Positions 1-64,000 of a stretch of DNA of 64,000 bases are shown here, piece after piece. Position numbers and translations under genes: made by a program. The DNA lies in NCBI GenBank assembly GCA_025558075.1, contig JAHLKF010000006.1:682001-746000 (forward strand). The letters run 5' to 3'. Numbering within the stretch: the stretch's first letter is position 1; each line of letters opens with the position of its first letter. This DNA comes from Gaertneriomyces semiglobifer. Taxonomy: Eukaryota; Chytridiomycota; Chytridiomycetes; Spizellomycetales; Spizellomycetaceae. Below the pieces are notes generated by a model, which did no database searches, had not been told where the DNA came from, and was given only the letters and a program-made list of their open reading frames with translations.

Positions 1-879
1 AATGGTGTATACATCATTTCCGAAATATCCGCGTTTTGCTCGACGTCGTATGTCGGTGTTCTCTTGTATAAGCAGCCGCACTTGATCTCCGACTTTAAAC
101 CTTGGTAAAAGTTTCACCCCTCGACCTTTCCTTCGCTGTGCTACTTGAGCAGCGTATGCCTCTTCAGTATTTGCCTCCATCTGATCTGGTGTGAGAAGTT
201 TGCGTCCCACTCCAAAAGAAACTGTTCCGTTAATGTTTTTCACAATTTGCGGTAACGCAGCAACCCAATTTCTATCGAGCCGCATCGCTGCATGCAACAT
301 TACACGTACACTCTGATTCATTCTCTCTACAATGCCGTTTGTTTGTGGAGAGCCAGGTTTGGAGAAGCGCCATTGCACTCCATAAGTCCGAGCCCATTGT
401 TGTACAATTCCTTGGAACTCTTGGCCGTTATCGCTTATGGCGTGCTTGATTTCAACACCATCATCCACAAGGTCTTGTAAAAAGTCTTTGACATTGGCCT
501 GTGTGTTTGCCCTAAGCGCTTTGGAATACAACCGCTTCGTTAAGATGTCGACGGCGTTGACGATATACGAGAACCCGTTGTAACTTGAGGCTGACAAGTT
601 CACAGTGTCGATTTGAAGACTTCCAGGAGTTTTCGAAAGAATGGGACGGATAGAGCCCTTTGACACCATAGGTCTCGTGATCTTTTGGTGCAATTCTTGC
701 TTTTTAAGCCAGTCCATTATAGCGCGTTGACTTATTGGTGAGTCCGGGTACTTGGACTTAAACAAAAAGTACAACCTATCCCTTCCCATTATTGCCTTGT
801 CTCGATAATATAATTCTTTTAGTCGTTCAGCATCTTCTGGAGACACTTCTCGAAAATAGTTCTTTGGTGGTTCATCCAT
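1..879 (-). CDS. rve-family (retroviral-type) integrase, C-terminus cut by window edge
   Basis: Integrase that would insert the viral element into host DNA. The minus-strand frame is open from ATG at 879 to base 1 (293 residues visible) and continues off the window. The DDE triad reads D91 (LQIDTV), D150 (AISDNGQEF) and E185 (QTNGIVERMN); the last two are 35 residues apart, as expected for rve integrases. An N-terminal helical segment of about 85 residues precedes the core. After the core, a stretch with KVGDQVRLL looks like the start of a C-terminal SH3/chromo-type DNA-binding region. rve integrases are hallmarks of polintons, many virophages and some polinton-like viruses. It could instead belong to a retrotransposon, but no protease, RT or RNase H lies next to it and capsid genes do. 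The left end of the element is outside the window. Confidence 0.93.
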   Translation of the reverse strand, partial: MDEPPKNYFREVSPEDAERLKELYYRDKAIMGRDRLYFLFKSKYPDSPISQRAIMDWLKKQELHQKITRPMVSKGSIRPILSKTPGSLQIDTVNLSASSYNGFSYIVNAVDILTKRLYSKALRANTQANVKDFLQDLVDDGVEIKHAISDNGQEFQGIVQQWARTYGVQWRFSKPGSPQTNGIVERMNQSVRVMLHAAMRLDRNWVAALPQIVKNINGTVSFGVGRKLLTPDQMEANTEEAYAAQVAQRRKGRGVKLLPRFKVGDQVRLLIQENTDIRRRAKRGYFGNDVYTI

Positions 880-910
880 TTTGTTAAGAAACACCCAATA
901 TAAAACGATA

Positions 911-993
911 GCACTCCTGGAGCATCTTCCCTGCTCATACTCCTGGTACTCCTGGAGCATCTTCCTTGCTCATACTCCTGGAGCAAGTTATCT
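911..993. repeat. CTCCAGGAG repeat, copy 1 (two partial units)
   Basis: Two tandem units of a motif built on the 9-base near-palindrome CTCCAGGAG lie between the integrase start and the end of the next minus-strand gene. Bases 948-993, read on the minus strand, match 7852-7897 over 46 bases with one mismatch. Related copies lie at 7852, 13676 and 20259. All are intergenic, which suggests an element-specific regulatory, termination or resolution site; the function is inferred. Confidence 0.8.
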
Positions 994-994
994 C

Positions 995-2512
995 TTAGAT
1001 AATTCTCTGTTTCTTTCGAGCAGGTTCTGTAGAGGAAGGCCCTGCCTTTCTGCGTCGAAGTTCTACAGTCGGGATGGAAACATTTGAAATCAGAGGATCG
1101 GAACGTTCCATAGCGTAATCGATATCCTTCTTACCTCTTAACGCCGCAATAGGCCGCAGATTCCTTGCCGCGCCTGCTGTTCTTTCCCATGGATTTTCGT
1201 CGAACGGATGTGGCGCACCAGGAGGAGGTGTATAATTTACATTGCGTGTTGGTTTCCTTTGTCTTTGTTTTTCCACTTTTTCAATTGGTTCGAGTTTCAC
1301 GATATCTTCGTCTGCATCATTCAATCGAGTACGCTTTTTAATCTGTCGCTCCTCCGGTTGTCTCATCGCTGGTCGCTTAACACCAGATTTCAACGACTCG
1401 GGTATAATCTTCAAAGATTCTTGTTGGCCCTTTGAAACACGTGTTGCTGTCCCACCAGGAACGGTAATATTGGTAACTACAGCAATTTCGTCCAGTGGCT
1501 GCATTTCATCTAGTTCTTCTTCACGCCTTTGTCTCTTCTTGTCCAGGCGTGGTAACGGGGTTCCTTTTCGCTTTTGACCTGCTAGGGCTTCACTTGGACG
1601 ACCTCTAAAACGGAACGGTGTCCGGGCTGGAGTAGAGATGAAACGATTGTCGATAATGTTCGGCTCCAGAATGTCACTAACTTCTTGCGGATCTTTTCGA
1701 GTAGATGCAATCACAAGATCATCTGGATTAATAGACGGGGCTTGTTCAACTTCAGAACTTTTGTCTGAGGTATGACTTAGAGGCGAAGAAGGAGATGGGA
1801 AATTGGGAAACAGTCCGGGCATAGGAATTTCGTCAGGAGTTATGATCATAGGGTCGAGTGGAGTTGTACTTCCTGCACCGGAATTGACCAAACTTAAACC
1901 TGTAGCCGGATCTTTACGAATCTCTGTCTCTTCGGTTCGTATCACAAGACCGTTGCTTTGTCCAAGTCCCATTGGCTTCGGCACGTGCTCCTTTCCACCA
2001 GGTGGTGCCGAAAATCGGAGACCAGTCATTGCCGTCACCGAGACAGGATAATGGGCAACGACGCCATTGTCATCTGGTACTGGCAGCCCTGATGTTGAAG
2101 TATTTGTCCCAATCGAAACCTGATTTTTTGCTGGCCCTCGTGGGGAGATCCAGGAGGGCCTCCCTGGCGTGATCCTATCGAGAAATTCTTGTTTCTCTCG
2201 ATAATCTTTTTCCGCCCGAATGTAATCCAAACCGTCTTTGTACGCTTTTGTAAGGTGTTTGGCTTGAGATAACCGTAGTGTTTCTGCAGATGGAATGGGT
2301 GTGACATGTTCCGGTTCAACATAGTTCTTTTTGGTTGCGAGATCTTTTGCATGAATATTTCTATTCCAACTGAACACTACAGATGGTTTTCCAGATTCGT
2401 CCAGATGGTCGAAATCGACTGCATATCCTATTTGATGTCTTTGGATGTTCGCAACTGGTGCTTGTTGATTAACCCCAGCGAACTCGAGTACATTTGCAGT
2501 ATACGTTGCCAT
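995..2512 (-). CDS. Basic, largely disordered viral protein of unknown function
   Basis: 505 residues from ATG at 2512; I do not recognise the family. Roughly the first 140 residues look folded and contain a helical KDYREKQEF segment. The remainder is rich in P, S, T and G with several basic clusters (KKRQRR, KKRTR, RRRK), ending in a Lys/Arg-rich tail. Such clusters fit nuclear targeting or nucleic-acid binding. It lies between the integrase and the morphogenesis block on the same strand as the integrase. A virion core or DNA-binding role is possible, but nothing in the sequence proves it. The start is supported by a long upstream AT-rich spacer shared divergently with the next gene. No protease motif was found in it. 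Confidence 0.75.
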   Translation of the reverse strand: MATYTANVLEFAGVNQQAPVANIQRHQIGYAVDFDHLDESGKPSVVFSWNRNIHAKDLATKKNYVEPEHVTPIPSAETLRLSQAKHLTKAYKDGLDYIRAEKDYREKQEFLDRITPGRPSWISPRGPAKNQVSIGTNTSTSGLPVPDDNGVVAHYPVSVTAMTGLRFSAPPGGKEHVPKPMGLGQSNGLVIRTEETEIRKDPATGLSLVNSGAGSTTPLDPMIITPDEIPMPGLFPNFPSPSSPLSHTSDKSSEVEQAPSINPDDLVIASTRKDPQEVSDILEPNIIDNRFISTPARTPFRFRGRPSEALAGQKRKGTPLPRLDKKRQRREEELDEMQPLDEIAVVTNITVPGGTATRVSKGQQESLKIIPESLKSGVKRPAMRQPEERQIKKRTRLNDADEDIVKLEPIEKVEKQRQRKPTRNVNYTPPPGAPHPFDENPWERTAGAARNLRPIAALRGKKDIDYAMERSDPLISNVSIPTVELRRRKAGPSSTEPARKKQRII

Positions 2513-2574
2513 CTTTAACTTATCGAGATCAAAAAAATCTCTTTGTCTAGTAGTAAACCCACTATTGTTTGATA

Positions 2575-2886
2575 ATGCCGTTTGCTAAATTTCTGAACAA
2601 CGGAAAATCTCGCTTAAAGACATTCTGGAATAACGCTCCATCATTTCTCGCAAAAGGAAGGACCTTTGCTGGCCGGGCCGTATCTGGCTTAAACAAGGCC
2701 CAGAAGGCCATTGAAGGCGTCAATAAGGCGGTCAATGATTCACCGACCTTATTCAATGAGAAGACAAGAGGTTTTACTGCTGGGTTAGCGGAAAAGTCCG
2801 GATCCGCAGTTCGAAAACTCTCTGAACTTCAACAAGAAGGCGACAAATTTATCGATAAAGTTGAAGGCAATCTTCGCCAATCTTAG
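2575..2886 (+). CDS. Small Gly/Ala/Lys-rich viral protein, possible minor virion protein
   Basis: 103 residues starting at ATG 2575; a TTG six bases upstream is in frame but is unlikely as a eukaryotic start. The protein is basic, begins MPFAKFLNN, and has amphipathic helical stretches (RTFAGRAVSGLNKAQKAIEG) followed by a helical C-terminus. Small amphipathic basic proteins next to the ATPase and penton genes are common in adenovirus- and polinton-like viruses, where they act inside the capsid. Here that role rests on composition and position only. Its last four bases overlap the 3' end of the packaging ATPase gene on the other strand. Confidence 0.65.
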   Translation: MPFAKFLNNGKSRLKTFWNNAPSFLAKGRTFAGRAVSGLNKAQKAIEGVNKAVNDSPTLFNEKTRGFTAGLAEKSGSAVRKLSELQQEGDKFIDKVEGNLRQS

Positions 2887-3599
2887 GCGAAATACTCTTG
2901 AAATCCTACATCGTTATTCGCATATCGATAGATTTCTTTAGCACTGGACTTTGCCAGATTTATGTAGCAAAAAGCATATCGCTCCTTTGTGCATTCAACC
3001 AGATACCCATGGACTTGTTTTTCATTCGCATAGGCTGTTGACAGGACTTTGGCCAATTGTTTCATGTCCTCTGCATTGTTATTGAAAACAATCCATTCTG
3101 TCGAGCAATTCTTTTGCTTGCGACTGAGTTGCGACGTGATACTTTGACAACATACAATTATCGAAATATTAAAGTGTCGGGCCTTTGTGTATAAACGATC
3201 CAACTCTCGGCTAAGATCTTTTGACCGTGCCGAGTCTGCTGCGTCGTCTATGTAGAGGAGAACGCTTTTCTTTGATCCTGTCGCTTTCTGTTTCTCCACG
3301 ATCTCCTTGATGGAATCATTGGAAACGTCGTCCGTAAAGTAGATGTGCTTGTGCTTCGTTATTCGTGCAAGTTCTTGAATTGATTTGTCAAAGAGAACAG
3401 TATCCGACATGATGATAACCTCGTCGAACACTTTGGCATAAACATCATCTATCAACCCACACACTAGGGCACTTTTGCCACTTTTCCGCGGAGCAACCAA
3501 TGTAGTACAAAGAGGCGGACTCGCTATTTGAGTTGGTACTCGAGGATCGTCCTTTATCGCATTTTTTGGATATATCGCTTTCGGCTTAAACGTCTTCAT
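2883..3599 (-). CDS. FtsK/HerA (A32-like) genome-packaging ATPase
   Basis: 238-residue P-loop ATPase expected to pump DNA into the capsid. Walker A is APRKSGKS at residues 36-43. Walker B is SVLLYIDDA at about 112-120, with the hydrophobic strand followed by DD. A downstream IIVCCQSITSQL segment (about 150-160) matches the sensor strand of the family, where a polar residue follows the strand. Length agrees with A32-like ATPases of polinton-like viruses and virophages. Start is ATG 3599. It is divergent from the penton gene (45-bp spacer at 3600-3643), so the two may share a promoter. Together with the capsid candidates it identifies a double-jelly-roll virus. Confidence 0.93.
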   Translation of the reverse strand: MKTFKPKAIYPKNAIKDDPRVPTQIASPPLCTTLVAPRKSGKSALVCGLIDDVYAKVFDEVIIMSDTVLFDKSIQELARITKHKHIYFTDDVSNDSIKEIVEKQKATGSKKSVLLYIDDAADSARSKDLSRELDRLYTKARHFNISIIVCCQSITSQLSRKQKNCSTEWIVFNNNAEDMKQLAKVLSTAYANEKQVHGYLVECTKERYAFCYINLAKSSAKEIYRYANNDVGFQEYFA

Positions 3600-3643
3600 T
3601 TTTTTCTCTACTTATTACCATTAAGTAGAGAAGAAATCGATAG

Positions 3644-4369
3644 ATGCTATATGAGTATACCTACTGTAGTTTGAAATCGAGATCATTTGCCATTCCTCCC
3701 AGGAAGGTTGAATATCTTAAGATTCTGAGCGTGTCCTTTATACAGGATTATGATCTCATCAATCAAACCAATAACAAAGTTGCGTTTGTCGAGGAATCCG
3801 AATCTTCTCCAAGAATTGCCTCTTTACCTGTAGGGAACTATACGATATCAAACTTCCCAACAGCACTTCGGGATGCGTTAACTGCTGCTGGATCACAACC
3901 GTACCAGGTATCATACGACTATGTCACGAGAAGGCTGACCATATCGACAACCGGTACAAAAACATTCAAACTGCTTCATGCTGGTAGAGGTACGTCCGCT
4001 TATCGCTTAATGGGTGCATCTCGATACCAAGATTCTGGATATTATCAATCGATGACTCTGAAGAATCCCGTCGACTTGTCCGGATCCTATCCCATCCTAT
4101 TGACGAGTAATATTTTGGTTCGCGGTGTGCAGTTCCTTTCGGATTTTAACGAAGGGGAGCAGTTGGTCGTTGCTACTATGACTCCTGACAACTTTGGGGA
4201 TGTTGTTTTCTTCGATAACTCCGCAGGTCCATATCTTCCAGTGGATGATACGGTTTCAAAGGTTGAATTTCACCTTATCGACAGTATGTCCGGCAATGAG
4301 TTGTCCTTAAATAGCCCTTTAACTGTTCGGTTTGTGATTTCTGACGATATAAATGACAATTTAGGATAA
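3644..4369 (+). CDS. Penton-like minor capsid protein (predicted single jelly roll)
   Basis: 241 residues from ATG 3644. Strand-rich sequence without cysteine clusters or membrane segments. An N-terminal strand region is followed by a LPVGNYTISNFPTAL segment resembling the N-terminal part of penton/minor capsid proteins in related viruses, and the C-terminus contains KVEFHLIDSMSGNELSL, a typical penton-type strand pair. Length fits penton proteins of polinton-like viruses. It would occupy the fivefold vertices, where the tail-fibre-like protein encoded at 13.8 kb could attach. The assignment rests on size, position between ATPase and major capsid gene, and beta-rich character; a structure prediction would settle it. 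Confidence 0.8.
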   Translation: MLYEYTYCSLKSRSFAIPPRKVEYLKILSVSFIQDYDLINQTNNKVAFVEESESSPRIASLPVGNYTISNFPTALRDALTAAGSQPYQVSYDYVTRRLTISTTGTKTFKLLHAGRGTSAYRLMGASRYQDSGYYQSMTLKNPVDLSGSYPILLTSNILVRGVQFLSDFNEGEQLVVATMTPDNFGDVVFFDNSAGPYLPVDDTVSKVEFHLIDSMSGNELSLNSPLTVRFVISDDINDNLG

Positions 4370-4409
4370 ATGTCGCCATGATTTTTTTTGTTGACTGTTC
4401 ATCAAACAC

Positions 4410-4925
4410 ATGACAGAACAAGAAAACGCACACGTTTCAAGCACCGAACCCGAAATCGTACAAGTTCCCGTTATTGAACAAGAGCCTGTTCAAGAGGTTG
4501 TTCAAGCACCTGTTCAACTGGTTGCGCTACAGCCTGAACCGACACCTAAACCTAAAAAGATTCTCACCGAGAAACAGCAGAAGGCCATCTCGAGGGCGCA
4601 AAAGGCCCGGGCAGAGCAACTACGCTCCATGCAACAGAAGAGGGCTGAAGAACGTCGCATAGCAGCAGAAAAAAAACGCATAGAAGATGCCAAACGAGTT
4701 CTCCAAGAAGAACGCGATAAGAAACGTGCTCTTCGTGAAGAGAAAAAACAAGTGGCTTTGGAAAAAAAGCAGTCTGAAAAAGCACAGAATGTAAAGCCCA
4801 AACAACACAAGAAAGTGCGTCCAAATGAACCTTGTGCTAAAGCCCTAAAAAATACTATTGTGCATTTCGACACTGCACAATATCAAAACGAGTTTGTTGA
4901 TAATTATGGTGGCATTTATGGATGA
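4410..4925 (+). CDS. Basic coiled-coil viral protein
   Basis: 171 residues from ATG 4410. The first 50 residues are acidic and proline/valine/glutamine-rich with near-repeats of VQVPVIEQEPVQ type. Residues 50-140 form one long highly charged helix rich in K, R, E and A, with heptad-like spacing. The last 35 residues contain a short hydrophobic segment ending NEFVDNYGGIYG. No enzymatic motif. It sits between the penton and major capsid genes in the same orientation and is probably a virion scaffold or DNA-associated protein, by position. Low complexity makes homology unreliable; the family is not recognised. Confidence 0.7.
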   Translation: MTEQENAHVSSTEPEIVQVPVIEQEPVQEVVQAPVQLVALQPEPTPKPKKILTEKQQKAISRAQKARAEQLRSMQQKRAEERRIAAEKKRIEDAKRVLQEERDKKRALREEKKQVALEKKQSEKAQNVKPKQHKKVRPNEPCAKALKNTIVHFDTAQYQNEFVDNYGGIYG

Positions 4926-4972
4926 ATTTTTTTTTATGTACATGTTCTTAAACCACAGTTGAATCATATATA

Positions 4973-6208
4973 ATGAGTGAGATTCCTCGTAATTGGCTGG
5001 TGAATACTCAAACCTTCTCAAGAAGTTATCAAGATCCTCGTGGGGAAGGAATTTTTTCGTTCTCTCCAATCGGTCAAGCGGAATATACATCAAAAAATCG
5101 CAATTTGACTCCCATTCGAATTGTATGCAATGCTGATGCACAATCATTCGACTTGAAAAGGATGATTCTCTCCATGGATATTTCCGCGTATAATAATGGG
5201 ACTCTTGTAACACCTGGAGCAGGTATCAAGAACTCATATCTAGGTCTCGAGTCGATAATTCAGTCTTTGACTATTCGTGCGGCCGGAGTCGTAGTGGAGA
5301 AAATTGACAATTTTCCTGCATATCTAAATTCCGTATATAAGAACATGCCTCTCGGTCAAAAGAAACTTTTGAGACAACTGTCTGGATACGGGAACACCAA
5401 CATGTTCGAAACTCGTTCAACCGTCTCGATGAATATGCACCCCTGGGTAGGGTTCTGTCATCCTAATCAAGACCAGTATTTTCATACCTGGTCTCTAGCC
5501 AACCAGGCAATCGAGTTTTCCATTGTTCTTGCCGATCCACAAACCGTTTTCCAGAGCGGGAATGTCGACGAAATCCGTGTTTCAAATATTCGTCTTCTCA
5601 TGCCCTACGTAACTCCTCCTCCCGAAACTGTCGTCAACATAACCAGAGCAATTGCTGACGGTAAAAGCATTTACTATGACTATACTCGGACTACGCAGAC
5701 GGAAGTGGCTGCATCCGGAGGCAAAAGAAATACATTCATTTTACATATGTCGGGAGTCAGGTCGTTACAAGGATTTGATGCAACATTTCTCGACACCGCT
5801 AATACTGATTCTTCCAAAGACCCGGCTTTGAACTATTCTTCCCAGAATCTAAGGGAATGGCGTCTTATGGTTGGTTCTCTTACAATTCCACAAGGTACTA
5901 CAGGATTTACACACTCTCCAACTGATAATCAAACCTTGTTGGTTAGTCAGTTAAGCCAGAATAACTTTGACCGATTGGGAGATTTGGATATATCATTTGC
6001 TGATTATGACACGAAACAGTTCTCTTTCGGTTGGTCTTTCCAAGACAGAACCGAAGCAACAAACGCGGCATTGTCCTTTGTCGGTACAGACTCTTTGCTT
6101 CGCATTCACACGGAACACGAAACTCCGGTTCCTGTGTCCGTACGACTCTTAGTAAATTTTTCTGAAAACTGTACGCTGAGTATTGGTACCGTCGTTGCGG
6201 TTATTTAA
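4973..6208 (+). CDS. Major capsid protein candidate (double jelly roll)
   Basis: 411 residues from ATG 4973, preceded by a TATATA-rich leader (4966-4971). The sequence is beta-rich and ends in hydrophobic strands (VRLLVNF, CTLSIGTVVAVI). Features typical of polinton-like virus capsid proteins are an N-terminal strand leading into NLTPIRIVCNADAQSFD, a WSLANQAIEFSIVL strand block near residue 180, and a second half with repeated strand-loop units (about 235-411). Length is in the range of compact major capsid proteins of polinton-like viruses. It is flanked by ATPase and penton genes, the standard morphogenesis trio. Identification is by architecture and context rather than by a signature motif. 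Confidence 0.85.
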   Translation: MSEIPRNWLVNTQTFSRSYQDPRGEGIFSFSPIGQAEYTSKNRNLTPIRIVCNADAQSFDLKRMILSMDISAYNNGTLVTPGAGIKNSYLGLESIIQSLTIRAAGVVVEKIDNFPAYLNSVYKNMPLGQKKLLRQLSGYGNTNMFETRSTVSMNMHPWVGFCHPNQDQYFHTWSLANQAIEFSIVLADPQTVFQSGNVDEIRVSNIRLLMPYVTPPPETVVNITRAIADGKSIYYDYTRTTQTEVAASGGKRNTFILHMSGVRSLQGFDATFLDTANTDSSKDPALNYSSQNLREWRLMVGSLTIPQGTTGFTHSPTDNQTLLVSQLSQNNFDRLGDLDISFADYDTKQFSFGWSFQDRTEATNAALSFVGTDSLLRIHTEHETPVPVSVRLLVNFSENCTLSIGTVVAVI

Positions 6209-6445
6209 ATCTTTTTTCAAAGTCTACAATTGGGAGCACTGCTCTCAAGATCCCAAAATCAGTTTGCTTTTGCTGATTAAGATTTGTTTTATAGGCATGT
6301 TTTTGTTACTACGTTAAAAGCCACCATAAACAACAAGTAACCGGCTATGAGCACTTCCGACCGAATAAGCAGGCTCCACAGGATTTCTGTGACGTACATA
6401 AATATGTCATAGAAATCTAAACACTTTTATTTATACGTACTCCAC
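6209..6445. other. Intergenic spacer downstream of the capsid gene
   Basis: Contains a short hairpin-capable sequence near 6231-6256 (TTGGGAGCACTGCTCTCAAG region) after the capsid stop. It lies between convergent genes and could end transcription. No gene seen. Confidence 0.4.
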
Positions 6446-6775
6446 TTAATCGTCCGACTCCTCATCCTCCTTGTCAAATACAATGCTCGGTGGCCCGCTC
6501 GGTGTGCTCGTTTCCTTTGGTATCGGTTTCGAGGCTTTCTTCTTTGTGACTTCCCTCTTCTTTGTAGCAGGGTGCTTTTCAGATAACTCATCAAGTAAAA
6601 CGCAAGCCTTAAGTGCCTTTATGACTTCTTCTCCAAATGCTTCACTATGCTGTTCGACATCTGCGGAGAACTCTTTTCGTTTCGCTGGAGTTAACCGCAT
6701 AGCATATCGAATTACATTATCTGCAAGGTCAGATATCCCCATGTTCTGAGGACGCGAACACCATTTCGAAGCCAT
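6446..6775 (-). CDS. Small viral protein with Lys-rich then acidic tail
   Basis: 109 residues from ATG 6775, not recognised. Residues 1-65 are predicted helical (LADNVIRYAMRLTPAKRKEF and VIKALKACVLLDEL). Residues 66-90 are Lys-rich (KKREVTKKKASKP), and the end is acidic (DKEDEESDD). This mixed-charge tail would suit a protein that binds DNA or a basic partner. It is convergent with the capsid gene and divergent from the zinc-ribbon gene at 6882 across a 106-bp AT-rich spacer. Confidence 0.65.
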   Translation of the reverse strand: MASKWCSRPQNMGISDLADNVIRYAMRLTPAKRKEFSADVEQHSEAFGEEVIKALKACVLLDELSEKHPATKKREVTKKKASKPIPKETSTPSGPPSIVFDKEDEESDD

Positions 6776-6881
6776 TTCTAATACAAATAACTCTATTTAA
6801 ACATTGGCACAGAACTTATACATTCTGGTTCAACCGCACAACCAATTTATTCCCTTGTTTCGTAATTAAAGATTTCACAAC

Positions 6882-7085
6882 ATGGCCAAAGAAACATTTC
6901 CCGTTTATACACCGCAGTATGACTCTGAAGGAAACCTTATTATCCCTGAACGCTGCACAACATGCAAGGATTGCGGAACGATTATTCCAAAATTAAGATC
7001 TAGACCGTATTGCCTCGAATGCTGGAATAAACGCCGCGAAGTCAAAGATTTCGTACTGCTAGCCGATAGCGATAGCGATGATTGA
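6882..7085 (+). CDS. Small zinc-ribbon-like viral protein
   Basis: 67 residues from ATG 6882. Cysteines occur as CTTCKDC near residue 27 and CLEC near residue 49, a four-cysteine arrangement that could bind one zinc ion. The C-terminus is acidic (DSDSDD). Resembles the short zinc-ribbon proteins common in DNA viruses, some of which act in late transcription; no specific family can be claimed. It lies in the block of small genes between the capsid and replication modules, convergent with the CCHC gene at 7140. Confidence 0.7.
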   Translation: MAKETFPVYTPQYDSEGNLIIPERCTTCKDCGTIIPKLRSRPYCLECWNKRREVKDFVLLADSDSDD

Positions 7086-7139
7086 TCGCAAAAACAAAGA
7101 ATTGTATTGACAAATACAATGCAACACATGATAACTAGA

Positions 7140-7811
7140 CTACTCAGGTTTTTGGCAACTGGTCCTGTTATGCCCAACTTCACCGCAATTTCCACACTGC
7201 GTTGGCCTCCGTTTAGCAGGACCATCATCATTCCCAGACATGCGTTTTGCCTTTCGACGTGATGAAGATGTTGAATCCGGCAGCGATACAGGGGAAGTTG
7301 GAACTTCATGCGTGGTACCAGTAGAAGGCCCCATGCTTCTTAGTGTTTCAGGAGCAAGCGTCACTTGCAAGGACACTGGCTGGACGGATCCTGATGGTCG
7401 ACCGTCGTTCAGGCCACTGTTGCTCGGGCGCTGGTAGTCTGGGTCCAGGATCATTTTTTTGACATGGTAGATACGGTCAAGCGTCTCGCTGACAGCAGAA
7501 CCCGGCTCGACGAAGTTTTTTAAGTGTGTTTCGTACGTCTCTACGAATTCCTCGGTTTTGATGTTATCCAAATCGAAGTCTTTCCCTTTCCGCACAATCC
7601 TTCCGGTAAGCGCGGCAGCACAATTTTTAAGTTCGACGGATAACTTCTCTCGCAAATTAAGGAATTCTTTTATTTCCATGATAAGGTCATGGTCCCCGTA
7701 TGGATGCTTTCGAATACGTACATCAATGGCAGTGTCATCTTTAGTGCCTTTACCGGTCATAAGCAACACCTTTTGGCTGTTAAGGCGGACTAGGGGTGTT
7801 TTGTCTCCCAT
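7140..7811 (-). CDS. CCHC zinc-knuckle protein
   Basis: 223 residues from ATG 7811. A C-terminal CCHC knuckle reads CGNCGEVGHNRTSC (C-x2-C-x4-H-x4-C), a single-stranded nucleic-acid-binding motif of Gag-like and cellular RNA-binding proteins. It is preceded by a basic KRMSGNDDGPAKRR stretch. Residues 35-110 are predicted mostly helical. No RT or protease accompanies it, so a retroelement Gag is not supported; a viral nucleic-acid chaperone is the simplest guess. Its upstream spacer carries copy 2 of the CTCCAGGAG repeat, 41 bases before the start codon. Confidence 0.72.
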   Translation of the reverse strand: MGDKTPLVRLNSQKVLLMTGKGTKDDTAIDVRIRKHPYGDHDLIMEIKEFLNLREKLSVELKNCAAALTGRIVRKGKDFDLDNIKTEEFVETYETHLKNFVEPGSAVSETLDRIYHVKKMILDPDYQRPSNSGLNDGRPSGSVQPVSLQVTLAPETLRSMGPSTGTTHEVPTSPVSLPDSTSSSRRKAKRMSGNDDGPAKRRPTQCGNCGEVGHNRTSCQKPE

Positions 7812-7851
7812 TTGTGAAAAGGAGTAAGATGGTCGCAGAAAAAGATTGTTG

Positions 7852-7897
7852 AGATAACTTGCTCCAGGAGTATGAGCAGGGAAGATGCTCCAGGAGT
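7852..7897. repeat. CTCCAGGAG repeat, copy 2 (full 46-bp unit)
   Basis: The best-preserved unit. It matches the reverse complement of 948-993 with a single mismatch. Two CTCCAGGAG boxes flank a TATGAGCAGGGAAGAT core. It lies immediately upstream of the CCHC gene. Confidence 0.85.
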
Positions 7898-8438
7898 GTG
7901 GTCGAAGGAAGTGTTTTTGAATTGATAACAGAGGAGGGAAGACATCGATAATACCACCCTTTTTATATTTTGGCGCATACCCTTCAGATCAACGTTTCCT
8001 TTTCAAAAAAAGAAAGAAAAGAAAGAGGCCGCCGCCCTCCGATTCCATTCACCGTCTAAAAATACTTTTTAGCACTTACTCTGACTCCGAAAGCGATGAG
8101 GAGTAACAAATTACCAGTGTAGGCCACTATCCGCACACATGCACACATGCACACATGCCTTTCTGTCCATAGAAAAGCATTTTCAGAAAAAAGTTCATTC
8201 AACCTTCTGTGAACTTTTTTTTTGGAAATCGACTTCTTTGAACCCAAAATCAAGTGTGCCAAGTGTGCCAAGTGTGCTTCTACATTAATTTTACTACATA
8301 TTTTATTATATATTACTTACTATTCTCTACAAACCCTCTACATAGCACAGATGAGAGAACATATCCAAGGTCAAGTGTGCCAAGTGTGCTTCTACATTAA
8401 TTTTACTACATTTAAAGATTACAAATAACTAGGACAAT
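7898..8438. other. Intergenic region left of the replication gene
   Basis: No convincing gene. Holds an AG-rich run near 8008-8027, the left arm of the large inverted repeat (8133-8299) and a second partial iteron copy at 8371-8411. See the separate repeat entries. Confidence 0.6.
8133..8299. repeat. Left arm of ~165-bp inverted repeat with iterons
   Basis: Imperfect inverted partner of 11345-11507. In order: three CACACATGC units (8133-8158), a shared block around AAAAGTTCATTCAACCTTCT, an A/T run, AAAATC, three AAGTGTGCC-type units (8251-8280) and CTTCTACATTAATT. Bases 8371-8411 repeat the iteron-plus-CTTCTACATTAATT part once more in direct orientation. Arms of this kind around a replication gene suggest an origin or paired promoters (inference). 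Confidence 0.85.
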
Positions 8439-10865
8439 CTACATACTCTCTTCATCAGTTGGTTCCACCACGGTCAACAGAATAGGCGTTCCATTGTGAC
8501 GATGTCCTGACTTATTCTCAATTTTCAGAAGACGCCGGATGGATTTACTGAAAGACATTTTTGATAAATCAGCACCCGCTTTACGTCCCGCAAATCCTGC
8601 ATCAACGTACTCGCGATAAAGAGTGAATAATACATTGATGGTGGTTTCATATGTTTTGTTTCTTTGAAAGTAGAGACTTTGACAGCCGTGCTCATCTTCC
8701 TCTTCTTCCTCCTCTGAATCTGCACACAAAGTAACCACTGAATTGATCTTGATCTGTCCATTCAATAGGTCATCTGCAAACAACTCTAAAGGCGCTTTTG
8801 CATATATTTTCATACTTTGTTTCTCCTCTGTTTCAGGAATGTCGCGTACATTGAAGGCAGATAGATCTCGCTCCATAAGATAGGTATAGAAGTGATTCGC
8901 AGCCTCATGTGTTAATCGTGCAGCAAGAGCATTGAAGTACTCGTGATCATTCCGGTGTTTGCTTGAAGTCCTTTTGACAAAATATCTACGATCAGTGTCT
9001 TCGATACGCATGCAATCATCATGGTTCGATAAGAAACAAAGGTTCATGAAGTCATCAATCATAACAGGATCGACACCTTTCTTTTCAAGTTTCTGCCATG
9101 ATTGTGTGACTTTGCTTTTGATGATACTGTTGGTGCGATATCCCCCTGCGAATGAGATTTCATCACCAAGAACAAAGATTTTAGCAGCGGACAATGAAGT
9201 AAACTGTCCTGTAAGGTCTTCTAGATTGTTCAAGTACAGATAATGATCACGGCCAATGATCTTTTCACCAAAGAACTCGAAGAGAATGTTTTTTCCAGTT
9301 CCTTGATTCCCGTAGAGGACAAGTGCCGTGCGATTCTTTTCTTCCGGATGTTGGACAATGTGGGCCAACCATGATAATGTGTAATCAGCATGCTCTTGAT
9401 TATCAGAATTGATAATGTACTTGATGTGGTGCAAAATAGGTTCGATGACGTGAGGATCGTACTTGGCCAGACGCTTTGCTTTGAATCCGCGGAAAAGATT
9501 GAGTTCTAGAAAGTTCTTATCGCCAGTATACGTAGGATTCATAACAACACGCTTGAAAGTGAGTATGAAAGGGTTTGTATCCCACAAGGTAAACATTGGG
9601 ACATCAACATAGTAACACTTTTTTGAGTCTTCAGTTTTAACTTTCTTTCTGAGATAGTAATGGCTAAGCGATCCTCTGGTTGTTGACTTATCGCGAAGCA
9701 GCCAAGGTTCTGTACGTGAATCTCGCCAACAGTAAAATACGGTTGACTCATGAGTAATCTTCGCAAGGAAGTTATTGAGATATGTCACTGCGCAATTTGG
9801 GCAGTGCCCATCATTATAAAAACTTTGTAGTTTCTGTAAATTGAACTCCTCGTCATCAGGAATATTCATGACATACTTATCCACATCCAAGTCTTCCTCT
9901 GAGTCCGATTCTTCTTCACTGCCATCTGAGTCTTTATCGATGTGGTACTTTGTATAGAATTCTGGCGATACTTCCATGGGTTTTATCGCAAGTTTAACAG
10001 AAAACGCAGCATTATTTAGTACTTGCGCTTCACACTTATCAAGTGTATGTTGAGTAATAATTCGACTGGGATCTTTTCGAACCTGCCCTCCATCAAACAC
10101 GGGCACATCTGGAGAGAAGTCCATGAATTCGAAGAAGTTGAACATCTCTTTAAGGGTAGCATGTTCATGTGTCTGCATCACAAGGCTCAGAAAGCACCCA
10201 GGAAGGTTGCCTTTGATAACTTTGTGGCGTACTGTATTCAAGTGAGTCCAGACTTTCTCGGACCAGCCTTCTTTTTGTAGGATGGGGACCAGTTTGGTAT
10301 AAATGTCGGCATGGATCTTTTTGAGTAGAGAGTTGGAGGGTGGTTTATAGGATGTCAACAGTTGCGAAAGGACATCTTTCTTAGTAAGGTGCTCTTGATC
10401 TAAGAAAGCACTTCGATTATTAACATACTCCTCCAATTCGGGTACAGAGATATTGTATGATTCAAAGACTTGGGCCAACAGAACAGGCATACTGTTCACC
10501 TGATCAATATCATCGTAAAACTCTCCACATAGGTACGCCCTGACATCCTTAGGAAAGGTTTGAAGTCCAAGTCCATTGCGACAAAACAGCCGTCCAGTAT
10601 TTTCATACGAATATTTCGAGTATGTATATTCTACTCGGAACTCATTCCCTTGGACCCAACATTTCTTTAAGTAGGCTTTATACAGTTTTCTCCATTTGGA
10701 ATCAATATACTTGTTCTTGATGAGATGGCAGAGTTTGGATTTGTTGCACAACTCTATCTTGGTTAAGATAGTGGGCATTTTTGCATTGTCAACAGGAAAG
10801 AATTCGTCCTCATAGAATGAGCAGGTCATTATTTCGATAAGTTTTGAGTATCTATATTTGAACAT
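8439..10865 (-). CDS. Replication protein: TVpol-like N-terminus plus SF3 helicase
   Basis: 808 residues from ATG 10865. The C-terminal half is a superfamily 3 helicase: Walker A GNQGTGKN at 519-526, Walker B IFVLGDEI at 563-570, and a later CFLSNHDD segment where motif C is expected. The N-terminal third has GRLFCRNGLGLQTFPKDVR (91-109), then DDIDQVNSMP (118-127) and VPVFDGG (254-260). This succession resembles motifs A and C of the TVpol family, polymerase-like proteins described in virophages and related transposons, often fused to SF3 helicases. An acidic linker (about 310-345) and a CPNC pair (355-358) separate the halves. It should unwind and possibly prime or copy the viral genome. The helicase is certain; the TVpol call is moderate. 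Confidence 0.88.
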   Translation of the reverse strand: MFKYRYSKLIEIMTCSFYEDEFFPVDNAKMPTILTKIELCNKSKLCHLIKNKYIDSKWRKLYKAYLKKCWVQGNEFRVEYTYSKYSYENTGRLFCRNGLGLQTFPKDVRAYLCGEFYDDIDQVNSMPVLLAQVFESYNISVPELEEYVNNRSAFLDQEHLTKKDVLSQLLTSYKPPSNSLLKKIHADIYTKLVPILQKEGWSEKVWTHLNTVRHKVIKGNLPGCFLSLVMQTHEHATLKEMFNFFEFMDFSPDVPVFDGGQVRKDPSRIITQHTLDKCEAQVLNNAAFSVKLAIKPMEVSPEFYTKYHIDKDSDGSEEESDSEEDLDVDKYVMNIPDDEEFNLQKLQSFYNDGHCPNCAVTYLNNFLAKITHESTVFYCWRDSRTEPWLLRDKSTTRGSLSHYYLRKKVKTEDSKKCYYVDVPMFTLWDTNPFILTFKRVVMNPTYTGDKNFLELNLFRGFKAKRLAKYDPHVIEPILHHIKYIINSDNQEHADYTLSWLAHIVQHPEEKNRTALVLYGNQGTGKNILFEFFGEKIIGRDHYLYLNNLEDLTGQFTSLSAAKIFVLGDEISFAGGYRTNSIIKSKVTQSWQKLEKKGVDPVMIDDFMNLCFLSNHDDCMRIEDTDRRYFVKRTSSKHRNDHEYFNALAARLTHEAANHFYTYLMERDLSAFNVRDIPETEEKQSMKIYAKAPLELFADDLLNGQIKINSVVTLCADSEEEEEEDEHGCQSLYFQRNKTYETTINVLFTLYREYVDAGFAGRKAGADLSKMSFSKSIRRLLKIENKSGHRHNGTPILLTVVEPTDEESM

Positions 10866-11028
10866 ACAAAATAATATCGGTTTATATATATGTTGAAACG
10901 CGTTTGCATCGAAATTTTACATTACGTGGATGGTTGCGTCAAAAGCATCGAATGTGCGTCCCCACAATACCAATATAAATTCCCGCTCTATATATATAGA
11001 TATATATTAACATACATTGAAACCGTCG
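10866..11028. promoter_or_regulatory. AT-rich divergent promoter region
   Basis: A 163-bp spacer between the divergent replication gene and the small gene at 11029. TATATA-like tracts lie near each start: TATATATATG-type at 10881-10893 and a TATATATAGATATATATTA run at 10990-11009. Likely a shared early promoter (inference). Confidence 0.5.
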
Positions 11029-11229
11029 ATGCCTCATCCAACACATAACTACCTTGCCGTATACGAGTTCTCCGGCCTGCGAAAGGAGTTTCGTGCCAAG
11101 TCCCTCAATCAGTTGAAAGATATGCTCCATGTGTGTCATGCCACTGTCAAGCGTCTCGCAGATCTGAATGGGGAGACATATCCAGGTGCTCGCAAACCAA
11201 TAAGAGTGTACAAGTTAGAAAAGCAGTAA
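11029..11229 (+). CDS. Small basic viral protein
   Basis: 66 residues from ATG 11029 (an in-frame TTG lies 12 bases upstream). Basic, with a helical centre SLNQLKDMLHVCHATVKRLAD that could form a helix-turn-helix-like unit, and a basic C-terminus RKPIRVYKLEKQ. Not recognised. It is enclosed with the replication gene between the two arms of the large inverted repeat, so a role in replication control or early transcription is plausible but unproven. Confidence 0.6.
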   Translation: MPHPTHNYLAVYEFSGLRKEFRAKSLNQLKDMLHVCHATVKRLADLNGETYPGARKPIRVYKLEKQ

Positions 11230-11249
11230 TCATATATAAGGATCTACAT

Positions 11250-11294
11250 GCACAGATGGTATGTCCGCTCACACATGTGTGCGGGCATCTGTGC
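11250..11294. repeat. Hairpin-forming palindrome
   Basis: Outer arms GCACAGATG and CATCTGTGC (9 of 9 paired) enclose CCGC...GCGG and a central perfect palindrome CACACATGTGTG. It shares the CACAGATG word with the iterons at 11480-11504. Located 21 bases after the stop of the 11029 gene; it could be a terminator or part of an origin. Confidence 0.7.
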
Positions 11295-11344
11295 TATGGA
11301 GAGGATATGTAGATAAGTCATAGTAATAGTTTATTGTTAATGAA

Positions 11345-11507
11345 GAGGAATTAATGTAGAAGCACACTTGGCACACTTGGCACACTTGATTTTAGGTCCT
11401 TGAAATGCGATTTCAAAAAAAAGTTCAAAGAAGGTTGAATGAACTGTTTTTCGTATTTGCTTTTCTGAGGACGGAAAGCCATCTGTGCATCTGTGCATCT
11501 GTGCCAT
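11345..11507. repeat. Right arm of ~165-bp inverted repeat with iterons
   Basis: Reverse-complement partner of 8133-8299: AATTAATGTAGAAG, three GCACACTTG units (11362-11389), GATTTT, the block AGAAGGTTGAATGAACT, and three ATCTGTGC units (11480-11504). Differences from the left arm are scattered substitutions and small length changes in the A/T run. Confidence 0.85.
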
Positions 11508-11653
11508 TTGTATAATGTTGCATAAGTAATAAAGTGAATGTTACCGAAAATAGAAGCCTATTCACTGCTAACGTAACTTCGGCTGAATTACCTAGGAAAG
11601 TGTTCAAAGTGTCTTTGAACACTTCCATCCTTTTTCAACAGAGAATTAGAAGA

Positions 11654-13576
11654 ATGGAGCAACTTGCCGAGCAGGAAGCAAAAATCGATAGGTGTTTCTT
11701 AAAAGTCAATAATCCTGTAGCCCCGGATGGATTTTATCGAACCATAATCGCGATGCATCACATCATCACGAACAAGTTGTTCAAAGCGCGACATCGCAGT
11801 TTAGAAGATTATCTCGAGCGACAATGGAATGTTTCTCGAGGGATGGGTTATATCTATAGGGATGCTGGGGAAGTCACTATGGAACTGTGGTACTCTATTG
11901 ATCGTTTCGATTTGCCAACCAATATCACACTCATGATAACAATCAAAAAATTGGCCAAGAAACATGGATTATCATACACACAAGTGTGGAAGAAGGCACT
12001 TGCGCATTTTCTTCATGTAAGGAATGTGGTTGCGGTACACATGAAAGATGCGTTCATGGTGAATGGGGACCCGGATTTAAGTCGAACATCATCCACACCG
12101 GTTGACTCTGCTGTGGACACTTCCGAAGCATCATCCACACCGGTTGACTCTGCTGTGGACACTTCCGAAGCATCATCCATACCAGTTGACTCTGCTGGGG
12201 ACACTTCCGAAGCATTAGGTGTGGAGTTAGAAACTTCTGTCGCGTCGCAATCGCCTGAAGCATCAAGTGGGAATCCTGTTCAAAGAGTTTCGCAACGTCG
12301 AAAAAGATCCCAACAACAAATCGATGAGGAGGATGATCAAGAAGAGGAAGAAGGAGAAGAGGAAGAAGATACCGAAGAGGAACCTGCTTTTGACAGGTTC
12401 AAAGATGCGATATCAACATTTTCCGTACCATTCATGGAAGATGAACAAAAGGCCAAAGACTTAATTACCAAGGGCCAAGAGAAGATAGTACTTCTCTTGA
12501 CTGATGCTACGTCTAAATTATGTGAGCGAGGCCTTTGTTGTTTCTTACAAGGTAAACGTAGACGAAACAACAAGGGTCGATCTTTGGAAGCACTTGTTCT
12601 CCTTGATTCGAACGAGAATTTCTCAAGGGGAAGGGATTTCTTTCGAATCTTTCGGGAATTTGGAGTAATACCCAATGGGAGGCTGTTATCTATCCAAAGC
12701 AATGTGCAAATGCCAAGTACTCTACGCTACCTTTCACTATTTTCTGGAATTGGCGGTGCGGAATTGGCAATGTCAAAAGTGTTCCCTCATGCGATCTGCG
12801 TTGGATTTGCAGAGATCGATCCAGATGCCACCAAAATTTATCTTGAACACTTTGATACACATAAGAATTTGGGCGATGTTAAAAGCATTGCAGTTGATCA
12901 ACTTCCTGATTTTGACTTCCTAATTGGAGGATCACCTTGTCAAGGCTTTTCGAATGCAAGTTCGAATCGAAAGAATTGGGAAGATGAGCGGTCGACATGT
13001 TTCCATGATTTTGTCAGAGTTCTAAAGGCCAAAAAGCCACGATGGTTTCTGTTTGAGAACGTTGTAATGGATGAGGATGTTCAACGTTTGATTTCGAAGG
13101 AACTTGGAGTAGCACCGTTCAAACTGAACTCCAATAACTTCAGTGCTCAGAATCGAAAAAGGCTATACTGGTGCAATTGGTTTGTGCCTGTACCTAATTT
13201 GAAGCCGACACCGCTGATCGATTCGATAATTGAAGATGACGTTCCTTGCAAAGGACTTTATCGAAGGGCACTTGTTGGTTTGAATCCGAGGGAGGCCCCG
13301 TGTGCGGTAACTCAGGGCAACGGCGGACAATTGTCCTATCGAACTGATGGAAAGGCAAATACTGTTCTTTGTGCCAAAGACAACCAGAGCATTGTTGGAG
13401 TCAACGGGAAGTTTCGACAATTAATTATATCCGAGAATGAGAGGTTGCAAGGGTTTCCCAAGGATTGGACTATCGGCGTTTCAATGCCATCGAGGAGACG
13501 ATTGGTTGGAAATGCCTTTCAGGTCGATACCGTTGCTTACATTCTATCGCAGAATGAGGCGCTTTTCCAAGTCTAA
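11654..13576 (+). CDS. C5 cytosine DNA methyltransferase with N-terminal extension
   Basis: 640 residues from ATG 11654; a GTG-initiated extension to 11534 stays in frame but lacks an ATG. Methylates the 5-carbon of cytosine. Motif I FSGIGG (about residue 363), motif IV PCQGFS with catalytic Cys (about 427), motif VI ENV (about 467), motif VIII QNRKR (about 498) and motif X VGNAFQ (about 619) are all present, so it should be active. The first 130 residues are helical and include SLEDYLERQWNVSRGMGYIY, which resembles phage-type DNA-binding helices. Three 14-residue repeats, an RRKR cluster and a long acidic run (about 215-245) follow. Target could be viral or host DNA. It lies between the inverted repeat and the fibre gene, with no partner endonuclease seen. 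Confidence 0.92.
   Translation: MEQLAEQEAKIDRCFLKVNNPVAPDGFYRTIIAMHHIITNKLFKARHRSLEDYLERQWNVSRGMGYIYRDAGEVTMELWYSIDRFDLPTNITLMITIKKLAKKHGLSYTQVWKKALAHFLHVRNVVAVHMKDAFMVNGDPDLSRTSSTPVDSAVDTSEASSTPVDSAVDTSEASSIPVDSAGDTSEALGVELETSVASQSPEASSGNPVQRVSQRRKRSQQQIDEEDDQEEEEGEEEEDTEEEPAFDRFKDAISTFSVPFMEDEQKAKDLITKGQEKIVLLLTDATSKLCERGLCCFLQGKRRRNNKGRSLEALVLLDSNENFSRGRDFFRIFREFGVIPNGRLLSIQSNVQMPSTLRYLSLFSGIGGAELAMSKVFPHAICVGFAEIDPDATKIYLEHFDTHKNLGDVKSIAVDQLPDFDFLIGGSPCQGFSNASSNRKNWEDERSTCFHDFVRVLKAKKPRWFLFENVVMDEDVQRLISKELGVAPFKLNSNNFSAQNRKRLYWCNWFVPVPNLKPTPLIDSIIEDDVPCKGLYRRALVGLNPREAPCAVTQGNGGQLSYRTDGKANTVLCAKDNQSIVGVNGKFRQLIISENERLQGFPKDWTIGVSMPSRRRLVGNAFQVDTVAYILSQNEALFQV
12086..12211 (+). repeat. 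Three 42-bp tandem repeats inside the methyltransferase gene
   Basis: In-frame units at 12086-12127, 12128-12169 and 12170-12211 encode SSTPVDSAVDTSEA-type 14-mers. The first two are almost identical; the third differs by a few bases. They form a flexible spacer ahead of the acidic region and probably expanded recently. Confidence 0.9.
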
Positions 13577-13824
13577 CCGCTTTCTCTCGGCGACTTCATA
13601 GCGTTGTTTAAAGATATTATCAAGACGTCTGGCTTCCATTTGTTCAAGAGGAGAAAAATAATTGGATAACAATTCTCGGGGAGCATACTCCGGGAGCATA
13701 AGGTAGCATACTCCGGGAGCATACTCCGGGAGCATATTCCGGGAGCATAAGGTAGCATTCGATGTTCATAATTACAACAAAAAATATATCATTGGTTATG
13801 TAAAGAAGAGCCTTTTACATAAAC
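13577..13824. repeat. CTCCGGGAG repeat cluster, copy 3, before the fibre gene
   Basis: The 248-bp spacer holds no gene. Bases 13676-13759 contain five CATACTCCGGGAG/CATATTCCGGGAG-type units and two AAGGTAGCAT words. The boxes resemble CTCCAGGAG of the other copies with A to G in the centre, making a perfect 9-base palindrome-like box. Location directly upstream of the fibre gene fits a regulatory site. Confidence 0.75.
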
Positions 13825-16800
13825 ATGAGTGGGGCAGGATTAAATTCAAGAACGGCAAGCGGTCTAAGGATGCTTCAAAACACAAATTTAGTAAGTGCAC
13901 TTGTTTCAGGAGATGGCCTCTCTGCCCAAGGCGAGAATGTAAATCTTGAAGGCTTCCATACTGCCCGAGTCGTTGAACTAGAGAATAAGAATGGGCCACT
14001 CGAGGTTAACGCGATAACAAGCGAAGCACCCATTTCCACAACGCTTGAAAACGGGACCGCACACGTTTCCCTAAAGTATTCGAGTAGGGACTTTGAGATT
14101 GGTCCAGAGAATGATCTTCAATCAAAGAATCGTCCTCTGGTAGCCGAGGCACCTCTGTGGGTCGATAAACAGATGGAAGAGACTGTAGTTGGACTGCATT
14201 ACGACGCGCCGTTCTATACTTCGGAACATGGTTTGTCATTGATGACAGACGATACAACTATTACTATAGATAGCGAGGGAAAACTAAAATCTATCGATAA
14301 GAACTTCATTGCTCCACTGCAACAAACGGATACAGAAGTGCGTTTGAACATTGATACTCCATTGGTTGTAAAGGATGGCAAACTCACTGCAGACAATAAG
14401 AGTATTATGAAGGGAGCAGGTGCAATAAGAGTGTACAGTGCAATGGATGACATTCTGCCTGAGATGCCGGATTGGGTGGATATTGATCTTCCCGGCGGTC
14501 TTGAAGATTACTTAGAGAATGGAGCACTTGTAAAACTCGAGGTTACAAACGACTTTCAGCAAACAGGATCTCGCTTGGCAATCAGATCAAAGGGCTTACA
14601 TGAGATTCCCTACTATTCAGGACTTAGCGGTTTCAACAGTTCGAACCGTTTTACTTATAACGAAACATTGCAGACTCTAACGACACCGACATTCCATGCT
14701 GAAGCGGTCGACTACAATGTAACCGAGCCACGGCAATTACCAACTGCCGGCTATGTGCATCAACTTTATCAATCCCAAGCCGGTTCAGCGATAGATATCT
14801 CCGAAGTCGCGAATGGGAGGAAACTAATCAAGGTGACTCATGATACGACACTCAACATCAATGAGTCGAACCAACTCGAAGTGAATGTACCCACCATCGC
14901 GGACGGCACTTCGGTGAAGGCGGTTAATGGCAAGTTGACAGTCGATCCCTATACGGCAGGAGATGGAATATCTATTGCAAACAACGTGGTGTCATCTACA
15001 TTGACATATGGAGGCAGTCTTCGAAGAGAAGGCGACCAAGTCATTGGGAAAACGGTTATCGCGGGTTCTAGCAATGTCACTGTTGTTCAAACGAATCCTT
15101 TCAGTTATGAAGTGTCCGTGCTGAATCCTCAGAGTCAAATTGACAATCTGGATGACAAAGTGACGGATCTTAACGAAAAGACTGACCAGAACAAACTGGA
15201 AACTGATAATGAGATCAACGCTTTGAAGAATGAGGATATACGACTCGATAACAAAATTGATGCAGTGGAATCTCGAGTCCAGCAGCAAGAATTGAAGAGC
15301 GACCTTCTCTCGAACGATATCACCACAAACAGAGGGAGCATCAACAATTTGGACATTGCTAAGAACCAGATTCAAAGTGACTTGATTTCGCTCGGCGCTG
15401 AAGTAACTGGGTTAACTGGTGTTGTTGATACGGTGAATACGGTCGCCACTGGTGTGCAAGTGGCGCAGGCTTTGATGAAGGGCGATGTTACCTCGTTGCA
15501 AGGAATCGCTACATCATTGGCTGGGCAGGTCACTGGGCTCGACGCTGCGTTGACAGCCTATACGTCTCTCCCGGTTGTTCGTGGGGTCATCGGAATAGGG
15601 CTAATTGTTGGCCCACCTGATCCGATTACAGGCATAATTACAATTACCAACGGGACAGGTCCGTTAATGGCGAAAGAACCACCTCTCGGACCTACGAATA
15701 AAAATGGCGGTACAACATTCAAGGATACGTATCATGGAGATAATGAAGGAGGTGGAGGTTCAACAGGAGAAATCACTCCAGGATTGCCCGATCCGCCAGA
15801 CCCCCCCATTCAACCTCCGCCTCCCCCTCCAGTCGATCCCGTAACTTTGAAAAATACTGGCAAAATTGGAGGAGGTGGAGGATCCGGAGGGTCAGGTGGC
15901 GGTGGGGGATGTTTGAATGGAGTGCCTCCAATCTTCAAGAATCGTGATAGCCGAGGAGAGCGCACGACGTTTGTAGACAGTTGGGGGAAACGGTGGTCTG
16001 AAGAAATCCAGTCAGAATTCACCGAAGAAGGGATAGAACGATCGATTTTGGAGTACGATGACAATGGGGTTCCAATAGTAACACCAGGACACTTGGACAT
16101 TATTCTACGCCGAGATGATGATAATAATATTTCAACGGCGATCTTAACTCATGATAGGCATCTCCAGACTGGGTACATCAACCAAGGCGGGATTCTCTCT
16201 GAGCATCCATCAACTGTTCCGAACCTTGCAATGATCTATCAAGCGTACGAGTCCTACATTCTTCCATATATTGAGAGCATCAACTACGTCAATGTCGGAC
16301 AAGGACTTGTCAAAACGGGCAATACGTTGTCCTTAAATGATGATCTTACGACATTTGCGAAAACAAGTTCATTAAAGGCTCTTGCGTTCAAGGACACTCT
16401 TGCATACAATGATTTGACAGGACGCCCTACACTTGGGACATTGGCAGCAAAGAACAGCATTGCCTGGACAGAAGTGACCTCTCGACCGGCTCTTGGAACC
16501 TTATCGAGCAAGAATACAATTGATTGGACTGGAACGGATATTCTAAATAAACCGACGGATTTGACCACCAAGACTTATGTTGACAGTTTATCGTATCTCA
16601 CGGTGGGAGCAGGTTTGGTCAAAACGGGGAGCACAATATCTCTGGGATCAGATCTCGGCGCTTTTGAAGTCAAAACCAATCTCAAGGCTCTTGCTTACAA
16701 GGACTCTTTGAGTTGGACTGAGATTACTTCGAAACCAACACTGGGAACACTTGCTTCAAAATCGAGCGTGTCTTGGACAACTGAAGTGGCAAATAAGCCA

Positions 16801-19800
16801 ACGCTTGGAACCTTATCGACAAAGAACAACATTGATTACAACTCGACAGATATAATCAACAAACCGGACTTGTCAATCTATGAAACTAAAACATCGCTTA
16901 AAGGATTAGCGTACAAGGACAAGGTTGATTATGTCGCTGACCTACTGAATGCTCCAGCGTCTGTAACTTATGGAAGTGGTCTGTTGTTTAGTAATAACAC
17001 GGTGTCGTTGAATCCTGCCGTCAGTGTTGATACTTTAACAACTACATCAGGCATTTCTGTTGGAGCCAACGTATACGCAACAGGTAACGTTGATATAGGA
17101 GGCGCCTTTTATGCCAACAGAAGCATCAATGGTGCTTTCAACCATATATTGAATAACCAGTCCAGTGCTTCAACGTCATGTACTTCTCTTCATCTTAAAG
17201 CAGGTTCTCTTCAAGGTTTGTACCTTCATATAAACAGCGCTGCCCGAGGGTCATATGGAGGCGTGAATACTGCAACCATTCAAAACTATGCTGGTGCACT
17301 AAGATTGCTAACCAAGACCGAGACTGGCGGGATCATAGTTGACACTTCAGGGTCTGTGACTATTCCGACAACCCTATCTGTAGGCGCATTGAATCTTGGC
17401 ACACTAACCGCCAGCGGCAGTATCTCTGTTGGAGGATCGATAAACGTCTCAGGTGGCAGTGGAACTGTTACAGATATTGTATCGTTCCCACCGGCGAATA
17501 TGACTGCAGAGACAACTCTTATTACCGGACAAACTTATGGCAATGGAACATATGTTGCTACTGCAAGTTCTATATATAATAACTCGACGTATTATACTCC
17601 ATGGCGAGCGTTTGAAACAGGTCCTTGGTACCCATTGGTTAACTCATATAGTGCGACCGCTCCGTATAGTTATGTAAGAGGAATAACGACACTTGTCGAC
17701 TCTGTATCTGTCGCTGGAGAATGGATACAACTTCAAATGCCGGTTTCTATCATATTATCGTCGTTCGACATTACAAGTTCTACAACTTCCAGATTCATAA
17801 AAGATTTCGATCTCGTTGGATCAGACGACAATGGTGCTACATTTACGAATATCTTGTCATCAACAATGAATTGGGGGACTGGATCGGCACAAACGCTCAA
17901 TATCCCAGTTCCAAAGTCCGCCAAAGCATTCAACACATATCGGCTGATTGTAAAGTCTATGGCAGGGAGTTCTACGTTCTGCTCTGTGAATAAATTAGTC
18001 TTCAATGGTTTGCCTGCGTTGGACATCAAGGGGACTATTTCTACAAATCGCATTATCACCAAGGATTTCGTATGCGAAGGCGATGTGCAGATGAATGGTA
18101 TGACTCTTCAAGAAGAAATTGTTTCAACCATGACTTTCCCTGAGATTCCGATGACAGCGGCAACTACAGGACAATACACTGCTACTTCATCAAGTGTTTA
18201 CAGCGCATCATGGACACCGTGGAAAATTTACAATCCGTATGATTCTAGTAATAACAATACATGGTTTGCTGCTGATAACACATATTCAACGACGACACCG
18301 TTCTCGTATATTGGGAGTGTTTCCACTGTTGTGGATGGGCAGACCGTCATGGGCGAGTGGATCCAATTGGAAATGCAAACTGCAATTGCTTTAACTTCCT
18401 TTTACATTGCTGGACCTACTTCAGCAAGCAGTCAGTACTTTGATATTAAGGATTTCATGATCGCAGCCAGTAACAATAATTCAACTTGGAAACAAGTGGT
18501 CCAAGGGACACTTGATTGGAGCAGTGCTATGACCAATGGTTCATTACGTGAGTTGAATGTCGTGATAACTACTAATCCCCCTGTCTACAAATCATACAGG
18601 TTAATTGCAAAATCCATTATAGGTGGATCGAATGCAAAGTATGCTCAGATTTATTCCCTGAAATACTCAGGCGGACCATTGAAGAAGGTTTTGAATGTTG
18701 AAAACCTGAAAGTTAACAAAATCTTTGGTGATCTTTCAATCGACAATGATGTCTCATTCAAAAATGATATTGTCGACCCTATTAGATATCCTCAGATACC
18801 GTTGACCGGTTCAACTACTGCAGGTTATATTGCGAATGCAAGTAGTTACTTGAATGGAACGTCGGCAGGCTGGAAGGCTTTCACTAATTCCTTGGAGATT
18901 AATGACTCTTATTGGTCTGCATCAACATATTCCGGTGGAGAACAGAACATGTATCAAGGTACAGTTATTACTGTTGTAGATGGTTCCAATATCAAAGGCG
19001 AATGGGTTGAACTTGAAATGCCCGAAGCAATCGCTATCAATGCATTTTCATTTGCCGCCAGAACACCTGAAATGCCAATGTTTCCTAAGAATTACACCAT
19101 ATGTGGATCGGATGATCACAGCACTTGGACAGAGATCTCCTCTGGAACAATGACATATACAATCTATCAGAACTCAACTTCAGTAGATCGGTATGTGCCC
19201 ATCAAGAACTACACTACGAAGAAATTCAAAGTATTTAGATTCATTGTCCGTAACCTTATTTCTTCAACATATGCCCATATTGGTAAACTGACATTCTATG
19301 GATCCAATACCACACGTAAAATCATAGATGCTCCATCTGCAAAAATTAACAATATGGCTTTGACCGCTCCAGCATATGGAATGTTCCAATTGCATTCGAG
19401 TCAAGCGTTTTCTGTAAACGGCACAGCGTATCAGTTAATAACTAAATGGACACCTTCTTTTGGTATGGAAAGCGATACAATTACTTGTTCAACAAATTCG
19501 CAAGATATTGTCATCAAGTTACCGGGAATATACAAGGTTGAATTTGATCTAGATTGTCATCAATCGGGTTCCGGGTCTGTCAATAGTTATTTTGGTTTTA
19601 TGGTCCCTGGTAGCACCGTGTATTACGAAGATGGTTATCATGTAAGAAAACACAGTATGGTTGCCGGTCAAAAAGTAACAGGTTCATCTATATGTCGTGT
19701 GGTAGAAGCAGATACCAAGATGATTCTTCGCTTTATATCCGCAAGTTCATCGGGCGGGATTACTGGCTCTCAAGCATCTCGGTTGATCATATATCGTATT

Positions 19801-19815
19801 GCGCCATTGGCCTAA
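13825..19815 (+). CDS. Giant tail-fibre-like attachment protein
   Basis: 1,996 residues from ATG 13825, without a frameshift. Likely projects from the capsid to bind the host. Order: a beta-rich, phage-tail-fibre-like N-terminus; a coiled coil (about 435-520); a proline run then a glycine run forming a hinge (about 650-700); repeats with LGTLASKN/LGTLSSKN and NKPT words (about 845-1035), typical of phage tail fibres; three modules of about 180 residues (about 1215-1395, 1432-1615, 1648-1828), each with GEWIQLQMP-like and GSDDNGATF-like motifs, resembling discoidin/F5-8C galactose-binding folds; and a C-terminal domain (about 1855-1996) with the look of a trimeric C1q/TNF-like head. Domain names are inferences from motif patterns. 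It may also be glycosylated or bind chitin or glucan. Confidence 0.85.
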   Translation: MSGAGLNSRTASGLRMLQNTNLVSALVSGDGLSAQGENVNLEGFHTARVVELENKNGPLEVNAITSEAPISTTLENGTAHVSLKYSSRDFEIGPENDLQSKNRPLVAEAPLWVDKQMEETVVGLHYDAPFYTSEHGLSLMTDDTTITIDSEGKLKSIDKNFIAPLQQTDTEVRLNIDTPLVVKDGKLTADNKSIMKGAGAIRVYSAMDDILPEMPDWVDIDLPGGLEDYLENGALVKLEVTNDFQQTGSRLAIRSKGLHEIPYYSGLSGFNSSNRFTYNETLQTLTTPTFHAEAVDYNVTEPRQLPTAGYVHQLYQSQAGSAIDISEVANGRKLIKVTHDTTLNINESNQLEVNVPTIADGTSVKAVNGKLTVDPYTAGDGISIANNVVSSTLTYGGSLRREGDQVIGKTVIAGSSNVTVVQTNPFSYEVSVLNPQSQIDNLDDKVTDLNEKTDQNKLETDNEINALKNEDIRLDNKIDAVESRVQQQELKSDLLSNDITTNRGSINNLDIAKNQIQSDLISLGAEVTGLTGVVDTVNTVATGVQVAQALMKGDVTSLQGIATSLAGQVTGLDAALTAYTSLPVVRGVIGIGLIVGPPDPITGIITITNGTGPLMAKEPPLGPTNKNGGTTFKDTYHGDNEGGGGSTGEITPGLPDPPDPPIQPPPPPPVDPVTLKNTGKIGGGGGSGGSGGGGGCLNGVPPIFKNRDSRGERTTFVDSWGKRWSEEIQSEFTEEGIERSILEYDDNGVPIVTPGHLDIILRRDDDNNISTAILTHDRHLQTGYINQGGILSEHPSTVPNLAMIYQAYESYILPYIESINYVNVGQGLVKTGNTLSLNDDLTTFAKTSSLKALAFKDTLAYNDLTGRPTLGTLAAKNSIAWTEVTSRPALGTLSSKNTIDWTGTDILNKPTDLTTKTYVDSLSYLTVGAGLVKTGSTISLGSDLGAFEVKTNLKALAYKDSLSWTEITSKPTLGTLASKSSVSWTTEVANKPTLGTLSTKNNIDYNSTDIINKPDLSIYETKTSLKGLAYKDKVDYVADLLNAPASVTYGSGLLFSNNTVSLNPAVSVDTLTTTSGISVGANVYATGNVDIGGAFYANRSINGAFNHILNNQSSASTSCTSLHLKAGSLQGLYLHINSAARGSYGGVNTATIQNYAGALRLLTKTETGGIIVDTSGSVTIPTTLSVGALNLGTLTASGSISVGGSINVSGGSGTVTDIVSFPPANMTAETTLITGQTYGNGTYVATASSIYNNSTYYTPWRAFETGPWYPLVNSYSATAPYSYVRGITTLVDSVSVAGEWIQLQMPVSIILSSFDITSSTTSRFIKDFDLVGSDDNGATFTNILSSTMNWGTGSAQTLNIPVPKSAKAFNTYRLIVKSMAGSSTFCSVNKLVFNGLPALDIKGTISTNRIITKDFVCEGDVQMNGMTLQEEIVSTMTFPEIPMTAATTGQYTATSSSVYSASWTPWKIYNPYDSSNNNTWFAADNTYSTTTPFSYIGSVSTVVDGQTVMGEWIQLEMQTAIALTSFYIAGPTSASSQYFDIKDFMIAASNNNSTWKQVVQGTLDWSSAMTNGSLRELNVVITTNPPVYKSYRLIAKSIIGGSNAKYAQIYSLKYSGGPLKKVLNVENLKVNKIFGDLSIDNDVSFKNDIVDPIRYPQIPLTGSTTAGYIANASSYLNGTSAGWKAFTNSLEINDSYWSASTYSGGEQNMYQGTVITVVDGSNIKGEWVELEMPEAIAINAFSFAARTPEMPMFPKNYTICGSDDHSTWTEISSGTMTYTIYQNSTSVDRYVPIKNYTTKKFKVFRFIVRNLISSTYAHIGKLTFYGSNTTRKIIDAPSAKINNMALTAPAYGMFQLHSSQAFSVNGTAYQLITKWTPSFGMESDTITCSTNSQDIVIKLPGIYKVEFDLDCHQSGSGSVNSYFGFMVPGSTVYYEDGYHVRKHSMVAGQKVTGSSICRVVEADTKMILRFISASSSGGITGSQASRLIIYRIAPLA

Positions 19816-20382
19816 GCCAGCAGCGCGATTGAGAATTGTCAGTAGGCATTTCAATTTTTGTATTGTAGCCTTGTGTAGCCCAGTGTAGCCATTGGGTGGC
19901 TACACTCGATACATGTAGAGAAGGAAGGAACATTTGAATAAGGATAAGAAGAGAAAAACACGAAGAGAAGAAGTGTAGCCGTTGTAGCCCTATATTTCAG
20001 AGTATTTTATATATTTGTTTTAAAATTTGAATTTTGAAAATCATTTTTGAAAATTGAAATTGGAAGAGAAGGAAAAGACGTGCTACAATGGCTACAAGGC
20101 TACAAGTATAGATATATACGACGGGCCAGTTGAAATAGATGGATAAACGCGCGCGTTTGGTCGATAAGGTGAATGTGTTGAATACGCGGCAAGCATAGGG
20201 AATTATCGATAATGAAAAGGTATATATAAGGAGATGGGGTACGCGGTTGGGGTGCGTTGCTCCAGGAGCATGAGCAGGGAAGACGCTCCAGGAGTGCGAC
20301 AAGTGTCAAAGACTTCACAGCGGCGCACTCGATAAATTATGGAGCGAAGTGGAGTCAATACGAAAGCGGCGCTCGGTAAACT
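19816..20382. repeat. Non-coding right flank of the element with tgtagcc iterons
   Basis: No gene. TGTAGCC occurs three times at about 19864-19890 and twice at 19975-19989; its complement GGCTACA occurs three times at about 20082-20103. An AT-rich core (about 20000-20070) lies between the opposed sets. A single CTCCAGGAG repeat unit (copy 4) is at 20259-20295, and a TATATATAAG box at 20221-20230. The arrangement mirrors the iterons around the replication gene. Confidence 0.75.
20259..20295. repeat. CTCCAGGAG repeat, copy 4
   Basis: 37 bases matching the core of 7861-7897 with two or three substitutions and in the same orientation. It is the last recognisable piece shared with the interior of the viral element, so the element extends at least to here. 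Confidence 0.85.
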
Positions 20383-20592
20383 ATGGTAAGGGCCGTTGTG
20401 GCGGTTATCAGTAACGGCCGCTACACAGGGGCCGTTATCAATACCGGCCGCTACACTGAGACGGTGAGCGAAAACGGCCGCTACGACCCGTTATCGGTAA
20501 CGGCCGCTATACAGGGACCGTTACCGATAACGGGCATTGTCACAGTGCAGGGAGATACTTGTCAAGTATCTCCCTGCACTGTGACAACGGGG
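20383..20592. repeat. Palindrome cluster, candidate right end of the viral element
   Basis: Four CGGCCGCTA boxes at about 30-bp spacing (20415-20510). Perfect 17-bp inverted arms at 20487-20503 and 20518-20534 share the CCCGTTATCGGTAACGG word. A 51-bp palindrome has 25-bp perfect arms (20537-20561 and 20563-20587) around a single T. Stacked dyads at the edge of a mobile element fit terminal hairpins, head-to-head inverted repeats or a nested miniature transposon. The left counterpart lies outside the window and cannot be compared. Confidence 0.7.
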
Positions 20593-20637
20593 TAACCCCA
20601 ATGGCGTGTATGCCACCGGGATCCTATTACAACAATG
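20593..20637. repeat. 45-bp direct repeat, copy 1
   Basis: Identical over 45 bases to 22282-22326. Begins TAACCCCAATGGCG and ends TTACAACAATG, whose ATG opens the hAT fragment. Too long for a normal target-site duplication; see findings. Confidence 0.9.
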
Positions 20638-21213
20638 AGAACAAAGTTGTCGAATTATGTTCAACACCTGTATACACCTCAATCTTTTATGGGTGCGATT
20701 CTGGATCCACGTTTCAAAGAGTCACAACTTCCGGAATTGTTACGTGCTGGTAATTGTGCTCGCGTCATGCAACAAATGACAGATATATATGAGAATGAAA
20801 TTCAACCATCGCATTCTGATGATGTTGAGGAATCTTTCCATAGAAATGGCAACAAACGCAAAGCTTCTTACTTGGAAGAAGTATTTAACAAGCGTACCAA
20901 AGAGAACGCAAATGGATCACTTACCGAAACTGAAATATATCTTCAAGAAGCGCTGGCCGACATCAATGCAAATCCCCTCCAATGGTGGCAAGTTAATGCC
21001 GGACGTTTTCCCAAGTTGGCTATCATAGCAAGAGATTACCTAAGTATTCAAGCCACTTCAGTACCCAGTGAACAAGTCTTTTCAAAAGCCGGCGATGTTG
21101 TTACAAAGAAACGTAATGCTTTAAAAGACAAAAGCGTTCAATCGATTCTATGTGTCAAGTCTTGGATGGAGTATGGTATTAAATTCAATACCAAATCCGT
21201 AAATCATGTTTAA
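20635..21213 (+). pseudogene. hAT transposase, C-terminal fragment
   Basis: 192 codons. The segment WWQVNAGRFPKLAIIARDYL and the following TSVPSEQVFSKAG form the hAT C-terminal dimerisation domain, with the conserved W-W, P-L-A, A-R-D-Y-L and S-E-R/Q-x-F-S pattern. The N-terminal zinc finger and most of the catalytic RNase H fold are absent, so it is a truncated relic and cannot transpose on its own. The ATG used is the last codon of the 45-bp repeat and is not the original start. It lies just outside the proposed end of the viral element. It may have been disrupted by that insertion or be an older relic. Confidence 0.85.
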
Positions 21214-21249
21214 GATTTATCGCAAATGTATTTAGTTTTAATTACATCA

Positions 21250-21727
21250 CTATTCTTTACGAAGTTTTCGCACCAGCTGTATATCCTTAGGTTGAATCGT
21301 CACTCGCTTGGCATGAATAGCTGCAAGATTGGTATCCTCGAATAGATGCACCAAATATGCTTCGGAAGCCTCTTGTAATGCAACCATTGCATCCTTACAT
21401 ATGCGCATGATGGCGACGCCAGGAGGTTTCTTGCTTCGGATATGTTCTTCTTGCATAATTTCCTTGACAAGTCGGGCAAATGGTAACTTCCTCAATAACA
21501 AATCAGTGCTCTTTTGATAACGACGAATTTCCCTCAAAGCAACTACCAATGGATGTGTTAATATGTAATAATATTGTATCAATTCATAATAATATATCAG
21601 TGCCAGGACGATAACGATATTGTCTCCTAGGGGTCGCAGTCGACGATGTCGCATTGTTCCCATTCTGACTCACTATCACTGTTGTCTGAACTGTACCTCT
21701 CCTGGGGGTGCTCTTCTTGGGGGGCAT
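21250..21727 (-). CDS. Centromeric-type histone H3 (cenH3/CENP-A-like), non-canonical intron
   Basis: A histone H3 fold protein that would replace H3 in centromeric nucleosomes. Exon 1 is 21727-21598, beginning [10 protein letters not shown] and ending [10 protein letters not shown]. Exon 2 is 21542-21250 and holds [38 protein letters not shown] and [14 protein letters not shown]. Joined length is 140 residues. Against canonical H3 the N-tail lacks the ARTKQTARK start, and the loop between helices 1 and 2 is several residues longer, both cenH3 traits. The 55-bp intron (21597-21543) would start AT instead of GT and end AG; a GC donor five bases earlier is an alternative that drops G-T. A donor mutation making this a pseudogene is possible. 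Confidence 0.8.
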
Positions 21728-23315
21728 TTTCAAAATGTTCAGTTGGAAGCAACCAGACACGAGTTTGTTAACGAGAACCAGGTGTCAATCAAACTGTGGT
21801 TTTGATAAGACCAACAACCTCTGCAGCATGCAGGTATTTGTATGGAATATGACGAAAATAATAATATGGGGAGCCTTTGTATATATAAAGATTCCTCTCA
21901 GGGGGGAGAATACTGAGAAGGGTTTGTAAAAAGCGCCTCTGAGCTCTCTCAATAGCTCTGGCAACACCAGGTAGCTCACAAATAGGGGTAGAATGATCTA
22001 TCTTCTCTATCTGAACCTCAGGGGAGGTCTGGTTACAAGTTTGAGGCATGATATGCTTGCAACGCACTGAAATGTCACAATAAAGGTGTCAAAAGTGTAA
22101 CCACTTATATGGGCACACGTACGTTTGCGCTTTTTCCTTCTCGGTGGCACAGTCATGTTAAAATCACGTGACATTTAAATTTAGCCATCGAGCCGACTGG
22201 CTCCTGACGTCCGAGCCACAGCCATGGCTCAAAATGACTGCCCGAGCCAGAGCCAAGCCAAGCCAAGCCATTTGACAGCACTAACCCCAATGGCGTGTAT
22301 GCCACCGGGATCCTATTACAACAATGGGAAGACATCTTTACCAGATGTCAGAATGGTGTGCAGTGGACACCGCGATTGCGGAGATACCAATTCTGTACGG
22401 TGACATGCTTCATAGCGAGAAGGTAGAATCCCTTACTGCGAGGGTGCCTGTCGTATCGGGAAAAGTATTGAAAGTTCTTGGCAGTCTCAACTTACTTGAG
22501 TCAGGTTACACCGCGATTGCGGAGTTATGTTCTCGACAAAAAATTAAAGTGGACCGTTCGATGTGTGTGGCCTCTTTCGATTCTAACAAGGAGCACTGGA
22601 TTTGATCCCGTTTGCGAGGAGATTGGATGAGCTGGAAAGCATCAGGGTTCATATGGCCCTTGTTTCCGATGGCGAGGTCGAGTTCCGTGTTCGAACCGCG
22701 GACGCGGGTTATTTTTGTCAGTGACAACGCTGGCCCCCACATTCGACCTTTCTCGTTCCTTACCTTTCCGCGACCGCTTTTCTTCTCTGCTGCCTTGAAA
22801 GAGGACCCCGATATGCTCGGATGCTAGTCCCTCCCACAGTCGGGTAAGTCTGGTATGTCTGTGCGCCGGAGACACTTGAAATATCAACACTGTTCAACCC
22901 CTAGTCCCACCATTCTGGACCTGCATTCCAACTTTCTTGTTCAGTGACGAGCATCATGAAACATCTTCCTTTGAGATGGACGCATTTACCAATCGCCTCA
23001 GGGACATGATATCAAGAAGTACGGAAGGTTGCATGGCGTGGGTCTCTTCGAAAAGGCACATTCTGAACTGCTTTTGTCCACCGGCACCGGATCAGAAGGT
23101 CACCGTGCTCATCGATAGCTCCATCCTGCGGTGTACGCCGACTCAGTTCCACACGCACACGAAGTTCCAGTCTTGACCTATTTGTACAGATGCCACCCGA
23201 TTTATTGTCTTGTATCACGGGGATATTCCCACACTGGATAATGATGGCGAGCAGTCTACCATTTAGTATTACAGTTGGTTAAACATCGCGTATCTCATTC
23301 GCGCCCGCGCTCACT
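21728..23315. other. Gene-poor region with second 45-bp repeat
   Basis: No convincing gene. Contains a GAGCCA/AGCCAAGCC low-complexity stretch (about 22190-22272), copy 2 of the 45-bp repeat (22282-22326), and an open frame from 22324 to 22605 without recognisable domains. A 16-base word (ACACCGCGATTGCGGAG) occurs at about 22368 and 22508. Probably decayed mobile or intergenic DNA. Confidence 0.5.
22282..22326. repeat. 45-bp direct repeat, copy 2
   Basis: Perfect copy of 20593-20637. Here the reading frame through the repeat stays open into the following sequence (NPNGVYATGILLQQWEDIF), unlike in copy 1 where it meets a stop. This may therefore be the ancestral locus. Confidence 0.9.
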
Positions 23316-23958
23316 TCAAAAGAGTAGGCGGACCAGCTCCTGGGTCGCATGCTCCCACACATCTAGCATTCCTTCTGCGAGCATGCGGAGTACCACCGGG
23401 GGAACATCTGGAAACGTGATCGCCGCAAGTCGAGCGGCTTCGGTTGGGCGTCTGGCCACCAGTTGCCCAATAGTCGCCGCAGGATCAGCAGCAGCTGCTG
23501 CTGGTGGTGGTGGTAGGGACGCCGGAGGTGACATCCATGGCCCTGTTTGAAAGAACATGGAGTACTTCCCAAAGTCGCCATGATCGGCCTTCACTGAACG
23601 GCACCATTCGGCTGCCGCTTCGTGTGTCGCCCAGTGCCAGTCCAGCCTGTGTTGTCGATATTCGCAGGTTAGGTTGAATTCTGTTTGATGATGCGCATGA
23701 TATAGAATAGATACTAACCTCGGGGTTCCATTCGGCCGGTGGTGGACGCTGTAGGCGACGACTGCGCCACCCAGGCCATGGGCTGTTGCCAGCAGCCTAG
23801 AAGTCGGATGTCAGCATGAGTACTGATGGCAACTACATTCAATGGATAGGCGTCATTGCATATACATACCTCCCGGCAATGATGGTGGGGGCCGAATGGC
23901 TCTCCCAATTGATATCTGGGATCCTCTGCTCCAGGATCCCGCATATGCGGTTCGCCAT
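23316..23958 (-). CDS. Spliced gene of unknown function
   Basis: Three exons join in frame: 23958-23870, 23796-23719 and 23646-23316, giving 165 residues from the first good ATG. The frame stays open upstream to about 24108, so the true start may be further 5'. Introns of 73 and 72 bases have GT...AG ends (GTATGT...TTCTAG and GTTAGT...CACAG). Conserved-looking parts are MANRICGILEQR, RLLATAHGLGGAVVAYSVHH and a WHWATHEAAAEW segment. A PPASLPPPPAAAAADPAA linker then leads to a helical C-terminus (EGMLDVWEHATQELVRLLF). No family is recognised. The clean splice phases argue that it is real rather than chance. Confidence 0.5.
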
Positions 23959-24028
23959 ACGATGTACATCCAGCACCGTCGTGTGGGTTCTGCGGCACTG
24001 GCAGCCTTTCCTCACCTCGTACTCTTCA

Positions 24029-24220
24029 AACAATGGCAATCGAGATACATTGGGCACTGCAAATGAACTCTGAATTTGCGGCCAGTGGAGGCAAGTTGCA
24101 GTCGGCAACTGGGTGACCGTAATATCCCATTGCCGACTGCAACTTGCCTAAGAATCTGCGGCCACGATGGCAATCGGGATACATTCGGCACTTCAAATCA
24201 ACTCAGATCGTGCGGTGAGT
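24029..24220. repeat. Diverged tandem duplication with a perfect 20-bp inverted repeat
   Basis: The stretch from about 24033 (ATGGCAATCGAGATACATTGGGCAC) recurs from about 24167 with few changes. Between the copies, AGGCAAGTTGCAGTCGGCAA (24089-24108) and its exact complement (24130-24149) form a stem with a 21-base loop. It overlaps the possible 5' end of the neighbouring unknown gene. Confidence 0.75.
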
Positions 24221-24832
24221 GTCTGCGCTGATCGTCGCTCAATTTGTGTGCGAATGCGGAGCGAGGATGTGTGTCTGTGCGTTGGCAGGAAATGGTACTG
24301 TGCCCCACGTATGCGCTAGGTTTAGGGGTGTAGAAGCTTTTCATTTAGGGCGGCATTCTAAGCGGTGGCACAGCGACAATTAAAGGGATATGAAAGGGCG
24401 GTGGTCCCGTTCATATCCCCACATTTCCTGATATACTGGACGCGGATGCTCTATTCCGTGAGGTGGGTGCAGCTATTGGTAGTGGTTCGATGTTTGCCCG
24501 TAACCTGCCGGGGCTGGTACAGGGGGTCTCTTCTCTAACTTGGTGGGCTCGAATGGCACTTGTGCCAAGTCTCTCGCTTGTGATGGGGACCTGCCGGTAG
24601 TGGGTAGTACATTACTTGATAATTCAAATGTTCTTTTACCATAATGACAAAGCTCCTGTTCGCGCGGCAGTTCTGACACGTCTCCACTTGCTCACACGGA
24701 ACTGCGTGATATATCACTCTACAAGAATCTGGAAATATGCTTGTACTGGGTGGTCCATGCTTATTACATTAAAGAGCACCTTACTCGATACAGTTACACT
24801 ACAGATATGTCAGTCGTCACCACCACTAGAAA
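24221..24832. other. Intergenic, nothing recognised
   Basis: About 600 bases without a supported gene, RNA or repeat; downstream of the CHCH-protein gene and upstream of the unknown spliced gene. Confidence 0.4.
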
Positions 24833-25380
24833 TTACATGAGCGTCTTCTGTGCTGACTGACACTGCTTCAACATGTCGAGGTAAAATTGACTGTTTGGAA
24901 ATATGAAATGTGAGCGTTCAACTTGCTATCGCAAGGCAAAGTGGAGTATACGTACCATTGCGATATGTCGTTAGAACTATCGTCTAGACACTTGAGGAAT
25001 GATTTCTGATCTTTCTCACACGGTAACGGATCTACCACCCTCTCAGTAGAGTATGGTTGCTGTTGCTGATACTGCTGTGGCGGGGAGTCGGTAGCTTGCG
25101 TAGCATGATGAGACCCTCCTCCAAAGAGTCCACTCATTCCTGCACCCAGTGTGTGACCAATGGTGGAACCAACGGCAACGCCAGCTGCCGTACTAGCCAT
25201 TTGGCCGAAGAGGCCAGGCTGTCGCTGTTGTTGAACGGGAACATGTGCTGGCGGTTGTGGCGCCGCGGTGCGAGCAGGAACAGACCCTCCACTTGAGCTT
25301 GTAGAATGCGGGCGATTAGGCGCACTTGATGGGTGGGAGCGTGCTGAAGATGAAGAACGTCCACTGCTACGGCGAGGCAT
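24833..25380 (-). CDS. CHCHD2/CHCHD10/Mix17-type twin CX9C mitochondrial protein
   Basis: Small intermembrane-space protein of the Mix17/CHCHD2 group, linked to respiratory-chain and cristae maintenance. Exon 1 is 25380-24956 and exon 2 is 24890-24833, with a 65-bp intron (GTACGT...ACAG). Joined length is 160 residues. The N-terminus is Arg/Ser-rich and fits a mitochondrial targeting segment. A hydrophobic Gly/Ala segment follows (ASTAAGVAVGSTIGHTLGAG), as in CHCHD2. The C-terminal CHCH domain has CEKDQKSFLKC before the intron and CQFYLDMLKQC after it: both CX9C halves appear only once the intron is removed, which confirms the splice sites. It is divergent from the DRC12-like gene. Confidence 0.9.
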
Positions 25381-25759
25381 GTTTGTGATTTTCGTTTAGA
25401 TTTTACAATGAGACTTGATAGGTACTTCGGTTGGTGAATATCGGCAGGAGCGTCCTGAGAACAGTTGATGCTGCCTTTTATAGTCTTATCCACGGGCTAG
25501 GAATTTGTCAGAAACACCTTTTTCACGATGGGTACGGCAATGCACAGCCCTACCTAATAGTTCGATACCAAGTCACTGCCAAGAATGTCTTGCCGACGCA
25601 GTTGCAAACGACATGACGTGCCCAAAAACTCAGACAACACGCGCGCGTGCGCAGCGCAACTTGAATAGCACTCAAACCAAAACGCTTCCATTCTTAGAAA
25701 GGATAGGCACAAATGTTCTCCCGTGTAATTCCTGGCGACGTGTTTGAGCACGCTGCAGA
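25381..25759. promoter_or_regulatory. Divergent intergenic region
   Basis: A 379-bp spacer between the 5' ends of the CHCH-protein and DRC12-like genes. It presumably holds both promoters; no clear motif or RNA gene is seen. Confidence 0.4.
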
Positions 25760-26621
25760 ATGCCTCCAAAGAAAAAGCTAGTGTCTGCTGGAAAGAAGAA
25801 GTCAAAGGATGCCTCTGGTTTGTAGCCTGACGATACATCGCTTTCTCTCTAGCGTGATGTAAACAATTGGCATCTACAGTATCACAGGAAGCGCTTGAAG
25901 CATCAGAGCAATTAGTCCAGGCCAATGGCGAGGTGGAAACACTATCGCGCGAGCTAGGTTGGGTCACATCCTCATATTTAGTTGGCGCTGGTTCTGACAG
26001 TTGCTCGTCTGCAGCTATCCAGGGCGACCTCAATGATCGCTTGAAGCAACAAATTGAGCGACAGAGAGTGCGAATAACAGATTTAGAAGAGCGTTTGGAA
26101 CGAAAGTTCAAGGATGGGCTCGATCTTGCTTCAGATATGGGCCGGCAGTACAAGTCCATGCAAGCCGACATGGCATCACGAATTGGTGCTTTGGAGCAGC
26201 AAGTTTTGGACTTGAATACAAAGCTTGGTACGCTCCCCTAAGGAAATGCAACTTGCCCCGTGCACAACTAATTTTCCCACGTAGAGGCTGCTCACGCCAC
26301 CATCAAAGATATGGCCAAAGAACATGAGCGGGCTACAATGGAAAAGGACACCATGATTGAAGATCAGCAAGTCAAGATGTCGTATATGTCTACGGAGTTT
26401 GAAACAATGCTGAATGTGTGTCCTTCATTTTTCATTCATGGCATTTTCGCTGCTAAACTCTTGGTGGCTTATAGGAAACTCTCGCCAAGATGGCAAAGAA
26501 GCTGGAATCCGTAAGTCAACGCTGGAAGGATAGCGACAATATTCACCTCTCGGATGTGAACCAGCGCCGGTTGGCTGACTTCCACCTTACGCGTCTTACA
26601 CTTGGGAAGAGTGATGAGTAA
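25760..26621 (+). CDS. DRC12/CCDC153-like axonemal coiled-coil protein
   Basis: Predicted subunit of the nexin-dynein regulatory complex of motile cilia. Exons 25760-25817, 25880-26227, 26285-26415 and 26475-26621 give 227 residues, close to the size of animal CCDC153. The start MPPKKKLVSAGKKKSK resembles the short basic leader of that family. Coiled coil covers most of residues 60-200 (DRLKQQIERQRVRITDLEER), and the protein ends in the compact DFHLTRLTLGKSDE. All introns are 57-62 bases with GT...AG. Coiled coils align easily, so the exact name is less secure than the class. It ends 55 bases from the convergent amylase gene. Confidence 0.7.
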
Positions 26622-26676
26622 CGGATTCTATTGCGCAATTTCATATTACATATGTATACAGGAGAAAAATTATAGA

Positions 26677-28641
<1,965 letters not shown>

Positions 28642-29186
28642 TGCGGGAATACAGGAAGCTTTCAAGTAATCCGAATTAGGAGTAACAAACAGTGGAAATT
28701 CTATTCCTACTGGGTCCTTTATATACACGTTTGTCTAACAAACGGAAGGGCTGGAGAAAAAAGATGGTCCTCGTGTGAATGCAGATCACCAGCATCGGGA
28801 CGGGATGATGACACGGCCAGATTACCAAGTCGCCATTCTCATCCAATTTCAAGTAAGTGCGCATGAGGGCATTGCAATTGCATGGCAGGCCGAAACTTAA
28901 GAAGCATGAATGATGTCAGTCAGGATCCGCGCGCGCGGCACAAAATGCCCCCACGCCAGGATTCCTTGGCGTTGCTGATGCCGTACTTCTAGAATGACGA
29001 ACAGCCTCATCCCATTTCCACTTGACTTTGAAGGGTAATCCTCATATCTTATTAGTTAGTACACAAACGAAAAGCATATCTTCGTACGGCAGACTTCGGC
29101 ACGGACGATTGGGACGAGATAGGAAGAACATTGGGGTAGCTTGGCGGAAGCGACAGTGTCTTCATATCTCACTGTGGAAATTTTGT
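28642..29186. other. Divergent intergenic region
   Basis: Promoter region for the amylase (minus) and protease (plus). Contains an open frame 28864-28676 of unknown meaning. Nothing else recognised. Confidence 0.4.
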
Positions 29187-30481
29187 ATGAAGATGTTGTC
29201 AGTAATGAGGTTCATTCTAACGCTCTCCTGCTTGGTCTTGCTGGTCAGCAGTGGATGGGCCAAAAGGACAACGTAAGTCCAAGTGTCCAAGGTTGATTTT
29301 GTGATTTCTGGAGTGTAACGTACGCCTCTTCGCTTCATAGGATGAAATTGAAGAAAGTGCCTCTAGATGAAAAGAGTATGTTATCTCAGGCAACCCATGC
29401 GCACATGCTCCGAAAAAAGGTCATGGTCGCACAAGGAATGTCGTCCAACGAAAACAGCTTTGATGCGCCAGGTGGCCGGCCACATGGCGTTCCCTTGACG
29501 GATTTCATGAATGCTCAGTACTACGGCGAGATCGCCATCGGCACGCCTCCGCAGACTTTTAGCGTCGTTTTTGACACTGGCTCCTCCAATCTGTGGGTTC
29601 CATCTACCAGATGCTCCTCAATCGCGTGCTGGCTTCACCGAAAGTACGATGCCTCCAAATCAGAGACGTACAAAGCGAATGGGACTGAGTTTGCCATTCA
29701 ATATGGCTCCGGGTCGTTGGAAGGGATCATTAGCAACGATGTTCTTACAGTGGCTGATTTGAAAATCAAAGACGTGGACTTTGGTGAATCTGTGAAGGAA
29801 CCCGGCATTACATTCACGATGGGCCGTTTCGACGGCATTTTCGGTTTGGCGTACGACAATATCGCAGTGCAACGTGTGGTCCCACCGCTCTACAGGATGG
29901 TGGCTGAAGGCCTTTTGGACGAACCAGTGGTTGGCGCTTGGTTCGGTGATGCCAACAAAGGCGGAGATGGTGGTGAGATAACGTTCGGTGGCGCGGATGA
30001 GAACCGCTATACTGGTGATGTTACTTGGGCCCCTGTAATACGCAAGGGTTACTGGGAGGTTGAATTGCAGAACGCTACTTTGGGCGACCAGGACATTGGC
30101 GTCCGTACTGTTCGTGCTGCGATTGACACCGGGACCTCGTTGTGTGCTATCCCGGTGGCCGAGGCTGACGCCATCAACACTCGGATTGGGGCAAAGAAAA
30201 ACTTTCAAGGCCAGTACACCATCGAATGTGAAAAGGTGGCACATCTCCCAGTGCTGTCCCTTACCTTCGGAGGCAAGAAGTTTGAACTCGAAGGGCAGGA
30301 CTACATTTTGAAGGTGTCTGGCGGGCTTGGTGGAGGAGAAACATGTGTTTCTGGGTTCATGGGAATGGATATTCCAGCTCCAGCAGGACCTTTGTGGATT
30401 GTCGGTGACGTTTTCCTGAGAAAGTACTACACTATTTACGATTTAGGCCAGAACCGTGTTGGCTTCGCTCTTGCAAAATAG
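29187..30481 (+). CDS. Pepsin-family aspartic protease, probably vacuolar/lysosomal
   Basis: Endopeptidase of family A1, similar in layout to saccharopepsin/cathepsin D. Exon 1 is 29187-29272 and exon 2 is 29341-30481 (408 residues; 68-bp intron). A second ATG at 29193 could also start it. The signal peptide is RFILTLSCLVLLVSSGWA. A basic propeptide follows, and the mature enzyme begins near VPLTDFMNAQYYGEI. Both catalytic sites are intact: FDTGSSNLWVP and AIDTGTSLCAIP. Flap tyrosine lies in IQYGSGSLEG. No C-terminal GPI-type hydrophobic tail is present, so a soluble vacuolar or secreted enzyme is expected. It ends VGFALAK, the usual family C-terminus. Confidence 0.93.
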
Positions 30482-30979
30482 CCCGAGTAGATCGGTTAAT
30501 ATCACTTGGACTTCTATATTCCGTATCACCCGAGTGTGCCGCCGCGCCCTTGTTAAGTGCAACGCATAAACGGAAACACAGCTGCCCATCTCTCATACGT
30601 GATGCCGAAGCGTGCTCAAATGTCAAAAAGAACTGAGTGTATCCCAAAGCGGATGACAAGCAATCTCATGGCGCATACCGATGAATTATATTATGGGACG
30701 AGACCACGCAAAGAAGCACGTCGTATACTTTCTTGCTCATGAGCTCTAGTCCACTGGAGCGCCCCGTTATCTCGCCTTGCGTAAGAGTTCATCAAGAAGA
30801 AGGCGAAGGCGTTGATGTCAAAGGTTAAAATACTGGAGGGCCTCACGCGTTTTTATTGAACGTAGAAATATTTCGTTATCAATTAGCAAAGCTTCTGCTT
30901 TCATAGTTCCATAACCAAGCGACATTATTACGATGACTTGTTCATATTCGCATTTCCAGTTTGCTATTAGGGAGTCAAA
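30482..30979. other. Intergenic between protease and Elf1 genes
   Basis: 498 bases. A short frame near 30602-30742 (MPKRAQMSKR...) has no recognisable features and is not called. Nothing else supported. Confidence 0.4.
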
Positions 30980-31482
30980 ATGGGTAAACGAAAGTCTGCG
31001 AGGAAGCCGACTAAGCGGGTAAAGGAAGTGCTGGCAAAGAAGTTTACATGTATCTACTGCTCTCATGAGGACGCAGTTACCGCCAAGATGTAAGTGCTGC
31101 ACGGCCGAGTACAAGGATTCCACGTCGTTTTGGGAAGCTGAGTCTGAATTCCAGAGATCAAACGAATCAAGTAGGTCACATAAACTGCCGTGCATGTGGG
31201 GTCTCATATCAGACACCTGTGCACGCGCTGTCAGAACCTGTGGATATATACTCCGCATGGATTGATGCCGCTGAGGATGCTCAAAAGCAAGCAAATTCGA
31301 AACCGCAGCAAAGTGCATCAACGCGAGAACTTCCAGAGCTCAGTGATTCCGATGGTGAAGAACGGGTTCAAAGCCGTACGGATAAGAACACCAATGAAAT
31401 TGGGCTCAGTGCTAGGGAACGGCAATTATATGGTGGTTCTGACTCGGAGGATGATTTCGATGATGATGATGAGGATCTGTAG
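30980..31482 (+). CDS. ELF1: Transcription elongation factor Elf1 (ELOF1)
   Basis: Zinc-binding factor that travels with RNA polymerase II on chromatin. Exons 30980-31089 and 31155-31482 (65-bp intron) give 145 residues. The start MGKRKSARKPTKR matches the basic tail of the family. The four zinc-ligand cysteines are CIYC (exon 1) and CRAC (exon 2), followed by LSEPVDIYSAWIDA, a very conserved Elf1 stretch. The acidic C-terminal extension (about 95-145, ending SEDDFDDDDEDL) is typical of fungal Elf1 and absent from the short animal form. Convergent with ESF1. Confidence 0.95.
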
Positions 31483-31549
31483 ATAACGGTGTGCTTTTGA
31501 ATGGTCACACGCAGTGGAGGGTGTTCTATTTGATGATTTCAGTAATAAT

Positions 31550-33698
31550 TTACAATTTCTTTTGGCGCTTGCCTTGATGGCCCACAGCAGCTGCACTTTT
31601 TCGCTTGACCGATTCCACTAGCTGCATTAAGTTCGAGCTTGCTGCCTCTGATGAGTTCTTCGGTTTCTCCTGTGTTGTTTTCTGGTGCTGGGGTTTACTA
31701 TCCCCGGCTTCTCGTCGCTTCCGTCTCTCCGTGAGAATCGTTTCCATCCCCTGGGTCTTCTTGAATCTATTTTGATAACATGTCAGCTCAACGGTCATCG
31801 AAATGCATTTACCAAACAAATACATACTGTGGGTTCGTAGGGTCGATGGCAAAGTGATGGCTCTCCAACACACCAGCGAAACGGGGATCCTTCACATCCA
31901 CTTGGAAACCGTCCTGTACACCACCCTCGCGCTCTTCCTTCGATTTCTTGCCTCTTCTCTTACGTTTCTGTTTCTTCTCCTCCTTGATAACTTGCTTCAT
32001 TTCGAAGTGTCGGTTCTGGGTCTCATTCTCATCCATCATCAAAAGTTCGAGTTCAGCTTTCGCTTTCAGTTCCTCAGCGGTCGGCTGGCCATTCTTAGCG
32101 GCTTTTTTCTGTGGTTTCTGTTGCTTCGATTTCGTTGAAGACTTCCCAGGACCAGCAAAGGATTCATCGAAAACATCCTGGAAAAACGGATCGTCCTCAT
32201 CAAGACGTTCACCATCTGATGATACCAAAGGTTCATCGCTTTCGTCCCCGTCACTGGCCTCCTCGCCTACTTTATTGGCAGTCTTCTTTGCCTTTCTCTT
32301 TTCTTTGCGCTTACGAAGGTAAGCTTCAAACACAGTCTCATCCTTCCTTGACTTTTCGGTTTCTTTCTGTTTGAGAGCAGCCTCTGCTTTCTCAGTAAGA
32401 CCGGGTGTGAAGGTAATCTCCATTTCCTCTTCCTTGTCCTTGCTTCCGAAAACATCATCAGATGCCCCAGTAAGCAAATTGCGGTATTTTGACCGAATGG
32501 CCTCCGCATCTTCGTCGGGCCCCTCATCCTCCGAAGCGGACGCTAGATAGGCCTTGAAGTCCATATCCGTAAGATCATCCTTGGTGAATTTGCGCCGAGT
32601 AACTCTAAGACGGTCGTCATCATCATTGTCCCACGTGAGCTTAACTTTGGAATGTTGGAGGGCCAGTGTTACAAAGTCCTTGGGTTGATAGGCAGCGGGT
32701 GGTTCAAACGCTTCATCCGTCGGTTTATCCGTGAATTCCATATCATCGGGCACGTATCTCAAATCGAAGAAATTGGACGATTTTTCATATTCCGTACCGT
32801 CGCACGCCTGGTATATAGCCCGCGCAGTTTGTACAGAATCGCATTCCACTACTGCATAATAGTATCGCAATCGCTCCAGTTGATACTTTCGCAACTTGAT
32901 GTTGTCGTAGTCTTCGGTTCCATCGTCTTCGCGAACAAGTGGCTTCGCCGCGTCCTCTGCCTCCGAAGTCTCAAAAAGCTCTGCTGGAGGGCCTTCTCGT
33001 GCTTCTCGTTCGAGGCGCTCCTTTCCAAATTCTGACGGATATATTTTAACCCATTTAACCGCACTGTCCGCTGGCTTGAATGCGTCAAACACCTTGTACA
33101 GGTCACTCGCCCGTATATGGTCCCAATCAAGGTTGACAATAGCGAATCGTCTTGTCTCTTCACCAGTCGGTATATGCTCCTCATTGTATGGCCCGGAAAG
33201 TTCTTCATTGTGATCGCTGTCTTCCGCCAAGGTTGCTTCTTCGTCGTCGTCTTCATCCGAAGACTCCACGAGTTGCTCACCACGCGCAAGGCCGTATCCG
33301 GAAATTGCAATATCTTCGTCTGATGCTTCTTCCTCTTCCGCTGGAGAGAACACCTCTTCATCGGAGGCTTCATTTTCGTCTTCAGACGTGGAGGCCTCTT
33401 CCTCATCCAATTTATAAAACCGCTTCAAGTCTTCCTCTGCACTTGTTTTGACGGGCCGACCATACTTGTCCACTTTTGGAGCTCTAATCCCCGTGCCAAA
33501 CTCCTCACTCTGAAGCATCCCAGCAAACCGACTGTCAATCTGTATTTTCGAATCATCTTTTTTGGTCCGAATAAACCTAGGGTCAAAGTGAACTCGGGCG
33601 AAACGAGGGTCAGTGGTAACCTTGTACGCCGCATCATCGTCAGCCTTTGCACTCCGGGATGAACCCTTCGAGTTCTTCCTCCCGCTTGCCCCTGCCAT
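31550..33698 (-). CDS. ESF1: Pre-rRNA processing protein ESF1
   Basis: Nucleolar protein needed for 18S rRNA maturation. Exon 1 is 33698-31828 and exon 2 is 31766-31550, joined by a 61-bp intron that splits NPQ|FKKT; total 695 residues. I chose the ATG at 33698 (MAGASGRKN) over an upstream in-frame ATG at 33791 because the family begins just before the DPRF repeats. Characteristic features: DPRFARVHFDPRF, RRFAIVNLDWDHIRASDLYK (RRM-like domain), long acidic stretches (about 110-190 and 385-520), and a C-terminal DPRFAGVLESHHFAIDPTNP followed by a basic tail. No missing element noted. Confidence 0.95.
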
Positions 33699-33944
33699 CT
33701 TGGCGTGCTTCTTAGCCTGCCTAGTATACAGATGGGTAGAAGGTTTCTGGTTTCGTGTTGAAGTGTCAAAAAGAATTCTTGAAGCCAGCACATCGAACAG
33801 TTATTGATATCAAAGGGAACGTAAGCAAAACCACTTCGCGTCATATTAAAAAGTTGACGAAGCCCACTAGATATAGAGTTGAATAAGTTAATGGTCCGCA
33901 TTCAAGATCGATGACATGCCCAAAACACATTCTGTGATCTACTA

Positions 33945-35553
33945 CTATTTATCGTTATCTGTATCCCACGTCACGTTGGAACCTGTGTTGGGTCCATCAT
34001 CGTTCTCATACTCGTCTACGGCTTCGCCCTCCTCTGGTATCCATGCCTTGGGAGATGCCGCAGCCTTGGCCCCACTTCTTCGACCTATAGAGCCCCCACT
34101 TTCCCAACGTCGCCGTGTGCGTGACAATGTTGGTTTCTCGAGTGCGCTAGAGGAACTACCTCTCATCGCTTCTATAATCAATTTCCGCCGGCTACTGTCT
34201 GGCGTCTGCATCAGACCGGTACCAACTACTGATAGTGTATCTCCTAAGGTTTTCCTACGCGCTTGCGCCAAGTAGTCCCCCGCAGGAGCCTCGCTCGTGC
34301 CAAGCGACTCCTGGGAAATTGGCCGCTCAGAGTCCGCCGGTGGTGGCTGAGTCATTGAGCTTAGTCGTTGCTTCTCCAAGAGGAGATACCACATAGCGCT
34401 AGCTTGATCACAAGAATGATTCTTCACTGATTGTAGCACCATGTCAACATCAAAACCAATATCCCGCAACTTCTCTGAAAGCGTGATTTCTGCATTTGTA
34501 TGCGGCGTCAACGACGGTGACGAGGGCATGCCGATCACTCGTGCGTGCTGGTCTTCCGTTCTTACAGAGTCGCCGAACCATGGATGAGATAGCACATCTT
34601 TGATGGACATTCGCTGCGAACCGTCAATCTTCAGAAGCCGTTGTATCAGATCCATCGTTGAATCGCACAAAAAATCCGGCAGCTCGTATTCAAGACCTAA
34701 TATCTTTCGCTTCACCACAGCCTCGCTATCATCGTCGAACGGTAAATAGCCACAGAGTAAAGTGTAGAGTATGACACCCAAGGACCAAACGTCGGCCGCA
34801 GGGCCAGAATATTTCTGACCTGACAACATCTCTAAAACACCCTTGTTAGCGCTACTTGCACCCAGTGCCCGCCCGAATGGATTCCTCATACCAGGTGCAG
34901 CATATGCTAATGACCCACAGTAAGTATCCAGTAAATTCCTCGTCCGCACCTCGCGTGTGAAACCAAAATCAATAAGCTTTACATCAAGTTCTTGGGTGAA
35001 CATGATATTTTCCAGTTTTAAGTCTCGGTGAACAAATTGTTTATCGTGGCAGTATCCGACCGCCTCCACTATCTGACGAAATACTCGCCGAACATTCGCT
35101 CCTCGATCTTCGAACTTTCCATGCGAGCAAATGTACTCGAATGCCTCTCCGCCGGTACAGTACTCCATCACCATGAAAATCCTAGTTTCGCTACACAAGA
35201 CCTCAAAGAGACGAATGATGTTCGGATGGTGCATGTGACGCCATGTTTCGATTTCTCGCATGACAATCGGCGCATGGATGCTGTCGACTATCTTAATAGC
35301 AACCTACTTACAAAGTAAACCGTTACTGCTAAGCGCGGCGTCTGTAACCTTGCAAATACCAGCACATACCTGCGTGCCAGTTAACATATGCGTGGCCAGC
35401 TTAACCTTGCCATATGTCCCTGTAAGCCACAGGCCAGCATTAAGTAAGCCTGCTGCTACAATAAAAGGCTTTAAGACTTCTACCCTCTCCAATAGTGCGG
35501 CCAAAGACGTAATTTCCGATCGAGCTGGTGGTATTGCGAGACAAGAGTCCCAT
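33945..35553 (-). CDS. CAMK-group Ser/Thr kinase with UBA-like domain
   Basis: Protein kinase of the AMPK-related (Snf1/Kin1/MARK-like) type. Exons 35553-35484, 35419-35370, 35303-34892, 34831-33945 (472 residues; introns 60-66 bases). N-terminus MGLLSRNTTSSIG leads to the glycine loop GEGTYGKVKLA, VAIK lysine, HRDLKLEN catalytic loop, DFGF in place of the usual DFG-L, and an activation segment ending AAPEML. A UBA-like helix bundle follows the kinase (about residues 300-340: LRDIGFDVDMVLQSVKNH). The C-terminal 110 residues are disordered and basic; no KA1 domain is seen. It may act in polarity or cell-cycle control (family knowledge). The intron in the activation segment is in phase, so it can be missed by gene finders. 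Confidence 0.9.
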
Positions 35554-35864
35554 AAGGTCGCCGTCTACTGACTAGAGAGGATCAGATCACAAATCACCAC
35601 GGCCTTCCACAAAGAGCGTACTTGTTTACGATACGGCCGAGACATTGCCGGTGAGCGATCATTACACTAGCGACGCAGCTGCAAAAAAAGTGCCAATTGC
35701 GATTGCTAGCTCTTGAGGGTTCAGGGCGGTCAGTCTATATTTACACTTCGCGTTTCTCAACTTTGGAGTCCAAGTTTTGTACACTCTATTTCCATGCGGT
35801 GAAAGCATCGTCCACCGATTTTTTTTGACCGGCCTTTGGAAGTCCTCGCCTGTCGCTTAACACG
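35554..35864. promoter_or_regulatory. Divergent intergenic region
   Basis: A 311-bp spacer between kinase and UBTD-like genes; presumably both promoters. No specific motif identified. Confidence 0.35.
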
Positions 35865-36696
35865 ATGGGTTCGTGCCTTTCGCGGGGAGACGGTCCGGAA
35901 GCAGAGAGGGACGTTGAAGGCGAGGGGACGGCGGGCATCCCAACAGGTACGCACTGGTCTGCTTCAAAACATTAGATATGTGCCTGACCGTTTGTTCCTT
36001 GATTTGCAGGTGGAAATAAACCGCTCGTCCCGCACAAATCCATAGTGTGGTCATCCGACGCCCCCATTACGCGACAGGAATTACACCGGCAGCGAGAAGC
36101 TTTTTGGGATACATCCCCGGCCTACTCGGTAGCTATTGCCAGCGTGCACAGTTGAGCCATTGCTGAAAGTGTATCTTATCGTCTGGATATAGGGCCGCGC
36201 GGAAGTTTGGCAAGCATTGCGCGCAGCGTGCGAATCTCAAAGCTTGGAACTGGCGCAAGCTATCATCGATAGTGCCAATGTAACGGTTCCCACCGGCAAT
36301 CTGTGTGACGGTTGTTATGATGAGCTTGGCAATAGTTATGTTATTCCGGCAATGTGTATTGTCGATCCGAAGAACCTGATTCGTGACCAGGATAAAGAGA
36401 AGGATGATAGCGAGACCATTTCGGAGGTTAAGCTCGACCAACCTATGGGTAGTGGTGCCGCGGGAGGACCAGCCATGGAATTAGTAGCGCGATTGAGTAC
36501 GGGGAAGGATTTGAAATTGGCGGTGACGAAAAAGGACACTGTCGCCAGCGTAAGAAGATTGGTCGAGGCTCAAAGCGCTTTGGATGGCCAACGGTCCATT
36601 CGCATTTTCTACTTCGGCCGGCAGCTAGATGAGCAAACAATGATTGGAGATCTCAAAATATCAGATGGAGCGATCATACAGGTCTTCTGCGGATGA
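35865..36696 (+). CDS. UBTD1/2-like ubiquitin-domain protein
   Basis: Exons 35865-35946, 36010-36128 and 36193-36696 give 234 residues. Starts MGSCLSRGDG: Gly2 followed by Cys4 makes N-myristoylation and palmitoylation plausible. The UBTD N-terminal helical domain shows REAFWDTSPAYSGRAEVWQA and LAQAIIDSANVTVPTGNLCD, then YDELGNSYVIP. A C-terminal ubiquitin-like fold (about 155-234) has FYFGRQLDEQTMIGDLKISD and ends in CG, not GG, so it is not expected to be conjugated. Such proteins bind E2 enzymes. Sixty bases separate it from the convergent membrane SH3 gene. Confidence 0.9.
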
Positions 36697-36756
36697 CGCA
36701 AAGGAAACAAAAACCTCTAAAATGTACATATAATTCAGGTTTTGACGGTCAACATC

Positions 36757-38194
36757 TTAAACCCGTGAAAATGCGTATACACCCGCGGGTGCACCATGTG
36801 CCGCGGCTATGGCCGCTGATTTCAAGGCCTCCCTCTTGAGGTGCTCTTTCACCTCCGTCTCCGTAGCTATTGTCAAACAGGCCCATGGAACAATACCTGC
36901 CTTGGTACGGTCCACTTCAGTTGCGCCTGCTTCAATTTCATTCGCATGAGTTTCACTTGTTTTCTTTCTTGTCCGCTGCGGCGGCCATTTTCCTCGTTCG
37001 TTTTGGGGCTTACTGTTAGCGCTATTCTCTTTGCCCTTTGGAAATTTGTATTTGGCAGGATCTTGAACGCGAACTTTCACCCAACCGTCTTCGTAGAAGG
37101 AGTCGACAATCACCCACTCTCCGCGCGGAAGATTCATTTCATCTGATTCTACGGGGCTATGTCGAAAAGCAGCTTTGCACAAGATGCCCGGATCCGCAGG
37201 CGGTTGCCACGTTGACGGTGCCCCTGTAAAGCGCGGTGGCGGACCAGCGTACGTTCGCACCGGTTGATTGCTATTTTCAGCTGTATCCTCCACGGAAGAT
37301 TTTGATCCCTTGTCCGTATCATTCATGGGCATGGTCACGGTGTTCCCCGAAGACGAGCCTCTGCTATGCGTGCTCTGTGTGGAGTTTCTGGCGGAAAGAG
37401 TAGAAACTTGTGTATCCGGTGTTGAGGATGCATGCGAATTCTTACGCCCCCTCTTAACCGCGGTCATCATCCAATTCGTTATGTTTGGTGATTTCGAGGA
37501 CATATTTTCAAGATCAATGCCTCCTTCACATGGCCGTTTGCCTTTTCGGCGTGACACCGTCCTTCGGTGTTGCCGGTGATACCAAAAGCCGCTTGAAAGA
37601 ATCAATGCGCCGAGTAGACCCGACGCCGATGCAATGACTGGAATAAACCAGCCAGGCTTCTCATCATTTTGAAAAGGTATACACTCGGTGATGGATTCGA
37701 CCAAAAAGATATCGGTGACGGGTGTCAACGCGGAGTTGTTGGCGGTTATATTGCAAGGACCAGGCGGATAACCTGCAGGCATGGATGAAGGAACGTTGTA
37801 CACAAAGCGTCCAGTTGTTGCATCCAGCGGTGACTCGGTTAAATTGAGCTGTATTTCCCCTGCCTGTCAGGTAATGTTCGTCAGTTCAATAACCTTTCAC
37901 GCCCGGAAGCGTAACTCAGCAGCTCACCTGCATTGCAAGGATAAGCTGAGAATCAGGAGGAGCAGCATCCACTTCCCAAGTAATCGTCACTGGCATCCCC
38001 CTCTCTAAATGCCATCCGTATAACCCATGTCCTGCAATATTTCCGTGACATGCATATGAAGACGGGTCATCCTTATACTCAATGATATGCAACTCTTGGG
38101 ATGCGCCTCGCTTTTGAACTTTCACAGGCGAACCACTTGCGGTCGCCGTACACACCGCAATTAGCACCGATACGCCGAGTGATAAGCCTTTCAT
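36757..38194 (-). CDS. Single-pass membrane protein with C-terminal SH3-like domain
   Basis: Exon 1 is 38194-37928 and exon 2 is 37863-36757 (64-bp intron), 457 residues. Signal peptide (LSLGVSVLIAVCTATASG), extracellular strand-rich domain of about 125 residues with N-glycosylation sites (NLT, NIT), one transmembrane segment (FIPVIASASGLLGALILSS), then a basic stop-transfer and a long Ser/Thr-rich cytoplasmic part. Residues from about 325 hold an SH3-like unit: ILCKAAFRHSPVESDEM, GEWVIVDSFYEDGWVKVR and, after an inserted basic loop, GIVPWACL. The order suggests a surface receptor or adhesion protein that recruits proline-rich partners. No ortholog is recognised. Confidence 0.8.
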
Positions 38195-38993
38195 TCTATT
38201 CCGCTGGAGTCGGGTTGGCCTGAAAGACTGATCCCAACGCCAGCAACGCTCTTTTTCTATGAGGTTGAACCCCCGAGTGATTACAGCAGTCACTTCCCAC
38301 GGACGATGAGGTTTTCTGGTCTCAAATCACACCGACGGATAACGCCTGCCAGTATCCAGCAGGCAGATCAGAATCGACAAGTGGCAATGATAAGAAAAGG
38401 AAGCACAAAACTTACGCTATACGGACAGGTGCAACTGCAATGCCATGATCATTATCCCGCTGCCGCTCTTGTATGTCTGTCCGTATAAGCGCTTGATCGT
38501 TCCCTGCGGTCGTTGGTTCCTTAATTCACGAAATTGTTCGTCTGTGAGCCTTTCCTTGGGCCGCCTACAGGCCGTGTTATTGATACCCAAAATGTTTCTA
38601 TGCGGACCTTCGTCTGCCAACCAACACGCGTCAAAAAGGACGACCAACCACACACGGAAGAGGTGCAACTTGACCAACATGTACGGTACGTAGGACGGTT
38701 GGATGCGTTCATGCCCCGGCGTGCAAATCTGAGCCCAGTCATTTTCCCAAGGCCGTCCGCCAACAGGTTCCCTTGCGAACCGCCCAGCTTCGCGTGCTGC
38801 AGGGACAGGTGCGAAACGCTGTTTACCGATTGGGACGATGGCAACGATGAGGTGACATTTTCGTTTGGTAGCATGGGGGAGGCAAGGTCCAACGGCAGGT
38901 GCGCCCCCAAGAACAGGTAAGTGACACCCCTCAGGTTGGCGGTGATGCCTTGTGACTGAGTGATTTTCAATCGTAGTTGGAACTAGGGCAGGC
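38195..38993. other. Divergent intergenic region upstream of IFT74
   Basis: About 800 bases between the membrane SH3 gene and IFT74. Overlapping frames on both strands give no recognisable protein. A GT at 38920 and AG at 38976 would permit a further 5' exon of IFT74 (GPTAGAPPRT, in phase), though no in-frame ATG was found for it. Confidence 0.4.
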
Positions 38994-41175
38994 ATGCCAG
39001 CGAGGCCGGTAACAGGGCGCGGTGGCTTCGGTTAGTACATTTTGATGGGTTTCTATTGATTAATGCATCACCTGATGAACAGCACCGACAGGAATGCAAA
39101 TTGCGGAGCGTCCTATGACGCAACACGGTTTAGGAGGCATAAAGACAAGTAATCAAGGTATGGTATGCAGGTCACAGCAGCTAATGTTCTATGTATTTAT
39201 TTAATGTTTGCCAGGTCCTGGTCGCATGGTGCAGGATATCACCTTTTACCAGTCAGAACTGCGGCATAGGATTACCCTGCTCAGTGCTGAGATCACCAGG
39301 CTGAACACTGAATATGACACGGTATCTAGAGAGACAAGCAACTACAACGCATTTGAGCAAAGGTAATATGCGGTGAAGCTCTTGCGTCGCCATCGTTGGT
39401 CTGGATCCCTATTTACGTTCGTGTCCACCTAAGGGCGGACACCTTGGCAGAAGAACTACGCGAACTGCAAGGACAGCTTGGCGATTTAAACACCCTCGTA
39501 GACAAGCTCCACAGTGACACTGATTTGGAGGACATTGAGCGGCAGTGTAACCAGCTAAAGGCCCAAAATGAACGACAAACGAAGGCACTTGACGAGATAT
39601 TTGCAGAGCGCCAACAGTGAGTCATCGCACGTGCCGGCGCAACAGCGCACAACCTCATCTCGCCCACTTAGACGGGTCAAAGCTCTGGCGGATGTTGAAA
39701 GCGAGATCAGCGAGGAAAAGAAGAAGACCGAGTCCAAAATTTCCGAGCTGGTACTGTCACAGGCCTTATTCATCCAAGTGATGCTTGCTCACACTCAGTC
39801 TACAGGGACCTGATCGCAGGACACGTTATTATGAACTTAAAAATGAAAATACCCAGTATATGGCTACAGTATCGCAAATGCAAACAGAACTTGCTTCGCT
39901 GCAGTCAGAGGCTTCGAAACTATCTAGTGAGCTTTCACAGGATTCTGTCAAATATCGCGCACTCACGTTGCATGAGAAACTCACCGACCTGCAAAGCAAA
40001 AAGAAAGAACACGAGGAGCAATTGCAAATGTTGGAGAATGAATCAGGGCCACAGGAAAGGACAAGGCTACTAGCGCAGGTCAGGGCTGATAATCAAGAAA
40101 CTGCTGCGATGGAAAGAAAAATTTTGGAGCTTGAGGAGCAAGCGGAAAGATTTAGGGAGCAATTAAGCCAGATAGATATGGAATTGGACTCGACTCAAAG
40201 TAGGTGAAATTATTGGGAGACGCCTATTCTGCATCTTACTATGGCATGCCATAGCTGAGAAAAACGCGAAGTACGAAGAACTTCTCAAGCGAGATCGCGA
40301 CATGCAGGCTTTCATCGACACGTTTCAATCTCGCCAGAAAGAAGCCCAAGAGCAAAATCGTAAGCTCGAGCAGACGATCGTGTCAATAATGGAGGAGATG
40401 AAGGTACCTGAGTGGTCATTTCCGAGCTCGTTTGCCATCATTTTAAATACCTTCTCAGACACTCGCCAAACATGCTGAACTTCCGACGCCGCAAGGATTC
40501 AAGGATCTCAAAGGTGATTTGAAGCTCAAGGAGAGTGAGATGCGCAATTCAGAGAACACCATGGAAGCCGTTACACAGGGTATTGGGATGTCTATTGTAT
40601 GAAAACTCATGCCTTTTGCTCACAAACAATCCCTACGCAAACCAGAGCGCGATCGGCTTTTAGGGGACTTGGAGAAGGTCAATCAACTTGAGAGCAAACT
40701 GTCCGCTGAGCTTCAGCACTTGAATCAGAAATTGGAGACTCTCCAAACCGACATCCTCAAAGTCTCCGATATAGACACGATCCGTTCTGATCTCGAGAGT
40801 GCTCGTGAGCGCAAGCGCGAGGAAAAAGCGCAGCTTCTTATGCAGAGGGACAACCTCCGATCTACAATACAGAGCGTGATGGTGCCCAAGTATGAAGCGA
40901 AAAAAGAATTCTTGCACGACAACGAAACCGCCAGCCAGTTAAGTGCCTTGGAACAGAGATTACGGCACGTTGAAGGCACCAACTGGCATCTCAAGGATTG
41001 TAAGTATGACGGATTTTATGCCGTAGTTCACTTCCATTGGCTCACATAACGGTGGCCTCAAGACATCAGTAGCAAGTTAGCCGAAAGTGAATATGAACCT
41101 GTGAAAAAGGAGGTACTTAGTCTCATTGAGGAACTTAACCAACAAGTCATGAAAATGTCACCGACAATAGCGTAG
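38994..41175 (+). CDS. IFT74: Intraflagellar transport protein 74
   Basis: Core IFT-B subunit that, with IFT81, carries tubulin in cilia. Ten exons: 38994-39030, 39083-39157, 39215-39362, 39434-39616, 39672-39750, 39806-40199, 40255-40403, 40459-40579, 40646-40999, 41063-41175; all phases agree (550 residues). The basic N-terminus has PARPVTGRGGF and RPMTQHGLGGIKT, the IFT74 signature before the coiled coil. RADTLAEELRELQGQLGDLN and LVDKLHSDTDLE are highly characteristic. The rest is continuous coiled coil, ending YEPVKKEVLSLIEELNQQV. An extra 5' exon may exist. Its presence shows that the organism builds a cilium. Confidence 0.95.
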
Positions 41176-41316
41176 TCATACATTGTATTTGCATTCAATC
41201 GTCGATGCCACCATTTCCGCCACTCGTTTCTAAATCCCTACCAGCAATTTAGACGGGCCGTTGAGATGCAGCAGCTTTCTACGTATCACGTAGAAGCCCA
41301 CCGTGCAGACATGCCT

Positions 41317-42972
41317 TCAGGCGATCGGTGTATCCAGCACAGGGATGTCTATCACAATGACCGATACGTCATCATGAGTGCCACCGGGAGCGCTTGAGAA
41401 AAGCGAGCTGAGCGGTCCAGTGTGACGCATGCATAAATCATCCGATAGTTGCTGAAGTAGATGTTCAGCTGGGTAGGTAGCTTGGCCAGCCGCCTCGTCA
41501 TATCTTATACCGAATTCCCTCAGCAACCTTTGAATGCTACCATCCTCGGCCTGATCCTCTCGCATGTACGACCAAAGACCATCACTAGCCATGATAACAA
41601 CATAAGAATGTGCTGAGTCCAACTCCATAATCTCTACGTCGGGGACCCCTTCAAAAAGTCGGGGCTCTATTTTCATAGTCACATCACCCATCGCATCACC
41701 CATGCCGAGGTTCTTTAATCGCATACCAAAAGGAGATGTATATCCCGGAGGTCTACACACTCGCGCGTTAACGAGAAACGGAACAGAAGAGTCTACATCA
41801 AATGGCAATGCCCGAGTGATGATGGGCCCTGTGCCCGTAAACTCGCGGAAAACTCCACCAGCTTTCTTTATGAAGCGAGCCTTGCGGGGATGGGATACTG
41901 CATGATCCAAAGTGCGGAGGCAGCACGTGAGCGTTCGCCCTTCTTCCGTCGAATCTTGGACATTGCCAATGACAACTCTCGAGTCGCCACAATGTGCCGT
42001 CAAAATCCACTTTCGGTCAAAAATGATCACGAGAGCCAATGTACAGCCGTCGTCCCAAAGTTCCTGGTCACTTGTCAACCCTGCCGTACGGCGTTCATAC
42101 GCTCGATAATACTGCTCCTCGCGCATAGCACAAAAAGCGTCATCCAGCTCTTTGAAAATTCGCGTGATCCCGTCCTTGAGCAAGCTGGAATCTTCAATGA
42201 CCCAAGAATCCTTTCCATTGAGAAACTCTAGGACACACCCCGGGAGACGCTTGACAAACCATTCGGCTGCAAACCTTCCTCCATGGCCATCCGACAAACA
42301 GAACAGGTGAACTGGCGTGCTGCTAGGAACATGAAGGAAACAATGGCCGGGTTTTGGTACGTAAAGGACATCCTCCATAAAATCATGTAAGGGAGACAAG
42401 CTGCCGTCCTTCTGTCGAAAATACCCTCTCAAACCGCTTTCTGCCCATTTCATGGGACCGTTATATGAACAGCTTGCGGAATCGTGAGGCCCAGATATTC
42501 TGGGGTCAAGATTAACTAGGTCGTGCACCCAGAATGCCGAAGGAACAAAGCCGTCTGACCATAGAGATGTTTGGAGTGAAGCAGAGATCTTCGAGATAGT
42601 CTCGTTGGCATTGTAACGTCGAAGCACGAGGTATACGGAAGTCAGCATCCCTTTTACCTCTTCCATGGAGAGCTTCCGTCTCCCGTTCTCAATACTCCGT
42701 AGCCCTCGTGGACTCAAAGCAGGTAGTGTTGGTACGCGGGCTTCTTGGACAAAGCATTGGAGCGCATGATCCAGGGCCAGCGCACGCATGGTCTCGGCGC
42801 AAGCGTAGGCCGATCCAGCCGACTGTCTTATGCTACTAGGGCAGTAGGTACTCTCTAAAGTCAACAAAAACAGCGGCAAATTCATGTCGATTTGGGCATC
42901 ATGACCGTATGCCAGGTTAAGTCGTTTCCTCTGGGAATGGCGCCGTAAGCGATGGCTAGATCTCTCAGCCAT
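41317..42972 (-). CDS. PP2C (PPM)-type protein phosphatase
   Basis: 551 residues, one exon, ATG 42972. Metal-dependent Ser/Thr phosphatase. DGHGG (about residue 229), DDGCTLALVIIFDRKWILTA, HCGDSRVVIG and later MASDGLWSY supply the metal-binding aspartates in the expected order; a GTHDDVSVIVIDI box lies near the C-terminus. An N-terminal extension of about 190 residues is basic at the start and not recognised. GG in DGHGG and the final DD are intact, so activity is expected. Convergent with IFT74 and divergent from AspRS. Confidence 0.88.
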   Translation of the reverse strand: MAERSSHRLRRHSQRKRLNLAYGHDAQIDMNLPLFLLTLESTYCPSSIRQSAGSAYACAETMRALALDHALQCFVQEARVPTLPALSPRGLRSIENGRRKLSMEEVKGMLTSVYLVLRRYNANETISKISASLQTSLWSDGFVPSAFWVHDLVNLDPRISGPHDSASCSYNGPMKWAESGLRGYFRQKDGSLSPLHDFMEDVLYVPKPGHCFLHVPSSTPVHLFCLSDGHGGRFAAEWFVKRLPGCVLEFLNGKDSWVIEDSSLLKDGITRIFKELDDAFCAMREEQYYRAYERRTAGLTSDQELWDDGCTLALVIIFDRKWILTAHCGDSRVVIGNVQDSTEEGRTLTCCLRTLDHAVSHPRKARFIKKAGGVFREFTGTGPIITRALPFDVDSSVPFLVNARVCRPPGYTSPFGMRLKNLGMGDAMGDVTMKIEPRLFEGVPDVEIMELDSAHSYVVIMASDGLWSYMREDQAEDGSIQRLLREFGIRYDEAAGQATYPAEHLLQQLSDDLCMRHTGPLSSLFSSAPGGTHDDVSVIVIDIPVLDTPIA

Positions 42973-43274
42973 GGTTGTGTGCAGTACCTTGCATACACCC
43001 TCCCATCAGCACAGCACCAGCTTCCTCCTTTTCCACCATGTGATGAGTGTGCTGTGCGGTAGGATAGATGCTATATAAGTAGCGCACTCGAGCCTTCTTC
43101 CCTGCGATGATCAGTTTGTTGGGAATCCACTTTCGCGAAGACAGACGCCCAAGCGCGTTGGTGTGCATGGCAACAAAAATGAACAGAAACTCGGACAGAT
43201 CTGATAAAGGTAAGACTAGTGTCCTTTGAAGTCGTCCACAGTAAAGGACTGATAGTATAGAGGCTGCGTGAAAG
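42973..43274. promoter_or_regulatory. Divergent promoter region, PP2C / AspRS
   Basis: 302 bases between two start codons. A longer open frame on the minus strand here is a shadow. No specific motifs named. Confidence 0.4.
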
Positions 43275-45041
43275 ATGGCAGATCCGGCGGCAGATGTGGC
43301 GGACGTGACTAACAGGATGGAGGAGATCATCTTGGGCGAAGATGGCAAACCTCTGTCCAAGTCGGCGTTAAAAAAACTTGAAAAGGAAAGAGAGAAGGAG
43401 AGAAAGAAGGCAGAAAGGGAAGCTAAATTGGCAGCCGAAAAGGCCGCACGGGAAGCTGCTTCGCCAGACTACTCTGTTGGACGATACGGAAAATTGCCTC
43501 TGAACCAATCTCAGGAGCGCACTGGCCGGGAGCGTAGGAAGATTGAGGATCTCACTCAGAATGATGTCGACCAGACTGTCTTGCTGAGTGCTCGGGTACA
43601 GACATCAAGGCCCACTGGGAGTAAAAAGTGCTTCATTACCTTCCGTCAGAAGACTGTCACCGTACAGGGCGTCTTGACCGTCGATGAGAATACTATCAGC
43701 AAGCACATGCAGAGGTTTGCTGCTGGCATCCCAGTAGAGTCCTTAGTCTTAGTGGAGGCAAAGGTTGTCAAAGCGTTGCAGAAGGTTGAGTCTTGTACGA
43801 TTCAAGAACTCGAACTCCAAATTGAGAGGCTTCACATCATCAGCGAGGCTGCACGCCTGCCCTTTACATTAGAGGATGCTAGCAGACCTGAAACCGAGTT
43901 CGAAAAAGATCCAGTCTTGGTACGCGTTAAGCTTGACACCCGCTTGGACAATCGCCCTATCGATTTGCGCACCATTACCAACCATGCTGTCTTCCGCATG
44001 CAACATGGCATTTGCAAGCTCTTCCGGGAGTATCTTGAACAGAAGAATTTCGTTGAAATCCACACCCCAAAGCTCCTTGGTGCCGCGAGCGAAGGCGGTG
44101 CCAACGTGTTTAAAGTGCAGTACTTCAAGGAATCCGCTTTTTTGGCTCAGTCGCCGCAATTCTACAAGCAAATGATGATCACCTCAGATTACGAACGTGT
44201 CTTCGAAATTGGTCCCGTTTTTCGTGCGGAAAACTCGCAGACCCACAGGCATATGACCGAGTTTGTTGGACTGGATCTGGAGATGTCATTTGATGAGCAT
44301 TACCACGAAGTTCTCGATCTGTTCGATGGCTTGTTTGTTCACATCTTGGACGGCTTGAAGACACGTTATTCTGCTGAGATTGAGGTCGTTAAGCGTCAAT
44401 ATCCGTTCGAAGACTTCATGTTTTTGCCAAAGACATTACGCCTCGAGTACGCGGAAGCTGTCAAAATGTTAAAGGAGGCCGGTGTCCAGATGGGTGACTA
44501 CGATGATTTGAGCACCGAGACCGAACGTGTTTTAGGAAGACTAGTGAAGGAGAAGTACGGTACAGACTTTTTCATGTTGGACAAGTTCCCCTTAGCCGTC
44601 CGTCCATTCTACACAATGCCAGACCCGAGCCGTCCGGTAAGCACGTATGATCGACTAATGCTGCTCGTTGTTCAACTACTTGACGCTCTCTCAACAGGGT
44701 TACAGTAATTCTTATGATTTCTTCATGCGCGGAGAAGAGATTCTTTCGGGTGCGCAACGTATCCACGACGCGGACTTCCTTCAAGAGAGGGCGAAGGAAC
44801 ACCAGATAGACCCTGTTACGATCCAACCATACTTGGATGCTTTCAAGTACGGCGCTGCGCCCCACGCGGGTGGTGGAATTGGTAAGGAGATCTTCTTGCG
44901 ATTACCTCGCGCCGAACGTTATCTAATTCTCTCCGTTTGCTCGTGTTAGGCCTTGAGCGAGTACTGATGCTGTTCCTTAACCTTGGAAACATTCGGAAGA
45001 CATCTCTCTTCCCGCGCGACCCCCACCGCCTGGGACCCTAA
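43275..45041 (+). CDS. Cytosolic aspartyl-tRNA synthetase
   Basis: Class II synthetase charging tRNA-Asp. Exons 43275-44636, 44698-44881 and 44950-45041 (545 residues). A lysine-rich N-terminal helix ([20 protein letters not shown]) as in fungal cytosolic enzymes aids tRNA binding. An OB-fold anticodon domain follows (about 95-195). Class II motif 1 includes [20 protein letters not shown], motif 2 reads [18 protein letters not shown], and motif 3 includes [16 protein letters not shown], with a C-terminus [10 protein letters not shown]. All key residues are visible. Introns are 61 and 68 bases. The 3' end is 137 bases from the convergent Xpr1/Syg1 gene. Confidence 0.96.
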
Positions 45042-45178
45042 AGAATATCATCATGTATATATGCAACTCTATGAAAACTATAAGTACTATGCGAAGAACA
45101 GGCACCTGGCTGATGGCCACTCTTGTACAATAACCAAAGTTTACTCGACTTGAGGTAACTGCGAAGAGTCCGCCGGTT

Positions 45179-48100
45179 TTACGGTACAGAGCCCCTTCTG
45201 CTGCGGCTGGGAGAACTGGCCAAAGGCAGGGACGGGCGTCGAATAGGCAACTCCACATCTTCCGGTGGGAGCATATTGACGCGAAACGGAAGAGGGACCT
45301 CCGTGATAGCCCGGAACTTGCCGACATTGTTCAAGTGCTCATTTTCCCTGAACCACACCGTTAGTGCACGAAGGCCATTTTCAGATCCAACAGAACCAAC
45401 TTAACTTACATGCGTATGATCGACCATATGAATCGCCGGAACATCTCAACTTGTGCTTGTAGATACACCACAAGTCGGGCATCATGAAACAAGCCCCAGT
45501 TATTCGGAGACAGAAGAAATACCCACGAAAGACGTAGAAGAAAGTTTAATCTACAACAGACGGGTGAGAATTCAGCGCATGTGACACAAAATGAATCCAG
45601 TCCTGACCCGATAGCGACTATATAAAGCCATCGCGGGTAAATGATGACCTTTCGTAAATATTTATTCACTTTGTTTTTTTGGGATAGTCCCCAATCGAAG
45701 CTCACGTCCCAGAAATGTGCGAACAAAGATGCTGCAACGGCGAAAACTAAATGCAGGTTTTCAGTCGCAGGGTATGGCGAGATATAAAGTTGCGACGGCC
45801 TTACTGATCCAAAACACGCGCGCCACGACGCTATCCGTTATTCGCGCTACAGCGGAGATAAAGATGACGGCCAACTGCAACGAGTATTTGGTAGCATTCG
45901 TAAGATGTGGGTGCATTAGCCGGTGATCATGGTATCCTGCCGACAGTGTTTGTGTAAGTTGTGGTTGCGTTTCATGAAGGCGAAACCATACCTACGCCGA
46001 AGGCATTGCAGCAAACGCCAAAATGCAGGAAAGGCAGTCATGAACGGCACGATCCAAGAGTTCGAGAGCTCACAACGTTCCGCTGGGAAACCAATTGTAA
46101 GAGCGAGACTGGGATCTTCTAAGCGTCCCAGTATGGCTTACCCAGAGAATCCACGTCGTGCAGCGCCGAACAGACGAGCGTTTGCAACGATACAAACATA
46201 TAGGTCTATGTCACCATTAAAACCATGAAAATGACATGTCCGACTGGCGGTACTCGTACCATGGAACAAAGTAGATCCGTAATGAAAAAGTCACGGAACT
46301 GAACCTGAAATGCTCCAGAGAGAAATATTCGACCCTATACGTGCGTTTGATATTAAGCGCCATTCAGAGTCACTGAGGACAGAGATATTCACCAGTGTTT
46401 GCAAGAACCAGGACCTTGACGACCGATAGAACGCATTCATTGGATTTACTAGAACCACGATAATGATAACTAATAACAACTGTAAAGGAAAGATCAATCG
46501 AAGCGTCAGAGCTTGTACGTATCAAAGCACCTACCAAAGGGTACCATCTAATCGGTATGAACGAGACAAAGTTGTCATTTACCGCCAAGTACATGTTATA
46601 GGCAAAGAGGAGTAGCAGCAGCGATGCAAACTCTGAAAAGCCTTCGGCGGTCATGTAGTCTGCGCAGTTTCCAGTTTAGAAATATGTTACACTCTCAACG
46701 CACCACCATCAGCATACCTCGCGGATCCAATTCAAATACCAACACCCAGTTTACGTGGAACCTCCCCCAAATGTGGAGGAGGGCGGAATAATAAAATAGA
46801 AAGGTAATAGGGATACTGTACTAGCATCATAAGCCAACGCCATCGTACACATGTGCAGCAGTTTGTTACCTGAAACCACCATATATCAACAGCAACAACG
46901 TAATATTTTCATCCGGAACGCCATTGACAAATACATCCCGCAAAGTGAGAGCGATTGCCGGAAGAGAAAGGCCGACAAAGAAGCCTGTGCGCCAACTGGT
47001 CCAGCCACGAGGCTGTGACTTAATATCCGGGACCCGCAGTTTCCTCATAGCATGTTGTCTAAAAGCAAGATCACCGTAAGCATAGTGAACCAAAATCGAT
47101 ACATATGCAATGTTGCAATGTACCTATTGCCGCTCTCAAACACAAATGTGTAGAGACGCTCCGTCTGTGAGATAAGATCTTCGACCCTTCGAGAGGTGTA
47201 CAAGTGCATCTCGTTGGCCCGTGCCATGTATATGTCACCCGCAATGCCTGTCACTAGTACACATGCCACCACTCAATCAGCATTGCTCCTCAAATCGGCG
47301 AATATCAAACCCACCTTTTTCATTTTTCTTCAAAATTTTGGTCACGGATGTTTGATTGATGATACGAAAGTTTTTCAGCAGCTATGTCGCAGAGTTACAA
47401 GGATGAGCTAGTAAAGTCACAAGTTCCGTCAAAGCGCACCTCCAAAAATCGATAGTATTCCAAGCAAGCTTTCTGCAATCTGGCTCTTGGGTTCTTTACC
47501 ACAGGTTTGAAATTTTCTGCAGACGTAGCAAGCTCCCCTGGCAAGATATCTCCTAGATCGGGTTCGTAATCATTATTATCCGAGCCCGCCATAGCACTAC
47601 GCCTTCTAGTAAGGTTGTTGACCATGTTTCCGACGTTCGCTTCGGGAGACGGACGTGTCTATTGTCTGAAAGAATTAGGTACGATTACATGAAGTACGCG
47701 GATCCACCAAGGAAATTCCTACCTCTGCTTTCTTGTTCTTTTGCTTTGATGCCATGATGAGACATTGACACTGAAGGTCCTCAAATCGTTTGGTTCCTTG
47801 ACGCTCCTTATCTGGGCAAAGGCATTTATTGAGTACCAGTCTTTGCGATCCGAACTTTGAGACGTGTCCGCACCACAAAAAAAGGCGTCCGCTTTTCGAA
47901 GCTCCGCATCCAGTTCTCGAAAAAACTCCAGCTCTTGTGGACCCAAGTTTGCAGCCTCTAGACGCTGCAGAAAGCTGGCTGCAGGATGCTTAATATATCA
48001 TTCTGAACAATGTCGCCTTCGGCAACGGCACAACTTACGATCATCGCTAAAAGCGATAGAGTCGGACGTTTGACCTCTTGATGTCGCGAATGCGTGTATC

Positions 48101-48297
48101 CGCTCCAAAATATTGGATGCACTGGATGTTACGCCGTGAGGACTGCCGCTGATATCAATTTCTTCATGCGACGCCTGTTTTTGCCTCTCACGAGCCGCGA
48201 CCACTCTCTTGATGGCCTTTTTCAACCTTCTGTAGTTGACATAGCGGCTCCGCCACTCCGGGACGCTGTTCTCGGTTAAGTACTTGGCGAACTTCAT
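45179..48297 (-). CDS. Xpr1/Syg1-type SPX-EXS phosphate exporter
   Basis: Multi-exon membrane protein. First exon 48297-48039 starts MKFAKYLTENSVPEWRSRYV, the SPX phosphate/inositol-pyrophosphate sensor. It splices to 47978 (60-bp intron), continuing FLQRLEAANLGPQELEFFRE. Further exons carry KACLEYYRFLE and LLKNFRIINQTSVTKILKKN (end of SPX), several hydrophobic helices, and EXS-domain pieces (YGDLAFRQHAMRKLRVPD; MFAHFWDVSFDWG at about 45726-45688; RLSWVFLLSP). The last exon encodes ENEHLNNVGKFRAI and ends SRRGSVP, stop at 45179. Internal exon borders between 46300 and 47100 were not all resolved. The EXS domain is the exporting part. Confidence 0.92.
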
Positions 48298-48701
48298 TTT
48301 TGTCCTAGTAACTTGATTCGTAAATTCCGCGGAGATGATTCGCCCTTCCTTCCATAAACTTGCAAGGCAACAAATACAGCACCGGCTAATGCCACTACTT
48401 TAGCGTTAATGATACAATGCCTCCCATTCCATCTCTCTAGAGCAACCGCCTGTCTGCCTAGTGTGAATGCTTTGATGCTCTTCAACGTGGGGCCAGCGAG
48501 GAATCGCGAACCGGCGACAATTAAAGGGTGTTATCGCTTGCATAAAAATGTATTACGTCAGTAATCACTTCGGCGAGGAACCTTTTTTTATTCCCAAATG
48601 CCAACTGTCGCCGTCTCGGAGTGAACAAGCGTGTGGAATACCGTTGTTGAGAGCGTACCTCCAGTTATTCATACAGTATACTGAATAGTGCCACAACAAA
48701 G
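48298..48701. promoter_or_regulatory. Divergent intergenic region, Xpr1 / eIF4B
   Basis: 404 bases between divergent starts; presumably both promoters. No RNA gene or repeat seen. Confidence 0.4.
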
Positions 48702-50604
48702 ATGACGAAGAAGACGAGCAAGAAGGCGGAGAAGATGAGCCTGACGGACTTCTTGGCCAACGACAACTACGGATCGTCTTGGGCTGACGATGTTGCTGAT
48801 CTTCCCACCGCGCCTGCTGCCACTGAACAATGTATGTAGACGTGGTTTCACCAGATATATCCGTTGTCACAGGAAGAGGGCGAAAGAGGAGAAGCTTATG
48901 CGGATGTCCTATTGGCCCATTTAGATACTCAAGATGTGCGGTCTTTCGCGGGAGATGGAGGCGACGGGTACGCTCGACGCGAGGCTCGCCCTCCGGCTGC
49001 GCTTCCCGACCGCCCCCCTTACACCGCTTTCATCGGAAACCTTGCTTACGACGTAACTGATCGTGATATTGAAACGTTGTTCACGGAGCTGAGCGTATGT
49101 TGATTTAGTTTTCACTTTTGTCGGTTACTTTCAAGATGTAACACTGCGGATCATACAGATCAAAAGCATCCGCATTCTCGAGAGCGATGGCAAGCCCAAA
49201 GGTTTTGGTTACGTTGAGTTCAACGATCGACAGTCCCTTGAGGAAGCTCTAAAATTGAGTGGAGAGGTACGCGGATATCAGTCTGCTTCAACCTTTTTAC
49301 ACTATTCCGACAAGTAGCTTTCTTCATATTTAGACAATGATGAGGAGAACTATCCGGATCGACGTTGCCGAACCACGTAATTATTCCGCTGTCCATCGGC
49401 CTCACTTACTATCCTGCTAATAATCCGATCACTTTCAGCCAAAGATGGTGGTCGCCGTGCACCTGGTGGCTTCGGGAACTCTGAGCGTGCGGCGGAATTG
49501 GACGGGGCATGGAGGCGTGCCGCGCCTGTAACACCTGCCGCGCCTGAACGCGCATCGTCGAGAGACTCTCGTTACAGTGAAGAGCGTCGCGGTTTCGGTT
49601 CGGAACGTCGCGGTTTCGGAGGGTTTCGCGATCGTGAAGACCGTGGGGAACGTGGTGGTTTCAATGATGATCGTAGAGGTGGTTTCGGTGACCGTCCGGG
49701 CTTTGACCGATCCGTATCTCGGAGCGACGGACCTCCCATGGTTCGCAAGAAATTGGAATTGCAACCGCGCACCCTCCCGCTCCCAACGCCGCAATCTACT
49801 CCAGAGGAGCCGCAGACGACGGAAGAACCTCCAAAGAAGCCTAAGTTCAACCCATTCGGCACAGCCAAACCCCGTGACGAAAATGAAATAATGAAACAGG
49901 TTGAGGAGCGGCGATTGCAACGCGAAGCTGAAAAGAAAGCGAAGGAAGAAGAAGAGCGAAAAGCTAAAGAAGAAGCCGAGCGTCAGGCGAAAGAAGATGC
50001 TGAACGCCAGGCAAAGGAAGAGGCTGAACGTAAAGCAAGCGAGTTGAAGGCAAAAGAAGATGCTGACCGTGCAAAAGCGGAGCAAGAAGCTGAGGCATCA
50101 AGGAAACAACAGGCTGCGAAAGTAGGGACAGTTGACACAGCGAGAAGTCAATCTCGTGGCAGGAATGGGCCTCCTCGCCGGACCTCTGGGGATACAGAAT
50201 CTCGCGCCGGAGCTGCGTCCTCGTGGCGTCGCGAGGCTCCACTACGCCCGGTTGATCGGTCGGAGTCTCGCGAGCCAAGGAGAACACGGCGTGAAGGAGA
50301 TCATTTTGAGGGCCGTGGTGGACGCGGTGGTCGTGGTGGCCGTGGCCGTGGTGGTCGTGGTGGTATGACCACGAGCCACCATCAAGACCGCGTGGAGAAC
50401 GAAGTGCGTCCCGCTGGCCGTGGAAGCAAGTCATCAGGTAACACAATAAGAAGCTCGAAGGCTCCCCCCGTTTTCGAAAAAGAGGTGCCTGATGTAAAAA
50501 GCACAAATGTGTTCGACCTGTTAGAAGAGGTAAGACCAGGACACACGCTTGTCATTGCTGTGTGGATACTGATTTTGTGTAATCATTTCCAGGATCAAGA
50601 GTAA
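48702..50604 (+). CDS. Translation initiation factor eIF4B (Tif3-like)
   Basis: RNA-binding factor that stimulates eIF4A. Starts MTKKTSKKAEKMSLTDFLAN, then SSWADDV, both typical of eIF4B. RRM: YTAFIGNLAYDVTDRDIETL and KPKGFGYVEFND. An Arg/Gly/Asp-rich region follows, then a long charged helix of KEEAER-type repeats, an RGGRGG cluster, and the C-terminal motif VFDLLEEDQE. Exons: 48702-48831, 48895 (or 48873)-49094, 49159-49266, 49334-49376, 49439-50529, 50593-50604. The obvious CACAG acceptor at 48872 is out of phase with the donor; GAGAAG at 48894 restores the frame with a 63-bp intron, giving 527 residues. That one junction is uncertain. Confidence 0.9.
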
Positions 50605-50709
50605 ATTTTTTTTTTGCATTACGCAGTATGTAAAGTTATGAGTATTAATGAGATTTATGTTCCAACCAATCTACGTGTCTAATTTTCTGACTGTTCTATC
50701 AAAGTCTAC

Positions 50710-52691
50710 TTATGATGTCATGATATGCACCAGGAAAATCTGCAGGGAGTGACCGTTAGACAGGGAAACAAACCTAACGCTGCAGGTTGTGATGTTCAAC
50801 TTACGCTGTCTACCCATATCCTTCGTGAACAGAATTTGCCCTAAAACCTTGGCTGGCTGTTCCACCTCGACAATGGTTAAGGCGCCCGCACCAGTGGCAT
50901 CGCGCACAATCCATAGCACGCGGCCCGCTGGATAGAGCTTTGCGCTGGTCATACATGCTTGCTCAATCCGGCGCCGCAAATGGATGTCGTCGTAGTTATG
51001 GTCAGTGCTGCGACCAAGAGCAACGCGCTGGATAAGCTCTTCCGCTTTTCCAGGCGCATCAGTTTTGAAGAACGCAACCACCCGGGCCAAGTCACGTGCA
51101 CTTCCAAGTGACAAACGAGGCACGAAATCATCTCCAACGACAATGGAGGTGACATAGTTCTCGCACAATTGTGATAGCGGTGCGGAAGCGACCGCGGGAG
51201 GAGCGAATGCAAAGCACCTCACGCGTCGGCCAGGAGGAAAGCCCAAATGACTGTGCGTCAAACCGGTGGACGCCTCCGCCCAATGAAGCGCTAAACACGT
51301 CGCAAGTCCTGCGCCCAATGAGTGACCGGTGAGGAGAATACTGTAGGAAGGGTTTGCCTCAAGAAGCGCGTCTACAGATTCTCTCAGCCTGGCTGGGTGC
51401 CCGAAGCTCGATAATTCCTGTGCAGCTTTCATCATTCCAGAATGCACATGGTGGACTTCATCGGCGATACGAAATTCCTCATAATCACAGGTGAGGTCAA
51501 CCATCAAGTCCTGTAAATTTTTTGTGCCCCGAATCACGACGAGGATCTGCTGTGTGGAGTGATCCTCAATAACGTATAAGGTTGGCTTGTAGCGACTCGA
51601 ATTCAAAATATTGTCGAAACCATACGAGTAATCCGTTTGAGTACTGTGAAACAGAGACTCGATAGGTGTTTCGGTATGTCGAGCAAATTCTTGTCTCTCA
51701 CTGCGAGACTCCTGAGAAAATGCAAAGCTCGGAACAGCTCCGACGAACGCTCCAATATGATCTCGACCATACACCCCGGTGGCAAACTTGATATAGCGCC
51801 GAAGAGCAGCAATTAATTGGGCCGGTTCTTCGGAATGACCATTTGAGGTGGCCGGGGCCGAAGCGACCGATTCTTGCCCTTCTTCGCCAATGCTACCCTG
51901 CACCACATTGGTATGGTCATCTCCAACATTTGCACCAGTCCAGTGGACATCTTCATCTGGCTCGCCGACAACTGGACCGAGAGGTTCCACAATGAGTTTT
52001 CGGCCCGCGGATTCCGCGGCATCATTCCAAGCATCACTGGTCGTATACTGTAAGCACGCCCAAGCCATGAGATTCTTGGCGGTATCTATAGCTCCCACGT
52101 CAACTAAGCGTATACCACTTCCGTGGATAGCGTTGGACGCAACTTCTCGCCTGACCAAAGCGGCGAACTGCCGTACCGCCAAGGCGAGCTCGCTTGACCC
52201 AAAGACGCCATCAAGCGTCACAACTCCATGATCTGCGGCGGATAAGCCAAAGTTTGTCCAAAACCTTCCAGTTTCAATTCCGGCAAGCGCGCAGAATTCA
52301 GCCAGCCGTATAGTGCTCGAAACTAACGGTGCAACTCCTGCCGCGCTGCCTGTTGCGTCCCCTACCCCGTCTACGATTCCACGTGCAATCCCGAGGCCGA
52401 ACTTAGTACCGGCTTTTGCAGCTTCAAACCCAATGCCAGAGGCTACTCTTCCGACGCCAACCAGGAATCTCTGTAGAGGCCGTCAAAATTGGACGTTCTG
52501 GTCTTCCAGCCAGGCAGATAGCACCAACTTACCAAACCAGTGAAAATATCGGAGGCAGCGTCCCTTGAGTTATAAGGTATGGTCTCCCGACCGCTGCCGT
52601 TCGCAGGCCGCCCTCGGACTTGAACGTGCCTAGTCGTGCTTTCGTAGACCATGTCATCGTCTGGTTCAGAGACGGTGTACGCCGTGGCCAT
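50710..52691 (-). CDS. Class 3 lipase, sn-1-specific diacylglycerol lipase-like
   Basis: Exon 1 is 52691-52533 and exon 2 is 52470-50710 (62-bp intron), 639 residues. Alpha/beta hydrolase: nucleophile elbow GHSLGAG, candidate Asp in VVGDDFVPRLS, and His in STDHNYDDIHL. The TLYVIEDHSTQQILVVIRGT strand block ahead of the elbow is typical of lipase class 3. FAFAPPAVAS and GDDFVPRLS are DAG-lipase-like. The first 90 residues contain Gly/Ala-rich amphipathic stretches (GIGFEAAKAGTKFGLGIARG) rather than the four membrane helices of animal DAGL-alpha, so membrane anchoring may differ. Convergent with eIF4B, 105-bp gap. Confidence 0.88.
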
Positions 52692-53489
52692 GCTTTCCCA
52701 GCTACTACACTAAGTAACTGACGGTCCTTTAACGATGACTTGATGTGCTTCAATCGTATTTCGTTCCAGCCACATCTGCAGGACGTTAACTTTTTATAGC
52801 GAGCGGATTTGACTTGGTAAAAGTCTACCAAGAATGACACCACGCCTGTTGTGACTTCTTGGCGCCAGAGCGAGCGTACACCCGCACGAGCCTCCCGCGA
52901 TTATTCTGCGAACATATCAAGCCCATCGGCAGCGTCGGCATGGACTACTCGTGCATGTCACTCGGTAGCAAGATGCCATGCCGTCGGGCTCGCCGACATA
53001 CCTTTAACCTCTAAGAGCTGCTTGTTTTTTTTTGAACCGCTCTTGATCCAATGCAATTTATGATTATCAAACGAACTTGTAGCCGGCAACTGCATTCCAA
53101 TTGGTATGGGTGCCTGAGGCATCTGAGCCACATGGGCAAATGCTTCCGCCAACAGCAAACCGAAATTGGTTTCATTGCATAGCGTCTGATTATAAGCGCA
53201 GGCAACACATGATATATACTTGCGACTGTCTTGTGCCACTTGCATGCACAACAAGCTGGAAGATAGAAGCCATAATGCATCCGCGCAAGGTTGCGCGCTG
53301 TGAGTACGTTGTTAATGCCGCATAGAGACGTACATCGTCCACTTTCGTCGGACCGTCGCCACTGAACTCCTTCGCTCTCGCATTCGCGCCGAAGGACAGA
53401 TCAAGATGACAATATTGGACGTCTGTCATCAGATCCGCGGAATAAAGCGAATTCTTCGCTGAATTCCATGATCCTACGCCGCAGATCGC
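52692..53489. other. Intergenic; possible small unrecognised gene
   Basis: About 800 bases between importin-13 and lipase genes. A minus-strand frame from ATG 53429 (MTDVQYCHLDLSFG) could join another at about 53254, but only through a 34-base intron, too short for this genome, so it is not called. Nothing else recognised. Confidence 0.4.
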
Positions 53490-56400
53490 TCAATACGCCG
53501 TATTCACGAGCCCGCGACATTGAGCACCGAACTGATGCACTGTGACTTTAATCCGTTTGGCGAGGCGGTTACTAGGAAATGTGTGAGCGTTGTTTTTTCG
53601 TACATCGTGTTGAGGCATGCACGAGAATCCTTACCCAAGCACACCAGCTATGAAAGTCTTCTTCTCTGCATCCGAGACTTGGGCTGTCGGAAAGCCTGCT
53701 TCGCTCAGGGATGTCACAAGCCACTGGCGTAGCTCTTGTGGGAATTTCACCACCAACTTGAAAAGTGTTTCCGCATATTTATCCAAAGCGGAACGCGGAG
53801 CACGACCTCCGATATTCTGATGGTATACTAAATGAGCCGAAATCCGGGGCCGACCGCTCACCGGGAGCTTACCACAAGAATTTCTCGCACTACAGCCTCG
53901 CCAAACGTGGTCATGGTTAGGCAGACCACGGTAGATAACTCCGAATTTTCGAAGTGCATACTAACAAACATGAGAATCATGTCCAGTGCAGATCGCGCAA
54001 CATACGGATCGTTTTCATTTCGCAGCGACGCCAGCACTAACGTTCCGAATACCGCGTCCGTGACTTCGCGCGGAAGCGAGGCAACTGCCCATGGACAACC
54101 CGACATGGCCTAAACGAAACTTGTCAGCGTTGTGCAGAAGCGGTTCCGAGGAGAGTCCACCGACTTTGTGATAGAAAATGAACAATGCCTCTGCTAAATT
54201 CATGTGCGATTTCAAGTGGGCCTCATCAGTCAGCAATCTCAAGGTAATCACGGACATGTCAAGTATTAGGCGCGTCAATTCATGCCTCGCATGCGGCCCG
54301 GCTTGCGCAACCAGCTTATCGCCATATACCTCGACAACTGAACCGGCAAATTGTAGGAAGCACTCCATCGGGGATGTAGCTTGCAACTGCGTCAGGAGAT
54401 CGATCACAACAGATATGTTGGGTGCAAAAATTAGCGGCTTGCTTGAAAGCGTTGCTTTCAAAAATCCGCACAGTTCCTAATGGTAAATATTCAGAATCAA
54501 GCTACTCAATGTACTCGAGTAAACCTTACCACCATAACGCCCTCGTCGTTGTTGAATACACGACAGACAGCTTGAACAGTTTCCCACATAACACGTGCGA
54601 CATTCTGCTGAGCCGGGTCCTCAATGCCTGCTGCCGGCATAGGCAGATCAAATTCATCAACGCTGTTCAGGGAGTCGTCGGAAGCGGCCTCGGTTCGACT
54701 GGTCATTCCTTGACAGGCGGCCTTTAAACAGGCAAGCTGTTCGATCACCGACTCTTTTACTTCAACTGGGAACTGGGCATGGTCAGGATCCGATGATGAC
54801 CATTAGAAAATTAGGCTGCGGTTACCTGTGCAAAAGAAGCTAGAGTAGAGTTCAAGCCAGTGACCAGGCTTCCGAGAACGGATAGTAAACGTGGAAACAT
54901 TTCTTCGTAAGGTGCTTGCTGTACCACCCTGAGCACAGCTTTCACTAGCAATGACCGTTCACGTTGCTGCCGGGATCCGGTTGAGCCGCGTGTAAATCAA
55001 GCAACATAGATGGGCTGTCCCATACCTTTAACCGAGACCCAAGTGTGACCCACAGATCGACCATCGAATCCACAACTGGCAGCAGCTCTTTCGAGCAGTT
55101 CATGCAAAGATCAGTCAATGCTTCCGTAGCTGCCACTGCTAACGGTAGCATTTGGAAAGACTGAACCACAAAGCTTGTTGAGTTCAACAGCACGCTCGAT
55201 CGCACCTGGAGGTACTCGGAGTATGATCCTGATATGATTGGATCAGTGGTCTGGCCGTCATTGTGAAGAGACTTCGTAGAAGGAGAGATATACCTATAAG
55301 ACGGCACATTATTCCTCGCACAGTGATGATGCCAGGATCCCCAATATCGCCCAGGCAAGAAAATGCTTCGCTGGAAAATAACGGCATAAGAAGATCCTCG
55401 CTGAGCGTTGCCGGCGCCGTACTAGCGTGTTCACTGATAGCTTTCAACACGAACAGCGTTGCTTCCACATCCTGCATCCAAGGTTCATCAATATGGTCGT
55501 GCGCTCCCCCTCTGAAGGACGTACCAGTGCGGATACCTGACCATGCCGGAGCTGGTTCAGTTGCCCCATTGCCAAAGGCACAAGATATCTGAGCATATCA
55601 TCTTCCAGAATTGCGTAGCACGCCAGTAAGGTGTCACCAGCCTCGCGGCGATACACATGGAATCGCTCTTTCTGATCTACATTAGAAGATGAGTAGTGAC
55701 AAAAAGCCATGTGTCCGATCAAATGGAACGAACCGGATGGCCATTGCATCCATTCTTCCGCCGGTGGGCGCGCGACTTTCTCACGCAGCACTTGTACAAG
55801 CCTCGCATAAACACTCTTAGCAACATTTCGAATATTGTCGGCGCGATTGGCGGGGATCCTTGTGGCGGGTGCTATGTGGATCAAACTCACATGCGCCCTG
55901 TCAGCCTCTTTGACCGCACCATCCTTGAAAACTGGCTGTCCAGACACAGGGTCTGTGTACAACTCTAAACCAACTTGAGCATCGGCAGCCCAAATATCTG
56001 AGCTCTGCAGGCTCTCTTGTAGCATGGCCCAAAATAATAAAGGCATATCGCTACCGAACGGCGGCCTTAGCAAGACTAACGGGTTGGGATAAGCCCCGAG
56101 TCGGCTTCTTACCATATTTCCTGATCAACGGGAAAGTACCCCTCCAAACCAGTAAAAGTCAAAAGCATGTTCAGATATAGCTGGACTTCCGGAGTGTCCA
56201 GGTTCATGTACACCGCCGTGGAGAAATTCTCTCCAAATTCCAGCAGTAAACGGCAGATGACGCGTGTGGCTTCCTCATCGGATTCTTCAGAGCATGACTA
56301 TGATCAGTGATGTTATAATAGAGTTTCAAAAGAGACACCAACCTTGCAAGATGTGCGTGACACGTTCTTGGAACCAGTTCGTAGTTATAAGTGCGAAAAA

Positions 56401-57587
56401 AGCGTGGGAGAAGCTTTTTTCGTACGCCTTACTGCTGGGATACTCAATCAAATCAATCAAAACCTCCGTTGAGGCATTGAAAAGCTCTGATTGTATCATG
56501 AAGCGAGCAATTTTCTTAAATGTTTCTTCCAGTATACTGTTGAATGCTCACTGAATTAGCTCACAGCGTTTCATCAGGTACAGGCCGGTCACCAACCTGC
56601 TTGGTAAGCCGTATTGCACCCAGCTCTGCAAGCAACGGAGTGCCCTCGATTGTAGTTGTTGCACCTCATCTGAGGCTGAAGCCGGACCAGACCACGATAA
56701 TACATCGTTGACCTTCCTCAAGGCTACATCAGTGGTCTCCTTTAACTCTTCATTTACTTGACTCCTAAAGCGATTTTAACATTCTTCCCGTGCGGTTGAA
56801 TGGAGCGGCATCATACCTGCGCAAAGCGGACATCTCCGCTTTAAGAACCTCCTCCGGAAGGATAGTAAGGAACTCCAACAGAACGGTAAGAATTTGTAGG
56901 CTAGCGTTATCATCGGAGGTTTGCTCGATTCTGGCTTCGCAGGTTCGCACGAAAGACGAAGCAAACGCTGGATATATGCCGGTATCGTCCCGCAGAATAA
57001 ACCATACCAGCTACGCCAATGGATGAGGGTCTTTTGGTGCATGATGTGGCAATCATGGCAATCAAGTCATTACCGCCAAGCATAACTTGGTTATTACGAA
57101 CAGAGGTAATCCAGCACTCTCCAATAGAGCTGCAAGCAAAATGTCCCGCAACCGAGCTTTCTGGGCCTCCTGCAGAGTGGACCTGTAAAAAATGTAAGTG
57201 TCACTAGCAGGAACGCATACCCCCGGCGTGTCATGTGCAACTACCAATGCCGGCCAATCTTATGCTGTAATATCAATGCTCCAAAGAACCGCATATTATG
57301 GTTCTACAGCAAGAATGATTTGTGAGCATTGCTGAAGTAGGGGGAACAAGCTCGGCGAATCAAACCTACGGGTGAGTGGAGGAGTGTCATTGCAGCCTCC
57401 CAGGCGTTTACATCCTCCTGTATCTGTTGAAGCCATTGCTGTGCCAAGTGCTGCTGTTCCTGGCTAGCAAAAGGATCGTAAAGCTGGGTCACGGCCTAAG
57501 CAGATATACTACTGTTCAGGTTGTGAATTCGTCCTGAAACGTTCAAGTAGCAATGCATACATGTTCGATCTGAGCCAGTAAGCTCAT
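53490..57587 (-). CDS. Importin-13/transportin-SR-like nuclear transport receptor
   Basis: Large multi-exon karyopherin-beta. Exon 1 (57587-57561) encodes MSLLAQIEH; exon 2 starts at 57495 with AVTQLYDPFASQEQQHLAQQ and WLQQIQEDVNAWEAAMTLL, the importin-13 N-terminal HEAT repeat; a further exon supplies RFFGALILQHKIGRHW. Middle parts include RNVAKSVYARLVQVLREKV and ERFHVYRREAGDTLLACYAI (56115-55444), followed by many helical repeats. The C-terminus reads RIKVTVHQFGAQCRGL, stop at 53490. This family imports or exports specific cargo with Ran-GTP. Exon borders of the central section were not all worked out, so the span is given as a whole. Confidence 0.87.
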
Positions 57588-57786
57588 CCCTCTTGAACAG
57601 CCACTTCCTGTCTATCTGGCAAACTCCAGGTAGATAGGCAAAGCTGTTTAGTCTCCGTTATGCACCCAGATCTTCCAACCTTATGTGACAGACCAACAAT
57701 ACGCGCCCAAGTCGTGGGAATTAAAAACAAAGCTCTTAAAACCGGCGCAAGCAGTGCGAACAAGTACGCATAAAACAACTTTTAAA

Positions 57787-59043
57787 TCATTTATTCCGCC
57801 GTTTCATACGCCGTGAGACCGGGGAACACGACGCCCCCGTACGTGGGCTGCGACTTCTACAGTGCCGCTCATCAGGTTGAGACTGACGCCGGTGATGCTT
57901 GGCCCGTTTATCCCTCCGCCTACCTGGACTAACACTATTATGTTTGATATCAACTGAATTGCGTCGGCTTTGGGTCTTTTGATCGCTGTCGTTCATGGAT
58001 TTTCGACGAGCTGTCTTCTTCAGCATTGATGATATCTCATCATGCTGATGAAAGAGCTCCACGGGGGATTCCCCTGAATCACCGGAAGTGGCATTTGTTA
58101 CCATAGTTGAGGGAAGCGTATCTGCCCTCGACCTCTGCGATTTTCGGGGATCGTAGCTCATCGGCTTCGTAAAACGCATTACGAGTTGAAATGGATGTCC
58201 GGATCAGAGTGGGCCACATACCATCAAGAATTCGCCACGAACAGCGCTCTCCTTTTCAGCCTCAATCTCGGCAACTTTATCTTCTGTCATTCTTAGGTAA
58301 CGTGCCGCATTGCGATGGGAGGAATCCAGTGCTATTGCACGCTTAAAGTCCCGAATCGCCTTTTGATAGTTGGCATGCCTAGCATGCCTTGCAATGGAAA
58401 TGGAGTGAGTAAAAAAACACCTGCTACGAAGGCACATGGTACGTACAATGCTCCTCGCGCAACGAAAGCTTCTACGCATTCAGGATCTTGCTGTAAAGCT
58501 ATTTCGTACTTTTTTGCAGCTTCAGTAAATTCACCTCGTTGGTATGAAAGTATGCCTTCTGCAACCCTGCCATATCATTCGTAACACGATTCGCTCGAAA
58601 ACGATCATACGTGGTTGCACCCACATCTGATGAGCGTATTCGGCTTGCTGTCGATCTCTCAACTGTTTATAGTCCATGTCTTGTTGAAATAGCGCCTGCC
58701 TAGAGTTCAAAGAGGAGCCACACAGATCGGACACATCAACTAGGTGTGACCAATGGTCTTCAATACCGAAACGGGAAAGGAACTCGGTATAGGCCGCAGG
58801 ATTCGATGCATCAACTGGTGATGTCCAGTCATGACCATCAAGTGGCCTAGCTTCAATCCGAGATATCGTATTTTGGAATGCAATGCTCAAGGTTGAATCC
58901 TCTACGTAGGCTTGAACTATAGGCTCTAGCTCGCCATCCTCAAATTTGGGCGGTTCCATCATCCCATCCCAAATTGCATTCTGCCCTGAATCAGAAGCCA
59001 GTGAGCACTTGATATTGATGTAGTCAGACTCCCAAAAGCTCAT
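57787..59043 (-). CDS. TTC14-like tetratricopeptide protein
   Basis: Four exons: 59043-58611, 58558-58447, 58378-58222, 58164-57787 (359 residues from the ATG at 59043; the frame is open further upstream without another ATG). Residues from about 145 hold TPR units: GILSYQRGEFTEAAKKYEIAL, PECVEAFVARGALHANYQKA and SHRNAARYLRMTEDK. The VARGAL and RNAARYL words are close to animal TTC14. The C-terminal third is an Arg/Ser-rich tail (RSRSPRTG, SRRMKRRNK), suggesting an RNA-associated role. The S1 domain found in animal TTC14 is not evident here. Introns are 52-68 bases; one acceptor is AAG. Divergent from the GATA gene, 143-bp gap. Confidence 0.75.
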
Positions 59044-59186
59044 CCACCTTGTGCGATCCCGAGAGTTGACGGAACTTGCTCGGCTCGTTGCACTGTTCAA
59101 AGAGAATATCCACTTCTGTGAGCCGTGAAGACAAAAGTCGCGTTGGCAGACTGTTAGTGTAAACTCTCTCAACGACTTAAAAACAA

Positions 59187-60779
59187 ATGAATGGAGGATC
59201 CACTAGTGCAACGCCATCCTTCGCCGAGGCACTATTCTCTTCCCGTCAGCTATGGGCTACCAAGTTGTTCTCGGCGTTCTCTGGTCCCTACACCTCCATC
59301 GATGAGCTTGGAACGGCCGACCTTGTCATTGGCCCTCACAGATGGCCGAGCACGAATTTCTGGAAGATCACCTTGCCGCCGAAGGAGACCGATACACAGT
59401 CCCCGCCGGCATCTTCATTACTGGTACCGGCAGTTGAGGATGCTACAGCAGGTGATATGATGACTGCCATAAGTCAACCATTTGTCCAGTTGCCGACGAC
59501 TTCGACGAACACCGCTGCAACAGCTGACGTCAAACCGGCGAACACACCATTGTCTAGTGATTTACAGCAAATGCAACAGTTTCCGCCTACTACATCGTCG
59601 TCTTCATTGGCCGATGCTCCTGCAGCAACCTCTCAAACAGGAGAAACTGAAGCAGGCACACAAGGAGGGTACTATGTGCCCTTGTGGGCAACCGTTCCAA
59701 GGAGTATTGCTACCGACGCTACCGGGCAGGCAATATCAACCGACTCATCCGCCTATCAAAAATGGACGACAATGCAACAAGTTCTTCAAGTGATTCATCG
59801 GAAACACAATCATACACCAACCAGTGTAGCAGCACCCGCGGGCGCTTCCATTAGGCCGGATACAACGCAAGGCACTGTGTCCCTGCCCTCGGGTACCGGC
59901 GCCGCCACTACAGCTGCAAACCCTTCTGGAAGTTCTCAGCCTTCGCATTATGTATACTATCCTGTAATTGGAGGATCAACCACCGGGAATCCGCAATTGT
60001 CGAGTCCAGGCCCGACACACCAGTTCGGGTCTTCTGAGCAAACACCTAAGAAGAAGCCACGGCCCCCAAGGCCATTGAGACCCATCATTGCTTTTCAGTT
60101 GAGTGACAATCTCAAAGACAAGAAACTCATTCTGCCGGAGGGAATCGTAGATACGTCGTCCGGACACTCACAGATAAAGGTCGCCACGTATCTACCGTCC
60201 TCACGGCGAAGACCTCAGCAAGGCGTTATTATTAACATTCAAAATGCCTCCAACGGTGCACTAACAACCGCGTTGCTTGCGTGCATTAATCTTCCTCCCG
60301 CGCAAACGAAGAAGTATGCGTCTCGAATGAAGGATAACAGTTTTGGAGAGCAAGCCTACCAAGATTACACCGTTGGTTGGCCGCTTAAAGTGCCTGTGGC
60401 GAGTACAAAGGTGCAGCCCAAAAGCGCACCCAAGAAGAGCCTTACTTTATCAGAACTTACTAAGAAGGCCAAACCCAAAGCACAACCAAAGTCGGAACGG
60501 CCTACAGGGGTGGTGAAAGACGCAAAGCCGAAGTCAGAACCCGTGGCTGGACAAGATAGCACGAATGTTTCTCCGATGACTTCGCAAGCAGCGTCGCCTG
60601 CAGGTAGCGAGACGGGTGCTAAAGCAAAGCGTGTAAAACGAGCTTTGAAGCCCTATGATCCTACCTTGTATTGTCGTTCATGTGGCGCTACTCAGACACC
60701 ACTATGGCGCCGTGGTCCAGAAGGCACCAAAACTTTGTGCAATGCCTGTGGTGTACGATGGATGCATGGAAGGTTATGA
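59187..60779 (+). CDS. GATA-type zinc-finger transcription factor
   Basis: 530 residues, single exon, ATG 59187. The C-terminal GATA finger (about residues 488-528) reads [18 protein letters not shown] then [13 protein letters not shown], i.e. C-x2-C-x17/18-C-x2-C; the protein stops directly after the finger. The upstream 480 residues are Ser/Thr/Pro/Gln-rich with a Lys/Pro basic segment just before the finger ([15 protein letters not shown]), typical of a disordered activation region. Residues 30-75 contain a more ordered [17 protein letters not shown] segment. Likely a nuclear DNA-binding regulator of WGATAR sites; target pathway unknown. Confidence 0.92.
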
Positions 60780-61749
60780 TACTCGTATTAATGGGCTATT
60801 AGCGGTAGCATAGTCGTCCAACTTGTAGGATTCCATTAGGAACTATTCGGTACGGTCATTATGAATGATGATGACGTTCTACTGGCGTTGCCGTGGGGTT
60901 AGCTTTTGACAACTCAGCAACAATGACTTCTCAAACGGATGATTAACCCGCTTTTGGCCAGCTTCAATGTTTACCGTCGTTTGACTTCTTAGTAGCGGAG
61001 ATGGTTCCAAATGCGTTCCGGAGGCGTGGGTGGGACAAGCTACGCTTCTGAATGCCTATGGACCCACCGAAGCGTGCATCATGACAACCGGATGCACTCT
61101 CGAGGTTCGAAGAAATGCGCCTTTATGTGGCAAAGGAGTCCTCGGCCATGGCCAATTGCTTGCAGAGCACTGAAGGCGTTTCTGTGATGGCCACCGCCTG
61201 CGTCGTTTACTCGCACATCTCTCCCGCCGTCAGCGTCTGGCGGTCCATGTTGCGATGCACCAGACTAGACCAACGCTCCTTGATTTGTTTTTAAGGGCTT
61301 GGGTGCAACCAATTGCACACATCCGTCTGGGTATCGGAGAGGAGGGGGCCGAAAAGGGACCAGAGGGGCCATCAGACGATGTCAATTGCCACGTTATTGT
61401 TTGATGGCCTTGTATCAAGCACTTTTGGGGTTGGCCGCTTTGTTGCAATGCGAACCAGATTCTTAGACGGTCAAGGTATCAGATTGCATTATGGCTCAAG
61501 TAATCTGAACACCACAACACAAACACAAAGACAAGGAGATTTACACGATTTGCGATAATGTTGACACCAGGCGTACACAGAGGAATGGCTATTCTAATCG
61601 ACTACGTAGAGTTCGAACGACAGCCGAATATGGACGACCGAACCACGTTCTGCATAGCTTGCTACCTGTGGACGTTAACTTGAACAGAACGTCGCGGCTT
61701 TCGGGCTACATGAAGGCATGCAGATGTACTAGCGGCAAAACCGGAAAGT
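60780..61749. repeat. Intergenic with diverged direct-repeat copy 1
   Basis: 970 bases without a supported gene. Bases 60778-60950 (containing TAGCATAGTCGTCCAACTTG and GGCGTTGCCGTGGGGTTAGC) resemble 63597-63770. Beyond that nothing is recognised. Confidence 0.7.
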
Positions 61750-62706
61750 TCAGACCTCGGCAACGTTTGAAATGGAAGTGCTCTTTTTCAATTGAAGTGC
61801 CACGGATTCTGCTGTGGTCTGGTCTCCTTTGCCGGTCCCGGTCTTTGCCGCGGTAGGCCCAGCAACCTTTAGGCGCCCATCGGTCCCGGAAGTGCTGGCG
61901 TCAAGAGGCTTGAGAATGTTCGAAATGGTGACGCCCAACTTATTCAAGACGTAAAACTCGAACGCCACGTCGAGACATCGCGTGTATGCGTCCAGTGAGA
62001 GATACTTGGTCGCGCCGCTGGCAATCATGGATGACGAACACAAAAGCTTGATGAGCGTTGCAACCACGAGGGTAACGATTTGGTTGCTGGCGTGCCTGCG
62101 CTTCAACACGTCGATCTTTCCAAGGCGCTTCTGGCTGCACCACACCATCCAGATGACTCGGCCATCCACGTAGACGAGAAACAAGGCGTAGAGGGCGCTA
62201 CCGGTTGCTTGCACGACCTTGGCGTATTTGTTGTAGTACACGCTTTGGGCGAGCGTCAGGACACTCGAACCCGATGTAGTGCCGGCCACGCATACCAACG
62301 CGAACGCCACCACATACAACACATCGGCCACCACGGCCATCCCGATCAGCACTCTGCATTTCAACTTTTCCTTCCCGAAGAGGGACAGACATTTCTGAAT
62401 ATTGCTGACGCTCAGCCAGGTCTGAAGGTAAGCGGTGAGACCCACAGATAGTATCGCAATGTCAGCAAGTTTTTTTAGGGGAACCCCGACCGGACTTCCA
62501 GTCAGCGCAAATTGGGTGATGGATTTCGCCGTGTAGAAGATGAAGATGCTGTACAGCAATGACAGGAGTATGTTGAGCAGCATCGTGTAAGATCTCCAAT
62601 CATTGGATCTTCGTATGTTCCATTCCATGAGAGACCATGCGGCCGTTACGATGGCGAAACTTGACAGGAAGATCCCCGTGAACCTCTGGTCGGTCGCACT
62701 CGACAT
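61750..62706 (-). CDS. Multi-pass (about seven helices) membrane protein, unknown function
   Basis: 318 residues from ATG 62706, one exon. Hydrophobic helices near residues 10-28, 42-62, 82-103, 120-145, 163-188, 205-232 and 240-262 give a seven-helix pattern. A short basic loop contains KRLGKIDVLKRRHASNQ between helices 5 and 6. The C-terminal 55 residues are polar with Ser/Thr and a KTGTGKGDQTT stretch. The topology recalls receptor-like proteins of zoosporic fungi, but no GPCR class motif (DRY, NPxxY) is present. I cannot name a family. Confidence 0.7.
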   Translation of the reverse strand: MSSATDQRFTGIFLSSFAIVTAAWSLMEWNIRRSNDWRSYTMLLNILLSLLYSIFIFYTAKSITQFALTGSPVGVPLKKLADIAILSVGLTAYLQTWLSVSNIQKCLSLFGKEKLKCRVLIGMAVVADVLYVVAFALVCVAGTTSGSSVLTLAQSVYYNKYAKVVQATGSALYALFLVYVDGRVIWMVWCSQKRLGKIDVLKRRHASNQIVTLVVATLIKLLCSSSMIASGATKYLSLDAYTRCLDVAFEFYVLNKLGVTISNILKPLDASTSGTDGRLKVAGPTAAKTGTGKGDQTTAESVALQLKKSTSISNVAEV

Positions 62707-64000
62707 GTTGGGTGCTGTACTGAAAGGTCTGCTTTTCCACGGTCGTCTCTATGTTACTCGTGCGCGTCCCTGCCCGCCAGTCGTTACCTTTGTAAAGGCA
62801 CCTTGCGAGTCGGGAGGAACCTATCACCCATGCCGCTGAACGGTATACAGTCTGGCATTGTCGCTCATGAAAGAAATGACACCTTTTTCTAGGCCATAAA
62901 TAGTCACAGTGTTTGTTTAAGGCACATCGTCAGGCTTTCTTTGCTTGGCTTGCTTGTGTGCACACTAACGACCTCTGTCCCTTGAACATGAACAGTGTAG
63001 GAAACAACCTCAACCTCCGATCGACATTGTTTTAAACACTAGGTTATCAATATAACCGCGTGAAATCCTCAAACTCGCCAATTGCTCTGCGAGCCTCTCA
63101 CTCATCAGCAGCTGCAGATGTGTATCGGCAACGTTCGTCCGTTCAAATTCATCTGCGAGACCAGTCGTCAGCGTTGGCGTATCATTGATCAGCGCAACCT
63201 TCAGCAACATGAATCGGGAGGTGTGAGTTCGCGGATCTCGGGTGCATTGCGGCATTTGCTTCACTGACATGCAGCACCAACTGCATGGCACCCTGCAATC
63301 AATATTACGATTGGCCGCATTCAGTCAGCAATTTGTGCATATGGAACAAGACAGTCCATTATCTCTGATGTCCTCTCAGTCTATAGGATGCGGTGTTGGG
63401 ACATGCATCAGGTTAAATAGGTCGGTTGCTACATTAGGTACCTGCGTTAAGCGGGCACAATAGATGCGATGGGCGGCAGCGATACAGTAGTCATCAACGC
63501 TGGAATCATGTCCATCTTGACGTTTGAAACACTATGCTCGCTCGACAAAGATAACGAATACTGGAGCATTCACATACGATAGTTGCATGGAAGGTAGTGA
63601 TACTCGCAGCAATTGGGTATTAGCGGTTGCATAGTCGTCCAACTTGTAGGTTTTCCATTAGCTGTTTGGCAATTGTCAATGATGATGATGATCCATCAGC
63701 GTTGCCTTGGGGTTAGCCAAAGATCTTGATTGACAACTTCGCAACGTGCCGGCATCGGAGGATGAACGAGATAGAATGGTTGTGTTGCATTGCCCAGCCG
63801 TTCGGGATAGTTAGGCTTGATCATCGTCGCAAACTTCCTCAGAGCATTCGCTTTTTCGTACGGTCACATCGCCGTTTAGTGGTTTTGTTGCAAGGAGTTC
63901 GCGAGGTCAAAGCCTACAAAAAATTCGCCGAACTCGTTTATGCATCAAATTCAACTAAACGCTACGCTACATTCCAAAGCTGCCTCCAGCCTCTACAGCC
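62707..64000. repeat. Terminal non-coding stretch with diverged direct-repeat copy 2
   Basis: 1.3 kb. Bases 63597-63770 are a diverged direct copy of 60778-60950, sharing GCATAGTCGTCCAACTTGTA and a TTGGGGTTAGC word. No gene is supported; the short frames lack domains and splice signals. Confidence 0.65.

Follow-up and report, generated by a model that had tools for sequence, protein, structure and literature searches.

The closest described relatives of the element reported here are the MELD viruses of Powellomyces, a chytrid that we take to belong to the same order as the present host, Gaertneriomyces semiglobifer. Powellomyces chytrid fungus MELD virus 1–6 (NCBI taxonomy 2707315–2707320, TPA records), known here by protein names and taxa only, share with it a chytrid host, and the hexon and penton of MELD virus 5 are 60% and 56% identical to its own. 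Their presence in the NCBI taxonomy, together with relatives in Spizellomyces, Powellomyces, Phlyctochytrium, Geranomyces and Gaertneriomyces, speaks against the suggestion of the first-pass annotation that such viruses are little described and that this one could be a new lineage. According to the excerpts available of two papers (PMC4642659, PMC12220804), polinton-like viruses have capsid, penton and ATPase genes, long terminal inverted repeats (TIRs), an rve integrase or a tyrosine recombinase, and exchangeable replication modules with SF3 helicase, TVpol or primase parts; the element is alike in capsid, penton, ATPase, TIRs, recombinase types and module exchange. "Palindrom-" and "hairpin" are absent as words from both papers. 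Maverick/Polinton elements proper differ in having a protein-primed family-B polymerase, which the element lacks, and a 6-bp target duplication, as against 5 bp here (at three relatives and five solo palindromes, none at the window copy). EMALEs, the Mavirus-like endogenous virophages, are alike in their rve integrase, TIRs and short duplications (mostly 3–5 bp) and, in the mid-GC types, in having a tyrosine recombinase as well, whereas their authors, in the part of the paper available, report no sequence-specific integration and the present family has a central CG in its targets (PMC8547959). Phaeovirus proviruses of the EsV-1 type, as portrayed in the available part of PMC13236599, are alike as integrated eukaryotic DNA viruses with recombinases and a palindromic linearisation site, but are giant viruses with an internal palindrome, and a tyrosine recombinase is credited with excising them.

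The window, the whole 64,000-nucleotide stretch analysed, holds in positions 1–20586 (roughly its first 20.6 kb) most of an element of 24,250 bp (G000:C6:678337-702586), the left 3.7 kb of which lies outside. The gene set comprises an rve integrase, an A32-type ATPase, penton, major capsid protein, a replication protein with SF3 helicase, a C5 methyltransferase and a 1996-aa fibre, and a tyrosine-recombinase-like gene lies left of the window (Table 1). Polinton-like viruses span 14–40 kb and bear TIRs; here the length falls within that range, the 0.77-kb repeats are 97.9% identical, and the rve integrase is recognised by Pfam and PDB and the recombinase by motif only. GC content is about 0.40–0.47 inside the element versus 0.46–0.53 past 22 kb, and the frames tested to its right encode proteins of cellular type (ESF1, protein kinase, class II tRNA synthetase, aspartyl protease). 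Scanning the window for Rfam families and tRNAs gave no matches. Since the gene set is repeated at many loci of the G. semiglobifer genome (31 ATPase and 41 capsid matches), across which many copies and variants of the virus are integrated, the observation goes far beyond chance. We put at about 0.6 the joint probability that this DNA represents the greater part of an endogenous polinton-like virus belonging to the chytrid "MELD virus" lineage and that hairpin-forming genome ends serve both its integrase and its end replication. What is new here is the genome ends, palindromes with kept symmetry and differing arms.

Table 1. Features of the element, in window coordinates unless a locus or contig is named
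Feature	Position	Strand	Evidence
rve (retroviral-type DDE) integrase, first 320 aa; frame passes base 1	1..960	-	Pfam rve 1.6e-12; matched place C6:681833-682864
Cluster of CTCCNGGAG motifs, integrase start	912..994	.	motif count
505-aa conserved protein, no known domain	995..2512	-	69-98% in sister copies C45, C21, C24, C20
105-aa small conserved protein	2569..2886	+	sister copies 94-98%
A32-type packaging ATPase	2883..3599	-	Pox_A32 4.1e-8; 31 genomic places
Penton protein	3644..4369	+	56% to TPA penton, Powellomyces chytrid fungus MELD virus 5
171-aa charged protein, gene between those for penton and capsid	4410..4925	+	syntenic in sister copies, 56-90%
Major capsid protein (putatively double-jelly-roll, from its family)	4973..6208	+	60% to TPA hexon, Powellomyces chytrid fungus MELD virus 5
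109-aa conserved protein	6446..6775	-	sister copies 95-96%
223-aa protein, zinc-knuckle-like motif C-terminal	7140..7811	-	weak zinc-knuckle matches, best E 0.065; sister copies 41-47%
Inverted repeat framing replication gene, left arm	8133..8353	.	80% complementary to 11286-11504
Replication protein: N-terminal TVpol-like part and SF3/D5-type helicase	8439..10865	-	DUF5906 6.8e-19; alignment with four relatives
Inverted repeat framing replication gene, right arm	11286..11504	.	complementary to 8133-8353
C5 cytosine DNA methyltransferase, long N-terminal extension	11534..13576	+	PF00145 1.7e-40; dcm 3.6e-43
1996-aa fibre-like protein, F5/8 type C repeats	13825..19815	+	PF00754 1.8e-16, 3 stretches
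Right terminal inverted repeat	19823..20586	.	97.9% over 776 bp to left repeat
Left terminal inverted repeat, outside window	L009:6337-7112 = C6:678337-679112	.	97.9% over 776 bp
Second, subterminal palindrome, imperfect	20487..20534	.	
Terminal perfect palindrome 24+1+24, outer edge 5'-TG...CA-3', element end	20538..20586	.	

The proposal of a polinton-like provirus in a flagellated fungus is borne out, the element being integrated, in a chytrid-type host, with the gene set and long TIRs. The open, intronless frames are present as first listed, and no family-B polymerase lies inside the element, the 14 DNA_pol_B_2 places of the genome all being elsewhere. The boundaries had to be moved: the right end is at 20586 and not at 20592, and base 1 is no end, as the sequence beyond it leads to the left end 3,664 bp further left. 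The right junction is natural and not an assembly join, because the palindromic end halts at the identical base at 6 ends of 4 class-a elements, the window copy included. The description of the element as intact holds for its frames within the window. The copy itself is rearranged, since its flanks come from two distinct targets and the 5-bp target duplication is missing; the chimeric flanks rule out a clean insertion.

The capsid and penton candidates had no Pfam match of their own, nor did a profile of the capsid family match any PDB entry; their database relatives include records named hexon and penton. Capsid_N of Pfam was matched by 10 of 21 capsid-family members, the window's own not among them (best E 7.5e-4). 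Chytrid or chytrid MELD virus names are borne by 17 of the 20 capsid relatives and 7 of the 12 penton relatives, the others being unnamed, and IMG/VR yielded no relatives of the capsid or replication protein and a single ATPase relative (27%). The penton, so called after its relatives, and the A32/FtsK-type packaging ATPase adjoin the capsid gene, as in polinton-like viruses. ATPase and capsid-type genes are under selection; ATPase dN/dS is 0.02–0.09 for C6 or C45 versus other copies and 0.13–0.19 among closer copies, and some sister genes have stops. The helicase part of the replication protein matches a solved "Primase" chain (6k9e, 2.2e-12), its N-terminal part is presumably TVpol-like, going by its motifs, and replication modules have been exchanged between copies. 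The integrase, with 27 related places in the genome, matches PDB retroviral integrases (6e-7), and in sister copies its frame ends in a stretch that by eye is chromodomain-like. The CTCCNGGAG motif occurs 10 times in bases 1–20592 and 0 times in the other 43.4 kb. In two classes a tyrosine-recombinase-like gene (L009:7203-8849; L043:4214-5266) adjoins the terminal repeat at a distance of about 0.9 kb from the palindrome; such genes were found in some classes only, with 9 and 4 genomic places for the two types versus 27 for the integrase. The type-1 protein and a 25% relative share R..K..LR..H..Y positions; searches of Pfam, PHROGs, NCBIfam and PDB gave nothing significant, and no match by sequence linked the protein to TelN, TelK or ResT.

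Both ends of the window element are capped by a palindrome. Across the family the terminal palindromes are 49–66 nt long, perfect or near-perfect, and have the common outer motif TGTCACAGT[G/C]C, each starting with TGTCACAG and ending with CTGTGACA. A loose form of the end pattern was found at 44 genomic places, versus 1 for a reversed control pattern. The outer bases are common to 43 of 43 places read: after the first 8, which the search itself fixes, the left side has T, G or C, and C. Summed over the 32 places that we class as element ends, complementarity holds at 504 of 508 inner pairs; several of these ends are copies of one insertion. When 8 classes (7 element ends, 1 solo) were compared through one intact representative each, the inner arms were 25% identical, the random level, yet 122 of 122 inner pairs held. 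The strict pattern had 0 matches in IMG/VR; the loose one had at least 125, with a median inner pairing of 30% and a best of 75% among the matches listed, counted from base 9 and not 12. The unpaired central base of both odd-length classes is only T or A, both states being seen, as expected if hairpins flip. The signal comes from a single position and a small number of events. Poxviruses and parvoviruses likewise have hairpin ends, terminal palindromes with two complementary states; those viruses are not known to carry an rve integrase, and their replication genes are unrelated to the element's. The perfect terminal palindrome, a trait of hairpin-telomere DNA genomes, is present here.

At 31 of 32 ends the 5-mer next to the palindrome has a CG over its central base, where the background is 12.1%, and so do 16 of 17 strand-collapsed 5-mers (P 3e-14). 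Exact 5-bp target duplications were found at three of the six elements with both ends known; at the window copy only ACGG is common to both sides. Eleven further palindromes have no recognised element sequence alongside; five of them, in host DNA, have an exact 5-bp duplication and six do not, one of the latter sharing 4 of 5 bases. Pairing is poorer in the eleven solo-like palindromes (107 of 152 inner pairs), and the central CG is absent in two of the five duplications. In the C35 and C31 elements the flanks are copies of each other in inverted orientation, a layout that simple insertion would not produce. Seven class-b ends (C2, C19, C30, C34, C39, C47, C59) have flanks alike over the 60–70 bases read, bar one C39 base, and were thus copied along with their surroundings; the common flank rules out a recent burst of class-b elements.

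From the linear element, the TIRs each capped by a palindrome, the relatives with 5-bp duplications and the central-CG targets, we infer ends that act both as hairpins and as integrase substrates. The rve integrase, for which its chromodomain-like part may serve as a guide, would attach the palindrome's TG...CA edges to CpG targets. Prior to this step the palindromes would be folded into hairpins, solving the end replication of a linear genome without a protein-primed polymerase. Copying of arm from arm would keep the palindromes perfect, and, with hairpin copying restoring the match between them, the arms would be free to change in sequence. The two terminal palindromes, which are also direct repeats, could later recombine, so that the element is lost and a solo palindrome left; the tyrosine-recombinase-like protein encoded near the end is a candidate for catalysing this recombination, or else the resolution of hairpin ends. 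The wider proposal, a polinton-like lineage whose hairpin telomeres double as ends for a retroviral-type integrase, one palindrome serving replication, CpG-targeted insertion and later excision, we advance tentatively, at somewhat below even odds.

In the main rival account the palindrome is instead a recombination site: a tyrosine recombinase would bind its two arms and recombine the terminal palindromes, so that the element departs as a circle and a solo palindrome stays behind. The recombinase-like genes beside the terminal repeat in two classes, the shared R..K..LR..H..Y positions, the solo palindromes with 5-bp duplications, and the difference between classes a and c in arms and in recombinases all fit this account. 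It is unlikely in our view, though worth keeping in sight: the insertions have 5-bp duplications and TG...CA edges, which are the mark of an rve integrase, integrase places number 27 versus 9 + 4 for the recombinases, perfect symmetry over 49–66 nt is unneeded by a recombinase, and class b has the palindrome while a genome search (with about 8.5 kb not read base by base) found neither recombinase type in it. A simpler alternative takes the palindrome as an integrase-binding end only, as in many transposons, its symmetry having no replication role. The outer bases common to every place are as expected of an integrase end, but the inner arms are conserved in symmetry alone and not in sequence, so integrase binding alone is an insufficient explanation and we judge this account distinctly improbable.

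A telomere resolvase, as in phaeoviruses and phage N15, would cut and reseal the palindrome into closed hairpins. Perfect palindromes and a recombinase-like candidate are at hand, and there is a precedent in Ectocarpus phaeovirus proviruses, for which the available part of PMC13236599 describes a resolvase and a telRL-like palindrome. Against this, the recombinase-like protein has no sequence match to solved proteins, and the palindrome is complete at each integrated end, whereas resolution would leave only half of it, so that nick-and-fill would be needed; we think it improbable. That the locus is an assembly artefact or a decayed relic, as the chimeric flanks of the window copy and the stops in some sister genes might suggest, is hardly credible given base-exact ends at dozens of places, several palindrome sequences, target duplications and the low ATPase dN/dS (0.02–0.09) against C6 or C45.

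By title and abstract opening, the few papers found on polinton-type viruses with chytrid or fungal scope treat no chytrid proviruses, and, on the same basis, none of the matches listed for hairpins, palindromes and polintons describes such ends; our literature search found nothing joining Gaertneriomyces with endogenous viral elements. To our knowledge, how linear polinton-like genomes copy their ends without a protein-primed polymerase is unsettled. A palindromic end that keeps its symmetry while its arm sequence changes is a concrete and testable answer to that question. Given the pattern TGTCACAGTSC...GSACTGTGACA, the base-exact ends and the CpG rule, a simple search can also locate insertions and solo scars, so that viral load, age and excision become countable in chytrid genomes.

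The polinton-like provirus proposed in the first-pass annotation was recovered as a single element, with bases 1–20586 of the window making up most of it. A search with the right end located its inverted copy beyond base 1, giving an element of 24,250 bp with terminal inverted repeats of 776 and 764 bp (97.9% identity). Its leftmost 3.7 kb, which lie beyond the window, encode the remainder of the integrase and two further proteins, of 147 and 548 aa. Frame reading bore out the intronless open frames, and domain searches recognised each of the rve integrase, A32-type ATPase, SF3-type helicase, C5 methyltransferase and fibre, the last carrying F5/8 type C repeats; the integrase matches retroviral integrases among solved proteins (17 sequences, best 6e-7). 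The element's own capsid and penton candidates matched no Pfam model, and relatives of theirs are named hexon (60% identity) and penton (56%), both from Powellomyces chytrid fungus MELD virus 5; Capsid_N was matched by 10 of 21 capsid-family members. The suggested novelty of the lineage found no support, as both the kind of virus and the chytrid lineage are already in databases (Powellomyces chytrid fungus MELD viruses). The missing family-B polymerase was confirmed, the element having no protein-primed polymerase. The 548-aa protein shares with its 25% relative the positions R..K..LR..H..Y, which we take to be those of tyrosine recombinases, and is treated here as a candidate recombinase. Frames tested to the right of the element were ordinary cellular genes.

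The end palindromes of this family conserve symmetry rather than sequence. Both ends of the window element carry a perfect 24+1+24 palindrome with a folding energy of -28.7 kcal/mol, in comparison with -6.0 for shuffles. The pattern TGTCACAGN{20,50}CTGTGACA was found at 44 places in the genome and its reversed control at 1; C2:1056221, with a nonpalindromic interior, was excluded as a chance match, leaving 43 places with flanks read. Assigned by eye, from known element sequence on one side or a beginning in common with an end so recognised, 32 of the 43 are element ends, and their inner pairs are complementary in 504 of 508 cases, several ends being copies of one insertion. The 11 places without recognised element sequence show 107 complementary inner pairs out of 152. 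Between the eight classes (seven at element ends, one solo), inner arms are 25% identical, the level of random DNA, and inner pairing is complete (122/122) in the class representatives, one per class and selected as intact. Matches listed for the loose end pattern in IMG/VR had a median inner pairing of 30%, and a strict pattern gave 0 matches there. Two classes are of odd length, with only T or A as central base (read inwards, T four times and A twice in class a, that of the window element; A twice and T four times in class c). A further palindrome lies immediately inside the terminal one (table), and the end could therefore fold as two hairpins.

Exact 5-bp target duplications flank three of the six elements with both ends known (CCGTG and AACGG on contig C21, CTCGT on C38) and five of the 11 solo-like palindromes (chance for solos about 4e-13); the other six lack an exact duplication, one agreeing at 4/5 bases. 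CG covers the central base of the adjacent 5-mer at 31 of 32 ends, against a background of 12.1% in the window's host part, and at 16 of 17 after strand-collapsing the 5-mers (P 3e-14). The sole exception reads ACAAA, where a sister flank has ACGAA, and the two solo duplications without CG, CTGGG and GTGGG, have TG at that position; these three seem to be decayed remnants of methylated CpG. On C33, a solo palindrome breaks up a frame that is continuous in the empty site and presumably encodes a C2H2 zinc finger. The class c integrase ends in a C-terminal chromodomain (Pfam 3.9e-13), which a C-terminal stretch of the window-family integrase resembles by eye.

The window copy had been called apparently intact; its frames are indeed open, but it is a rearranged copy. 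Its left flank lies inside a retrotransposon-like repeat whose other copy continues without the element, its right flank is a different, high-copy host repeat, and the two sides have ACGG in common and no 5-bp duplication. At two other elements, on C35 (loci L165/L166) and C31 (L168/L169), each flank is the inverted copy of the opposite one, without a difference in 70 bases at C35 and with a few in 70 at C31, and this is not a product of simple insertion. Clusters of CTCCNGGAG, which may be a promoter or a site bound by protein, are located close to gene starts and within the terminal repeat; the motif occurs 10 times in the window element and 0 times in the window's host part, and the clusters are found again in the closest sister copies, with one in the neighbouring retrotransposon-like repeat.

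Coordinates of features in and around the window element and in related elements
Feature	Coordinates	Remark
Window element	C6:678337-702586	
Inverted copy of right end	C6:678334-678533	
Subterminal palindrome	window 20487-20534	
High-copy right-flank repeat	window 20583-20641, 22282-22330	49 bases recur at 22282
hAT transposase fragment, right flank	window 20635-21213	Dimer_Tnp_hAT 3e-25
CTCCNGGAG clusters	window 914-983, 7862-7896, 13688-13732, 20260-20294	
Response-regulator receiver protein, sister copies	L017:861-1631	Pfam 3e-22
Large helicase-like frames, other family elements	L011:4174-6432, L043:992-4105	by eye
Second element class, L041	G000:C19:371001-381000	matches on C30, C34, C35, C39, C47, C59, C2
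Family-B polymerase genes near class b	C19:360299, C47:30827, C39:68829, C34:134660, C2:1351172, C30:150049, C59:23094	~7 kb outside element ends

The host genome holds 31 ATPase matches (five at 93–100%, one at 78%, seven at 57–59% and 18 at 24–32%), 41 capsid matches, some fragmented, 27 integrase matches, and 9 and 4 matches to the two recombinase types. Sister copies on C45, C21 and C24 have the capsid genes and ends of the window element, with the recombinase shortened on C45 and containing a TGA on C24; its replication protein and methyltransferase were not matched in these three. At the replication-module place, C21 has an intact frame of Prim-Pol and D5-type helicase plus a response-regulator protein, the latter where the window element has its methyltransferase, and C45 and C24 have the same helicase gene broken into two frames. 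Inverted repeats flank the module in the window element and in these copies, those on C45 being related to the inner terminal repeat. Between C6 and C21, the penton has diverged at synonymous sites by 2.6 (saturated) and the recombinase by 0.013, and parts of the elements have therefore been exchanged. Large frames in two other family elements may represent another kind of replication module; the sole match of the L011 pieces was ResIII (0.027).

Against C6, the ATPase gave a dN/dS of 0.04–0.09 and the penton one of about 0.03 (dS saturated); between closer copies both reached 0.13–0.23, and the capsid gave 0.14 between C6 and C45; these low values indicate selection on protein function. Such selection was not seen for the recombinase (0.69 between C6 and C21, from very few changes) or for a 505-aa gene (up to 0.76), whose C21 and C24 pieces as cut hold a stop. 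A second element class (table) has a single ATPase gene between two different capsid genes, which are 65–69% and about 27% like the capsid gene of the window element, the former with one TAG on C19, C30, C34, C39 and C47. The flanks of class-b elements are alike, and these elements seem to lie within a repeat that bears pPolB and to have been duplicated along with it.

Word searches of papers on such viruses found no "hairpin" in PMC10120064, PMC12220804, PMC8547959 or PMC4642659, and in PMC11071308 solely in the title of a cited work that deals with a Neurospora plasmid; "palindrom-" was absent from PMC12220804, PMC8547959 and PMC4642659. An Ectocarpus phaeovirus provirus provides a precedent for a recombinase and palindrome in an integrated eukaryotic virus (PMC13236599).

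Ends of the rve type, targets centred on CpG, duplications of 5 bp in relatives, and solo scars were all observed, and the palindromes hold symmetry while the arm sequence changes. As the window element is without a protein-primed polymerase, hairpin ends may accomplish its end replication. Solo palindromes would arise by recombination between the two palindromes of an element, and the candidate recombinase may be the enzyme for this recombination or for hairpin resolution.
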